A DNA stretch of 64,000 nucleotides from Diaporthe sp. PMI_573 (Eukaryota; Ascomycota; Sordariomycetes; Diaporthales; Diaporthaceae). The notes under the pieces are model-generated. The model was not told the DNA's origin, did not search any database, and was given only the letters and a program-made list of their open reading frames with translations. Positions 1 through 64,000 of the stretch are shown here, piece after piece; within the stretch, counting starts at the first letter, position 1, and each line of letters opens with the position of its first letter. The DNA is taken from assembly GCA_021399435.1 (NCBI GenBank), contig JAJTUP010000022.1, positions 744,001-808,000 of the forward strand, given 5' to 3'. A program made the position numbers and the translations under genes.

Positions 1-859
1 CGAGTAAGGAAGGGGTGGGTTTCTTTGGTTTCTGGGAAAGGGGGATTGACACGGACTGCATGATAAATTGATTGGTTTCGGCGTTGGTCAGGAATGTGTG
101 AGCCACGGTAGCACATTTGCCAAATCGAAAAAGAACATGGAATTCTTTAATGACTCTTCACACATGAAAACGCCTGTCCGGTACTGTGATCATCTTTGCC
201 CTCTAGCTGAGCCTGCTCTGGCAGCGGAGGGTTTGTGTTGGTGGGGAATATCAGGTCAAACGTCCAGCGAGATTCGCTATAAAGAAACTGAATCCAATCA
301 CATACTTATACTGGCCATGGGTAAATCTCGAGGTGTGAAATCGTTATCTGCTTCCAGATTGTCTCCTTGACCAGTTGTGCAAAGTCGAGCATCAAGAATC
401 CGGTTGGCAGCCATAGAGCAGAAGTTAGCTGAGCGGTGTGGAGAAGCTCGTCTAGTACCCAGCTCTGAGATGTCGACGATGTAGTTCATACAGCAGAACA
501 TATCTCTCCGTTGCAACTGTGACTTGACGTCTGTAAATGAGATTCACAAGAGACTGCTCGCATGGGTGGAAGACAGTGAAGGTTGGAGTTCATCTTATGG
601 GAGAGCATCATATGCAGCACGACCCGCCGAGACCCCGAGCCCTGCGGGCCAGAGTCAAACAGATACTTGAGGATGGACCGAGTCTAGGTGGGACAAGATT
701 GTGGTGAAGCCAAATGGCTTGCATTTGGACCCAAATACTCGCTGTCACCAGAGACAGAAGGATCATCGTGAATCATGATATATTGACACCTGCTTTACAT
801 CCCGGAAAGTACATGGAAACGCTGGAACGAGACACAATTCCATCCTCCTCGAAACCTTC
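1..859. other. Gene-free left edge
   Basis: I see no credible gene here. The open frames in this stretch are short, lack family resemblance and show no splice-extendable structure. It is the 3' flank of the aminotransferase on the minus strand and probably holds its 3' UTR near 700-859. Confidence 0.5.
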
Positions 860-3008
860 CTAACACCCAAAGTATAATCCCAAATTCCCAATGTCCTCCT
901 CCTCGTCCTCTTGAGCGGCCACAGGCGACTCCTTGATGAGATCCTCCAAGTCCCTGACCTTCTTGATGCTCCAGTACTTCCTCGCACCCTTGACGAACCG
1001 CTCCGAGCACGAGTCGACATTCTCCTCGGTCTCGGCCGCGAAGCACAGCCGGAAGTACTGCCAGCCGACGCTCGTGCGAATCTCCTCGGTGGCGGAGAAC
1101 ATCATGCCGGGGCTGATGAGGACCTTGTAGGGCTTCTTGGTCAGGTAGATGAGCAGGCCCGTAGCCAGGGCTGTACCGTCGACGATGTCCTTGCCGTCGG
1201 AGCTGGCGGCGCCGAAGAGGGGGTGCTTCTCGAAGTGGACGCGTATCCAGACGAACATGCCGCCCCGCGGCCAGGAGAAATCGTACAGCTGCGTCTTGGT
1301 GAGGACGCACAGGTCCGACTCGTGCGGGGACACGGGAGTGCCCTGCTTCACGTACGCGGCTCCCTCGTCCAGGATCCGGCACATGCGGTTCATGCGGCGC
1401 TCGTACTCGCCCCGCAGGCCCTCGATCCACCGCACCCAGCCGCCCGTGTCCCAGCCCGTGAAGGTCGCGCGCTCGCTGGCCTTGCGCAGTGACAGCCACG
1501 ACCGCTCGACCTCGGGCGCCTGCCTGCCGATGATGAGCTCCGCGATCATGCTCTGCACGAAGCCCGAGGGCTGCTGCGTCGAGGCCTCGGCCACGCGCAC
1601 GAACCGCTCGATAAGGTCCGGCTGCGCGGTCACGAAGCCCAGCCGGCACCCCGGCGCGACCGTCTTGGAGAAGGTGTCGAGGCGGATGACGCGGCCGTCG
1701 GTGTCGACTGCGAGGAAGGAGGGGACGAGGGAGTCGATGAAGGGGTAGCCTGAGGACTTCTCGGGCTGGTAAGGTGTGGACAGGGCGTCGGCGACCGGTG
1801 GTTTGTTGCGGGACTTTGCCTCTTCTACGGCGGCAGAAGGGAACTGGAGATACCAGTAAGGGTCGTCCTCGATGATGAGGACGTCGAACTTGGAGGCGAT
1901 GGCGTAGAGCTCCTTACGTCTCTCGAGGGAGAGGAGGATGCCGGTGGGGTTATGTCCCATTCTGGTTTTCGAGTTAGTCACATTGTCACCACATGAAGGA
2001 AGCTGGAGGGGCAACAGTGCTCACGTCACAGTGTACAACAAATGCGGTCTCCGGCCCTTGGAGTAGTCCCAGTTTGTGAGAACATCATCCAGACTCCCCG
2101 GCCCCGTAGCCACCATGCCGCCGCCGTCGGCCTTGACAGGCACGATCTGGACACCCTTGGGCTGTGACTGGCTCAGCACGTTCCCGTACACGAAGGTCTC
2201 ACACAGCAGGCCGGGCCTGTCGCGGACGTCGCCCTTCTCGGGGCTCCAGGGGTCGACGAACAGCTCCAGCGTCTTGGCCATGCCGTCTGTCGCTCCGACG
2301 GTCAGGCAGATGTCGACGCCGCCCTCGTAGGGTACATTGGGGTGCAGCTGCTCGCGGGCGAACTGCCGCAGGTACGAGTACAGCGGTGGGTACCCCTGGG
2401 CCAGGCCATACTGTAACGCTGTTGCGAGGTCGATTTTCTTGCGCGGGTCGGTCTCGTCGGACAGCGCCTTTGGGACGGTGATGTGCGACGCCGCCGCAGG
2501 GTCGGATCCGCCGGAGGAGGAGCCATTGATCTTCAGCGAGGCGGTGGAGGTGGCGAGGTCATCGGCGCCGTTGGGCTTGTTGGGCGAGGGTGTCCATCGC
2601 TCTGGTTTGGCGGTTTGGGCCTCGAGAGTGTCGAATGGGAAGAACCGCAGGTTCGGGAGGCCTGGTTTCAGCTGATCAGTCGTGAACCCAGGGATTTCAG
2701 GCAGTTAAAGAATTAAGCAGAAGTGAAAAAGCGCATAAGGCAATCTAAAACCTTATCGCACATGTAGAGGATAGAGTTCCGGAGGCAACCTTGTATGATG
2801 TATCTAGGGGCGATTCCGTGGAGGAGGGGAAGTGCTTACCACCAGCCAGGTTTCCGATGCCAGGAATTTGGAAGAACTTGTAATACGCCTTCATTGCACT
2901 GGGTATCCGGTGCGCCGTCGTCACGGAGTAGTAGTGACTAAAGTCCTTAGGCTTTGGCTTGCTAGCCATCCCAGCCGAGCCGGCGGCTGTCGCGGAGCTC
3001 GACTCCAT
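860..3008 (-). CDS. Aromatic-type aminotransferase (class I/II, PLP-dependent)
   Basis: The protein is predicted to move an amino group between an aromatic or related amino acid and a 2-oxo acid, like yeast Aro8 and kynurenine/aminoadipate aminotransferases. Three exons (3008..2840, 2661..2025, 1961..860) give 635 aa. The joins rebuild family motifs: GNLAGG-LPNLRFFPFDT across intron 1 and LYTVT-MGHNPTG across intron 2. Visible landmarks are NPTG at about 273-276, the EDDPYWY aspartates near 300 and the PLP lysine in DTFSKTVAPG at about residue 368. A Ser/Gly/Ala-rich insert (about 80-150) makes it longer than the usual roughly 500 aa. No targeting signal is evident, so the cytosol is likely. 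The ATG at 3008 is the first in frame and has a TATA-like stretch 80-90 bp upstream. Family assignment is firm; the substrate is inference. Confidence 0.9.
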
Positions 3009-4784
3009 CGCAACGGTCGAGGCTGAGGTGTGTTTAGCGCGAGCTATGTCGGTACGCGGTTGGGGTTCATGCAGTCCACGTCTGTGGATATATATTATAT
3101 TTCAGGGCACGCTCCGGTAGAACTGTGGCCTAGGCGTGTAGGAATTGGCCACTGATGGAGAGGAAAAGAGAGACATGCTGGCGTCTGAAAGCGAGCGGGT
3201 CGATGACAGCAGTATTGTTGTAGATTACAAATGCGCCTGAAGCTTCCTGTCCGGCAGCTAACGCAAAAGCACACCATTACTGATAAGGCAGCTCCCCCAT
3301 CTTCCTTATCGACGCACCGCGGGGAGAACATCCCGTCTTACTTGGGACCGACAACCGCCCACTGTCATGCTCTGTCCCGACGAGCCGCACTCGAGCTCGT
3401 CTATATCGTGGATTATAACACTGATTTTTTGATTGTCCCTCCCTATTTGTATTCAAAATAAATATGTAACCGGTCATTCCCACGACTTTACGAGACACCG
3501 ACGAGAATCCACTTGGAAACAAAGCGAATCTAAGAGCACGTGGCCGGCCATGTACAGATCCACACCCAGATACAATGCTAGCAGTATATCTAGAGACTCT
3601 TCTCTTCTAAATGTCTTCCTTGACATGATGACATTAGAACGGAGTTGACTAAAGTTTCAATAGTTATCCTCACATATGAAAATACTCCATCTCGAGACAT
3701 TCAATGCATTAATTGCAAGCTTCTGAGTCCACAGATATTCCGTGTGTTCTTCCGTTATGAGACAGCCTGCGGATCCACGCCTCAGCACACAACTACGACT
3801 CCTCATGCCGCCATCTTCCCCCCTTCTGACGTACACCTCCGCGGCAGCTACAGAGCTCCTCCTGACTCAGGGCCGTGTCTAGACGCCGCTCGATGATCTT
3901 TCTGTAGACAATAAATGCCATTGGCTGAGCTGGAGTGCGACTTTTCTGCGGGAGGGCAGTCTCGTGTGCACCGTCGACCGGGCAGGACAAGCTGAAAACG
4001 GCCTGCGGTCATCCTAATCTCCGTCAACAGGATCTCCAGTTTCCCCATTCCGTCGTTTCGTCGTATCTACAGTTTTTTTTTTTTTTTTTTTTGGGTCAGT
4101 TGCCAAAGACATTATTCTGTTTGTACACAAGATCGGACCAAGTTGTAGCTTTGATGAATTCGATGCACTTCGCTGGTGTCGGCAACTGCACACGACATAG
4201 TCACGATCTTGTACCCGCCTTCGGTCACTCCCTGTTGTAGCTATAGCCCCCAGGTCTTGACGTCTTCTGTATATTTTGGGAATGCCACCAAGTCATTATA
4301 CTGCGGCATTCCTTGCGATCCAGAGCTAGTCAGGTGTTTCCTTTGTGCCGTCTACTCCTGCACCCATTTCTCATCCTCTACATTCAGTACACAAGGTCAT
4401 GGCTTTCTTGGGGGCCTGCGTTTCGGTGGGCGAACCAGGCCACTGAATGCTTACCATACAAGCCTTATGTGATACCTGTATCAAGCCTCGAGCAGGGGGT
4501 CTTGAAATCCTTTCACCCGCCTTTTTTGTGCCTGTTATATTGTAAGGCTACGTCCTTGTGGAACACTACATGCCTGACCGGCTGGAAAGAGGTCCTGAGC
4601 GAGCCTGTGAGGCTCTGACAAGGCCCCATAGCGTTATGCCGGCCGGGGTTGGTAGGGTTCGGTCCCGCCGAGCGGCCGAGCGTGGGGTGTAAGCACTAGA
4701 GCCAACGTCTTCCCGGAGGAATGGCCGGCTCCTGACATTTATTCCCTGACCGCTCCCAGGAATACGTAATCCGGACGCTTCCTC
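3009..4784. other. Gene-free interval with a T20 tract
   Basis: About 1.8 kb between two divergently oriented genes. I see no coding region with family resemblance. A run of 20 T lies at 4073-4092. Both promoters must lie here. Confidence 0.5.
3087..3100 (-). promoter_or_regulatory. TATA-like element of the aminotransferase
   Basis: An alternating A/T stretch (TATATATTATAT-like) lies 80-90 bp upstream of the aminotransferase ATG on the minus strand. Position and composition fit a core promoter; no experimental support is visible. Confidence 0.35.
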
Positions 4785-6501
4785 TTGGAGTTCACCTTTT
4801 CGTCTTGTGTGAGACTTTGTATGGTCGATATTGACACAAAATCTCAGGCGACAAAGGTCCATTTTTTGCGGAACATGCGAGGCAAAGCCAGGGTCAAAGA
4901 GGAGTCTACGCCAAGCCCAGGCAACATTCAGGATTGCAATGGCATACAGTTTGCTTTGGGAACCAAGGGCTCAAAGTCTAGGTGGGCTACGAATGATGAT
5001 TGGAGCCGTCACAAAGCTACAATCAAGAGACTGTATCTCACAGAGAACAAACCTTTATGGGATGTTCAGGACATAATGCGCACCGAATACTCTTTCAATG
5101 CAACGTAAGCTCTCTTTCTTCTGTGTCAGCCAGTTTTATAATTCTCTACTTCTCCATGTTAGTCTTTGCTAACTACATGCTTAGTCAATCAATGTACAAG
5201 AAACGCCTGAGATCATGGGCTTGTTCGAAATATACAAGAACAAGTCCGCGTCCTGAGCAATATTCAATCTCCTGGTCGGCCTCAGCTTTGGTCATCAAAT
5301 CACCGGAAATTTTCCGTGTTCCAGAAACTATCCTGCTCGGAATTCAAGATTATGTCAACGAAAGGAGAGATAACGAAAATTCGCGGAAAGCCGTCCAATG
5401 TCAGGTTGCTATATTGCCCGCGCAAGCACACAACCACACCAAACACGCCCTTTGCCGCTCGACGCTCGACGCGGTCTTTTCGAACGCCAAAACGGGCATG
5501 GACATCGAGACATTCTCCAAATCGGCAGCCGACTTCATCAATTCGGTGGAGGCTTCTCGCGAGCTACTAGCGGAGCACTCTATGGAGGATGCCTTCTCCG
5601 AGTTGCGGCGCCTGCCAGCCAAGATACAGGTCTTGCTACGAGACGAGCCTCACCATGTCCTGCACGGTCTTTTCTTCGCAATCATCAAGATGAACTGGGA
5701 TGGGGATGACTCCGACCCTGGAAACGGCATCCTGAGGGCCCTTCTGGCATACATTGCAGCCTCCGCAGCGGATTCCTCACTCGCCTGGCCGGAAACTTAC
5801 CCGCTGCGTCGGATAATGGAGGGATTCTCTAGAATGGGGAATCAGGCTGACTTGGTCGAGGTGACAATAAAGTGCTGGAAATACTTTTTGGACAAGTCGC
5901 GGCCACCCGGAGACGAAACAGCCGGCGGTTCTTGCGTCATTTCATCGTTCAGCATGCCGCGCAACTTCGAAAACATTGCGGAGACACATGAGCTACCAAA
6001 GCAGTCCCCTCAGACTTTTATTCCTGCATATAAGCGTCTTGGTATTGACAAACGCAGGGCGCGGTAAGACTTTCCTGTGTTATCTATCCATTTCCCCAGC
6101 GTCGCTACTTGCGTGGCATTTGTCTCAGGAGCCACACATGTCTCATTCACAGAACTGACCTGTGAACGAGTAGACTGCAACGTCGCAAGAGAGAAAAGGA
6201 GCGATCGAAATGCGAGGACACGTCCGCTCGAGAGAATGCCGTATTCAAGGGCCAGAGGTATCTGGCAAGTGCTTACGAGGAGACGGGCCTGAAGGACTGT
6301 CTTAGCCTCTACTTGAATGGGCTCGTCAAGGAGGCAGTATCTAGAGCCCAAAGTTCAGAAGATATGCGCTTGGTGGTGCTTCGCATGTGCCGGCTTGAAC
6401 ACCTGCTGTCACAGTGGGGCGATGAGGAGAACACGCAATATGCGCGTCGAAACCTTGTCATGTTCGGCGGTGCCGAGTATTACAAGATATTGGAGGAATG
6501 A
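4785..6501 (+). CDS. Clr5-domain protein
   Basis: Three exons (4785..5104, 5185..6063, 6174..6501) give 508 aa from the first ATG of the open frame; a later start (for example the methionine near 4876) is possible because nothing before the Clr5 domain is conserved. The Clr5 module (about residues 65-115) reads RWATNDDWSRHKATIKRLYL, then the F-N-A-T/Q-S-M-Y-K-K-R-L-R-S-W end that is rebuilt across intron 1, which has a GCTAAC branch site. The rest is helical and matches the second Clr5 protein in this window (15.1-16.6 kb), for example LPAKIQVLL against APVELKVLL and the C-terminal LLSQWGDEE against WLMEWGETE. Clr5 domains are common in fungal proteins of unknown, possibly DNA-related, function. 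I cannot assign a pathway. Exon 3 begins with a basic stretch (RLQRRKREKERSK) that could act in nuclear import. Confidence 0.8.
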
Positions 6502-7502
6502 AGAAGCTTTTAGGGCATAATGCACTGTCGTGCGCTCCGTAATTGGGAACTTGGAGTCAAGAGCAAGATGCGAAAGGACTCGTCAGGCTGCTCAGATCCT
6601 AGCTTCAGAGTTCCGGCTGTGTAAAGATAGTATCAAAAAGGGATTTCTTCCTCGAACCACTGACTGGCATTGTTTTAGCGTATTATCTGTATATTCGTTG
6701 TCAATAGAAGACTGTCCTCTACCACACATGACACTTGAGTGATACACATTTTCTACTATCAAAATTCGGAACAAAGGTACGCAACGTGTTTGAAACAGAT
6801 AGACGATGAAAACTGCTTTAGATTACTCTACAGGCTAGACCAATCACAGGTTTCCCCAAGGAGGGATGAAGACATCAGCAAAATTATCGAAGATGGCACC
6901 CCTGGGCTTGCATTTAAGAAAGGCTTGCCTGTCACAGTGCTGGAGGATAGGTCATGGTTGATAACTTGTTGTTGTGCAAGGAGAGGCAGACTAGAAGTTA
7001 CAAGTCGCCATTGAAGCTAAAGTGTTTATAGAGCGGGCCACAGTAGCTTGGTGGGTACCGTGACATGCCTGAGATTTCGTGGGTACAACTTCATGAGACC
7101 GGCCCTTTCAGAGGACCACCTTTCGAATTGCGTGTGTGTACCTCGAGTGGTCTGGCTCCCCTCACTATATCAGGCACTGGTGGCCGCACAGTGGATTGCT
7201 ATGGCTATGCATTACCTACCTGGGAAGGCATTCTCTCTGCAAGTGTAAATGCCAGGAACTTAATTGTATGGACTGAAAATACACCCCCAGCTACCACTCG
7301 TAAGGTGCAGGAACAGATCTGAACGCGGACCGAGTGCAGAGTGTATACTTGAGAATGAAGTCAAGGAGCTTTTGCCGTCGCTTCACAGCCAGGAATGTGT
7401 TCGTGTGCCCAAAAGCAGTGCTGTTGAGACGGCATATGATAAACTTCCCTTCTATGAACTCGATCTATCTGAGAATCTACTCACTACTAGTTACATAGCT
7501 GT
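6502..7502. other. Convergent 3' flanks
   Basis: About 1 kb between the 3' ends of the Clr5 gene (+) and the monooxygenase (-). Only short open frames without recognisable content are present. Confidence 0.5.
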
Positions 7503-9072
7503 CTATACGATATCCTGCTTATCGACGTCGCTTTCAGGGTCATACGAGAACCCAAGTTCCTTCAGTGACTTCGCCTTCCGCCCAGTTTTCTCAAACTCGA
7601 GCTTAGCTTCGACGTAGATACCGCGTGCCCACTTCTGCTCGGCGTTCCACACTGGTGGCACTTTGCCCTTACTGCTGCTGGACTTCTTGACCCAGTCGTG
7701 GAACTCATCAAGAAGGTTGGCATCGCCAAGCTTGGGGAAGACGTGAAAAGACTTGCCGTGCCTCTTCGCTTCCTCCTCTTCCCACCGCGACATTTCTTTC
7801 ACTGAAGGCAATGCCAAGGAGTTCGACCAGACCCTGGCGAAAGCGGCAGCATGTGCTTCAGAAACGGGGAAGGGAACGACCCTGATGGGTAGACCGGGGA
7901 AGACCAAAGTGGGGTGGTCGATGTTGAACAAATGTTTGTACAGGCCGTACACCCTTGCTCCGTTCGACACCAGCCCGGGGATCAGGCCTTCCAAGAAAGG
8001 GAAGCTGAACAGATACCCCGTGCAGTATAATATGGCGTCAAAATCCTTCTCCACCCTACCATCGGTGAACCTGACACCCCTCTGCTCTACGAGGAACTCC
8101 TCTATCGCAGGCACCTCCTCGGCGCGGACATGCTCCAAGTTCTCATCAGGAGTGGACTCATGCACAGACAGAAGGAGGGGGCTCTTGCTGTGCCGGCTGA
8201 TCTGAGAGGCGATGTCAAGGCCGGAAGATGCGTTGCCCACGACCAGCACCTTCTTCCCGGCATAGTCCTCGGGCACGCGGTACGTCTTAGCGTGAGAGAT
8301 CACTCCCGGGTGAGCGGCGTTAAAATCTGCGATGTTCTTGACGTCTGGGATGAATGGGGTTGCATAATGTCCGTTGGCCACCACCACAGCATCAAAGGTG
8401 TGCCTCGATTTCTGACCATCTAGAAGGTTCTCGGTCTCGACGTCCCATCGGTCATGACTCCTCCCTTCCCGTCTGAGTGAGACCTTCTTGACCTGGGTTG
8501 AAAAGCGGATAAGGTGGCGAACGTCTTGCGAATATTGCACGAGGTATTCCTGCACGGCTTGGCGGGACGGGAAGATCAGCCCATCATGAGGAAAGTCCTG
8601 GTCTCCATACTTCACTTCACGTGGGAGTCAGTACATTTTTGGAGCAGATGTCTTCAGACACGACATCTGCCTGAGAGGCAATATTTCCCGGCACAAACGG
8701 CCACCCGACCAATATCCCAAGAGACGCAAGGAAAGCAAGGAGGCAATGGGAAATTTCCATACTGATGGTCCAAGGGATGTTGGTATTCAGAAGCTCATAC
8801 ATCGGCGAAGCGAATACCGGTGCGTCGGTGTCTGGTCTTTTGACCGGGGCATCCGGAGGGCAGAAAGGGCTCACTTGAGGGACATGTTGACTTGATGTAG
8901 GCTCTCGACTGTAATACCACACGCCCCCCACTTCAGGGTTCTGTTCGAAGACGACCACTGAGTCGAAAGCCTGCTGCGCGACAAGGTACTTTGCTGCGGA
9001 AAGTCCACATGGGCCTGCGCCAATGATTGCGATGTTCTTCACGTCGAACGGTCCGGAGTCAACAGAACCCAT
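7503..9072 (-). CDS. Flavin-containing monooxygenase (FMO-like)
   Basis: The enzyme is predicted to use FAD and NADPH to oxygenate a nucleophilic N, S or other soft centre of a small molecule. Two exons (9072..8763, 8614..7503) give 473 aa; the join gives NTNIPWTI-MKYGDQDFP, a conserved FMO stretch. The FAD-binding motif GAGPCG is at about residues 18-23. The FMO-type stretch VVVANGHYATPFIPD follows, then the NADPH fold VVGNASSGLDIA and the C-terminal YCTGY, the counterpart of FATGY. The C-terminus is rich in Lys and Glu. The ATG at 9072 sits in a good context (CCACCATGG), and a TATA-like stretch lies near 9309-9320. It starts head to head with the telomere-protein gene 750 bp away. Nothing around it suggests a biosynthetic cluster, so the substrate is unknown. 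Confidence 0.9.
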
Positions 9073-9826
9073 GGTGGAGTGTGGCCGTGTTGGGCAGGGA
9101 GGAGTAGAGCTCAAAAAGCCGCGTTGTATAGGCAGGAGGAGTGGGCGTCTTGTTGATGAGCGCCTAACACAACTGAAGAAGTACGAAGAATGATGCGTAG
9201 GCAAGAAGAAATGCCCGTCACTGATCGGGGGAAAGCCAGATTTATCTCCTGACGCAAATGTTGGGAATGCAGACACGGTCCAGAAAAACAAGGGGCCGGA
9301 GCCGCGAGGTATATATGTATAAACTGAAGGAGGAGTTGTGAGAAAAGTCAAAAGCGAAGCGAATGATTTAGTAATTCTTCTGGGTGACCACGTCGGATGC
9401 GTGGCGTGACGATTGGGTTGACGTGCTCGCCGTATCGGACTGTCGCGACTCAGCCGGGCCGGAGTGGTGGATCCAGTCCTGTTCGGCAGCGCCCACCGGA
9501 CCCCACACCTACCGCCTTCTCCCTTGAGCCGAATTCAGGCGGGTTCCCATGTGCTTAGGTACTTTCCCAGATGCCAAGGTGCCCAAGTACCCAAGTACCT
9601 GCCCGCCAAGCACTGACAAGCTCCCTAGCTCTGCTCCTGGTCGCGAACCGAGACATGGATCTCAAGCTGCTCTGTTTTCGACCTCCAATGACGGAACCGG
9701 CGCGACGGTTCATTTAAAACCCCGACACTCGTCCGATGCCCGATGCATCTCGTCCTCCTCTACCCTCCTGAGCGATGATCTAGCCGTCGATCCTTTCCAT
9801 CGCAGTTCGACGCCGCGTCCGTTACG
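9073..9826. promoter_or_regulatory. Shared divergent promoter region
   Basis: This 754-bp gap separates the start codons of the FMO gene (-) and the telomere-protein gene (+). A TATATATGTATAAA-like stretch at 9309-9324 lies about 240 bp upstream of the FMO start. Short direct repeats of AAGTACC occur at 9589-9600. Confidence 0.45.
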
Positions 9827-12800
9827 ATGGCAACTGCAGATGGAGACATTGAGCACTTGCTCGCGACAAAGACAGCGACGCCAATCGCACAACTGGGCCC
9901 AGAACTCCCCGATCAGGAGACTCGAAAAGTAAACGGGGAAGTCACAATCACTTGGCCGTTCAGCTCTGTCAGCAAGAGCGTTGCCTTCCTGCTCGCCGAG
10001 CCAGACTTCCGATTGCGACGCGACAAAGGACAAGTGCGCGTGCAGCTCAATGGCCCTAGCGCCGAGGCCGTTGGGGCCCTGGAGCTCGGGAGCGGTGATG
10101 AGGTGACCTTGGGTTTGGAAGGCGTGGAGTGGGCTAGGGATGAGGAGCCTGCGCGACCACCTGGCTCCCGGTCGGACTGGCAGCTGAAGTTCGTGGGGAA
10201 GCTTACGCTCAAGGTGGGACGACTTGGATCTGCTCCAGCGAGTCTTCTTCTTACAATACATCACAGGTCACACTTGGCGAATCTCAAGAAACAAACTTCA
10301 TCAGCATAGACCAGCCCGTCCCTATCGAGCCCGAAGAGGCATTTGAGCCCATCCCGTTCGCCGAGATCGACACCACCCTTTTCGACGATGAGCCCGTCAT
10401 GCAGAATAGCGCGGGACCTGCAGTCAACGAGTACGCGTCACCGATATTTATGAAGAGGTCGAGAGCTTCGTATGCTCCCCTGTTCGAATTTGACCTCGAC
10501 GAAGAATTGGAGGCGGATGGAGGGAGGAGAGGCAAGGGTCGCAAGCGGCCTAGATATTCTGTGCAGAACGGCAGGTGGAGGTATCGTGAGGAAAGCAGCA
10601 GTCCTGAGCCCGAGATACCTCAAGATTTTTCTTCGCCTTCCTCGGCACAAGACGGTGATGTCATTATGCAGGACGTACCATCGAAGCCTCAGATGGCGGA
10701 TGGGGCTTGCCAAACTGTCGAGCTGGAACTTCCACCGCCGCCCAAGAGTGTAGAAAATACGCCGACCAGGACTTCCAGCGGGGCACGACCCTCGTCGCCG
10801 CCCAAGAGTGGAAGATTACCAGGCCAATACATGGGCGCCACCACTGACGCGGGCGTCCAAGCGTCGACGTCGAGTCTTCAGGCTGCGGAAACTGCCCAAC
10901 AAGAGCCGCCTCCCACGGCTGGGCGAGCTACAGCCAGCCTCTTTGATCCGGCCCCTAGCACTTCCGGATTCTCTGAGCCCAATGCAAGCTTCCAAGCAGG
11001 TTTTGGAATGCCTCAAAGCGTGCCTTCCTATACGCAAAGTCACCAGGGGACGCAGCCGCCACACCATCTTGGGGGGAACGCAGCGCCTAGTCAGCCTGGG
11101 TTTGGCCAACCCACCCATTCTCAGACTATGTTCGGCCAGTCTGCGTTTGGTCAGAATGTTTTTGGTCAACCGCCGAGTTTTGGTGCAGGGTTTGGTCAAC
11201 CGTCGAACGTAGCTGCTGGGTTTGGCAACATGGGAAGGCCCTCGGCGGAGTCGGTGAGATTTCGGTTCGGCGAGCAACCGCAATCTATATTTGGCGGTAT
11301 GCCATACGTATCCTCACAGACACAATTCAGTCATCACGAGGCTCACTATCCATCGGAGGCATACCCTGGTCCGCAGCAACCATCGGCTTCCGCGTCACCA
11401 CCTTCGCATCGTTCCAGCAAGCATGCTTTGCAGCATTCTCAACCCAACCAGGCCGTGGACGAGACTCATATCCACGCGCCTGAGTCTCAGATTGGCAACA
11501 ATGGGGCGCCGCTATGGGCGGCCCGGCCCCAACCATCGGGCCCGTGGCACGCTGGTAACTATGCTAACAACCCCGAGGAATTACTTTCCGACAGTAGTGC
11601 GCCAGTGGGAACGCCTCCAGGCATGATTCCGCCCGGAGTAGAAGATGGGACCAGAAACTCGGATGAGATGAGGGAGCAAGGGATTCTATCGCAGCCGGTC
11701 TTCGAGCAAGGCATTCCACGGGAAGCTCTCCCGCATGGCCGAGAATCTTCGGCCGACGACGATGAAGACTCGATGGACGGCGATGAGCGGGCAGACTACG
11801 ATGAGGATGAGAAAGGGAACGACTATGACATGAGGAATTATGATCGTATTTCCGACGACGAGGAGGACTTTGGTGACGAAAGGGGAGGGCCTCTGCCCGA
11901 TGAGGACCTACTAGAAGAGGACGAAGAGTTCGATGAGGACGAGGAGGACTATGACGAGGAGGAGGACTACGAGGAAGACGACCCCGCAGGTCAAAACGCC
12001 TATCAACAACCAATAGTGCAAACGGCTCCGCTACCTCAGGTCCCGAAACAGCCCATCATCATCGACTTGCTCTCAGACTCGGACGACGACGAAGAACAAG
12101 CACCTCCGCCGCCGCTCAAGAGCCAACTTGGACGCCAACAAATGGACGGTATCGCTAAGTCCGAGCCCGAAAATGTTCACAGAGGACATCCGGCGGCAGG
12201 TTCGCTAGCTTCCGGCCTTCAACCTCGCCAAGCACCCGCTGAGTCCGAGCAAGAATCCGACAGATCCACAGAGGAAGAGGACAACGAGCAAGAGGATGAA
12301 GAGGGACAGTCGCTCGCTGACGAGGAAGGAAGTAGCGAACCTGAAAATGAAGAAGCAAGTGGAGATGACGGCGATATGGATGTGGATGAACCAACTGACG
12401 CCGAGGAGAGCAATGACGCGGAACCGACCAGCGAGATTGAGGTACCGTATCGCTCGATCGCCAACGCACCGCAGGTGGAGGAGGCGAATTCGAGCCCGGG
12501 CCAGTCGCGTAGACAAAAGCAAGTCGGTGAAGGCTCCAACCTCAAGGAGGCTGCTGCAAAGGTGGATTCCACACTTGAAAACACTCAACAAGCGCAAGGA
12601 AAGGCCGGACCAGTACTCGATAAGGAAGTTGATGAGATCAGTGAGGATGAAAACGAGGCAGACGAAAGGGCCAAACCCCATCAACCGGCGCCAATCGAAC
12701 TGGGGGCGACCTTTCAGACGCAATCGGGGGATGTAGCTGCATCTTTTGAGACGCAAGTCATGGGTTCAACTGCATCCAACATGACCTCTTCTCCACCCGG

Positions 12801-14658
12801 TCGGGGACCGAGTTCAGAGACTTCACACACTCGCCCGGCCGATTTAAATGCGTCATCTCAGACACAGAAGGGAGACGTAGCTACATCTTTTCAGTCACAA
12901 GTGCTGGGGCCGCCTACGTCGCCTAATCTCACATCTTTGCCACAGGGTCAGGAACTCAGTTCAGTGGCGGCAGAGGATACTTTGATGGTAGATGGCCATC
13001 CTGGTGGCACAGATGACGATCAAAACTCTGAGTCCGGGGAGGACGCGTCTGGAGAAGAGATGAACGACGAGATATCAGGACAACAATCAGACCAAGAGCC
13101 CGAGCTTTCAGACGAGGAGTCGGATCGGGAAGACACACAAGAAATGGACATGACGCCGAATGTTCTGAACGAAACTTCTGAATCTAAGAGCTTCACAGGC
13201 TTTTCGGATGAACAGGAGGAAGCGCCTCCATCCCCGCCCGAATCTCAGCATCGAGAAGGTCCCATGACTATGTCGATGGACGTTTCCATGACGACGGTCT
13301 CGAGCCACGTCGAAACGCAAGTCACCGACGAGAGGGTAGCAGTGATCCAGACGCAGGACACCGAGGTCATGCTCTTGCAACCCAATGTGGCCGGAGTAGA
13401 TGCGGACACGAGTGTCAGCGACGACAAGGTTGCTACCACACTGGAGGGAGCAGTGTCTGCCCCTGGAGAGCTCGAAAGTGATGCCGAGAGTTTTAAGAAT
13501 GGACGAGCGGCACCACATGACGAGGCTCCACTAGACCAGGACGAAGATCTCGCCATGTCGGAAGCCATATCAGAGCCACTCGAGATCGAGATCGTTGCAG
13601 TCTCGTCCCCGCCACAAACAACCGACCCAGAGGAAGCAGAAGAATCAAAAACGACTGATCCTGTGGGTCAAGAAGCTGCTGCCGCTCTCAGCGACGAGGA
13701 AGATTTTCACGACGCCTCCGAGTTACTCCAGGTGGAGGAGTCACCCAGCGTGGCCCACTTTGATGACCGTGCCAGCTTCGTGACAGCCAACTCGCAGGCT
13801 TCCGAGTCCAGGGAAGCAGAGGATGCGGATTCCCCATCGGTGCGCAAGTCAAAGCGTAGCTCTCGGATTCGCGCATTACGTGAAGAATCCAGCATCCAGT
13901 TCGCGAAGCCGCCCCGTGCCTCGAAGCGAGGATCACGTGTACCATCCGACCAGTCGCCCAGTCCGCGCACGACGCGCAGCCAGACAATGAGCTTCCAGCA
14001 AGCTGCGAGCCCGACTAATGAACAGGAAGACATGTTCGCCCGCGCTGGCCTCAGGTCTCCGTCGCGGAGGAAAGTCTCCGCCACGTCCGCCAACAAGGCG
14101 AAGAACGACCTCGTCAAGCGTCTCGGGACCGAAATGCCAGAGTGTGCCCCGCTCAAGGGTCTCAAGTCTTACAACATGAACACCCTTGACGTCGCGGCCG
14201 TCGTCACCAGCACCAACACCACTCCGCAGCGCACCAAAGCACGGCAATACGTGTCGTCTTTCACCATCTCCGACCCGTCCACCGCCCCTCAAGGCGTGAT
14301 CGAAGTCTCGCTCTTTCGCGCTCACAAAGACTATCTGCCTGTTGTGAAGCCGGGCGACTCTATCCTTCTGCGCCGCTTCACCGTAGTGTCGCTGCCCGAA
14401 AAAGGCTTCGGGCTGAGGACGGAGGACGAGTCCAGCTGGGCCGTGTTCAACGCCGATGGCGAGGACGCGGCCCCGCAGGTCCGAGGCCCGCCGGTCGAGC
14501 TGAGCGAAAAGGAGAAGAGCTACCTCGTCGACCTGAGGGCGTGGTATGCGGCGCTGGACGAGGGCGCGAAGGGAAAGTTGGCCGGGGCTGTTGGGGAATT
14601 GGTGCAGAAGGGGAAGGAGAGCCGAAGGGGAGAAGTGAGGCACGTGGGACAGGGTTGA
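9827..14658 (+). CDS. Telomere end-binding protein, Cdc13/Pot1 OB-fold type
   Basis: Two exons (9827..10213, 10267..14658) give about 1592 aa. The N-terminal 130 residues resemble a small beta-rich (OB-like) module. Residues about 1424-1531 match the telomeric ssDNA-binding Pot1/Cdc13 family: MNTLDVAAVVTSTNTTP, the FTISDPS...G-V-I-E-V-S-L-F core, LPVVKPGDSILL and SSWAVF. The middle is low complexity. It contains nucleoporin-like FGQ repeats (about 406-454), a strongly acidic stretch (about 626-704), a SUMO-interaction-like IIIDLLSDSDDDEE (about 726-739), and a region rich in SQ/TQ (about 941-1164) with a duplicated TQxGDVAxSFxxQVxG unit. By family knowledge it should bind the G-rich telomeric strand and act in end capping in the nucleus. 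Whether it is the Cdc13/CTC1-like CST subunit or another Pot1-like protein is inference. The large antisense frames on this gene are codon-bias shadows. Confidence 0.85.
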
Positions 14659-15134
14659 CGAAGGGATTCCTGCACACGGCAGTATATTGAGGCGGGGCGG
14701 ATTGGTCTCTGCTGGCCTCGAATATCGGCTGTGAAAGGCGTACACATGATACCCATCGGCGGACACAATCTTTGGCGGATTAGCCTTTTGTCCAGGGAGA
14801 ACTGGCATCCATGAAAGGATGATGTACAGGATAGATATGTACATCTTCTGTCACAGAACAAAAAAAACAATTGCCTCGTTTCGAGACTGGAGTCGTGTGA
14901 CTGAGACTTGCTTGACCAACCCAGCGTCGGCGGGGTCGTAACGTGAAGTCTCAAAAGGGACGTTGAAGATGGTACAGCTCCATTTCCACCCCTGATGGAG
15001 AGTAATGTAGAACGTCGGCGTGCCGGCTTCAGTGTTTCACCCAATTCTCCATTCTCTAGAACTGCAAACATAGGCATATTCGAGTAGCTAAGCACACACA
15101 AGGACGCCATGGCTCTTCACTCCTATAGAGTAAT
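14659..15134. other. Convergent 3' flanks
   Basis: 475 bp between two convergent genes. It holds untranslated tails only; I see no gene. Confidence 0.5.
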
Positions 15135-16584
15135 TCATTTCTTCTTGTCAGCCGCGATCTGGAGCTCCTCCCTCCACAGCCCAACTTGCCTAGCCTTCTC
15201 AGTTTCTCCCCATTCCATCAGCCACGTCTCAAGATCAGACACACAGGAGAGCACCATGGGCTCAGCGTCGCCAAAGGCCCCGCGCATCACGTCGATCGAG
15301 CAGCGCAGATTCTCCTCGGCGGGACCACGCTCGCCACGCACTCGATGAGCGTCGGCCATATACCTGTACGCAACGAGCCTCAGGCTTCCCTCGGCTCCGT
15401 GCCGCAGCACCTCCTGGAATATGTTGCGGATCCTCTCGTCGAGTAGCCTGTCTCGCCCGCGGTCGCTGTCGACCGTGCTTAGGTACTCGGCGTACATCCA
15501 TAGCGCATTGATGCACCGCGCGTCGCGCTCCCCGTGCCTGGCCTTGAGGTTCCTCAGCGTCTGCTCTATGGTGTTGCCAAAATTGGGCGGGAGGCCGCCC
15601 AGTCCGCCCACCGCGCTGAAGTTCATCCACTTGCCTATGGCGATGGTGCTCTCCGGAACGGCCACGATGCCGTCCCAGGTCGACAAGCTTAGTTTCCATG
15701 CCTGTGCCGCAAGTTGGCCGGGGTCGTGGCGCCCTAGATGCGGAAGGGCCAGGGCACGGAGGAGCTGGCGCAGGGGGTGGTTTTGCGGCAGCTGGAGCGG
15801 CTGTTCAGCGGCGTGTGCGGTGAGCAGTGACTCTCCGTAGTTGAATAGGGGCTTGACCACGATCAGGAACTGCCTCCTCTGCGAGTCGTCTGAGAACGGC
15901 CGCCGCGTAATGTGCGCCAGGAACATGCAGATCTGGCTGAGCAAGTTGACTGGCCGTTCCTCCAGGAGAACCTTCAGCTCCACTGGCGCCTGCCTCATCA
16001 GAATGAGGGTCTGAGTGAACTTGACTTCATTTAGAGCGGCCTTCACGGCGTACGGGAATCGCGACCACTTAGCCGATCCCGTATTGCCCCGCCGCAGCGC
16101 GTCGAGCTCTTCTGCCGTGGTGATTTTGCCTCGGTACTCGCCCAAGATGTACGTGCGGATGCTGAAAAGGACCGTCTCGGAGATGTAGAAAGTGTTGGGC
16201 GGCCACACGACTCGTAGGTGCGGCACGTGTGTTGTACCGTGGCTTGTGACGACGGCTGCCCTGCCTTGGAGTCTACGCCTGATGTGTGCGGCGAGATGGC
16301 TGCTGTCTACAATCTGGCCGATTGAGAGTTGGAAATGGCCGCGTTGATCGTCGCGAAGTGCCCGTTGGACGGTATCGCTATCCAGGCCGTCTCTGAGTGA
16401 GATATTCTTCCAACAGCCCCAAGACTTGAGTCTCGTTTTGTACATCTTGGCCCTAAGTCGTCATCTCAGTCCAAGAGGCTCACACAGTATATTCGGAGGA
16501 TCAATTGAAATCATACGTGGCGTGGAAGCTGTGTTTCTCCTTCATTGTATGTATCACTTCCTTAAGCGACAGTTCTTCCTCCAT
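15135..16584 (-). CDS. Clr5-domain protein with degraded N-terminus
   Basis: Two exons (16584..16517, 16452..15135) give 461 aa from the first ATG after an in-frame TAG. The splice rebuilds the end of the Clr5 module, F-H-A-T-A-K-M-Y-K-T-R-L-K-S-W. The preceding part of the module is damaged. Directly upstream of the ATG the same frame reads EIQHL-stop-MEEELSLKEV, where the family has LY in place of L-stop, and the W-containing start (EGDWAGPYTG) is in another frame. The protein may therefore begin inside its own DNA-binding-like domain, or the gene may be dying. The remaining 440 residues are open and resemble the Clr5 protein at 4.8-6.5 kb, including WLMEWGETEKAR near the C-terminus. The function is unknown. 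Confidence 0.65.
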
Positions 16585-17330
16585 CTATAAGTGCTGGATC
16601 TCCGTCCTGTGTATGGCCCGGCCCAGTCTCCCTCAGTCGCGAAACGAACTGGCTGGGAATGCCAGCCTGATCCATTACGGCACGAAGTAGTGGAGGTATC
16701 CGTGTCTTGTGTCGTGGCTATCTGGCTGACTTGGCCTGCTTCGTCTCTTTCCGAAGTCATATTGAAGCGCTTATGGCCTTTCTCCGAAGAGCCGCGAGAT
16801 CAGGGGGGCATTTGTGGCGGTGAGGCGTTTGCCGTCAAACGGACTTGCTAAGAAATTTTCAAGAGCAGGCCATTGGGCAAAATTATTTACACTTTCCTCA
16901 CACAGCTCATGTTTCACTCTCGTGATGGTCGCTGAGCTGATCACTGGGGGTGAAGGCACTGCATGGATGGTGTTTGGCGGCACACACAAACACGACACTG
17001 GCGTGGACCACTCATGGCCCTCACAAGAATAATAACGCGGGGACCATTTCCTGTTGCACAGCAGGGCGACTTTCCATGCTTAGGAACATGACATGTCACC
17101 AATAAAGCTCTGAAGTTTCAATTACTAAAGACAACCGACGTCTTACCCGCTTCCCTGTGCCGCACAGCAGGTCGCATGTTCTTACCCTGACAATTACCTT
17201 TACAAGGGTTGGTGCCAGTATTCATAACCTCCGAGCCTCGCAGATCAGTGTTGGGAAACTCAGGTTTAAAGGTTCGACAGAGGCAGGTTCCATAGATTTC
17301 ACATATCATTTCGTACGACCAGCACTTGCA
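16585..17330. other. Gap holding out-of-frame Clr5 start remnants
   Basis: The first 100 bp carry, on the minus strand, the frame-shifted beginning of the Clr5 domain of the preceding gene. The rest shows nothing recognisable; it is the upstream region of both neighbours. Confidence 0.45.
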
Positions 17331-19382
17331 ATGGTTGTTCAGAACCAGACCCATAGATCTCCCTCGTTTAAGCTATCTGCAGCCAGCAGCTACATACTGA
17401 CAGACGAAGATATCATGCCAATTGTGGGATATGGCAAATTACCCCAGCCCAATTCATCCTTCAAAGCCGATGATCGCCAGAATAATAGCAGACCTGATGT
17501 GCCCTCCCAGACCGAGGCCCGGCCTATGACGTTCTCACAAGATGAGGAGACCAGGGCTGGTCTCACGCCTCAGAACTTATCTTCTAAAGAGTCAACAACT
17601 GAGGGAGCGCCCGGCTCTAAGGCTCATCTGATGTCTTGGGCGCTTGAGCTGATTTTTATGGTTCTCGGGCTTCTCTGTTTCACCGCCATAGTTACGATAC
17701 TGCCCACCATGCAGGGACAGAAGCAGCCTCGGTGGCCTTACACGCTAAATTTGAGCACCCTCATTGTAATACTAGCTACAATCCTGCGACCGCTACTCAT
17801 GGAAGTGGTTGAGGAAGGTACAAATTCCTCCTCTGTACACTTAATACATCGGTCTGATTACTATGGAGACTCAGCGCAAAGCTGTCATTAGTGGTTGTTC
17901 AAATAGAAGGGTCCTGGTTCAAATCCACCCAGCAGCTCTACCATGTGCAGTTGTACGGCGACGCCACTCGAGGCCCCTGGGTTGCTCTGAATTTCTTATG
18001 TCATGTAAGGCATTTGTAAGTATATGTCCACAATGCGTACAGTCACGTTCGTACTTTATGAGTCTGCAACAATGAAGAGTGGCGGTCCGCCCTTAGCCCC
18101 TCTTCTTTTTGTTTGTGCTGATGTATCATCATGGACAGTGACATACCTAAATTCAGTACTGTTGTGATTATCCTATGACTAGGTATCAGTGCCTTTACTC
18201 AACAGGCTCTCAGATCTGTTTCTTGCCAGGTCGATGACCCAACACAGGAGGCCTCGATCTCCATCGCTCAGTCTGCTCTGGAAGGGACTTATTTTGCAAT
18301 GAATCGTGGTCCAGAGAAAGGATGGCTTAATACGGCTGACGTAGGAATCAAAACGACTTTTATTGGAGGTCTGGCTGATGTGGATTTGGCAAGCTTTCCG
18401 GTTACAGACTAGGAACCCCGGACCCCCTGCCCCGGGTTAATGCGCATTCGTGCACCCCTCCCACATACACAGCAAATATATCTACCCTGCCCGGATTTTA
18501 CGGGTTAACAGTAGGTGCTTGCGATCTTTATCCCTCTTTAAAACTATATAACAGCACTGTAGTCGAAGGGCGACTCTCCGAATACAGCGTTCAAGTCCGC
18601 CAGTTCCTCTGGAATTTCTAGGCGATAACTCTGCGGATACGGATTTTCTTTTTTGTTGACAAAGGCAGCGCGCAACCGTACTACTGGACATCTCTAGACC
18701 CTTGCTATATCGACGGAGTTGTCTTGTCTATACATCCTCAAACTTTTCGACTGCTCCAGGAAAACTGGTCAACATAACGGATGGAATCAATGTACCTCAC
18801 ACTGGTCCCAAAGAATGCTTTTACGGGTTTTCCTACCACTGGCACAATGTCCTACATGTCCTCATGACTGAAGTTCTCTTGGAGGATAGCTGTGAGGCTA
18901 CGACCAACGAGACTGCTATTATTTGCAATAATTGGCGGCTCAACGCTCTCTGGAACGAGCGGAACTCGTCATTTTCGAGCACGCAGACAGCAATCAGTTG
19001 AGCTTCAAAGTCAATGACGAATTGCCTGCGTGCCATTGGAACCGACTGGTAAGGGAGGCGTACATTTGTTGCTGGAACAGTTTTACAGACCGATATATGT
19101 GTGGCTTTCGAGTGGCAGTGGCTGTTCTTTCCAGGCACAATCGCGCTTGTAACCCACTTTGTATTTGTCGTGGTGATCGTGAAGTCCGTTCAGATAACAG
19201 ACAAGTGGGGTGTCTGGAAATCCTCAGTGCTACCATTTCTGATATACGGTGTGGAGGAAGAGGCAAAGACACCAGGTCACATGGGAGAGAATGGTATTGT
19301 GGAACACGTGAAAACCACACCTTGTGCTGTTCGAGGTAAACAGGGGCGGGTGGAGCTTTCGATTCACAAGAGATTAGGATAG
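17331..19382 (+). pseudogene. Decayed DUF3176 membrane-protein gene
   Basis: The first 180 codons read cleanly into the family's hallmark: SWALELIFMVLGLLCFTAIV, then WPYTLNLSTLIVILATILRPLL. Later blocks are still recognisable but scattered over frames: DATRGPWVALNFL (about 17965-18005), FTQQALRSVSCQVDDP (about 18190-18245), ACDLYPSLKLYNSTVVEG (about 18511-18565), the KECFYGFSYHW...IICNNWRLNALWN block (18810-18965), and a final transmembrane helix with WGVWKSSVLPFLIYGVEEE (19120-19265). In-frame stops separate them, for example TAG at 18619, TGA at 18999 and TAA at 19050, and the frame changes near 17870-17910. No set of GT-AG introns I could draw removes all these breaks. DUF3176 proteins are fungal multi-pass membrane proteins of unknown role, usually with a large extracellular loop. 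The start chosen is the first ATG; the open frame runs upstream without one. Confidence 0.75.
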
Positions 19383-19944
19383 TCAGTGCTCACAATCATG
19401 GGCTCACTTTTTCAGAATTCTCATCAATCGCATACACTATTACAACAAATACAGCTACATTTTCAGTAAAACAAATACTTCATTGCGGGGCCCCTGTTGG
19501 CTTGCTCACCTTCTACCCGGTCATACTAAAAGATGTTACCACGCAGGAGGTTGGGCAGTGAGAACTGCCCAGGTTGGTCACTATGTAATGCCGTGGCCGC
19601 GTAATAAATACCCGAGTAAGGCTGACCAATATGAAAAACGTGAAAGGAAAAACAAAAAAAGAAAGGAAAGGAAAATCAAGATCCTGTACACCAGTGGGCG
19701 AGATGATTTGAATATCACAAGGTTGTTACAATTAACCTCTAAAAACTGATTCGAAGCCTGACCCAGAGTAAAGGATGTCAACTCTAAACTGCAAATCGTT
19801 TATACCGTCCAGATATTTGTTGTGAATGCAGCCCCTACGCTCAATTACACGATACTGGAAGCTTATGCGCCAAGTTACAGTCTCTGGGACCGCCGTCTTG
19901 TGATGAGCTTCTCTACAATTCACTTCCCACTCTTGCAGTGCCGC
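19383..19944. other. Convergent gap
   Basis: 560 bp between the DUF3176 remnant and the MFS gene. It includes an A-rich stretch at about 19630-19680. No gene is seen. Confidence 0.45.
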
Positions 19945-21780
19945 TTAGTTCTTTTGACCTTGCACTCCCCAGTCCATCTCAATACTCTTCATACTCTTAG
20001 AATCATCTTGTTCAGGCGACTCGCCTAACTTTCCAGCACTCCACAACCGCATCGGCTTGCCGTAATAGAATACGAGAGGAAGCATGAGGGTAAACAGCAT
20101 CATGATTCCGCTGTAAATGCTGAAGGTCTTGATGAAGCCAATATCGAGGATCCAGTCGGCGGACTTGAAGCTGATCAGGAATCCGGCAATGAGACGGAAC
20201 GAGGACATGGTCACGAGGACAGGTCTGCGAAACTTATCAGCTTTTTTGCCCGAGAAGATGGATGAGTGATAACATACCCAGCGAAGTTCGGGTAACATTC
20301 AACCAAATACACGCTCACGAGCGAGTTCATGGTTAGACCGCCGAAACCAATGAGGAAAAATCCCACCAGCAGCGGGACCAGTGGTCTCGACGCGGTGTTC
20401 TGACCGGCGTAGCCGAACAAGATGGGCCCGGCAACACCGGCCAGTAGAGGGAATACGAGACTGATCAAGTGCGCCTCAGGCTCTCGTCTTCCTCCGTTCT
20501 TCTTGGCGTACTTGTTACTTATCTTATCGGCCAAGTAACCACCAAAGAACCAGACGAACGGTGTGGCGGCGACAACAGGCAAGACGACCAGGCCAAGCTG
20601 GGTGAATTTGAGCTTGAGGCTGAGAATGATGGCAGCAGCGTTCTGCGTGGTGGCCGAGAGCGCGCCGATAAAGATCGAGTTGAGGGCGATGACCCAGAGG
20701 ACGTTGGGGAAGAAGGTGGCCTTGATGGTCTCGACGACGGAGCGCCTGCAGAGGTCCCACTTGAATGGAACGGAGAAGAGGCCGAAGTCGTTCTTGTTGG
20801 TGCGGTATCCATACCGGGCGTGGTCGAGACGGGGCCGTACCTCGCCGGGGCGCAGGGGGAAGACCGCCCTTCCAGCTGTGCACTATGTTAGATCCATTTG
20901 GGAATGATAATGAATGGTTTCACATACCGAGTTCGTCTGGAGAACGCTCCCATCGAGTCTCGGGAACGAAGAAGATCATTGCAATCCACACGATGATACC
21001 AGCTCCCGCGGTGATGTAGTAGAGCCACCTCCAGCTGAGATGAATAATAATAAGCGGGCTTGTCAAGCCGATGCTGACAACGAATAGACCCTGACCGGCA
21101 CTGATGAGTGAGAAAGCCTTGTTACGCTGGTTGATGAACAGCATGTCCTGAAGGATAAGGGGAATCAGAGCCTCGACTGCACCGGCCCCGAATCCCTGGA
21201 AAACTCTGGCGGCGATATGGCTGTTCAGACTGGTGCTGAATCCTGCCCACAGACCTCCTGCCCACGCCATAACCCCAGAGAATAGGATAACCGGCCGCCT
21301 GCCAACACCAATGGAAAGGGGCACCAGGATATACGATGCAATACCGTTGACGAGGATGGGCAGCGTCGAGATGAGGTCAACCTTGGAGATTGGTGGCCCT
21401 CCCAGGCTGTTCAGCAGCTGGATGGGGTCTGCCGGCTTACCACCCACGGAGCTCAGGTTCAGTGTGCTGAGGTCGATCTTTCCGAGAATCTTGGGGTCGA
21501 TGCCGGCGTATTCGAGGACGAAGATGGGGACCAGGGCACCGACGATGGTCTCTGCCGAGAGAGCCAGCGCACCGAACAGAGAGAGCGTTATGATGGCGGC
21601 CCATTTCCTCCACTCTGGCAGATTGAGAGGGTCCTTCGGATCGGGCGTGGGCATCGGGATGCACTGAAGCTTTCCGTCCTTGAATAGTTGCGTAGATCCC
21701 ACCACCTGGGCCTCGGCACCGTTGCCCCTATCCACCAAGACCTCCTCCATCGAGTCGCGCATCCTGCTGTGTCTCGACAT
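19945..21780 (-). CDS. MFS transporter, DHA1-like
   Basis: Three exons (21780..20928, 20875..20278, 20224..19945) give 576 aa; introns are 52 and 53 nt. The N-terminus is cytosolic and polar, ending in the signature DPKDPLNLPEWRKW that precedes the first membrane helix in fungal DHA1-type proton antiporters. The loop between helices 2 and 3 has GVGRRPVILFSGV, and the helix 4-5 region has RVFQGFGAGAVEALIPLILQDM. The central loop ends in PETRWERSPDELG. About 12 hydrophobic helices are visible. The likely role is export or import of a small organic compound across the plasma membrane by proton coupling. An unusual extra loop between helices 1 and 2 (about residues 92-125) contains LSTLNLSSVGG. 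No linked biosynthetic gene suggests a substrate. Confidence 0.85.
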
Positions 21781-24700
21781 GTTTGCACTCGGTTGCTGAA
21801 GGGAATTTCGTGTCTCGCACGATTGAAGAAGAGAACAAGAAAGTTAAAGGTAGAAGAAAAGGAGATAAACCCGCTCCCCAGGAGTCGTAGTTTCAAGGAG
21901 CGTAGCCGCGTGGTTGAGTGATCAGTAAGTGAACTGAACTGAGTTCAGAGCCAGCATTTCAAGGTTGGAGCGGTGCAGGGTTTTGAAGGATAATCGACCA
22001 GCTCGCTTGGGTTGCCATCCCATTGCCCCAATGTGTCGAGCCTCTGACGTTTAGTTTCAGAAGTTCAGAGGGGATCAAGTGTCAGCCGAGGCTGGAGGCA
22101 GTGCAGGCAGAGAAAGGCGTGTTAGTCCTGAGTATGCACCACACACAGCTGATTCCATCTGAACTCCCCCCGCCTCCTGTGGTTTCGGTACAGGTGGCTT
22201 CGATGCATCAAGGTTTCAATGGTTGGCATTCGATGAGTCGACTGAACCATCTGATGTATCTTGAGTTGCGGTAGATTACTTGCGACTGCGTGCCAGGTCA
22301 ATGCGCCATGGCCTCCCTCGCGCAGATCTCAAACGCCGGAGCCACCCCAGCATCCCTTTCCGGAAGCCGATGCGCCACGGTTGCGGTGGTACGGCTACGT
22401 CCCAATCCGTCAAGTCAAGCGACTCGCCACAACCTGGTCTGGACTTCAATCAAGCCTCCTGGAATGGCGCTGCAGTTGCTACTGGCAGGACAATGTTTTG
22501 CGAATTCAGTTGTGGATAAGTACACTAGAACTCAAGACTATTCGGAGTTCAACTCCTTATCCAGAATTGCCTCCCGCAATGTTATAACTCACTCTCGGCA
22601 GTGCCGGCGTAAAAAGATCTGTCCGCATCGAGCCTACTTGGTCCTCGTTGCAGTCATTAACAGAAAAGGCACCTTGCAGTGCGTTGGCCGCACCGAGACG
22701 ACTCATTCGTGCATGGGGAGAGACTTTGATGCACATGCTGTGCATCATCGGCTCGACCAATTATCTCTCAAAACCCAATGCTTGACTATGTCATAGGGAC
22801 CCTTTAATCAAGCAACGTCGACTGACTTTGATTTACATAGAAACTTTAGTGATAGTGATGACTTGTGTTGACGGTTATATTACCCCTAAACTGTAAAACA
22901 GGCTTGACTGGACTGGACAAATCGGCCGGGTCAAATGCAGGACTAGCTGGATCGAGGGCGCGGACCGTCAAACTCTGTTTCGGAAGTTTGCTGGGGTGCC
23001 TTGGTCTATAGCCAAGCACCATAGAAACACTACAGAATCTAGATATCACCCCAGAGTATAAAACATTGGCAGGGCCCCTGTCACACCAACAGGGACGACT
23101 ACCACCACATGCACCACATGTGTGTGAAAGGAGGACCCCTGGCACCAAGGGACTGGCCGTGATTCCATACAATACGGGCGCTTAATTCGAGAGAACCGGG
23201 CGGCCATACACAAAATTGCTAAATGTGGAATGATATGCCCAGGATTCACGTGTGCCTCGAACCTTGACCAACGAGACGCAGAATGACGGACCCGGTTCTT
23301 TTCTCGGATGCCTTGCCGTGAAGCATTATGACGATCCACAGCATCTGAGCAGTCAAGCCCGCTTGCTCGATTGTTTCGCGGGGTTCTGACTCGGAATGTG
23401 CACACGGGCCAGAAACCACCATTGAAACAGAGCCTCCACGCGGGCTGGCGAGTTTCCCTCTGCAGGCTTGCTTTTTGACGGGTGCAGGCATGGCCTTGCC
23501 GTCTCATCTGAACCTTGCGATACGACAGCTGCCTCCTTCCGAGCCTCCCTTCCCCCTTTCGCACGTACGTACGACATCAGAACGTGTTAAAGGCTGCCCA
23601 TTGCCTCTGTTGTTTTATACCTGGGAGCCGTGTCGTCAGACGACACATGCCGAACACGGCATTGGCTTCCCCAAATGGCATGTAAAAGTCGTCCGCTTTT
23701 GGGTTTGATGTGAGGCTATCGAATCTGCCGCCGCCCGCCGGGAGAGGCGGAGGGACGGAGGGACCGGTGTGAGAGCTGCGTTTCTCCTACGCTCCTCCGA
23801 AAGTGTCCCAAGGTTCGCATCTGCCTTGTGTCTGCCTCGCGCACCGTGCCCCCTCGTTCCGCATTGATTTACTCCGTCTGCACCGAGCGGCACATGCGCG
23901 CGCTGAGCCAGGGCAGAGACGACATGAACGCAGCGACCATCCGGAGAAGCCGCTGGCAAAAGCAGCAGCTACAATGAGCCAGCCTTACTCGATAACGCAC
24001 GAGCTCTTGCATAGGCTCAAAATCTAACTACCGAAGCCCGAGGGCTGCATTGCTATCATCTCAATAAGGCGACAGCAGACTTTTGTCGGCTGCTACTTGT
24101 TTCTCCAGGCTGACACTGCAATAGAGCCTGGGTGCCGTGGATTTCTGGGGACGCCCAGTATGAAGACCAGTGGCAAAATGCTTCTCCGCCGAAGTTTGTT
24201 CGCCAAGGAAACCACAGTGTTAATTACTGTTTTGAGTTGTTCCAGACACCGCCAGCCGTCATAGTCAATGGTCAGCGCCTCAGTCTTGGATGCTGCCAAG
24301 GCGACGTCCCTAGGTCTCTTGTTGTTTCGAGGAGACATGTAGACAAGCAGGTACACAGATGGAATATGCTTTGACCCGGTGGGTGATGTGGTTCGAAACC
24401 TGCCGAGAAGACCTTGACATTGTCTACTGCCTCTTAGTTGACTCTCGGCGCAGTCTCATTCGGTGCGTGACGGCGCGTGATAGTAGACAATCGACAGCTT
24501 CGGAAAGACCTTATCACTGTTGACTGAGCCGACTGACTACCTCGATCCGGAAACTCTATACGAATTCTCATGCGTGACATGCACAAAAATGGCGCTTTTA
24601 GCGGGGCGTTGTTTAAGTTCAAGTCTGCCTTTCACCCACAAGTGTTTGGACTACGTCGCTATCAATGGCGCCAGGTTTTACGTCACTTCGTGATCTTTAT

Positions 24701-25618
24701 TGACGTCGTGAAGCTTTGTACTAAGGTCAATCTCAAGGCAGGACGTGGATACAACTCGCAAATGGCTTTAGGAGCGCCCAGTTTACATGATGACAGCGTA
24801 TCCAGCTGACGAGGGGAATGAAGTCAGACCTCATTGATGAAGCTAACGTCGATTTAATCTGGGTACTGCGTGTGCTCTGACCGGCTAGTTTTGCCATTCC
24901 TGCCCTTGGTCTCCGGCGAAAGACCTTCCGGTCGCACATCATGTAATATTCCTACGGTTTTTAAGAGGTAGAGCTGGTCGTATGAGTAGCACTCTTTCAT
25001 CAGTACCCTTCTTTGACGAGACAGAGGGACTGATCAATCATGGCCTGTGGAAACTGGATAGTTCGATAGAGATTCCGACGCGTTGCCTCGTATCCTATGG
25101 CTAATTCTGTCCAAATTTATAACGCAGGTTGCGGGACGAATGTCATGCGTTTAATTTAGCTGAACTTATGAGAACGTTTCAAATATCTAGCGTAGCCAAG
25201 CGCGACATGCTCGTGAATAATGAAGAAATGCGGTGAGTCAAGCGAAGGCCTCTTGACCGGCGGTCTTGAGCCGAGGTGAAGCAGCTGAAAATCTCGGTTG
25301 CTTCGCAGCCGGCCGAAGCCACCAACGTGCCTAGAATGACCAGATACTTTAATCGGCCAGTGCTCTTATACAGAATACGTTATTAGTATTGAAATTATGC
25401 AGAAAAAATATCTATCGACTCGATTTACATAATACCACATATCTAATGTTCTGGTTTAGGATATGATGAGCTCTTGTGTTGTGCTGTCAACGACGATACC
25501 CTCAAAGGCTTTTTACGAGGCATTGGCGGTTTGTGAATTACGGCAGGAAGAGCACAGTATCTAAGTGCTTCTATTCATATTGTTAAGTTATGTGCCTCTT
25601 CGAGTCTATTCTAATTTA
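21781..25618. other. 3.8-kb gene-poor interval
   Basis: I see no recognisable gene on either strand. Open frames here start mostly at non-ATG codons or are under 110 codons without family features. The stretch 24900-25620 is AT-rich. It might hold degraded mobile DNA, but I found no terminal repeats or transposase motifs. Confidence 0.45.
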
Positions 25619-27227
25619 TCATAATCGAACCAGCGACGCCGCGAGGAAACCACACGCGAACAAGCCAGCTACCGCAGCAAAGGGAATCCCAGTCCATCCA
25701 TTCCCAAGGCTGAGGCCCCACCTGAAGGTTATTGTAAGCAGCGGGCCTGCAACGAGTCCTCCGATCGACTGCATTATTGCAAGGGCAGAATACAACAGTC
25801 CTGCTTCATCCTGATGGCAGAATGTAGTCACGAGACTGCGAGCCGCAGGCGTAAACCCGGAGCCCAAGGCGAAGATGGCAATACCTATCGCCGCTAGCGT
25901 TACCGCTGGAGCCACAGAGATGACCAGAGACCCCAGAGTAAAGAAACCAAGCGAGAAGCGACTGATGAGGAGATCTTTGCCCGGGGCACTCATTCCTCGC
26001 CTTTCCAGAAGCCTGTTGAGAGTGGGGAGGGCGACTAGGAGCAGGACAAGGTTGATGGCGGCTCGTAGTGTGATCAAAAGGCTTGCCTATTCGTGGAAAT
26101 GACGGTCAGAAGAGAAGCGTCATTTGATTGAAAATTGGTTACAGGGGCCTTACCTTTTCATACGTCCAATTAAACCGTTGATGTATGAACTGCAAGAGAA
26201 GACTCGTAGACTGGCGTCCCAGAGCAGAGACAAAGAATGCCAACAAAATAGCAACCACGTTGCGCTTCACGAGAGGTCGAAATCTTGAGGCCAAAGTAGA
26301 TCTTTTGGGCGGGGAGGAATCCGCGTGTGAAGGGGCTGGTTGTTCTCCATCCTCATTCACGCGGGTGGAACCTGGTGAAGTCTCCCTCTCAGGCGGCGAT
26401 TTAGGCAGAGTCTCTGGCAGAAATAGCAGAGGTATTGTGCCACTGAGCAATGTCATGCCACTGTACATAAAGTATGGTATCCACGGATCCGTCGCCATCA
26501 GCAAGGCGCTCAACGGCGTAGCCACCAGTTCCGAGAGGAGGCCGCATGCGGTCAGGAGGAAGAAAAGGCCTGCTCTCTGCTGTGGAAGGGCGACGTCGGC
26601 CACGACGAGGAAAACCATGGACCCAGCAACAGCATCGCCCCCGCCCACCAGGAGAGCGGCCGATGACAACCAGATGGAACGCGGGTTGATCAAGTCCGGG
26701 TACCAAAGAACGATCTTGGAGACGACATCCTGCAGAAGGGCCCCTAGTATCGCCAGAAGGAGGACGGGGCGTCGGCCGTAGCGGTCTGCGAGGATGCCGA
26801 ACGGGATGGCGACGATAAGGCCCGGCAGGCGGTTGAATGTGTTGAGCATCTGGGCCACAGTCGCGAGCTCAGACTGGACGGGCCCAATGGTGCAGTCGGG
26901 GTCGCCTGGAGCAGTGCCGGCCGCGGCGGTGTAGTAGCGGCTGCAGATGATGCCCTCGAGGATTTTCGTCTGTGGCGCCTCCAGGAAGAAGCCGGCGACT
27001 GATGTGGGTCAGTCACCTGCCACGGAGCCTAAAGTGTTGCATTTTTGGAGCAATCCAAATCATGAAAGACGGGGATCCGTGGGAGGAGATGAGTGATGCT
27101 TACGGTCCACCAGGATCACCATGATGAAGGTCGTGGTGACAACACGGCGTTTGTAGGCCGTGTCAGCGTCACCGGCGCCGCGCCTGGGACGCAGCAAGGG
27201 CGTCCCTTCGCCGCTTGCACCTGTCAT
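25619..27227 (-). CDS. MFS transporter
   Basis: Three exons (27227..27104, 26998..26154, 26086..25619) give 478 aa. The first ATG is at 27227; the frame extends upstream only with GTG. Joins give VILVD-LAGFFLEAPQTKILEGIICSRYY and the N-W-T-Y-E-K/A-S-L-L-I-T-L-R-A-A stretch. The loop between helices 2 and 3 reads GILADYGRR-like (PFGILADRYGRRPVLL), the classic MFS signature. About 11-12 hydrophobic helices are visible with a central Pro/Ser/Glu-rich cytosolic loop (about residues 250-290). It resembles fungal efflux-type MFS proteins with an ICRYY-like first loop; the substrate is unknown. Intron 1 is a copy of the introner-like family described at 26999-27103. Confidence 0.85.
26999..27103 (-). 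repeat. Introner-like intron, copy A
   Basis: This 105-nt phase-1 intron of the MFS gene begins GTAAGCATCACTCATCTCC and ends in ACATCAG. Core pieces shared with four other introns here are GGATCCCCGTCTTTCATG, TTGGATTG, ACTTTAGG and GTGGCAGGTGACTGAC. Arms CCACGGATCC (27082..27073) and GGCTCCGTGG (27029..27020) are inverted repeats with one mismatch. Confidence 0.85.
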
Positions 27228-29687
27228 ATTTGTTGGGTCAGTGTTCGCGTGGTGCGGACGAAGCACGGAAGATATTGTCGTGGGAGCCGTTCAGAGACGG
27301 TGGTCACTTCATTCTAATTCTGGTCCGAGGGATCTGGTATCACTTGGTCACACCAACTGTCCAGGGAACAGTGGCAGGCCAGGCCTGATAGGGGGGGTGG
27401 ACTAAAGTCTCCGAGAGTAAGCCAGCGTTGAAATTTCCCCCGGCCCCACATTTCTGCAGCTTACAGTAATCCCGCCGTCTGTGTGAACTCGACCAAAATG
27501 TGTTGTGCCGATAGGTTAAAATCCTGTAGGGTATTCTGTTATGCATTGCAACATCATTTGCTATTCTACAGAAGTGAGCATGAGTGAATCATTCCTTGCT
27601 CTTTCCATTTCAAAACATGGCAGCTCTATAATACTGTTCCATTCTTTGGGAGTCGCGATCCATTGAAGCGGACAAGATCTTAGAATGTTTCCCTTGTCAT
27701 AATAAGTATGCGTCTGAGTGACTCTGCGTCTGCACCTGCCCCGTCTCAACCTGGAACATGTCAATAGTGTTCATCTCAAGGAATGTCCGTATTGCCCAGC
27801 CTGGACCAGCCTGGAGCCTTCGGGGAAGGCTGTGCTCGTGTCCCATTAGTACATGGCTATTATCTAGCGCCTTTTGCATTACATGCCTTTTGTACTGTAA
27901 TGCCTGTGATGCGGTCCACGCTGCCGCTTTCGTGATTGACTAGGTCAGCCGCGCCGCACTGCCAGCCTCATGGGTCCTGAGTGGTATCTGGTCGACAAGC
28001 CTGAAGGTACCTTTCCTAACTGCCGGACAGTGATCAGGCAGTCGTGCGCACTGTAGCCCCTTTACAGTACTATCGTGACTGGTATCGGGTGGGGGCTGAG
28101 TAACCGGTTACCTGGCGGCGGAAAAACAAAAAGGTCGAGGGACGCTGACCAGTATCTACAGCTGCGATTGGAGCAGTGACTGGTTAGGAGGCCGCCAGTG
28201 GGGCGCTAGCCGCCTCCTGACTACCTTCATAGTCATCCCTCTTGTTGAGCTGCTCCTGAGTCTGGAATGGCCATAAGGCCATAGTGTGACCGTGCTAAAG
28301 TGAGGCGGGGTGAGTCTAAAGTGAGCTTCACCGAGTTTGACTGATCTCGGTCAAACTTGCCGATCCGGATAATCGGGATCCGGTTCCAAATTGGTACAAT
28401 ACGCATTGGTTCAGCTGTTTGTTCCCTGGCAATGGTGACACCTCCAGCCTGTCCTTTGGAGGACGATGCGCACATAGCATTCTTCCCTGTCACAAGCCTG
28501 CCCGTTCACATCGGTATATATGGTTGAAAGGGGCAGACGACATCGCTGATATCGTCCCCTATAATCTGTGCCCTGACGACAAGCCTCTCAGCAGTCTGCA
28601 GGGTTTTCCGGGCGCCATTGGGCTCTCCGAAGAAAGTGCCCGCATTCACCTCGTTAGATGTATTTCCGGCACATAATGCAAATCTAGAACACAGAAACTA
28701 AAGTTGATTTTGAGCAGCCAAAAAAACAGTATGATATATAGGAGGGACGAGTGGTAGTTAAGAAATTCTGAAAGGAGGAGCAACCTGGGGTCTAAATTCT
28801 CATGAAGACACTAGGTTGAAATGTTTTCTGAAGATGACAGTCCTCCCTATTTATGCTGATTCTTTCGACCACCGCAAGCATGATTCTCACAAGCGGACTC
28901 CACCATCATACTCAACACTAGAGTTCTCTTCTCGAAACCGTTGGCAGGTCTTCAAAGTGGCCTGTCCCCTGTCTTGGCCGTCCTGGCGTGAATATTGTTC
29001 ATGTTGGTTCATTCTGCAACGCCGAAAAAATCTTGTTGGTCTGTCTCTTGAAGACACTGACTTCCTTAATGGCCTGTGTATAGAGCAATACGGCCTGTTT
29101 GAAAGCTTTTCGTCGGTTATGATTGCAATCAAGACAGCATGCCGGTGCTATGATTCCTTCTCCCGCCCATCAGCGAAACGGCCGTGGCCATTGAGAACAA
29201 CCAACACATCTTCTCAGGTTCATATTATGGGCCTGGAACGACCCACAGTATACTAAATATAGAGCACGTTGGTGTTTGCCTCTTTTCTCACTGTCGTACC
29301 TTTCCCAACGAATTTGGCCGTGGCATAAATTTCACCACGAGCTGAGTGAGTGTTGGTGACCTGTAGCCGCCTCGTAGGATCGGTTCAGGATCATGGAATT
29401 CGGCACATGACTCGTTAGTATTTATGTTCCGTCTCACCATCTACCAACAACCAACTGCCCACGCTAAAAATGCTTCCAGGATCGAGGCACGTGCGAGGCT
29501 CAGGGATTAGGATAACCCTAACCCGTGAAGCCAAGCCTGATTTCTGTTTAAAACGCGCATCCACGCCTCTCCACTCAATTCTTGCTCTGCTCTTTCGTTG
29601 TTTTTACGATGAGACCACGAATCGCAAACACTAAGCAGTTTCCTTCGCTCTACGCCACTTCCTTTACACGCAAACGAAGACTTCGCA
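27228..29687. other. 2.5-kb gene-poor interval
   Basis: No recognisable gene is present. Only short open frames occur. The last 300 bp are the promoter of the kinase-like gene. Confidence 0.45.
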
Positions 29688-30889
29688 ATGAGTTCTCAAT
29701 CATCGACGGATCCATCGCCGCCATATTCTGCTCATGGCATGCGCACCATTACCGGTGATGACGCGTCTGAGGACGTTACAGTCTCAATGAGATATTACGG
29801 CAGACTGTTTGTCATCGATCTATCGGTCTCTAACTTTCACAACTCACCAAACGCTACCAAGGAGTACCTAAGGTACATTAAACCCCTTCTTCCAGACAAT
29901 AACGGCGAGCATGACGGCATTACGGAAACCGATATGTTTGACTGGTTAGCAAATATATTTAATCCTATCTTTTCTCAACTTGCGCCGGAGTGTCCAGCTT
30001 CTTTTGACCCGGTTAAGATTAAGAATAAATTATCTAAACCACTACTCTCCGAATACTTATTCCCTGAGACTTTTGGTTGCAGATTGGAGGCTAGAGATGA
30101 GGAGTTTATCCCAGTCTATATCGATAATCATGGTAGTCTTGTTACGCCACGCTCTTTTCTTGACTGCGATCTGTTGGATGAACTTGAGACCTGGGCACGC
30201 TTTATTGAGCCCTCGGAGCTTGAGGTTGTTTTTCACCGCCCCAAGCAGGCACTCTATCTGACGCCTGAGCTTGTGCTTGCCGACCTGGATAACTCTGGCA
30301 ACAAGACATTGTGCTTCTTTAAGCACTATGGTCTTGCGTCAGAAATACAAATAATGCGTGAGCTTACAGTACACAAGAAATTACACGAAGCGCAGTTAGG
30401 ACCAGAGGTGCGCGTGAGCCAGTTACAAGGGATCGTTTACACACAGGATGAAGATGCTACGCTGGGTCTACTTCTATCGTTGGTAGATCATGAAGAGGGA
30501 ATGACTTTACAATCTGCTCTATACGACAATCCACCTCAGCATTTAAGAGAACGTTGGGCAAAGCAGGTTAGCCATGTAAGTACCATCCTTCTCCTGCAGA
30601 TCCCCGTCCTTCATGTTCTGGAATGCTATAGAATGCATGACTTTAGGATCCACAGCAAGTAACTAACACCTAATAGACAGTGAAGGAACTCCATAGGGTT
30701 GGGGCTGTCTGGGGGGATGCAAAAACTGATAATATTCTCATTGATAAGGATAGTAACGCCTGGGTTATTGATTTTGAAGGTGGGTATACTGAAGGTTGGG
30801 TAGATGAGGACAGGGCTGGGACAAAAGAAGGGGACTTACAGGGGCTGGGGAAGATACTGGATCGAATCTTCAACACCTGTGCCGAGTAA
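29688..30889 (+). CDS. Fungal protein-kinase-like protein
   Basis: Two exons (29688..30575, 30677..30889) give 366 aa. The C-terminal third holds the catalytic core of a kinase-like fold: H-R-V-G-A-V-W-G-D-A-K-T-D-N-I-L-I-D, the counterpart of HxDxKxxN with Trp-Gly before Asp, followed by WVIDFEGG in place of the usual DFG. This arrangement is typical of fungal kinase-like and aminoglycoside-phosphotransferase-like expansions. No clear glycine-rich ATP loop is visible in the N-terminal 200 residues, which have no family match I recognise. It could be an active small-molecule or protein kinase or a divergent relative. The single intron is an introner-like copy placed just before the catalytic loop, between S-H and T-V-K-E-L-H-R. 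Confidence 0.75.
30576..30676 (+). repeat. Introner-like intron, copy B
   Basis: This 101-nt phase-0 intron of the kinase-like gene begins GTAAGTACCATCCTTCTCC. Shared core pieces are AGATCCCCGTCCTTCATG, TGGAATGC, AGAATGCATGACTTTAGGAT and a CTAAC branch-like site near the 3' end. Arms CTGCAGATCC and GGATCCACAG are complementary except for two positions. Confidence 0.85.
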
Positions 30890-33148
30890 GCTATTGTTGG
30901 TTCCACATTGAAGGTATACTGCTACAAAAGTGAAGTATCAAAAGCAATGTCTTTAATACACAACCCTCGAGTAAAACCATGCAAGTTATAAGATTAAACT
31001 CATCAAGGTAGGTTATACTGCTAATTAGGGTAGAAAGTGTGGCCACACATGTGCCTGCTGCTTGCCAGACAATATAGTTCTAACCCCGTTCCTTAGTTGC
31101 CTTTGCAGCAAAGACCACAATCCCGCAAATGTTTAAAGACTTCGAAATATTTCCTATCTATATACACCTGTATTGGTTGGAAGAGCTTGAGATCTATGCC
31201 AAAATGGACCACCCCTGATTATCACTTGTTATAGGTAGTGCCTACATTTTAAAAGATATTTACCAGTGTGCCTGCGTACCTGCACACAGCCATAGGCGAA
31301 CTGCGAGAATCTAGTAACCGGGCGACGAGCAGCCAGTTGATCGGCCAGAGGCTGCCCAGATGCCAGGAAACAGGCCTCCGACAATAGGTGGCGGCAGCAT
31401 AAGCCGGACGTTTTTGCTGGTGTATTTTGATCACCTGGTCTTGTTAAAACATAGTATGCAAGATTATCTGACTTTCTTTAAGCACCGTCCAGCGGCCTAG
31501 ATTCTCACTGTGCACGAATGATGAATTGGGCATAAGAATAGGTATCAAGGTACTTTGGGCCTGTTCATGCGGCCGGTTCCGCGTGCCTCATTTATCAGTG
31601 GGCTAGCCATTTAACAATGCACCTAAAACTTGATCACAACTCTTAATATTGTAAGTGCGGAAGCACTGCGCCGCACGTGTGCAGCTTGCTAGGCACAACC
31701 GCGAGGCCCTGATGGCCGCCAACAATGAAAGCTTGGTCTTCCTGTCAGTGACCCTGGCCATACAAATCGAGTACTCGCCTTCCATGCCACGAGAGCATAG
31801 CCAGTCACCCGGGCACCGATACTTTCAGAGGCAGCGACGGACGACAGGCTCTGCGAGGTCCGACAAATAAGAGACCAGGTGCCGGAGATGAGCAATGGGC
31901 GCAGCCGATGACGGAAAGCCCCGGGCGACGTGCCCAGCAAAGGGCCTGGGAGAAGCACGAAGCTCGCCTTGACGTTCTGAGCCCTTTCCGACCACTGGCT
32001 TGTGTCGCAACAGCTACCCGGGAATGTCAATTCGGCAGTACGGAACGGAAACAAAAGTGTAACGATATGGAATGCCTGGTGACTCGCCCCTGGGCGCTTA
32101 TGATACCAAGCAAACGATTCCTTCAGAAAACCCTCTGGATGGTCCTGGTTGATTCGAAACTGCCAGTCGACATGATGCAGGTAATCTGAGACCGGTTCGA
32201 AGAGGACTCCGGCGTTGAATCCCTTCATCACATCGGCGCCTCGACTTCAAGCCTCAAGTCACATTGAACACCCCAAAGCGGACAGGAATACTACTGCGAG
32301 GTTTGACTCCTCCCCCATAGAGGTCTTCCCCCGCCCAATGTAATCGGTGAGCCTATCAACAGCAATAGCGCCTTTCAGAACGCAGCGATGCGGCGCAGCA
32401 TGCTCGTGCCTCAACCAGAGCCGCCCGATTTACGCGCGGACCATGTAGCCTTGGGTTCATCCTCCACATGAAACTTCGGCCACCGCCTGCAGCCTTTAGA
32501 GAATTTGGTACGAATAATGCCTACCTACAAGCCAAGTTGCACTGTGAAGCGGCTTGGACAGAATGAGTGGCTGAAATACGGCCAAGCACATCAAAATTTC
32601 CCTTGACCTGGCCGCAGAAACGGCGTCTGTAAAACAATTGCCCCGTCTCGAATCCTGCAGCATCGTGTCATCCATTCGGGCGGTGTCTATCCCGCACAAA
32701 GTCATGTGCCACGTGATGGCCTGATTAGACCAAAACAAGAGTTGTTGGCTGCAACTTCCAGGTTCTTCAAACCTGAATAGTCAGTTTCACCTGCTATTGA
32801 ATCCAGACTGGGGGGGGGGGGGAAGCGAAAGAGATGGAGGTTAGAGTAAGAGAAAATGGTACTGAGAGGTGAGGGGAGGGTGCTGTGACACGAGCCAGAA
32901 GGTCGTGATATAAAAGGTCGACAGCACTCAGTGAATTCGAGTTGCAGGCACAGACAAGATGCGACACGCTTGACAACACAGCTAAACTCATCAAAACACC
33001 ATTGCAAACACTCAAAGTGACCCAAGGGTGGCACAAGTCCAACTTCAACGTTGTTTTCCCTTGCCTCTGTGTCTTCATCTCTATCACTTTGCCCACCCTT
33101 CTCGACCACCTGTCCTTCAGACTGCTAAACAACTTTCAATCATTCATA
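30890..33148. other. 2.3-kb gene-poor interval
   Basis: No gene with recognisable content is seen. A 180-codon open frame on the minus strand (31689-32231) has an atypical composition and no family features. A G-run sits near 32809-32822. The 5' part of the dynamin transcript lies at its right end. Confidence 0.45.
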
Positions 33149-35816
33149 ATGAGTCTTGCCGTCCATACTTCATCTTCTGGGTCGGCCGAAGAGCCAGCTT
33201 GCCCAGACATCACTTTCGATGAGGCCATAGGACAGCTTCACAATCCCCACGCCAAGGTTCTGATGGACACTATCGACAAACTTCGAGAACTTCGAGTGGG
33301 CGAAATTGTCCAATTGCCACAGATAATCGTGGTCGGCGACCAGTCTTCTGGGAAAAGTTCTGTTCTTGAGGCTATTTCCGGCATGAAGTTCCCGGTCCAC
33401 GGAGCATTGTGCACGCGATTTGCCACGGAACTTATTTTGCGAAAAGACCCCGACATCAAAATCACTGTCAGCATCCAAAAGGCCACAAGAGAGTCTACAC
33501 AGTTCCACAGAACGAGTTTCGACAAGAATGCCCTGCCGGATATAATCAACGAAGCTCAAGAGCGCATGGGGATCGGGCAGGGATCCAACGCTTTCTCCAA
33601 GGACATCCTCCGCGTGGTTCTCACTGGTCCCGACGTGCCACAGCTCACTCTCGTGGATCTTCCCGGCATATTCCACTCGGAGACTTCCGAGCAAACATTT
33701 CAAGGAAAGAAGGTCGTGGATGAGCTGATCAATCAGTACATGCAAGAGAGTAAAAGCATCATACTGGTGGTTGTTGCAGCAAATAACCAGTTGGCAAATC
33801 AGTCGGTGATGAGTCTAGCCAAGCATCATGATCCACAAAGCAGGCGCATCGTCGGCGTGATAACCAAACCGGATCTGGTGGACGGCCACGCCAATGAGAA
33901 GAAGTACCTCGATCTTTGCCGAGGACTCGAGCCGGCCTATAAACTCCCACTTGGGTGGCATGTCTTACGCAACAGCTCGGACCAGGAACGAAACGATGAA
34001 TCTCACGACAGGGACCGCGAAGAGCAGCGCTTCTTCCAGCGGAGAGCCTGGAGCTCTCTTCCCTCTGCGGACAGAGGAATTGAGAGCCTTCGGAATAAGC
34101 TCAGCAAAGTACTTCTTGAGCACATCAAGGGAAACTTACCGGGTCTTATTCGAGAGATTGAGGACAATCTCAAATCACGTGAAGAGGAAATCAGCCAACT
34201 CGGGAAGCCTAGATCTACCCCAGAGGAGATGCGATCATTCCTGCTGGGCATCGCCGTCAACTTCCAGCGTTTGGCTAGTGATGCCGTTGATGGAAAATAC
34301 GGGGACCAATTTTTCGGCGACCTGTCCGCGGTCGACCGGAAGCTGCGAGCCCGTCTCCGACATATGAATTGGGCTTTCGATGCTACAATGTTGAGTAAGG
34401 GCGCTACTTACGATATTCGGTTGATTGTTGAAAGCAACTCAGACCAGGACTCAGATGACGGCCAGGCCAAGGACGACCTCTCAGAAGACGAGGACATCGA
34501 AGTTCCTGATCATTTGCAACGACTAATCAAATTATACAAACGAGAATTCTCAGATCCTCTTCCAATAACGAGGTCAGCTATCACCCGTGAGCTTGAAAAC
34601 CTGACGTCTTTGAACCAGGGCAAGGAGCTCCCCGGGACCCCAAATGCAGAACTTGCTTTCCGGTTCTTCCAGAAGCAGGCGGAACCTTGGCGAAAAATTG
34701 CTGAGTTCCACTTGAATCACGTCCTGGAAGTCAGCAAGAACATTGTGGACTGTCTCTTTGGGTGCGTTGTCGGGGCAGATCGCGACACCACTGAAGCCAT
34801 ACTCAAGGGCTGTGCGGACCCGTTCTTCGAAAGAAAGAGCAAATTGCTGGTGGAAAAATTGCAGGAGCTTCTTCAACCATACACAACTGGACATAGCCTT
34901 GCACTTGAGAGGGAGTTCCGCAAAAGAACGTCGTGGCACATCTCCCAACGATTCCAAGAGGCATTGGAAGATGAATGCCCCGAACTTTTCAACGGAACAG
35001 AAGAGTTAGATCGCGACAAGATCTTGAGAAGCATTAAGCAGACAGATGGTCTGTATAGTGATGACTTTCGTACAGCGCAGGTCATTTATATGATGGAGGT
35101 TCATTACGAAGTGAGTCAATCACACAACCAGTATCACGGGGAGACGGAAATGTGACCTTTGCGAAATATACTCCCATTTCTGTGCTAACGCCAGCTCCGC
35201 AGATGTCACACCGGACTTTTACCGAGAACGTCATCAACCTTGCCGTGGATAATTGTCTCATGAGAGATATTCCAAGGATCCTCACACCGGAGAAAGTCAT
35301 TCAAATGACGGAAGAGACACTGAAGGACTTGGCGTCTGAATCTAGCGATATCTTATCGAAGAGGGAATTCCTTCAGCAGCAAGCCAGGAAGCTACGAGAG
35401 GGCCTCCAAGTCTGCCAACAACACAGACGAAGAGAGGTGCCAGGTACATACATTGACCCTTTAGCCGTCCCACACTTGCTGGAGATCGTGGTTGACCCAA
35501 AGTAGTGCCTTCAACGTTCACCGGTGTACCCACTCCGGAGCGACAGAGGCGGCCAGGTCCAGGTGAGATTTTCTGCTCTCATGCATTGTTCAAATATCAC
35601 AAACTCATAACTGACAATCATGCAGTTCCGTCCACACAGCAGGCGAGCAACACTAGCCAGACAGCGCCCCAGTACCAAGTACCAACCCCTTTCACACAGG
35701 CATCCCTCGAAGACTTCCCAGCAATTGTCAGCTCGTTTCCGAGTATGCCGGCAGTTGTTACACCACCAGCAACCCCGGAGTCCCGGGCGAAGGGCGGCAG
35801 ACCAGGTCCAAGGTGA
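33149..35816 (+). CDS. Dynamin-family large GTPase
   Basis: Four exons (33149..35110, 35203..35443, 35506..35562, 35626..35816) give 816 aa. The GTPase domain shows G1 GDQSSGKSS (about 62-70), DLPG (about 170-173) and TKPD (about 239-242). The middle domain and a C-terminal GED-like helix follow (MSHRTFTENVINLAVDNCLM). This is the fungal Mx/interferon-inducible-like branch seen in filamentous ascomycetes rather than Vps1 or Dnm1, because no Vps1-like insert or PH domain is seen; the branch is inference. The last two short exons encode a Pro/Thr-rich tail and look like duplicates: both begin VPST and end near RPGP. The frame is open further upstream but without an ATG. If intron 2 is retained, translation ends at 35505. 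A donor-like GGTGAGC at the final stop codon would allow a further exon to about 36042. Membrane remodelling is the family role. Confidence 0.88.
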
Positions 35817-36310
35817 GCCAGAAAATGGTGGGGGGCAAGCATCGACTCGGGCAATGGGAACACTTTCGATCCACGGTCCCATTCATCAAGATCCTCCAAA
35901 CACAGAGAATACATCGTCAGACGTATCGTGAGAAGCCTAGCAGTAGCAGCAGTGAGCTATAGGCCGTGGGATCCGAAGGTCAGTAGAGAAGGGGGGCACT
36001 GGGCACTCCGCAGAATGAAGTCTCGCCAAGCTTTATTGTAAGATAGGGTGTTATGCTGCGCGATGGTATCGTCCAGGATCGAGACTACATCTCTCAGCAG
36101 AATTTTGGAGGAAACGAAACGTATGGTTATTGTTTGACTATTGGAATTCAACGAATTGTTCCTGCACTATCTAGGTACGTATCGAAGTAACCGTGTGAGC
36201 TTTTGAGCCCCTCAGAACCAGAACAGAACAATCCCGTTGGTGGAGTAGCAGACTGGTTGATTTTGAACTAGTCTTCGATGGTGTCATTGTCTCTTTATGT
36301 CCTGGGAACT
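35817..36310. other. Convergent gap
   Basis: About 490 bp between the dynamin and permease stop codons. An open frame can be reached from 35904 to 36042 by splicing from the dynamin donor-like site at 35814; otherwise I see nothing. Confidence 0.4.
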
Positions 36311-38772
36311 TCATTCAGCCTCCTCATCTGGCACGCTTCCACGACATACAGATTCCATGGTTGCATCTCGCTTCTGCAAATAAATAGCGAGTGACAGTGT
36401 CATTGCGGCGCATATAATGAATACAACAGTCGTAGAGTTTCCCACTAAGAAGCGCGGTGCGTACGTTGTATTGTATGTCAACAACGGGATCCACGCATTG
36501 AAGGCGTATCTATAAACGGTATTTTAGTGTTGGTGCTGGAAGTACTGTCTAGAGCAAGCATGGAGAGTGCAGAGAAAATCAACTCACGCTACAGAATTGG
36601 TGGAACCAAGGATGATTCTTCTTTCCAGGCTGTCTCCGGCACAGTGCTCGTTGACCATCGTCTTTCTGGCAATCAGCTTCTTTCATGGGATTTGTCAGTG
36701 TGAAGGTAGACATACAAGAAATACAGGACCCGAGCCTTGCGCGAAGCTAGAGCAGTGATAGTCAGTGACAGCTTCAATCAAACACCCAGGTCAAAGTACC
36801 CACCCAGTGAGGTAAAAAGAGGCCCATTTGAGTCCGAATGGGACGCCGTCCCAGATAGCTAAGTTCATGGCGGCAAAGAAGCAGACCGTTAAGGAGAAGT
36901 AGACAATTGGTGCACGAACTTGCAACGAGTCGCTGGTCCAGCCGTAGCAAAGTGTGATTATAATGGTGATTGCATTTATGACCGTAGGATAGGTCTAATG
37001 GTGACGTTAGTCCTGCTACGGATCCCAAAGTGTTGCATTCTAGAACATTCCAAAACATGAAAGTCATGGATCCATTGCGAGAGAAAAGTGACACTCACGT
37101 TGATCTCTGGCACGGTGTATCTGAGGTAATACTAGTGTTAGAGTGGAAACATTCCAGGAACGGACTATGAAAACGTCTTACCGGTCAAGGCTTTTCAGCC
37201 ACAGGTTCATATAGCTTCCAATGTTCTCACTGCAGATGAAGAATCTGTTTCTTTCTTGTCAGACATTCGGCCAAAAAAATCCTCTAGGGCTCGACCTCAC
37301 GTGTAATAAGTCGTATATACCCAGAAATGCCATTTCCCAAGAATTCGCTTCGCCCCTCGCCACGTGAATGGCTCATCGAGTTGTTTGCCTGCCCGCTTCA
37401 TTCGATCGAGGGCGAGAACTTTCTCCTTGGCGGTCAGCCAATGGACGCGGCTATTGCTGGGCAGATCCGGTAAGGCGTAGAAAGCTAGATATATGTCAGC
37501 CATACGACGCCCACTCCGACCAAGCGAAGGTGATAGACCTACCCCATAGAGCCATTGGCAAAGTAATCACTCCATCAAAGACAAATAGCCATCTCCAGCC
37601 CGCCAGACCGTGAACACCGTCCATGCCTGTGTATAGGGCAGCTTGCTGCTTTGCGTGTCAGTGAAAGCCATCGACCGAAAGCGGCGGATATTTGGGTGCG
37701 AACCAGATACCCACTGAACATGGATCCCACAAACGCGCTTGCAAAGAATATGCAGGCTCTTTTTGCAAGTTCTACTCAAGCATATCAGTGATCTGTCCAA
37801 GGACAAAACTGCAAGACTTTATTCCCAACCTTCTTTTGTATACCAGCCTCCAAGAACTGTATGAACCGCTGGGTAGAATGTGCCCTCTGCAAGTCCGACC
37901 TATTACTTTCTTGTAAGTATCACGAGTTTAACAACCCACACCCCCCCCCCCCACAAAAAATAAATAAATAAAAGAGGCAGTCTTACCAAAAAACGACAGG
38001 CATACAACTGGTGAGTGTTCTTAACGGCAGAAGTTGCGAAGGTGACTATGACCCAAAACACTGCCAACATTAAGTCAGCGGCATTCCATAAGAGACCAAC
38101 AGATCCGTTCTGAACATAAAGATTTGAAAGTTCTAGAGAAACATACACTCCCAGCTCGGACACCATATTGAAAGCCGAACTACATATGCAGTCAGTGATA
38201 GTTCATGAGCAGGCACAAGTGGACACCAACCTCTGGTACAGATTATCTGTGACGGTATTTGTGACAAAACATAGCCTCTGTTGTCGTCAGTCGGCATGCT
38301 GCCTTTGTCAGATTTCCCAAGGTTGCTTTGCTCACATTGTCCACATTGTGGTGAACCTGCTGAATATTTAGCACGCCGTACATTTTGTTTTCAATTGGGC
38401 GGTCTCCTACGTTTGGTATTCATTTCCGACAACATTCAATTCCTCTTTCATTCCAGAGACATATGCATTAGCTGGAAAACTGTCAGTCTCAAGGTTACAT
38501 ATACTCTCTGAGTCCGTGTACAAACAGATATTGTTTGTGTTCAAATTCTTGCTGAAATAGGTGAAACCAGCCCAAGTGAGAATGAAAAAGTCGATCTTTG
38601 CAATGAACCGGCGCTCCTCAGGAGTCCTTTCGAAAGTGTCCCAGACGACTGCCCGGATCCTTCCGCGAAGGGACTTTTTCTCCACGGGGGAATCCCCTTC
38701 GTTTAAAGGAGATGGTGCAACAGGCGATTCTGACGCCGAGACGACGGCCAGTGGTTCATTTGAGTCTTTCAT
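36311..38772 (-). CDS. MFS allantoate-permease-type transporter (Dal5/ACS family)
   Basis: Sixteen exons give 496 aa with every phase closing: 38772..38526, 38471..38411, 38356..38336, 38277..38231, 38179..38147, 38060..37987, 37899..37830, 37771..37704, 37648..37543, 37484..37301, 37244..37182, 37120..37099, 36994..36804, 36746..36716, 36661..36588, 36509..36311. Rebuilt family stretches include [90 protein letters not shown] and [15 protein letters not shown], all typical of fungal organic-anion/proton symporters (allantoate, nicotinate, pantothenate and similar). It should sit in the plasma membrane with 12 helices. Several exons are only 21-33 nt. Intron 12 is an introner-like copy. It starts head to head with a dioxygenase 470 bp away, so uptake plus oxidation of one substrate is a reasonable inference. 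Confidence 0.88.
36995..37098 (-). repeat. Introner-like intron, copy C
   Basis: This 104-nt phase-0 intron of the permease begins GTGAGTGTCACTTTTCTC. Shared core pieces are TGGATCC, TTTCATGTTTTGGAATGTTC, AGAATGCAACACTTTGG and GGATCCGTAGCAGGACTAAC. The GGATCC arms and most flanking positions are complementary. Confidence 0.85.
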
Positions 38773-39241
38773 GGTGAGTCGTAGGAAATAATTACAAATG
38801 CATACGTTAGGTGAAAAAAAAGGCATATAGAGGATTTTCTAAGGACTCCATTCACATAGCACGCGAAGGCAGGAACCGCAATGTATTTATCGGTCCGATG
38901 CCTGCCCGAGACGCAGGGTAAGATGATAGAACTTCGCGTGTCGCCGCGAGCATCCTCATGATACCATCGATAAGAGCACCTCGCTCCTGAAATCGACGTC
39001 CGTAGTTCGCAGCTCGCACGGCAGTTCGCCGCTGTTGATTGGTGCGTTGTGTGTTCGATCTTGGCTCGTCTTATGTGGAGGCCATGACACCATCTGAGGG
39101 GTTACAGTGGGTGGTCCAGAGCAAGTGATCAACCGGACCTTTGGCTTCTAATAACAATACATTGATACTGGTCAGTTTATTTGCAGTCTGGGGTTAATCG
39201 AATTCGTTCCAAAAGTACAATTAAATTTTCCACATCTCACC
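38773..39241. promoter_or_regulatory. Divergent promoter between permease and dioxygenase
   Basis: The 469-bp gap separates the ATGs of two divergently transcribed genes and must contain both promoters. I see no clear TATA box. A few CCGATGC/CGATAAGA-like GATA cores are present (for example GATAAG near 38969), but single GATA sites are too common to carry weight. Confidence 0.45.
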
Positions 39242-40623
39242 ATGTCGCCCGTGAGGACGTCGCAAGACCTCCCCGTTTATGAATACCCAAAAGAGACCGC
39301 GGAGAAGCGTGAGCATATGAAAATCAGCATGAGCACGGAAACTGCTAACAAGTCCATAGTGGTGTGTGCGGATCTAGAGGCCCTTGATATCTCGAAGCTC
39401 GACCAGCCAGGCGGGAAGCAGATACTGGTAGAGCAGGTCCTCAGCTTCATCAACAGAAATGGTCCGCTGCAGCGAAATCATTCCACAAAATGACGACGCC
39501 AGCTAACGAGATCACGGCCAGGCTTCTTCTACGTCATCGGTCATGGCTTCACAGACGAGGAAGTACAGCGGCAGTATGCTATCTGCCAAGCAGTGCTAGA
39601 CCTTCCCCTAGACGAGAAGCTCAAGTATCAGTGCGACACGGCGGCCGGCGACTTTAGGGGATACAAGCCGCAGTCGACGGGCAAGCTGGCGGCGCGGGAC
39701 AACGACGAGCGGTACAACATTCCCAAGTTCACGCCGGAGCACTCCCGGCCGCATCCGCAGCCAATCCTCGACCACTGGGAAGAGATCCGGGACTTCTCGC
39801 GCAAAGTGCACGACGCGTTGCTACTCCCGCTGCTGCGGCTGTTCGCGACTGTTCTGGAGCTCGAGGACGAAGATTTCTTCGTGCGGCGGCACCGGTACGA
39901 GGCCGAAGGGCTCGAGTACCTACGATATATGCGGTACTTTCCGCGCCTTAGGGAGGAGGACGCCGCAGCAGAGAATATCTGGGCTAAAGGCCACACTGAC
40001 TACAACACGCTCACGTTCCTGTTTCACCAGCCCGTTGCGGGACTACAGGTGCAGACGCCCGAAGGCCGATGGAAGTACGTCAGGTCGCCGCGGGACGCGG
40101 TCATCGTCAACATCGCCGACGCGCTCGAGTTTCTCAGCGGCGGCTACCTCAAGAGCACAGTGCACCGCGTCGTACGCCCGCCTGAGGACCAGGCTGACCG
40201 CCCTCGGTTGAGCTTGATTTACTTCGCGCGGCCAGGTAGGCCCCATTCTTCTCCTTTTACGGTTCCCCGTCCGTCACGTTTTGGAATGTTCCAGCACGCA
40301 TCACTTGAAGATCTGTAGCAGGTGATTGATAGGTACTAGAGGCGAATATCATACTTGAGCCGGTGGACAGCCCGCTGCTGAAGCGCATCGGGCTGGGGGA
40401 GCGGAGCGAGAAGGAGAAATTTGCGCGCAAGGTGACTGCTGAAGGTATGTGGTGACAATATGGTCCCTTCACGGCATATGTGAATGTTTTGCTGATCTTC
40501 TATTTGTGAGTCGCAGAATGGGCTCGCGCGCGCATCGCCAAAGATCACCGGTTCCGCACAGGGGTCGTAGACCAGCGGGAAAAGGAGATCATTGCTGGAG
40601 TGGCTCAAAAGTATTATGACTAG
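39242..40623 (+). CDS. 2-oxoglutarate/Fe(II)-dependent dioxygenase
   Basis: Four exons (39242..39461, 39522..40235, 40340..40444, 40517..40623) give 381 aa. The N-terminal DIOX_N part ends in FINRNGFFYVIGHG, rebuilt across intron 1. The iron ligands are H231 and D233 in GHTDYNTLTFLF and H288 in STVHRVV; the 2-oxoglutarate-binding arginine is about 302 in PRLSLIYF. This is the isopenicillin-N-synthase-like fold used for hydroxylation, desaturation or ring chemistry on small molecules in the cytosol. The intron 1 donor is GTCCGC, which is weak. Intron 2 is an introner-like copy directly after LIYFARP. The gene is divergent from the Dal5-type permease and may act on the imported compound. A 42-T run follows the stop by 40 bp. 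Confidence 0.9.
40236..40339 (+). repeat. Introner-like intron, copy D
   Basis: This 104-nt phase-1 intron of the dioxygenase begins GTAGGCCCCATTCTTCTCC. Shared core pieces are CGGTTCCCCGTC, GTTTTGGAATGTTCCAG, ACGCATCACTT, GATCTGTAGCAGGTGATTGA. It is the most diverged copy in its arms. The 3' site is the AG of GGTACTAG, needed to keep FARP-EANIILEP in frame. Confidence 0.82.
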
Positions 40624-40660
40624 ATTTACCAGGAACGCTCAGTCAAGGAGAGAGCCGAGC

Positions 40661-40663
<3 letters not shown>

Positions 40664-40705
<42 letters not shown>
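40664..40705 (+). repeat. T42 homopolymer
   Basis: A run of 42 T lies between the stop codons of two convergent genes. Read on the minus strand it is an A-tail-like tract, but no retroelement body is evident next to it. It may be a slippage-prone microsatellite whose exact length is uncertain. Confidence 0.8.
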
Positions 40706-40706
<1 letters not shown>

Positions 40707-40887
40707 GAAATGTCGACCTGTCACATGGTCCGCCTTGTATGAAATGGTCTGGCGAGAGGATCGATGACGGGCAGAATAAGGGTGAAAGCTCACGAAGCTT
40801 TTCTCGGCCACCGTGCTATCTCGGCCATCAAATTTTCTTCAATAATCTGAGAACTCCTGCAAAGCGTGTCCACTGTTGTCCTGAGCA

Positions 40888-42141
40888 TCAAGAATTCGTG
40901 CTGGCGCGGACCTTGGATCCCCGTAACCTTCTTAGTTTTCCCAGGGTCATCGCCTTCTCATCATCATTCACAATACCCATGACCTCAACCACCAGCGGCG
41001 GTCGGACAAGCCAGTCAATTGAGGAGAAGGCATCATCCTCAGTGTCATCGGTCCCAGGAGGTGGGCCTTCATGAAGAAAGCGGTCCAGCACCCATTCGAC
41101 CTTGCGACAGCATCCAATGGCGCAGTAGCACTCCTCAAAATCCAGAACCAGGCGGTCAAGGGCCATGCGCTTGATGCTGTCGATACGCTCGACCCAATCG
41201 ATGTCAAGAAGGAGCGCCTTCTGGTCGTGGAGGGCCTGCAGAGCCTCGCCGGGAGAGAGCGCCCGCGAGTCAACAGATTCCTTGATGCCGAAGTTCCAGT
41301 AAAAGTTCTCGTAGTCGTCGGTCACGTGGTCTCGCATGTCGAAGGTGTAACTCACGTCGCGTAGTAGCGGTGCGTTGTTTGTTCGATTCCTGAGGTCATG
41401 GTGGAAGCGCTGCTCGTGAGAAAGCACACCAAAGGCATCATCCCGCAGGTTGCAATATCGAGGCAGCTCAAACAGGCTGGCGGGGAAGATAAACTGGTTC
41501 CTGCCAAAGTAGATCCGCGCAGCTTCGTCGTGAACTGCTCGACTCACGCCCTGGATCAGGCCAAGAGGGTTTTGGGCATGGCGGCTATGACTTGTTGCAA
41601 AAATCTCTTCTTCAAGCCCTTCGTAACGCCTGTAATAATATCCGTTGTTCCTTTCGTAGTGCTCGACGGGTTCCCGTGCATGAGCCCTCATGCCGCGCCT
41701 GCTGTTCGGTACGATGACCCTGCCCTTGCACAGGGCGAAGCCGTAAATCACATCGCGGATCTCAGAGGGCAGGTGCATGAAACCATGGAAGTCGCGACGC
41801 ATTCCCTTGCACTCCTCGATCGTGTTGCGAAGCTGGTCTTCAGGCCCCGTAGGTCGAAAAGGTGGGAATAGCTCGGCATCGTCATTGTAGAACCTGAGGT
41901 CCTTGGAGCTTAAGCCGTTGTCTGTCCCGATTTGCACGTAGCTGCAGTACTTTTCGTTATTGCGTATGTCGTCCTGGTTCGGGTCCCAGTAGTCCTTCAG
42001 TCTGGCGTCCCAGTCATTGGTGCGAGCCTTGACGAAGTGCCAGATGACGCATTCACGCAGTTTTGGTGGGAAATCGTGCTCCGGAATATCGTAACAATGC
42101 TTTTGTTCCCATCGCAAGGCTGTCTCAATCGGAACACCCAT
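40888..42141 (-). CDS. 2EXR/F-box-like fungal protein of unknown function
   Basis: A single exon encodes 417 aa from the first ATG at 42141; the frame extends to 42249 only with a TTG. The recognisable module is FMHLPSEIRDVIYGFALCKG in the middle, the LPxEIRxxIY box found in fungal 2EXR and F-box-like proteins, followed by the usual QGVSRAVHDEAARIYFGRNQFIF. The first 130 residues (ETALRWEQKHCYDIPE and onward) and the acidic C-terminus have no match I recognise. Such proteins are numerous in filamentous ascomycetes and mostly uncharacterised; adaptor roles in ubiquitination are suspected for F-box members. No membrane segment or signal peptide is seen. Confidence 0.78.
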   Translation of the reverse strand: MGVPIETALRWEQKHCYDIPEHDFPPKLRECVIWHFVKARTNDWDARLKDYWDPNQDDIRNNEKYCSYVQIGTDNGLSSKDLRFYNDDAELFPPFRPTGPEDQLRNTIEECKGMRRDFHGFMHLPSEIRDVIYGFALCKGRVIVPNSRRGMRAHAREPVEHYERNNGYYYRRYEGLEEEIFATSHSRHAQNPLGLIQGVSRAVHDEAARIYFGRNQFIFPASLFELPRYCNLRDDAFGVLSHEQRFHHDLRNRTNNAPLLRDVSYTFDMRDHVTDDYENFYWNFGIKESVDSRALSPGEALQALHDQKALLLDIDWVERIDSIKRMALDRLVLDFEECYCAIGCCRKVEWVLDRFLHEGPPPGTDDTEDDAFSSIDWLVRPPLVVEVMGIVNDDEKAMTLGKLRRLRGSKVRASTNS

Positions 42142-43218
42142 GGTCAAAGGCTCGAATGCGACCGCACACTGTTGAACATTTGTTGGAAAGGTAACAACAG
42201 CTGTTGCGTGACCAACCCAACTGAGTGGAGACGAGCTTGTGGAGTTCAAATCCGCGGGGGTCGCATTGTATTGTAGCGTTCCGTGTTCAAGGGTTAAACC
42301 CTGAACATGTCTTCTTGCCTGTCCACATTCGCTGTCTCTCGTCTAAACGTCCGAGTATGATGTGCCCGCACCGTTGACAGCCCGCGGCCGCATTAGCGCG
42401 CCATTGTGTATTCTACTGTGTTGAGGGCCGCCTTGCCTGGCCGTACTCTACTCCCAGTTTGAAGAGGTCCCTGCCCACTCTCCTCTCGCCGTCCGACAGA
42501 TGATAGCTTTCGAGATGCAGTTCTCTATCACCTGAGATCCCTGTTCCTTCACGTATTGAAGGAATATCTACCAGGCCAATTCGACGCCGTCGCAAGCGAG
42601 TGAGCGCCCGCGTGTCTGCTCATTGGTGGCGTTCGCGAGCTTCCCGCTGGGTCTCCAACGGCCAGAAATACGCTGGTCCTTTCAATCTCAGACAAGACCT
42701 GGCATTCATGTGTTTATAATATAACCACAGCCTTCAGATTTGTTTGTTCCAAGATGTTGCAGGGTGGATGCCCCCTAGACTCGTCGGCGCGGTCGTGGCT
42801 ATCGCAATAACTCAATTGGGGAAGCGAAAGTCTAACTTTTGGCAGAGTTCCCATCACACGGGGACATATTACAAATTCTTGGAGCAGATCCTCAGGACGC
42901 ACATCGCGATGGCCCACTATAAAATATGTCGCCGATGGTGTAGCCATGAGCCCGGAGGAATTCAAAAGCCGGCTTAGAAGCGGTCATCTTGGACTTGACA
43001 AATGGTAATCGACTTTCGGGAAACCTATGAATGATGCATTATTAAGAGAACTTTCACATGGCCGTCTATTTCGAGACGAATAAAGTTAATATAAAAATTG
43101 TCTTACAATCTTGATGACAATGTAGACTTTGTTGATATCAGCGGATTTGAAACCCTTCAACGCTTCTTTCTTGCAACCTCAGCATTAGCCCAGCTATATT
43201 CCTCACTACTCCCCAACC
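42142..43218. other. Divergent intergenic region
   Basis: About 1.1 kb upstream of both neighbours. No gene is recognised. An AT-rich stretch with AATATAAAA-like sequence at 43088-43098 lies about 125 bp upstream of the dehydrogenase ATG and may be its TATA element. Confidence 0.45.
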
Positions 43219-44052
43219 ATGTCCACCTCCAGCAGAACTGCCGAGCCTTGGTCTCTGAGCGGCAAGACCGCAGTTGTCACCGGAGCTTCCAGGGGAATCG
43301 GCAAGGCAATCGCTATTCATCTCGCTCGCAAGGGCCTCGCTAACATCGCTATCACATACGCGGCGAACAAAGCTGCAGCCGACGATACTATCGAAGCCTG
43401 TCGTGCGCTGGGCGTCAAGAACGCAATTGCAATCAAAGCTGACGCTCTCGACTCGGACGCCTGGCCCAAGGTCATCAAGCAGTCTCTCGCCGACCTCGGC
43501 GTGGATACCATCGATATTCTCGTCAACAACGCCATCGTGAGCAACCAGGATTACTTCAAGGCGACTCCAGAACTTGCGCCCGACAACTTCTGCTCCGTCA
43601 TGCTCGCCAACGTCTACGCCCCCGTGGCCACGACCCTAGCATTCATGGAGCACGCGGCCCCGAAATCCGGCGGTCGCGTTATCAACATCTCAAGCGTCGC
43701 CTCAAAAATTGGCAGCCCCGATCCTTTGATGACCTATAGCGCCAGCAAAGCGGCGCTCGACAGTTTCACAAGATCATTCGCCCATACTTTTGCGTCCGCG
43801 AGGGGTATCACCTTCAATAGCGTCATTGTGGGAGCTACGGCTACAGATGCTATGCAGTCAGCACTTGCTACGATGCCAGCGGGCTTTTCAGAGAAGGTCA
43901 TCGCGGACACGTCGGCTGCTCCGCGATTCGGAGAACCCGAAGACATTGCATATATAGTTGGTTTCCTTGCGAGTGAGGAGGGACGATGGGTGAATGGGGC
44001 GGCTGTTAGTGCCAACGGCGGAAATAGAGAGACCCTCGCGGCTCTTGGGTAA
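43219..44052 (+). CDS. Short-chain dehydrogenase/reductase
   Basis: A single exon gives 277 aa. The classical SDR motifs are all present: TGASRGIG (21-28) for the dinucleotide, NNAIVSN, the catalytic serine in INISSVAS, and YSASK with Y173 and K177. The C-terminus RFGEPEDIAYIVGFLASEEGRWVNGAAVSANGG is the usual FabG-like ending. The arginine after the glycine motif favours NADP(H), which is inference. The substrate is likely a small carbonyl compound. The start has the context CAACCATGTCC. Cytosolic location is expected. It is not obviously co-directional with a partner gene. Confidence 0.9.
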   Translation: MSTSSRTAEPWSLSGKTAVVTGASRGIGKAIAIHLARKGLANIAITYAANKAAADDTIEACRALGVKNAIAIKADALDSDAWPKVIKQSLADLGVDTIDILVNNAIVSNQDYFKATPELAPDNFCSVMLANVYAPVATTLAFMEHAAPKSGGRVINISSVASKIGSPDPLMTYSASKAALDSFTRSFAHTFASARGITFNSVIVGATATDAMQSALATMPAGFSEKVIADTSAAPRFGEPEDIAYIVGFLASEEGRWVNGAAVSANGGNRETLAALG

Positions 44053-44307
44053 TTGGTCACTGGAACCACAATGTTGCAGCCCGTGCCAATAGGCCGCATA
44101 GATGATCATAACAAAACTTGATAGGCTTTAAAGGAGCCTGAAGGGTTTGTGGGACATGGTGGCCAAGCAATGTCTCGTAGCAACTTAGGGACAGCCTTGC
44201 AAATCTCAATGAACTTTGCCATATCTATACAAGCTCTACACACCCAGGCCATCTTCGCACCCATTCCTCTTAACCACAAGCCTTACAGCATCATATCCAA
44301 CAATGAT

Positions 44308-44550
44308 TCACAAGGATAAAGACAATGTCTCAAATTTGACCCGCTGGTAGATGCTCTGTATGATCTTGACTTGTTGCGCCCGTTCTATCTTGTCGCCCTG
44401 GTTGATGGAGAGTTGGTCGACCCATAACTGTGGCACACTTGTGCTCACGGCAACACCCCCGGGGTTATGATCCGCCAGCGGAGTGCTTCTCAAGGCCAAT
44501 AGTTTCCAACGAAGGTTACGATTGACTTTCAGCTCCTTCTCGGGACACAT
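44308..44550 (-). pseudogene. HET-domain fragment
   Basis: An 80-codon frame carries a short piece of a heterokaryon-incompatibility (HET) domain. The clearest part is QLWVDQLSINQGDKIERAQQ, then VKIIQSIYQR, the conserved lWiDxlCINQ...ErxxQVxxMxxIY block, with SIN in place of CIN. Frame-compatible residues continue a little upstream (SEGQCQTI), but the expected WG-containing N-terminal part and the rest of the domain are missing. I judge it a relic, not a working gene. Confidence 0.6.
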
Positions 44551-45507
44551 GATTGTCTGACACTGTCCTTCTGAGGAGGAAATGTGTTGTCAGGATGCTG
44601 CTTTGGTGTGGGGGGGGGGGCGCGCAGAGAGAAGGCCCCACGATCTATAGCAGGCAGAATCCTTCAATACGAGCAAATATCTCCAAGATGACAATAAGCC
44701 ACTCTAGAGTCTCATTTGAACACTTAAGCAAATAAAATTGTGGCAAGGGTTTGTGTAAAGGTCCTTTCAATTGTACCTGGTTTGGGTAAACCCACAAATC
44801 CCCACGTCATATAAGCATTTCTGATCTAGTCTCAATCTGGTTGTGTAATCGAAACTCAACGCCCAACCAGTCACAGCAAACGCAATATCACAAGGGAAGG
44901 AAAGCAAGCGAGGTAGCCAAGTACCTAGGTCATGTTGTTTGTGGGTGACCCCGAGAAAACCAGAATCCATTTCAACTCCCAGGTGTATGTGTGTGAAGCA
45001 TCACTTATCATCCCCCATCAAAACCCGATGGAGAAAGAACCCAAAGGTGGAGGGGCCCACATCCGTCCGCTGTACCACACCATGTTTTTGATCTATCAGT
45101 CTTTCGTCGGCGGAAAGAATAAAAATAACAAAGAAAGCAAGAGGGCTCCTTGATCCGTTCCCATCCAATTCTATCCATACCCAACGCGGATACTAGCTAA
45201 GGAGGTGACCTTCAAAAAAAAAATTGCCAAAAAAAAAAACGCGGGAGACGACCTGGCGCCTCCCAAGGGGAATCATCTTTAGTGTCTGAGGCTGTTGTAA
45301 AAAGCAACGCAACAGAACAAGAAATCAGAGAAAAGTTGGTGCCTTGAACCTCGGGATGAGAGAGGGGCAGAGGGTTCAGAGCGTTTAGAAGGTGAAACGC
45401 CGACGTTTGTTTTGTTGTGGTGGTGGTGTCGTACCCGACAGGTCTCCGCGCTTCACTTCCCACCAAGAGCAAGAATGAATTGTGTGTCTCCTAAGGGTCG
45501 GCCGCCT
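44551..45507. other. Gene-free gap, probable malic-enzyme 3' UTR
   Basis: No gene is recognised. The right half, with A-runs at about 45213-45238, is directly downstream of the malic-enzyme stop codon and probably holds its 3' UTR. A G/C run lies at 44610-44622. Confidence 0.45.
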
Positions 45508-48027
45508 TCAGTCCCTTGGGTCATAGATCTTGCTCTTGATGTACTTGGTCAGGGCGACATCACCCCACTCCTCCCACTCGTTCCACTGCGCCTCGGGCAG
45601 GGCGCTGACGCCCTCCCGCCTGGCGGCCTTCATCACCTCACGAGCCACGATAACGCTGGCCTCGCGGACGCGCTCGATGCGTGGGTAGATGAGACCCTTG
45701 TGGATCTCATCTGCGTTCAGGGAGCCAGCCAGAGCGGCGGCGGACTCGTAAATCATGGTATCGGTGACCTTTGTAGCCTTTGCGAGGATGGCGCCCAGAC
45801 CGATACCAGGGAAGACGTAGACGTTGTTGCCCTGGTTGGGGTGGTATGTGATAGCGTGGTCCGCAGTCTTGACGGTGTAGGAGTTGAAAGGCGAGCCGGA
45901 GGCGAAGATAACGCTACCCTCGGTCCAGTTGATAGCCTGCTCGAAGGTGCACTCGGCCTTGGTGAGAGGGTTGGAGAGAGGGAACAGGATGGGCCTGCGT
46001 CCGAGGCCACCAGAGTCGACGGACGCCTTGAGCGCACGCACCACGCTCTCGGTGAAGACGCCGAAGGTAGCTGTCAGGCCAACAAGAGCGGATGGCTTCA
46101 CATACTCGATGACCTCCTCGAGCGTGCGGAACTGGTGGCCGTTGTTGTCTGTGCGAGCGAAGTACTTTTTGTGCTCGGCCAGCTTGTCACCGCGGTCCTT
46201 GGTGACGAGACCCTTGGTGTCGACAAGCCAGAACTTGTCCTTGGCGGCCTGTTCTGACAGACCGCGGCGAGTGTAGTACTCAACAAGCTGCTTGGCGACA
46301 CCAACACCTGCAGACCCAGCGCCCATGAAGACGAGGCGTTGCTCTTCTAATGGGACTCCAGCAAGGCTTGCAGCTCCGATATATCTGTGGGGATCATGTT
46401 AGTCATAACGAATTGCAAGGCATGCGGGGGAAAAGCAACCTACCCAGCCAGCACGACAGCACCAGTTCCCTGGATGTCGTCGTTGAAGCACTTGTACTGG
46501 TTGCGGTAACGGTCGAGGTAGTTGAAAGCCTTCTCAGACTCGAAGTCCTCGAACTGCACAACCATTTCTGGGTAGACCTCCTTCGCGGCGGCCATGAACT
46601 CGTCGGCGAATGCCTGCTGCTCAGCAACGGACGGGCGCTTCTGGCGGAGGCCAAGGTAGAGCTCATCCTTCAGGTTGGTCTCGTTGTTGGTACCGCAGTC
46701 CAGCACGATAGGCAGGGTCTTGCTGGGGTGGATACCGGCGGCGGCGGTGTAAAGAGCCAGCTTGCCGATTGGAATTCCAATGCCGTTGAAACCAAGGTCA
46801 CCGAGACCCAGGATACGAGAGCCATCAGTGACGACGCAAATCTCAGGGTTTGGGTAGGGCCAGTTCTTCAGGATGGTCTTGATGGACTTTCGCTGCTTAA
46901 TCGAAATGTACAAGGCTTCTGGGCGGGTGTAGAGGGTTGAGTACTGCAGGCAAACATCGCCAATGGTAGGCGTGTAAACAAGCGGCATCATCTCCTTGCC
47001 GTGATCCATAAGCAGACGGTAGAAGAGATCGGCATTTTGGTCCTTGACCGACGACAGGTAAAGGTACTTGTCTACGTTGGTCTGGCGGGAGCGAATCATG
47101 CGGAGGGCACGTTGGCATCCCTTCTGAAGGTCCTCGATCTGGTGAGGGATCAGGCCAGTGAGGTTCTTCTTAGCACGGTCTTCTGGTGGGAAGGCCAGGC
47201 CTGGAGACAAATTAGCATGGGAGACAGAGAACTCGGCGGGCTTGGGACTAATGCTCACCCTTATTCCACAGTGGTTCCCGGAGGACTTGGTAGCCGGTGG
47301 CCTGGTATTCTGAGATGTACTCGGTCTGGCGGGTTTGTTGGACCTCTCCGTATGTGTCTTGCCTGTAGCCACGCAGCTGGTCAAGCTGCTGGGCCTTCAT
47401 GGCCTCTTCGATGCCTTGGATATCGACGGAAGACATTGGGTTAAAGATTGATATCCTTCTGGAGGATGCTGACATGCGCTTGGAGATGGAAGTAAGGGAT
47501 GTGCGACCAGTCGAGGAGGACGGGGAGGCAGACCGAGGAGTTGATATATCTGAGCTGGAGGAGGAGTATGGATAGGGAACCGAAGCCATTGGCATAGGGA
47601 AAGCCCGGAGGAGAGTATGTGTGAGCGAGGAGAGGAGGAAGAATGTAGAAAAGGCGAAGTTGAGGGCAACTTTTGTAAGCGGGAAAGAGGGTGTGGCCGG
47701 CTTGGGGGTCGAGGAATCCGAGGATGTCTGATGGAGCAGTCGGGTACAGAGCGGGTACGATGATATGACCAACTGCGGCGACGGGTCTGGACGAACAGGG
47801 TTGGCAAGGTTGTCGGTATTAGTGATATTAGGAGATCGGGCCTGAATACGACCTAGGCGGCAGCTGGATGCAGCACGGGCAGAGGAAGATGCAGAAGCAG
47901 ATGCAGCACGCGAGCAGGATGGGGCTTGATTAGCTGAGAATGGGACCACGCGACGACGGACTGCTGGGGACAGTTGCAGTCCTCGGGCGGAGACAAATAC
48001 TCCTTTTAAGGCCATCGACAACGCCAT
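45508..48027 (-). CDS. Malic enzyme with long N-terminal extension
   Basis: It converts malate to pyruvate and CO2 while reducing NAD(P)+. Three exons (48027..47259, 47200..46444, 46384..45508) give 800 aa. The core starts near residue 198 (MSSVDIQGIEE) and shows PLVYTPTIGDVCLQY, VVTDGSRILGLGDLGFNGIG, FNDDIQGTGAVVLAG with the join G-YIGAASLAG, and the nucleotide fold VFMGAGSAGVGVAKQL. The first 197 residues are extra. They are Arg/Ser/Ala-rich at the very start (MALSMALKGVFVSARG) like a mitochondrial presequence, and they also carry a hydrophobic segment near 120-145. Start choice: 48027 is the first ATG, and upstream in-frame codons offer only TTG. Initiation at 47436 would give a cytosolic form of about 603 aa. 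Cofactor preference cannot be read safely. Confidence 0.93.
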
Positions 48028-49188
48028 GAATGTAGAGTGACTTTGCAGGTGCAGGGCAGGGTCGGAAGAATGAGGAAACGCCCGGGCAGGGTCTGTAACA
48101 AGTTGTGCAGCCCTGGTGTCAGGCGGTTTCAACTTGTGCCGTGCGTTCCAGCAACTTGAAGACAGACCCCAAAGGCCTTGTCTTGTCGGCCCTGACGCCC
48201 GAGACAGGACGTCTCTTATTCCCTCCTGGAATATTGGGATATCGGAATATCGGACAACAGCCTCTGGCAAGAATGCAAAGAGTCAGCGACCTTCTCCACG
48301 CGGCGACTCTGGACTCGGACCAAGACGAGCAACCTCCGCAATTACCCACGATTTTTTCCTCTTTTCCCCGCGTGGCAATCCACAGGATTGGCAGGCTGTA
48401 CGTAAAACTTGGCGGGGGTGACAAGCCCGGCCGAGTCGTGCGCGTTACCTGGAGGGCGGGTTTGACTTGGTGCCCAAGAGTTGGCGCAGGAAGAATACCA
48501 GTCCTCAGTCTCGATCAGGGGGACGGGCCCCGGACGGGGTCAGGATTTCGGCGGGCGTTGGTAGGGTGGCAGGGAGGGAGGCGGATGGATCAGCTCTGCT
48601 TTGCGTTGTTCTGTCCTGGGCTGGGCCGGGCCGGGCTGGTTGGTCTGGGGGATTCGTGTGGCACACAACTGGGTATTTTTGGGCAAGGCCTGTCAAGAAT
48701 AATTCCCGTCACTCGAAGAGAGAGAGAGAAAGAGAGAGAGCCAGCCAGCGTGTGCCCTTTTCCCTGTGGGCTTATGGACGGACTATGGCTTCTCTCCTGG
48801 TCCTTTGGTTTTTCCAAATATGCTTTGCTCATTCTACAGGCCAAACTTGTTTCTTATGGTAAGCTGACGAGTCGTCGTGGCCGATGGTCGGCACGAATAT
48901 GTATGCAGGCAAGGTTAGTCACACAGTCAACATGACCACGAAAGAGAAAGAAGAAAAAAAGAGACATGCATGGAGACTGACGGGCTTGTCTGTTACGGCG
49001 ATACGGTATGGGGGGCATTCTCGGGCCAGCCTGGCCGCCTGCGCCCAGAGCTGTCGAGCCAAATCGTTGGGACTGGGCCTTTCGCTCGCCGACAAACTCA
49101 ACTGAAGTGAACTCAGCATTGTCGATCCAATCCTCGTCTCCCCGGTTCTGCACGAAAACGAGTGGGGCCCTGGGTCTGGTCCAAGGCT

Positions 49189-49236
49189 GGGGGGCAGGGG
49201 CCAAGGGGCAGGGGCCGGGGCAGGGACAGGGGGGCC
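49189..49236 (+). repeat. G-rich tract with G-quadruplex potential
   Basis: Runs of four to six G separated by CA, CCAA, CC, CAGGGACA and similar short loops repeat at least five times on the plus strand. The pattern meets the usual rule for an intramolecular G-quadruplex; the C-rich strand is the sense strand of malic enzyme about 1.2 kb upstream of its ATG. Confidence 0.6.
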
Positions 49237-50649
49237 ACTGAGGCAACGCCGCTCCCCTGTCAGGGTCTGCCAATGTCGGGGAGCCGCTCCTCCTCCTTCT
49301 AGTGTTAGTCTGGCCCGGGTGCCAGGGCCCAGGCGGGCTGTCCAGTCCTTTCCTTTCCCGCAGGCCGGACTCCTCCACTCTTGACTGCATGCCTTCTTTT
49401 GGTGCTGACGGCCACGTTCAACTGCGAAGAAGAGCGCGGCTGCTAGCTCCCAGCTGGGCTGAAATGCTGAGGCATCCCGATCTATTCTCACAGCCGAGGA
49501 GAAAGAGAAAAAGACACACACAGAGAGAGAGGCAGCCGGCAGCAGGGGAGATGCCAGGGAGGCCTGGAGAGCACGGAGAAAGGAGGAAGGACGACAGGAG
49601 ACGGGACTCGGGGCAGTCTGCTCCAACGGCACATACCTTGGCCAGGAGACCGCCGCCAATTGCGGCTCGTGTAATGATCCATCACTCATCATACTTTCCC
49701 GTGTCGAGAAGAGAGAGGGAAAAAATTGGAAACACGGTTTCGGGGTCACTGTGACCTTCGACGGCGGCTCGTGTGCGTCTCCACTGGGCCAATGGTTCCC
49801 CCACATCCAATTCATGTCAAGTGAAATGCTGTCGCCATCAATACAACCAGGTGGAATGAATGGCAGATGGGCGAGCGGGCAGGGGGCCCCCCGCTTGCCG
49901 GTCGGTCCCAGTCCGCAGCAGAAGCCCACTTTACGAAAAAGATCTGGGTGCTTACGAACCTTAGAATTCCAGCCAACATCAGATTTGGGCACAACCTCAT
50001 GATTTCTCGCGGCAGTGGGAAGATTTGCCATCTATTGCCAGCCTCACGCCGTTATGCACTGCATCATGGCGCACGGGGATATTCAGCGATCAAATAACCG
50101 CATGAGTCCACCAGATCTGGTCTCCCCGTTTTTTCGAGCCTCACAACCCGCACTGGCCACGACGACATCACCTTGTGGTCTGCTGTTTGTGCCGTCACGT
50201 CCTCCTGTTCCTCCTTCTCAGAGGGAGGGGGGGTCCCGTCCGAGCTCCTTCCAGAACTTTTTTTCTGATCGGCTTGGCAAGCACGCGGTGCCGGGGTACC
50301 AGGGTACTTGCAGGGGGCCCCGCTGACGTGCCTTCCGAGTCTTCCCGACTGCGACATGGGATAGGCGCCTGAAAGCTGCAGCCCACGCCGGCCTCGCCAG
50401 GCCTTCCCGCCTGTTTCCCCATCCCCATCAAATTGGGCGCCCGGCCGTGGAGCCGCCCAGCCAGCCCAAGTCCAGCTTGGTCGGTTTCAGGGTCCTCGCT
50501 AGTCTACACAGCACCACAAAGTAGTGTACACACTCTTGACACTGCACAGTACCGTGTAGTCTACTGTGGGCTCATTCACCTCACCGGCAATCTCGAGGCT
50601 CCTGCTCACCGAAAACGGGAGCCGGCCACGGACACGGTGAGGGGTGGTG

Positions 50650-50677
50650 GGATGAGATGGGATGAGATGGGATGAGG
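50650..50677 (+). repeat. Short GGGATGAGAT tandem repeat
   Basis: About three imperfect 10-bp units of GGGATGAGAT are arranged head to tail. This is a small purine-rich microsatellite with no visible function. Confidence 0.6.
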
Positions 50678-52881
50678 CGCAGCGACGGGATGATGAAGCA
50701 TACGACACATGCGTTTTTGTACAACCCGCTTCTCCTGACCGCACTTTCCCGGGTCGTATTAGCAAGCACAGACAGAAGCAGAAACCTGGGTGCAGCCATA
50801 TGGAAGCATGACGGCCGTGAAACCAGCACTCTTATCACGATTCACCTGCGTCTGATGTGCGCAGCGGGTGGGTGGTGCTTCCCTCCCACCTCCCCCCCGG
50901 TCCCCACTTGTCTCAAACCGTCGCCAACGATCCAGTTTCCGTTGGTCTATCGGTCTGATAACACTCAGACCCAGGCGCTCGTCCACGATCGATATTCCAA
51001 GGCCAAGCTTTCGGCAGGTCTTGGAAAAGCTTCGCTTGGTGGTATCGAGCGCATTGACAACGGAGGGCGGCGTTACACATGTTATGACTGCTTCAGAAAA
51101 TCTCATGTCCTCACCTCACGGGCCGTTTTATCCCCTATGCTGTGCTATTGACTGACACAAGATGCCGTGATGGTTTTCTTGCGAGTCAACAAACAGCATC
51201 GCCTGGACAATATGGCAGACCAGACGGGCCGTCTGATCTCCAGTACCCGCCGGCTGTAGACCGCGGGCCGTCCGAGCTAACTCGCGCCCACAGTAGGGTG
51301 AATCCTTTCCAAGGCTCCCAAGTTCCAATCGCGAAACCTTGGGCTCGCGCCAGTCTCAACGTTTCCTAGCTCAACGCGACTCGTTGGCACATGCTCATGC
51401 CCTGGCACCCTGGTTCCTGTACATTGCAGAACAACATCTTGACTAGCGCTGATAGCTACATGACGCTTTTGACTGGCTCCAGGCTCCAGGCCCTATCCAG
51501 ACCGGTCACTGCAACGAAGTCCATACCCGAGTCCGTAACGGGACTCGCGGACGATCCAAGTGCCATGCACTTGGTGTTCAGATGGCCGTTGTTGAGATGC
51601 CACAACCCCCACATGCACACTTCGCTAGCCGTTGCAACACCAGATCTGCCGGTATGGGCATGCTCAAGGGCACACACCTCCACGCTACAAACATACATGG
51701 CCGCCCTTTTTAAGGCTAGGCCCTCCTGGCTGCTGAGTTCCATCCCGGCTGTCATGCAATGCATGCAAGCCAGGTCGCATTAGTGCGCCCACGCGACAAG
51801 CCATTCGGCGCCTCCCCAACGAATCTAGGCAGCATGCACCCGACCGTGACTACACACCCCGAGTCCGCCCGACTTGCCCGGGCCTTGGCGCCGCAGCGGA
51901 GTACAGTCATCCTCTGTGCGCCGAAGGCCGTCAGTTGACTGTTGGTCGGACTCCCTCCTTCTCGGATGCCTTTGGGCGGCTCGGTCACCGATCGGGGGTT
52001 GTCGTGCGCGATTCTCTCGGACATTCGGTTTGTTGGGTCGGCGGCTACCCCAGATTTTCCCCGCGGAGTATCTTGATTTGTATAGACTAATAGTTCAAGA
52101 TCTACTGGTAGTGCAGAGTTTATTTACCCGAAGCTATCACGAATTCCATGGCCGGTGATGGTTCGTGTGAGCAGAAACCCACACGCCAGGCGCATTGCAG
52201 AATAGACTTGAATCCTGAACGAGCAGCCTGCACAAGCTTCGGTGCCGCATGCCATGGAAGAGATCATGTACATTGACTTCTGTTGGGCGCAATAAGCTTA
52301 TGCTCGATATGTTGTGTTCTTCTTTGCAGACCCGGGTCGTTCAACACTTCCCCCGCCAGCCAAGCCCGAAGATGACCTCGACGCGTGTCCATGTGGTTGC
52401 GAGTACCGATAGCAGGCTAAGTCATGTAGAGAACGTATCAATGCAGAACTATCTAGAATTTATTTGATTGTATCGTCTGATTTTAGTCTCAAAAGACAAT
52501 CTCACCTCCCCTGCCCGCCCCCCCCTCCTCTACCTTTTCTCCTGGACCACGTTCCCTCGCTATCTCAATAGATCATCAGGACCAGTCTGAAGAATTAGAC
52601 GTCCACTGCCAGTCTTCATCAGACCAGATCGAAGACGATGAAGTGATGGACTACATGTCGGAGTAGTCTGAGTCATAGAGGTAGTCATCGTACTTTCTCT
52701 TCATAGTGAGGTCTTCAGTCTCACCAAATTGAAGATTAACTACTGTCAATACGCTGAAATTGTCGAATGTCAGGCAATTCTTCGTCACTCGGCCAATTTT
52801 GACTGGGTCACGGCCGAGAGGGTTTTCTGGACGTCTCAAATTTGCCTGTTCCTAAAGCGTTGGCCAGGACGGAGAACTAAA

Positions 52882-55800
52882 TCAGCTTTCCAGCAATTTT
52901 AGCTTGCTTCTGAGGCGTTTCTTGACCATTCCCTCCCATGTGATCCCTATCCACTTCTGAATGTTCTTTGGTCCTCGGAATTCACCCAATGGTTTACCAT
53001 TGAACTCAAATTCTGTGACTTCGCCTCTTCTGACCAGTAGCTCCATGAACTTGGCGGTCTCTTGGCTGGTCCGATTCGCAGCATCATAAATCAGCCTGTT
53101 AGGGCCCTCCCAAGCTGCACCTCCGAATCCGACAGTTTTTGCTTTTACTAAAAAGAACTCTGCTATAATGAGTGACCAACAACCTTTCTCCAATTCATGG
53201 AACAAGTCATTTATCAACACGAAGTCGAGGTGAGATCCGACCCTCTCGAGACACTCCAGTGCCTGGATCTCTGCCTGTGTGTCGGATCTTGAAGGGATAA
53301 CTGCGGGCAAGAGCACTCTGAGCAATGAGACTGTCCCAGGCCGATCCCCTTCGTGCAATGTGGCCGTCACTGTTTCTAAGAGCTCTGCGCGTCTTGTGCG
53401 CCCAAGAAACCTCAGCGTGAAGGATACCTGGGGTGATACCCGTAGCCACTGTTTGAAGAAAGGCCCTCGAAAAACGTCGTAATTCCCATTTTCGACCGAC
53501 TCCATCAAGATGTCTGTGCAAATTTGCACATTGCGATCCTGGTCTCCAATCCGGAGAACGTTTGGTGAAATTTCACCAAGCAAGTGTTTGATCATAGCGT
53601 GGGATGCTCGCGCTCGATAAGCGCTCAATAGTAGTTCAAGTATGAATTTTCGCACCGCATCTGCCCCTTCTCGAATCATGGAGAGATCATTTTCTTGGAT
53701 TGCATCGATGAGAATAGCTTTCAGCTCTTCTTCGCTCAATACTTTTGCCGTTCCGTGTGTAGCTCCAGACACAGTGGGTAGGTTCTGGTCATGATCCTGG
53801 GCTAAGTGTACTTCCAGGTCAGTCTTCGCCGCGAAGCCAAGACTGAAAAACGAACATTCAGAATCTTGGCATTTAAAGGGTCGAGTATGTTTCCGCATAT
53901 GTCCAGCTCTCTTGGCTGCGGTGTCACAGCCAACCCTGTACAACAAGCAGCCCGGCCTGCCGCACTTGTAAATGTTGCTTCCGTAGAAGTTCTTCAAATC
54001 CTGGCAGGCACAGTCTGGTCGATGCTGTAATGGGTCACAGAGCATGGATTCGAGCGAGTGGCGGAATCTTGCTTCGGTCTTCGTGAATGTGAGTGGGTCC
54101 ATGCAGTTCCAGTCTTTATCTATTAATCACGTCAGACTAGGTCAAAATGAAACATACCAATGGAAAGGTCATCTTTACATACCATCGTCGAAACTGAGAT
54201 CTCTCTTGCGCTTGTCTGAAAAGGCATGAGCAATATCAAGCATCTGACTGATCTCCTCCATCGAGCTCAGACGCTGGGAACAGTCCGCATCCTGTGACTT
54301 GGATATGACAGGCTGGCTTACAAAGTCCGAATTGACTCTGGAGTCAATGAGGCATTGCAGATCCTGCATTAGGTTTTGAAATTCTTGCTTTCCAACTTTC
54401 CCGATGTGATGGAGCCAGTGGTTGCAAACATAGGCAAGGAGCACATAGGTACCTGATCGGGTGTATAGGCTCAAGGTGTTGTCGTTGATATCCATATCGA
54501 AACAAGCACAATTCAAATACTTGATACACATTGATGCTACGCACGCATGTGCTGTGGGTTCGGTGAGATAGAAGTTGCTCTGGGGGCCAAGAAGATATCT
54601 GAGCAAACATTAGTACCGGATTGTTGAGTTGTTCTCCTAGTTACATCCGACAAGGGCGTGGGTATATGCATACTCTCTGGCACTGAAGTGGACGAAACGG
54701 AAATGCCCATCGATTTCTTCGATGATTGGACCACACCTATCCCGTATGTTCAGGAACAACCCCTTACACCCTTTGGATGGATCACTGCCGTGGGAAGTGT
54801 AGACAGTAAATTGAATTTTGTTCTTGCTGAGTGGCTCTACGCAGCAAGTGATGAGCGCCAGTATCTGCCGAGCGTCTTCGCGTTGGCGTATCTCCAGCCC
54901 TTCTGTAATTCTAGAAAGTATTCTGTCGTAGCTGTACGCGTATAAGTCAAGGCCACCAGGAGGGTGATTCGGAGAGACTTACGCTTCATTAAGCCCGTCC
55001 GGGAGATTCCCCACAGCTTCTTTGATGGAATCGACATCCCCGAGCAGTCCAATGCTATCGCAGACAAGCCGTGCGCACAAGAGCATTCCTGCACAGTTGG
55101 TATTTGGATTTTGCAATTAGCTTTCAATAAAATATAATCAAGCAATAAACATAGAAATCATCAGTAGTAGAACTGGCTCTAACCAAACTTAGGCTAATGC
55201 TTTGTATATGTTCAGAGGTGTGCGCGGGAAACGCGGGGCAGGCTGGTATAATTACCTTCTGACTTTGCTGCGATCGCTTTCATCAGGGTCAAGATCTCCT
55301 GCGCAAGGCCAGATTCGGCAATCCGGGCATCCGATACTATGGAGGAGGCTTGACTGTGGACATACGCCTCAATGTCGAATTTGTTGCAATCATGGACTCG
55401 GATAGGCCGTGCGTCTTTCAAAATGATTTTTGAAATGTCATCTTCTGGTCTGCTGCTGATCAGAACTTTCACATTACTATTAGTTTGGAGAATCTCTGTC
55501 ATCGTCCGCAGGAATTGAAGCCGGTCAATCTGCAATATCTCATCGAGCCCGTCGATAACAATGAACGTCGTTGGCTTCGAATCCAGGAACTGAGTGAAGA
55601 GATCTTTCACAAAGCCGAGGTCACTGTGAAGACGGCGGGACTGTTGCTTGTAGGCTAAGATGAAGGGAGCTTCCAATTCATGGTGGTCACCGGTCAACTG
55701 CCAAATGAATGGCTGTAATAGCTGAAGAGTAGAAATGCTCTCTCGGGATTGGTAGTCTAGGAAGGCAAACACAATTGGATCGCCCCTGTCTGCAATGTAT

Positions 55801-56956
55801 TCAATTATTGAGGACGAAAGGAACGTCTTGCCTTGAAAGCAAGTCAGTGTCTATAGGCTCTTACGGCATCGGAACGTGGGTACAGCATACCAGCTCCAGG
55901 AATTCCCTGTAACCAGAGCAGTGGTGATGTTTCGTTCAAGGGGTCGACCCAGCGGTTGTAGTCTTCCTCTTCCAACAACCAGTCACCTGATCGAATGACT
56001 CGACGAGTCTTCAGGCGTCCAAGGTCTTGGTCGTAGAGGACTGGGCTGAGAGAGGACTTGACCGCCTCCAAGTCTTGGCGTTGTCGGAACGCATGTTGTC
56101 TTTCGAATTCCACGAAGGCTCGCTGGCGGGCTTCGTATGCTTCAACGACATGGGCCAAGGTTACTGAACCGTCCATGAGTATTCTGTGCTTTTCGACGTT
56201 TTCCGTGATTATCCGAATGCGTTCCGCTGATTTCGGCCACAACGTCTCGAAGAGTACAGACAATCCTGTGGGGTGAATAATTTATTTTAATGAGTCACTT
56301 ATTATTGGAAATGAAGAAATCACTAGGTTCGTCCTTCAGCACACTATTAGGCTTGAAGATAGCCAGAAGTGTGGAGTAAAAGTCCAAGATATCCTGGTAG
56401 AATAGGCACAACAAGTGTTGAATTGGTTCTTCGCCCTGGAATAGCTCTGTGTACTTTTCGAAGGCGGGGAGGGAGTGACTGATCTGAGCCATCACATCAA
56501 CTAGCTTATCGAAGCTTTTGATATAGTTAGTCGCCGTCTAGTTGAAAGTCACGTTAGCTTGGCAGTGAAACACTTTATACTTTTTAGCTTGGGGGGGATG
56601 CTTACAAGCAGGAGGAATTTGATCGGTCCCTAGCTGAGAATATGTATGAGCAACTCTAACCGAGTATTCTGGAACGTATTACATACCCATATTAGTGCAA
56701 GGACATCAGGCTTGACTGTGACAAAGGTCTCGATGACTTCTCCATAGTGCCTCAAGCACTCGAGAAACGGTTCAATTTTGCGAAGGTTTCGGGTCGTTCT
56801 CTTCCTGGCCTGCGCCGACTGAATGGCCTCGGCAGCCTTGTATACCTCATCGATTGAAGTAAACTCCTCAAAATTGGCTGGAGTTCCCTTAGGGAACTGA
56901 GAAAGGAACTCCTTCTTGGCACATTCGAAAGTATCAGCGAGGACGTGAGAAGTCAT
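52882..56956 (-). CDS. NLR-like STAND protein: DUF7708-like, NACHT, C2H2 fingers
   Basis: Nine exons (56956..56687, 56629..56606, 56537..56345, 56265..55891, 55831..55256, 55088..54983, 54931..54674, 54598..54183, 54119..52882) give 1151 aa and all phases close. The N-terminal helical domain contains FLECLRHYGEVIETFV, then VKPDVLALIWGPIKFLLL, the pattern of DUF7708; its WGPIKFLLL is supplied by a 24-nt exon. The NACHT P-loop GIPGAGKT (about 283-290) is rebuilt across an intron, with TTFIVIDGLDEI as Walker B and VKVLISSRPE after it. The winged-helix and helical parts follow (ARQILALITCCVEPLS, FRFVHFSAREYLL). In place of ANK, TPR or WD repeats the C-terminus has two C2H2-type fingers (CGRPGC...HMRKH and CQDSEC...HLAQDH, about 790-850) and a 280-residue helical tail. 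NLR proteins act in fungal allorecognition and regulated cell death; the specific role is inference. Nothing suggests it is broken. Confidence 0.85.
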
Positions 56957-57805
56957 TTTGGGCTGGACTGATGAGGGTCATGAGAGAGGGAATCTGGATT
57001 GCGGAGGAGGGGCTCAGAACATAGGTGCAAGGCCCTGAATTTCGGGCTCTTCGAATTATGCCTAGCCAGAGCCTGATGACGGCATGTTGCGACTTAGCCA
57101 GGTTGAACAAGGTGTGTCACAAATTCGCTGCGCCTGCATATCTGCATTCAGCTATGCAAGGCGCGTTACTTTGTGTGGGGCCACGTAGCCATCGTTGGTT
57201 GATACAACACATATTCTGGGGGGTGTTGCAGTGGCAGCTCCACTGCATGGTATCGGATTAGGGTAGGTTGGTCACCCAAGGCAATCGTGACGGGTTGATT
57301 CGGTAACAAGTGCAGCACGTTTGTTGTTGTGTATTCAGAGGGCCCAAGTCTATGCTGCCTACTGGTAAGAATTGCAGTGAAAAAAAAATATATATAATGA
57401 CATCCTCATGCTTCCCTGTAATACTTTCAGCTTCATTTTAGAAACAAATTATGCAACCATATCTTCTATATCTCGTGCTCAAGGTACCGTAGCGATTGAG
57501 TGATGGGCATACAAGCAACACAGCCACCACCAAGAGAACATGCACAAGTAGAAAAAGTGCTCCTTCATCAGTCCTGTATGGTCTATCTTCACTCAAGTCA
57601 GTATTCATATGTCAATTTAAGTCACTTAAAGTGTTCCATCACAACCAGACTGTAAGGGTTGGAGAACTTGGGCCCAAACAGAAAGCTTGAACTACAGACA
57701 GAACATTTCGCACATTTCACAAGTTCTCACCCAAGGAGTGACAGCACTGTCTGGCATTCCTTTGAAACAAATGACAGTGCTGGATCTTCTCGCCACACCA
57801 TCGAC
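56957..57805. promoter_or_regulatory. Divergent region between NLR and helicase genes
   Basis: This 849-bp gap lies between the start codons of two divergently oriented genes. It contains an A8TATATATAATG-like stretch at about 57381-57400 and no recognisable coding sequence. Any shared control of the NLR and helicase genes would have to lie here. Confidence 0.4.
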
Positions 57806-60800
57806 ATGGAAGGCCCAAGTGTCAAGAGGAGAAAATTAGAGCAAGAAGAATGTGTAGCCCAGGGCTTTTCTGCAAATGATTGCGATGTGGGGGCGGAGCC
57901 ACTGACAGATCCATTACCAGAGTCTACAGCGCTCGATATTCATAGACATGACGTGTTATTTGGAATGGTGAGTTTCATTTTCAACATTTGCCTCATAAAC
58001 CATACCCACTAAACTTTTCAGGTCAACATTGAGGTGAAAACCTTAAGGCTCGATGCTTTGGGAGCTGACGTGGACAATTTCATCGAGGTCTCACTCAATC
58101 TTGAAAGGGACCAGCTCATCGCCCGCAACATAACAACCCAAGAATACGGAGAGGGCTATTTGGACGGCAACATCGATCAACGATTGTCCTTAGAGAGCTC
58201 TATGAACACCACAATGCGACACTCCGAGCCTGGCTAATCCGCAGCGATTCTTCGACCGGAAAGAAGCCAGTATACGAACTATTCATAATTCTCTACGGAA
58301 TGCACAGCCAGAAAGATGTCATCGGTGACGTACTGGATGGCGCGGAACTGTTTCTACAGGATCCCCCTGAGCAATTAAGTGGCGACCAATCTGTGCCATA
58401 TCTCAACCCCCATCGTCTACATAACACGGCTCCAGGTTGCGGAGTGACGAAGCGGAAAATTATATATGAAACAGATTCTCTGAAGCAAAGATTTCGAGAG
58501 GTCTTGGACTCAGCATGCGGCCCACAACACTTTGCTGCATGCCAGCAAAGCCCACGTATTTGTACGATGCTTAAACCGTAAGTTCATTATATGCTTCTAG
58601 ATCAGTAGCTTCACATCTAACCACACAGACATCAAATGAAAGTACTTTCCATGATGGTTGAGAAGGAAAGTGGTGAACCCAGTAGGAATGTGTTTGGCTC
58701 CCTGTGGAAAGTCATAAGATCATATGGCAGCGCCGAGTATGAGCCTTTCTTCTTATTTTTTTCTGCCTACGAAAGGGGTTGAGCTTGCCGATCTTGAGGC
58801 TAACTCCATTACTGCATAGATACAAGAATACTGTCACTGGATTCGTGCAGACCGACTTTCCAAGGCTCTGTTGTGGTGGTATTCTCGCTGATGTAGGTAA
58901 CTTCATCACTCTAGTGAGGGCTAAGAATCTCAAATATGGTGTAGTATATGGGCCTTGGAAAGACACTCACCGCAATTTCCCTTATCGCAACGTCGAAAGA
59001 CTCCTTTGAACTCACCGGGCAACGCCCTTCGCCTTCTCAAACGACTCTCATTGTGACACCCTTGTCCCGTAAGTGCTCGCGACTTTAGCGCAAATTTGGC
59101 TAATCGAGTCACAGTGCTTCAGACGTGAGAGGAACAGATATTGAGGTGAATATCGCCAAAATTGAAAAAGAATTGGAAGCCAGGCTAACCGGATACCAGT
59201 CATGTTCATCATGGGCATCTGTCGTATTACATATATTATGGGGCTTCTAAAGGTGACATCTCGTCTCTCACGGGCTACGATATTGTCTTGACAACTTACA
59301 ACACTCTTTTAATCGACAGGTCCAAAAAAAAGGGCAACTGATGGCGGCCTGGGCCTTGGCTCTATTGAATGGCAACATGTAATTCTTGACGAAGGTCAAT
59401 CAGCAACACTTTCCGAGATCCATCGATAAATTTACAATGGGCACTGATTTGATACTTTCAAATGTAGCTCATATCATTCGAAATCGGGCCACGAAACGGT
59501 TTCGAGCCATCCACGCCCTACAAGCTCGCTTCCGCTGGTGTCTCACCGGGACGCCGATCTTCAACCGAATCGAAGACCTGGGATCTCTGATGGGTTTCCT
59601 TGGGGCTCATCCATTCGACTCTTCCTCCTCATTCAATTCGCGAATTTCAAATTCAGTTCTCAAGGGAACACCGAATGCGTTAGAGACACTGCGAAAGCTA
59701 GTACATGCCACATGTTTGGGGAGAACCAAAGACTCGATTCATGACGAATTGCGCCTTCCTAGCCGTACAATTCTTGATGAAGCAGTACAATGGACTCAAC
59801 AAGAGCGGAGTGACTACGACGTGTTGAAATCCAGGTACGCCTCTATCCTCCACGAAGATGATGGGATAAATGTTTCTCGCCGCTTCACAGCGTCCATCAT
59901 GCAAACAATAGCGCGGCTACGACAATTCTGCGACCACGGACTCGATCTTCTGCCAAGAAAGGTACATCAATTATACGATCGTTTTACGACTGCCGACAAG
60001 TTTTCATGTAATATTTTGACGCGTTAGAAGCGTGTGCTGTCTGTCAAATCCCGATTGACATAGACAGTCAGAACCAGAATTCTCTCGACTGTGGACATTA
60101 CCTGTGTTCCCGGTGCCAGAAGAAGACGTCAGATGAGGAAACACTGATAGAAATAGTGTGCAAGATCTTCGATCAAGGTACAGCCAAGTCAGGCTCAAGC
60201 AGTCCCCATCCCAGCATGCAGCTTGCTGCAGCCACAAGCGGTTCTGTGCCATCATCAAAAGTTCAGAAATTGCTTCAAAACTTGATTTCAGAGCGTCAAA
60301 GCTCTTCCTATCAGCCAGTCAAGAGGTGCTCAATCATCCCTGATCTACTCAGTCACCTCATACGCTCACAGTTTTGACAGCGTCGTGTTCTCTTGCTGGA
60401 CCAAGATGCTCGATTTGATACAAAAAGCCCTGGTTAAGCAAGGATTGGAATTTGTGAGAATCGATGGTAGCAAGACAGAGAAAGCACGTAGAGAGGCCAT
60501 TGCTAGATTCAGAGGCAAGCCCAATTGTGGGATTCTCTTGGCCACAATTGGAAGTGCTGGTGTTGTCGTTCCAGACCTCGCCCCTGCATGAAGAAAATGA
60601 TGAGAACTGCGCATGGAACCCCACCCTAATATGGGTCGAAGTAGACTTCTTTGATTAATAACGCCGTTTTATAGACTTGATCTCACTGTCGCTAGCCGTG
60701 TGCATATCATTGAGCCCCAATGGATGCAGACTGCCGAAAATCAAGCCATAGATCGTGTCCATCGCCTGGGCCAAACGCAGGACGTTATTGCTAAGCGTTA

Positions 60801-61094
60801 CATAGTGGAGAATAGCATCGAAGAGGTAAGATCAGATGTTTCTAGAGAGCCTCAAGAAGCTAAAGCCTCTCCAGCATGTCTCGGCGGTCCAAGATAGAAA
60901 GGCTGCCTTTATGCGTCAGGCATTTGAGACCGATGGCTTGAGTGACGCTGTGAGCGCACGAGAAAATCTTCTTAAGGTACGAGTCCTAGCATTTGTCTTA
61001 GAACGATTACTAACATCTATGAGTATCTCACGCAAATGCCATAATTGGTCAGAAGACTTATCGCCTGTGTGAGCTGCTCTGGGCAGCCAACTAA
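57806..61094 (+). pseudogene. Broken SNF2/RING helicase gene (HLTF/Rad5-like)
   Basis: Spliced reading gives a Swi2/Snf2 ATPase of the HLTF/Rad5 class, in order: an N-terminal part starting MEGPSVKRRKLEQEE (a basic KRRK element); GGILADYMGLGKTLTA (Walker A, rebuilt across an intron near 58890-58960); ILDEAHIIRN (DEAH box, near 59380-59475); CLTGTPIFNRIEDL; a C3HC4 RING (CAVCQIP...LDCGHYLCSRC, near 60030-60120); SFDSVVFSCWTKMLDLI; and the final helicase block AIDRVHRLGQTQDV. At least four lesions interrupt it: a frame change between 58165 and 58200, TGA in place of the expected Trp at 59126, an A8 run at 59324 where A7 would keep frame, and a frame mismatch between 60557 and 60675. Introns near the lesions otherwise join well, so loss looks recent. 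Intact relatives act in DNA repair or chromatin remodelling in the nucleus. Confidence 0.75.
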
Positions 61095-62496
61095 TGCCGG
61101 ACAGAACTGGTCGAGATCGGAAATGCGGTTGCAGAAGAAATGAGTGATGAAATACAGATATCGGCAGCAGATACTGCAACGCACTGCCTATTCTGAGTGG
61201 TCGTTAATACCTTCTCCAATCTGAGTCTCATTTTCTGCTCTTACTTTCCACGGGTGCAAAGATCTCGTGATCAAATACGGGGACTACGTTGAATCAATGT
61301 GTCAATTTGAGTACGGGGCAGATCTGTTCATATGGACAGTAGCCATGAAACACAGTTATTCCAATGACATGCTCCTGTCAATCTGGTCATGCTGCTGGTA
61401 TTCGTTCAAGCTTTTCACTTTGCCAACCAAGCAATATGACAAAAGTCATCTTTCTATCTAGGACTTAAGAAATGCATTATATGTCTCTCAAAAAAAAGTC
61501 TATTCTTAATGTACTCTCTGCAACCTTTCTCTTAACACAGTCTCCATATGCCAAGCCCTGAGCTCGTTGTATCCGGGATGAACATATGGACGGAGTTCCT
61601 GTCCTAATGTGAAGGCAACAACCGTAGATGTAGCCTGAGCATTGCAGGTTGATTCATGTGGAGTATGCATCGAATCAAGTTGGAAAGTCGAAAGCCCTGA
61701 GGTCAATTATGCCTCTGGACTTCTACGGGGGCAGCCGAGAGCCGAGCCTGTTCCGAGAAGAAAAGGGGCTCCGGCCGGAACTGATCCTCCCCCACACTAC
61801 CGGGCGGGACTAAACCATGCGCTGAGGTGCTGCAATGCCCTACTCCAAGCAAACCTGATCTGTCGCTAGCGAAAATCTGCTCACAACCGGGAAAAGTGGT
61901 TACTCAATGGCTTCAGAACTACGGAGCAAGGTCAAAAAGGACGGAAACAGGAATCTGCTCTCGGGAAGTGTGGACGGCCGGTTGAGAACAGACACATGCT
62001 CTGCGATAGGGCAGGCTTTTCGTAGATCTTCGTTCACCAGGGAATCAGACTATACAACACACGTCATACGGTCGACTCTTGAGAGGTGACTAGGGTCATA
62101 CTGCAAGCTGAACATGATCGAGTCATCTTATTAGTGATGAAATCTTCAACCGAACGGCAGTGCCTGACAAGGCTGGCTTATACCCACTTTTTAAGAATAA
62201 AACAGGCATCCCCATAACGAACGTCGCGTCACTCCACCCGTCGGAACCATGAAATGATGATCTTTTATCTAAAAGATCGTGGCTTGGTGAACGGCGCATT
62301 TGATTGCGGTCGTGACGACGCGTCACGGCTCGGAGCAAAAAGTAGGAGGTTCGGATTTCCGACAGACAGGGACATATATATACGTTGAATTTGTTTCTCT
62401 TGGAACAGCGTTAGAACATTCTCTGCATCCGCCGAAATACATCTCATTCGCTGAGTGTTTCACACACGTTCTTTTGCCCTGCAATACAATTGCATC
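61095..62496. other. Gene-free interval before the esterase
   Basis: No recognisable gene is seen. An ATATATATA stretch at 62373-62383, about 115 bp upstream of the esterase ATG, is a plausible TATA element for that gene. Confidence 0.45.
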
Positions 62497-64000
62497 ATGC
62501 GTTCGGCCTTCCCCGTCCTCCTTGCTGGGACAGCCTCAGCCGGTCTCCTGCCGCCCTCGAAAGTGGTCCGGCAGGAATCCGCACCCACGGTGACGCTCGA
62601 CTACTGTACTCTAGCCCCTGCTGCCAGCAACACGACCGCGGGGTTGTACAAGTACCAGAACATCCGCTTCGCGGCCGTGCCCACCGGTGACCTGCGCTTC
62701 GCCGCCCCGGAGTGGCCTCCGGTCGAGACCGAGGTAAACGACGGGTCACTCGTCGACTCCGATGTCGACTGTGCCAGCACCGAAGACTGCTTATACATGT
62801 CAGTATTAATCTTCTCCTTCTACGGATCCCCATCTTTCATGCTTTGGAATGTTTCAGAACGCATCACTTCAGGACCCGTAGCAGGACTAACGTAAATATG
62901 TAGGGATATATATGTCCCTGAAAACGCCGCGAACAAATCTCTTCCCGTGCTTGTGTGGACTTATGGCGGTGGTTTTACCGGCGGAAGCAAGTCAGAGAAC
63001 ACGCCTGAGGGCCTGGTGAGTTTGCATCAAGCCGGAGTCTGTGATATGAGCTAATCTCTGCCATCAGTTTGATCTGAGCAGTGACTTCATCTTTGTCTCC
63101 TACAACTACAGGCTCGGGATAACTGGTCTCGCCAATAGTCCAACCTTGCTGCACCAGGGCGGTTTAAGCAACGCAGGGCTCTGGGATGTGCAACACGCTT
63201 TCCAATGGGTCGGCAAATACATTTCCAACTTCGGTGGAAACCCGGACGATATCACAGCTATGGGTTTCTCTGCTGGTGGCTCTCAGGTCCTCTTCGAAAT
63301 AACCCGGTTCGCCGGCCACGCAGAGCAGCTCTTCAAGCAGGCATACGTCATGTCTCCCGGATTCGTTCCAGGAGCCGGCCACGAACACGCCGAGGCCTTC
63401 TTCCTCAACGTCTCCTCGGCTGTTGGGTGCGATGGGGGTGACCTGACCTGCCTGCGCTCCGTCAACTTCACCACGCTCCAGGACGCATCCGACACTCTTG
63501 TTGACACCTATGCCTTCCAGATGCAGCCTCGTGTCGACGGTGACTTCGTCGCCGACACCTATGAGGCCCAGTTCTACCAGAACCGCTTCAACTTCACCGG
63601 CCCTGCTGTCATCACCCACGAGGAACACGAGGCCAACAGTCAGGCTTACTCCGGCGTTAACACCAGCGAGGACGTGTCGACGTACCTGCGCATTTTCTTC
63701 CCCGCCATCACCGACACCCAGGTGGAGGAAGCTCTCACCTTGTACCCCGAGGACGACTACGAGAGCCCTGGCCTGCGTTTCTCTGACATGAAGCAGCACT
63801 TCGATCTCACTGCGCACAACATGGCTTTTACACATGCCATGTCGAACCAGACATGGAACGGGATGGTCCAAATCGACCAGGCTACCCATGGTACTGACCA
63901 AAGCTACTATTGGTACAGCACCTGGACGCTGTCCTCAGACTCTACCACCACCACCTCAAACTCCTCTAGCTCTGCTGGTGGTGGTGCTGGCGGAGGCTTC
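62497..64000 (+). CDS. Secreted type-B carboxylesterase (partial, runs off the window)
   Basis: Three exons so far (62497..62798, 62904..63015, 63068 to the window end) give at least 449 aa with no stop. A signal peptide is evident (MRSAFPVLLAGTASAG). The alpha/beta-hydrolase landmarks are YQNIRFAAVPTGDLRFAAPE, DCLYMDIYVPE (rebuilt across intron 1), the oxyanion-hole stretch VLVWTYGGGFTGGS, and the nucleophile in GFSAGGSQ with Ser at about 206, where most members have GESAGG. A candidate His lies in ATHGTDQSYYW. The last visible residues are a Ser/Thr/Gly-rich linker (SSSSAGGGAGGGF), which may lead to a GPI-anchor signal outside the window. Several N-glycosylation sequons occur. It likely hydrolyses extracellular or cell-wall-associated esters. 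Intron 1 is an introner-like copy. Confidence 0.9.
62799..62903 (+). repeat. Introner-like intron, copy E
   Basis: This 105-nt phase-2 intron of the carboxylesterase begins GTCAGTATTAATCTTCTCC and ends ATATGTAG. Shared core pieces are GGATCCCCATCTTTCATG, TTTGGAATGTTTCAGAACG, CATCACTTCAGGACCC and GTAGCAGGACTAAC. Arms CTACGGATCC (62820-62829) and GGACCCGTAG (62872-62881) are inverted repeats with one mismatch. Confidence 0.88.

Follow-up and report, generated by a model that had tools for sequence, protein, structure and literature searches.

The origin of new spliceosomal introns is a long-standing open question, in which the ascomycete introners stand out as an outlier without transposon hallmarks. 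The introner literature for Sordariomycetes includes Hypoxylaceae, and the symmetrical sister introns of Hypoxylon (PMC8469720) come closest to the family reported here, which fits the fungal introner-like elements (ILEs). As far as the available text of that paper describes them, the Hypoxylon introns are short (93 nt in one example), imperfectly palindromic around the centre TTTCTAGAAA and seamlessly inserted, with neither a target-site duplication (TSD) nor a conserved exon pattern; they function on the coding strand only, and their sites are uninterrupted in other species. Our family resembles them in these respects, with GTTCTAGAAT or GTTCCAGAAC at its centre. It differs in the order concerned, which is Diaporthales, in the number of copies, with hundreds of core matches here against the 33-48 studied there, and in consisting of ordinary introns, with no [D1,2] stwintron among the copies examined. 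The likeness is one of description, not of alignment.

Near-identical introns that multiplied across unrelated genes in species-specific sets are also described for the Dothideomycetes as ILEs (Fulvia fulva and relatives, PMC4457414). As in our family, two elements can occur per gene and insertions lie near intron positions of other species. However, the Dothideomycetes are a different fungal class, and the ILE pairs given in that text are 145-626 bp apart, whereas ours are down to 1 nt apart. In the introners of diverse eukaryotes (PMC9860276) a repeated element is likewise inserted and becomes an intron, and the ascomycete families in the text of that study are without TSDs as well. These families are described there as having no TIRs, in contrast to the imperfect palindrome found here. 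In the main text of PMC9860276 the strings 'Diaporth' and 'Sordariomycet' are absent, although an overlap of its families with ours may exist.

In the literature searched, no paper linked introners with Diaporthales or Diaporthe, and the papers on Diaporthe with 'intron gain' appear to deal with other subjects. Introner-like elements themselves are already known; new in our family are the strong regional clustering and the 1-nt exons. Since the family is young and large and stands near a much-sequenced genus with many species, gain rate, insertion domains and mechanism become measurable by genome comparison, and the family lends itself well to the study of both the birth of introns and their choice of site.

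Five introns in the window and their family in the genome

The window, i.e., the whole 64-kb stretch of DNA that was analysed, carries five introns that an earlier note had described as near copies of each other in unrelated genes. Their coordinates and lengths were exact on re-reading (Table 1), and over 106 alignment columns they share a mean column identity of 80%. One correction concerns i4, which is a more degenerate copy, with the branch TTGAT instead of CTAAC or CTGAC and the donor GTAGGC. The splices join open frames and all three phases are represented; i3 has only a short upstream exon, and its phase was assigned by eye. Removal of i5 restores EDCLY-MDIYVP in the carboxylesterase. 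Four of the five host genes are supported by Pfam matches, to MFS_1, Kdo/kinase-like, 2OG-Fe(II) oxygenase and COesterase, whereas the name 'Dal5' used for the host of i3 is without a Pfam match (76-aa fragment).

Table 1. Introner copies in the window (i1 to i5, window positions) and the two adjacent introner pairs elsewhere in the assembly (L042 and L072, contig positions).
Feature	Position	Strand	Length	Phase	Host gene	Donor	Branch	Acceptor	Profile E	Remark
i1	26999..27103	-	105 nt	1	MFS transporter	GTAAGC	CTGAC	CAG	7e-23	
i2	30576..30676	+	101 nt	0	kinase-like (Kdo/WaaP-type)	GTAAGT	CTAAC	TAG	8e-21	
i3	36995..37098	-	104 nt	0	transporter-like ('Dal5' in the earlier note)	GTGAGT	CTAAC	TAG	1e-28	subfamily A
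i4	40236..40339	+	104 nt	1	2OG-Fe(II) dioxygenase	GTAGGC	TTGAT		1e-22	more degenerate
i5	62799..62903	+	105 nt	2	carboxylesterase				1e-28	subfamily C
L042	C138 near 818904									pair, subfamilies A and C, one T between
L072	C138 near 713500									pair, one C between

A profile was built from 76 copies, among them all five, and detects no further copy in the 64-kb window. The five themselves score E 8e-21 or lower, as expected of copies that went into the profile; next come three of the same introns as reverse complements and then noise from E 2.7, and the reversed window gave a best E of 1.7 as control. No known RNA family reached the gathering threshold in the window. A long T run lies at window positions 40662-40707, near the dioxygenase gene.

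The earlier note had proposed a search for copies throughout the genome. In the assembly (83,732,395 bases, 217 contigs) a 27-nt core had 264 matches and a 24-nt core had 280, with up to 3 mismatches in both cases, while the reversed core patterns used as controls gave no match in the same assembly. These hundreds of dispersed core matches in its own genome support the proposed family of introner-like elements. At least 211 copies were placed among the matches listed (ordered by mismatch, then contig), which is fewer than 280. The retrieved DNA contains 150 copies, and a second sample comprised 60 of the 131 remaining places. Copies whose donor, branch or acceptor was unclear were excluded (5 in the first set, 6 in a later set) and boundaries were set by rule; sizes of 98-112 nt were kept for the first set and the flank tests and 96-112 nt in later tests.

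In an alignment of 83 copies most have the same blocks from donor to acceptor and complete GT..AG ends, a few are degenerate, and both splice sites lie within the aligned element. Boundaries were assigned for 134 copies: the length is exactly 104 nt in 69 of them, the donors include GTAAGC (54) and GTCAGT (43), and the acceptors are TAG (103), CAG (24) and AAG (7), where D-type acceptors are uncertain by 3 nt. The CTAAC branch is found in 66 of 75 copies. For all copies, splicing was deduced from reading frames and homology, and their identification as introner-like elements is almost certainly correct. Subfamilies are distinguished by the donor (GTCAGT, GTAAGC, GTTCGT) and the tail, and clusters of the 76 copies have mean identities of 83-89%. 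Certain copies are almost identical, which points to recent copying, and members of one subfamily are spread over many contigs and unrelated genes.

Two variants were seen beside the main subfamilies. Copies of the D type (L022, L041, L052, L024, L081, L102, L121 and five others) have a tail ending in CCAGAAG or TAGAAG; their true acceptor is probably AAG, 3 nt past the first AG, and in L041 the use of the first AG as acceptor leads to an in-frame stop. Variant B' (L037, L040, L069, L073, L096, L107, L122, L136) has the donor GTAA[G/C]N-TC and a tail of variable length between CATACT and the final AG. The exon base at -1 is G in 8/8 of the B' copies tested without bias; L036 and L079 also belong to B', but were found by a pattern requiring that G.

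Symmetry, orientation and insertion sites

A family of self-copying introner-like elements is very probably the best overall explanation of these observations. The element would be an imperfectly palindromic spliceosomal intron of about 104 nt that copies into coding positions previously without an intron. The starting material would be RNA transcribed from a copy, or the symmetrical intron excised from it. In transcribed genes this would enter exon DNA seamlessly, through reverse splicing into the DNA or by filling a blunt double-strand break, and the inserted copy would then be fixed as DNA. As the host spliceosome would excise every new copy, many insertions could be tolerated. With respect to mobility, which the earlier note had proposed, recent copying is well supported by near-identical copies and by sites that are empty in relatives, whereas the route of movement is still a matter of inference.

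The symmetry is most evident in the consensus of all subfamilies, which has a perfect 15-bp pairing (TCCTGCTACGGATCC/GGATCCGTAGCAGGA) and an inner stem around TTCTAGAA and scores 34 against its own reverse complement (shuffles -3.2 +/- 6.3). In the consensuses of single subfamilies the palindrome has one or more breaks, and for single copies (n=76) the mean fold z is -1.67, with 29 of the 76 below -2 and weak symmetry in many. Compensatory changes were nearly absent: 30 copies compared at 23 pairs gave 3 such cells and the RNAalifold pairs gave none, so the need for an RNA fold lacks support. Taken together with the irregular single copies, this suggests that the symmetry acts, if at all, during copying, and it seems to decay later.

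All copies were said in the earlier note to run in the sense direction. According to a codon-usage score, sense is preferred in 114 of 135 copies and antisense in 21; at a margin >5 the same copies divide into 97 sense, 8 antisense and 30 undecided. In addition, 31/31 neighbour pairs within 3 kb are on the same strand (150 copies, some pairs sharing a copy). The copies are thus mostly in sense, and the claim that all of them are may not hold for every copy. On the two sides of the junction the best frame is the same in 103 of the 135 copies, where 45 are expected, and differs in 32. A cruder earlier frame test gave 28/78 discordant copies, many of which, although not all, were explained by the end of a gene, an intron close by or a short flank. 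A 4-nt shift of the donor had been suspected from the frame disagreement; it was mostly accounted for otherwise when inspected. Phase 1 is over-represented among the 103 frame-concordant copies, with 53 copies, while phases 2 and 0 have 26 and 24, respectively.

At the insertion sites no TSD was detected. Flanks were identical at k=4 in 0/75 copies (shuffled 0.2), with k = 2 to 8 examined and 7 D-type acceptors probably placed 3 nt short in this test, and at shifted offsets the best z of 3.07 over 338 combinations is within the multiple-testing expectation. A TSD that supplies a splice site, as in DNA-transposon introners with splice-site co-option, is absent as well. The AG|GY preference ascribed to ILEs in the text of PMC8469720 is not present either: AG|G occurs at 0/75 sites, and an AG|G proto-splice target was rejected. 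However, TA, TG or CA steps were found at 47 of 114 sites when 20 are expected, with D-type and B' copies removed and in both halves of the data. This bias, a post-hoc observation, indicates that the sites are not quite random, and a pure reverse-splicing model does not predict it. A palindromic CCT|AGG target, taken from the first 75 sites and written down before the second set, was only partly upheld in 54 new sites: position -1 is enriched in T, +1 in A and +3 in G, but C at -3 and G at +2 are not enriched. Equally high scores were reached by 17 of 144 relabelings, and the signal arose partly from the wrong D-type acceptor.

These properties bear on a purely DNA-based origin, in which a miniature palindromic (MITE-like) DNA transposon is moved by a transposase and carries good splice sites by chance. 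The imperfect palindrome is what a small DNA transposon would have, the weak pyrimidine-purine step bias would suit it, and most non-ascomycete introner families look DNA-based according to the text of PMC9860276. Nevertheless we regard it as unlikely, since no TSD was seen at any length or offset tried, antisense-scoring copies are few and opposite-strand neighbour pairs are 0/31, there is no signal of local hopping and the predicted palindromic target site was not clearly upheld. The scarcity of antisense copies together with the missing TSD favours an RNA-coupled copying route, either reverse splicing or break repair of the type put forward for the Hypoxylon introns (PMC8469720), and we consider such a route fairly probable, while the symmetry and the weak site bias keep a DNA route in play.

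Occupied and empty sites in related fungi

By its sequences the source fungus is a member of the Diaporthales, near Diaporthe, and none of the example fungi given in the earlier note. For the dioxygenase carrying i4 the nearest Logan sequences are 94% identical and the nearest named relative is Cytospora mali (87%); for the ATPase at L042 the nearest named proteins are from Diaporthe ampelina (87%) and D. ilicicola (83%). A comparison of orthologous sites, as suggested in the earlier note, found the intron absent at both loci tested (i4 and L042), based on unspliced ORFs that are 87-94% identical. That the Logan ORFs are unspliced is evident from P0001 and P0002, in which a different intron of the dioxygenase gene is retained and translated. 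The i4 site is uninterrupted (IYFARPEANIILEP) in P0001, P0002 and P0007, which are 92-94% identical, and also in the six more distant Logan ORFs P0004, P0006, P0008, P0009, P0011 and P0014. At L042 the site of the two introners reads as an uninterrupted FTSPEWLRALRRHLA in the unspliced Logan ORFs P0127 (89%) and P0128 (87%). The same residues stand at this site in the protein annotations for D. ampelina and D. ilicicola, but as spliced models these are silent on the absence of an intron. Because the unspliced orthologous ORFs are uninterrupted, the introns at the i4 and L042 loci are, on this sequence comparison, recent gains.

One ORF differs at the i4 site. In P0010 (93%) the frame is left at this position and the peptide matches a translated copy of the family (score 54; 0/300 shuffles as high), and a tree places P0010 together with our dioxygenase gene, with moderate support (84/81). 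For this reason i4 is probably a gain of medium age common to two lineages. It also means that at least one copy is probably older than one split, as would be expected if the introns were old and had been homogenised by gene conversion instead of being newly inserted. This is very improbable in view of the nine unspliced ORFs that are uninterrupted at i4, the two that are uninterrupted at L042 and the dispersal of a single subfamily over many contigs and unrelated genes.

The JGI metagenome protein P0129, from a related fungus, contains a diverged relative of the element, which as judged from the peptide lies no more than about a codon away from the L042 introner, and a second one where our L042 gene is empty (scores 98 and 76; 0/300 shuffles as high). 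Diverged relatives of the element thus appear to occupy, or adjoin, the same sites in other fungi. The element in P0129 is longer by about 40 nt (peptide-based) and open in frame across the whole insert. For subfamily A, a query with the read-through peptide (one frame, ORFs of about 124-395 aa) found three proteins only, among 5.8 billion, and these are identical to L017, L023 and L042 over 138, 137 and 291 residues, respectively. As only these near-self proteins were found, the young subfamily A looks confined to the source species or its very near kin.

Genomic clustering and predicted single-nucleotide exons

The copies are distributed unevenly over the assembly. Eight contigs with 8.0% of the sequence carry 116 of 211 copies (55%) among the matches listed, and 50 of 85 exact core matches, for which the list is complete. 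As these contigs were chosen after the counts had been seen, the analysis was repeated with hot contigs called from half of the copies. These contigs make up 9% of the sequence and carry 8-11% of the control genes, yet 53% of the copies in the held-out half. On the eight contigs lie 5 of the best 88 P450 genes and 11 of the best 117 kinase genes, and the density of neither gene class accounts for the clustering. Another copy is present within 2 kb for 41 of the 211 placed copies, compared to 2.0 +/- 1.9 with uniform placing. Neighbouring copies are no more alike than distant ones (75% vs 77% identity, 61 near pairs), and local hopping was rejected on this ground. The clustering looks instead like a reflection of receptive DNA or of survival.

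The same concentration would result from an introgressed or foreign compartment rich in introners, without any insertion preference. Apart from the high share of copies on 8% of the sequence, the subfamilies are skewed on the hot contigs, with 17/31 of A, 23/33 of B and 10/13 of C as opposed to 6/22 of the D/E type (36 copies are unclassified). However, the best-scoring P450 and kinase genes have an ordinary density on these contigs. One haploid fungus is expected to have three Rpb2-family genes. Only three were found in the assembly, with no sign of a second genome or a hybrid, and introgression is therefore rather unlikely.

At L042 and L072 two introners are separated by one nucleotide (Table 1), and at each locus an open frame depends on both complete introns as well as on that nucleotide. 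The frame of L042 requires the T (GAG-[A]-T-[C]-GG = E W), and the resulting tryptophan is present in orthologues. The frame of L072 requires the C (CAA-[..]-C-[..]-AG = Q Q); the support here is that the frame is open and that a Pfam match to an amino-acid permease runs across it. Both loci would therefore have a predicted single-nucleotide coding exon flanked by introners, and sequential splicing would suffice to process the pairs. A 1-nt exon between two introns has been described in CYP621A of Fusarium, as the first in a fungal gene (PMC12940212, 2026). For the Fusarium exon RNA support is reported, and its authors suggest a cryptic exon that rescues a lost base. The word 'introner' is absent from the text of that paper as available, whereas in our family both predicted flanking introns are introners. 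This suggests that the predicted exons of L042 and L072 differ in origin from that of CYP621A, and the two loci suggest a concrete origin for 1-nt exons.

Such pairs may be part of a more general non-random landing of the elements, seen in their concentration in small domains and in their recurrence at the same few bp, both beside introners, as in the two independent pairs 1 nt apart, and in related fungi, where the same codons are hit. Tentatively, a palindromic introner may break the DNA at its own edge and so capture the next introner, although we see this as a possibility with less than even prospects. If true, introners would generate single-nucleotide exons as well as intron gains in parallel. 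When the whole genome was scanned for pairs up to 30 nt apart, four places were found, namely L042, L072, one pair 20 nt apart and one that is probably due to chance.
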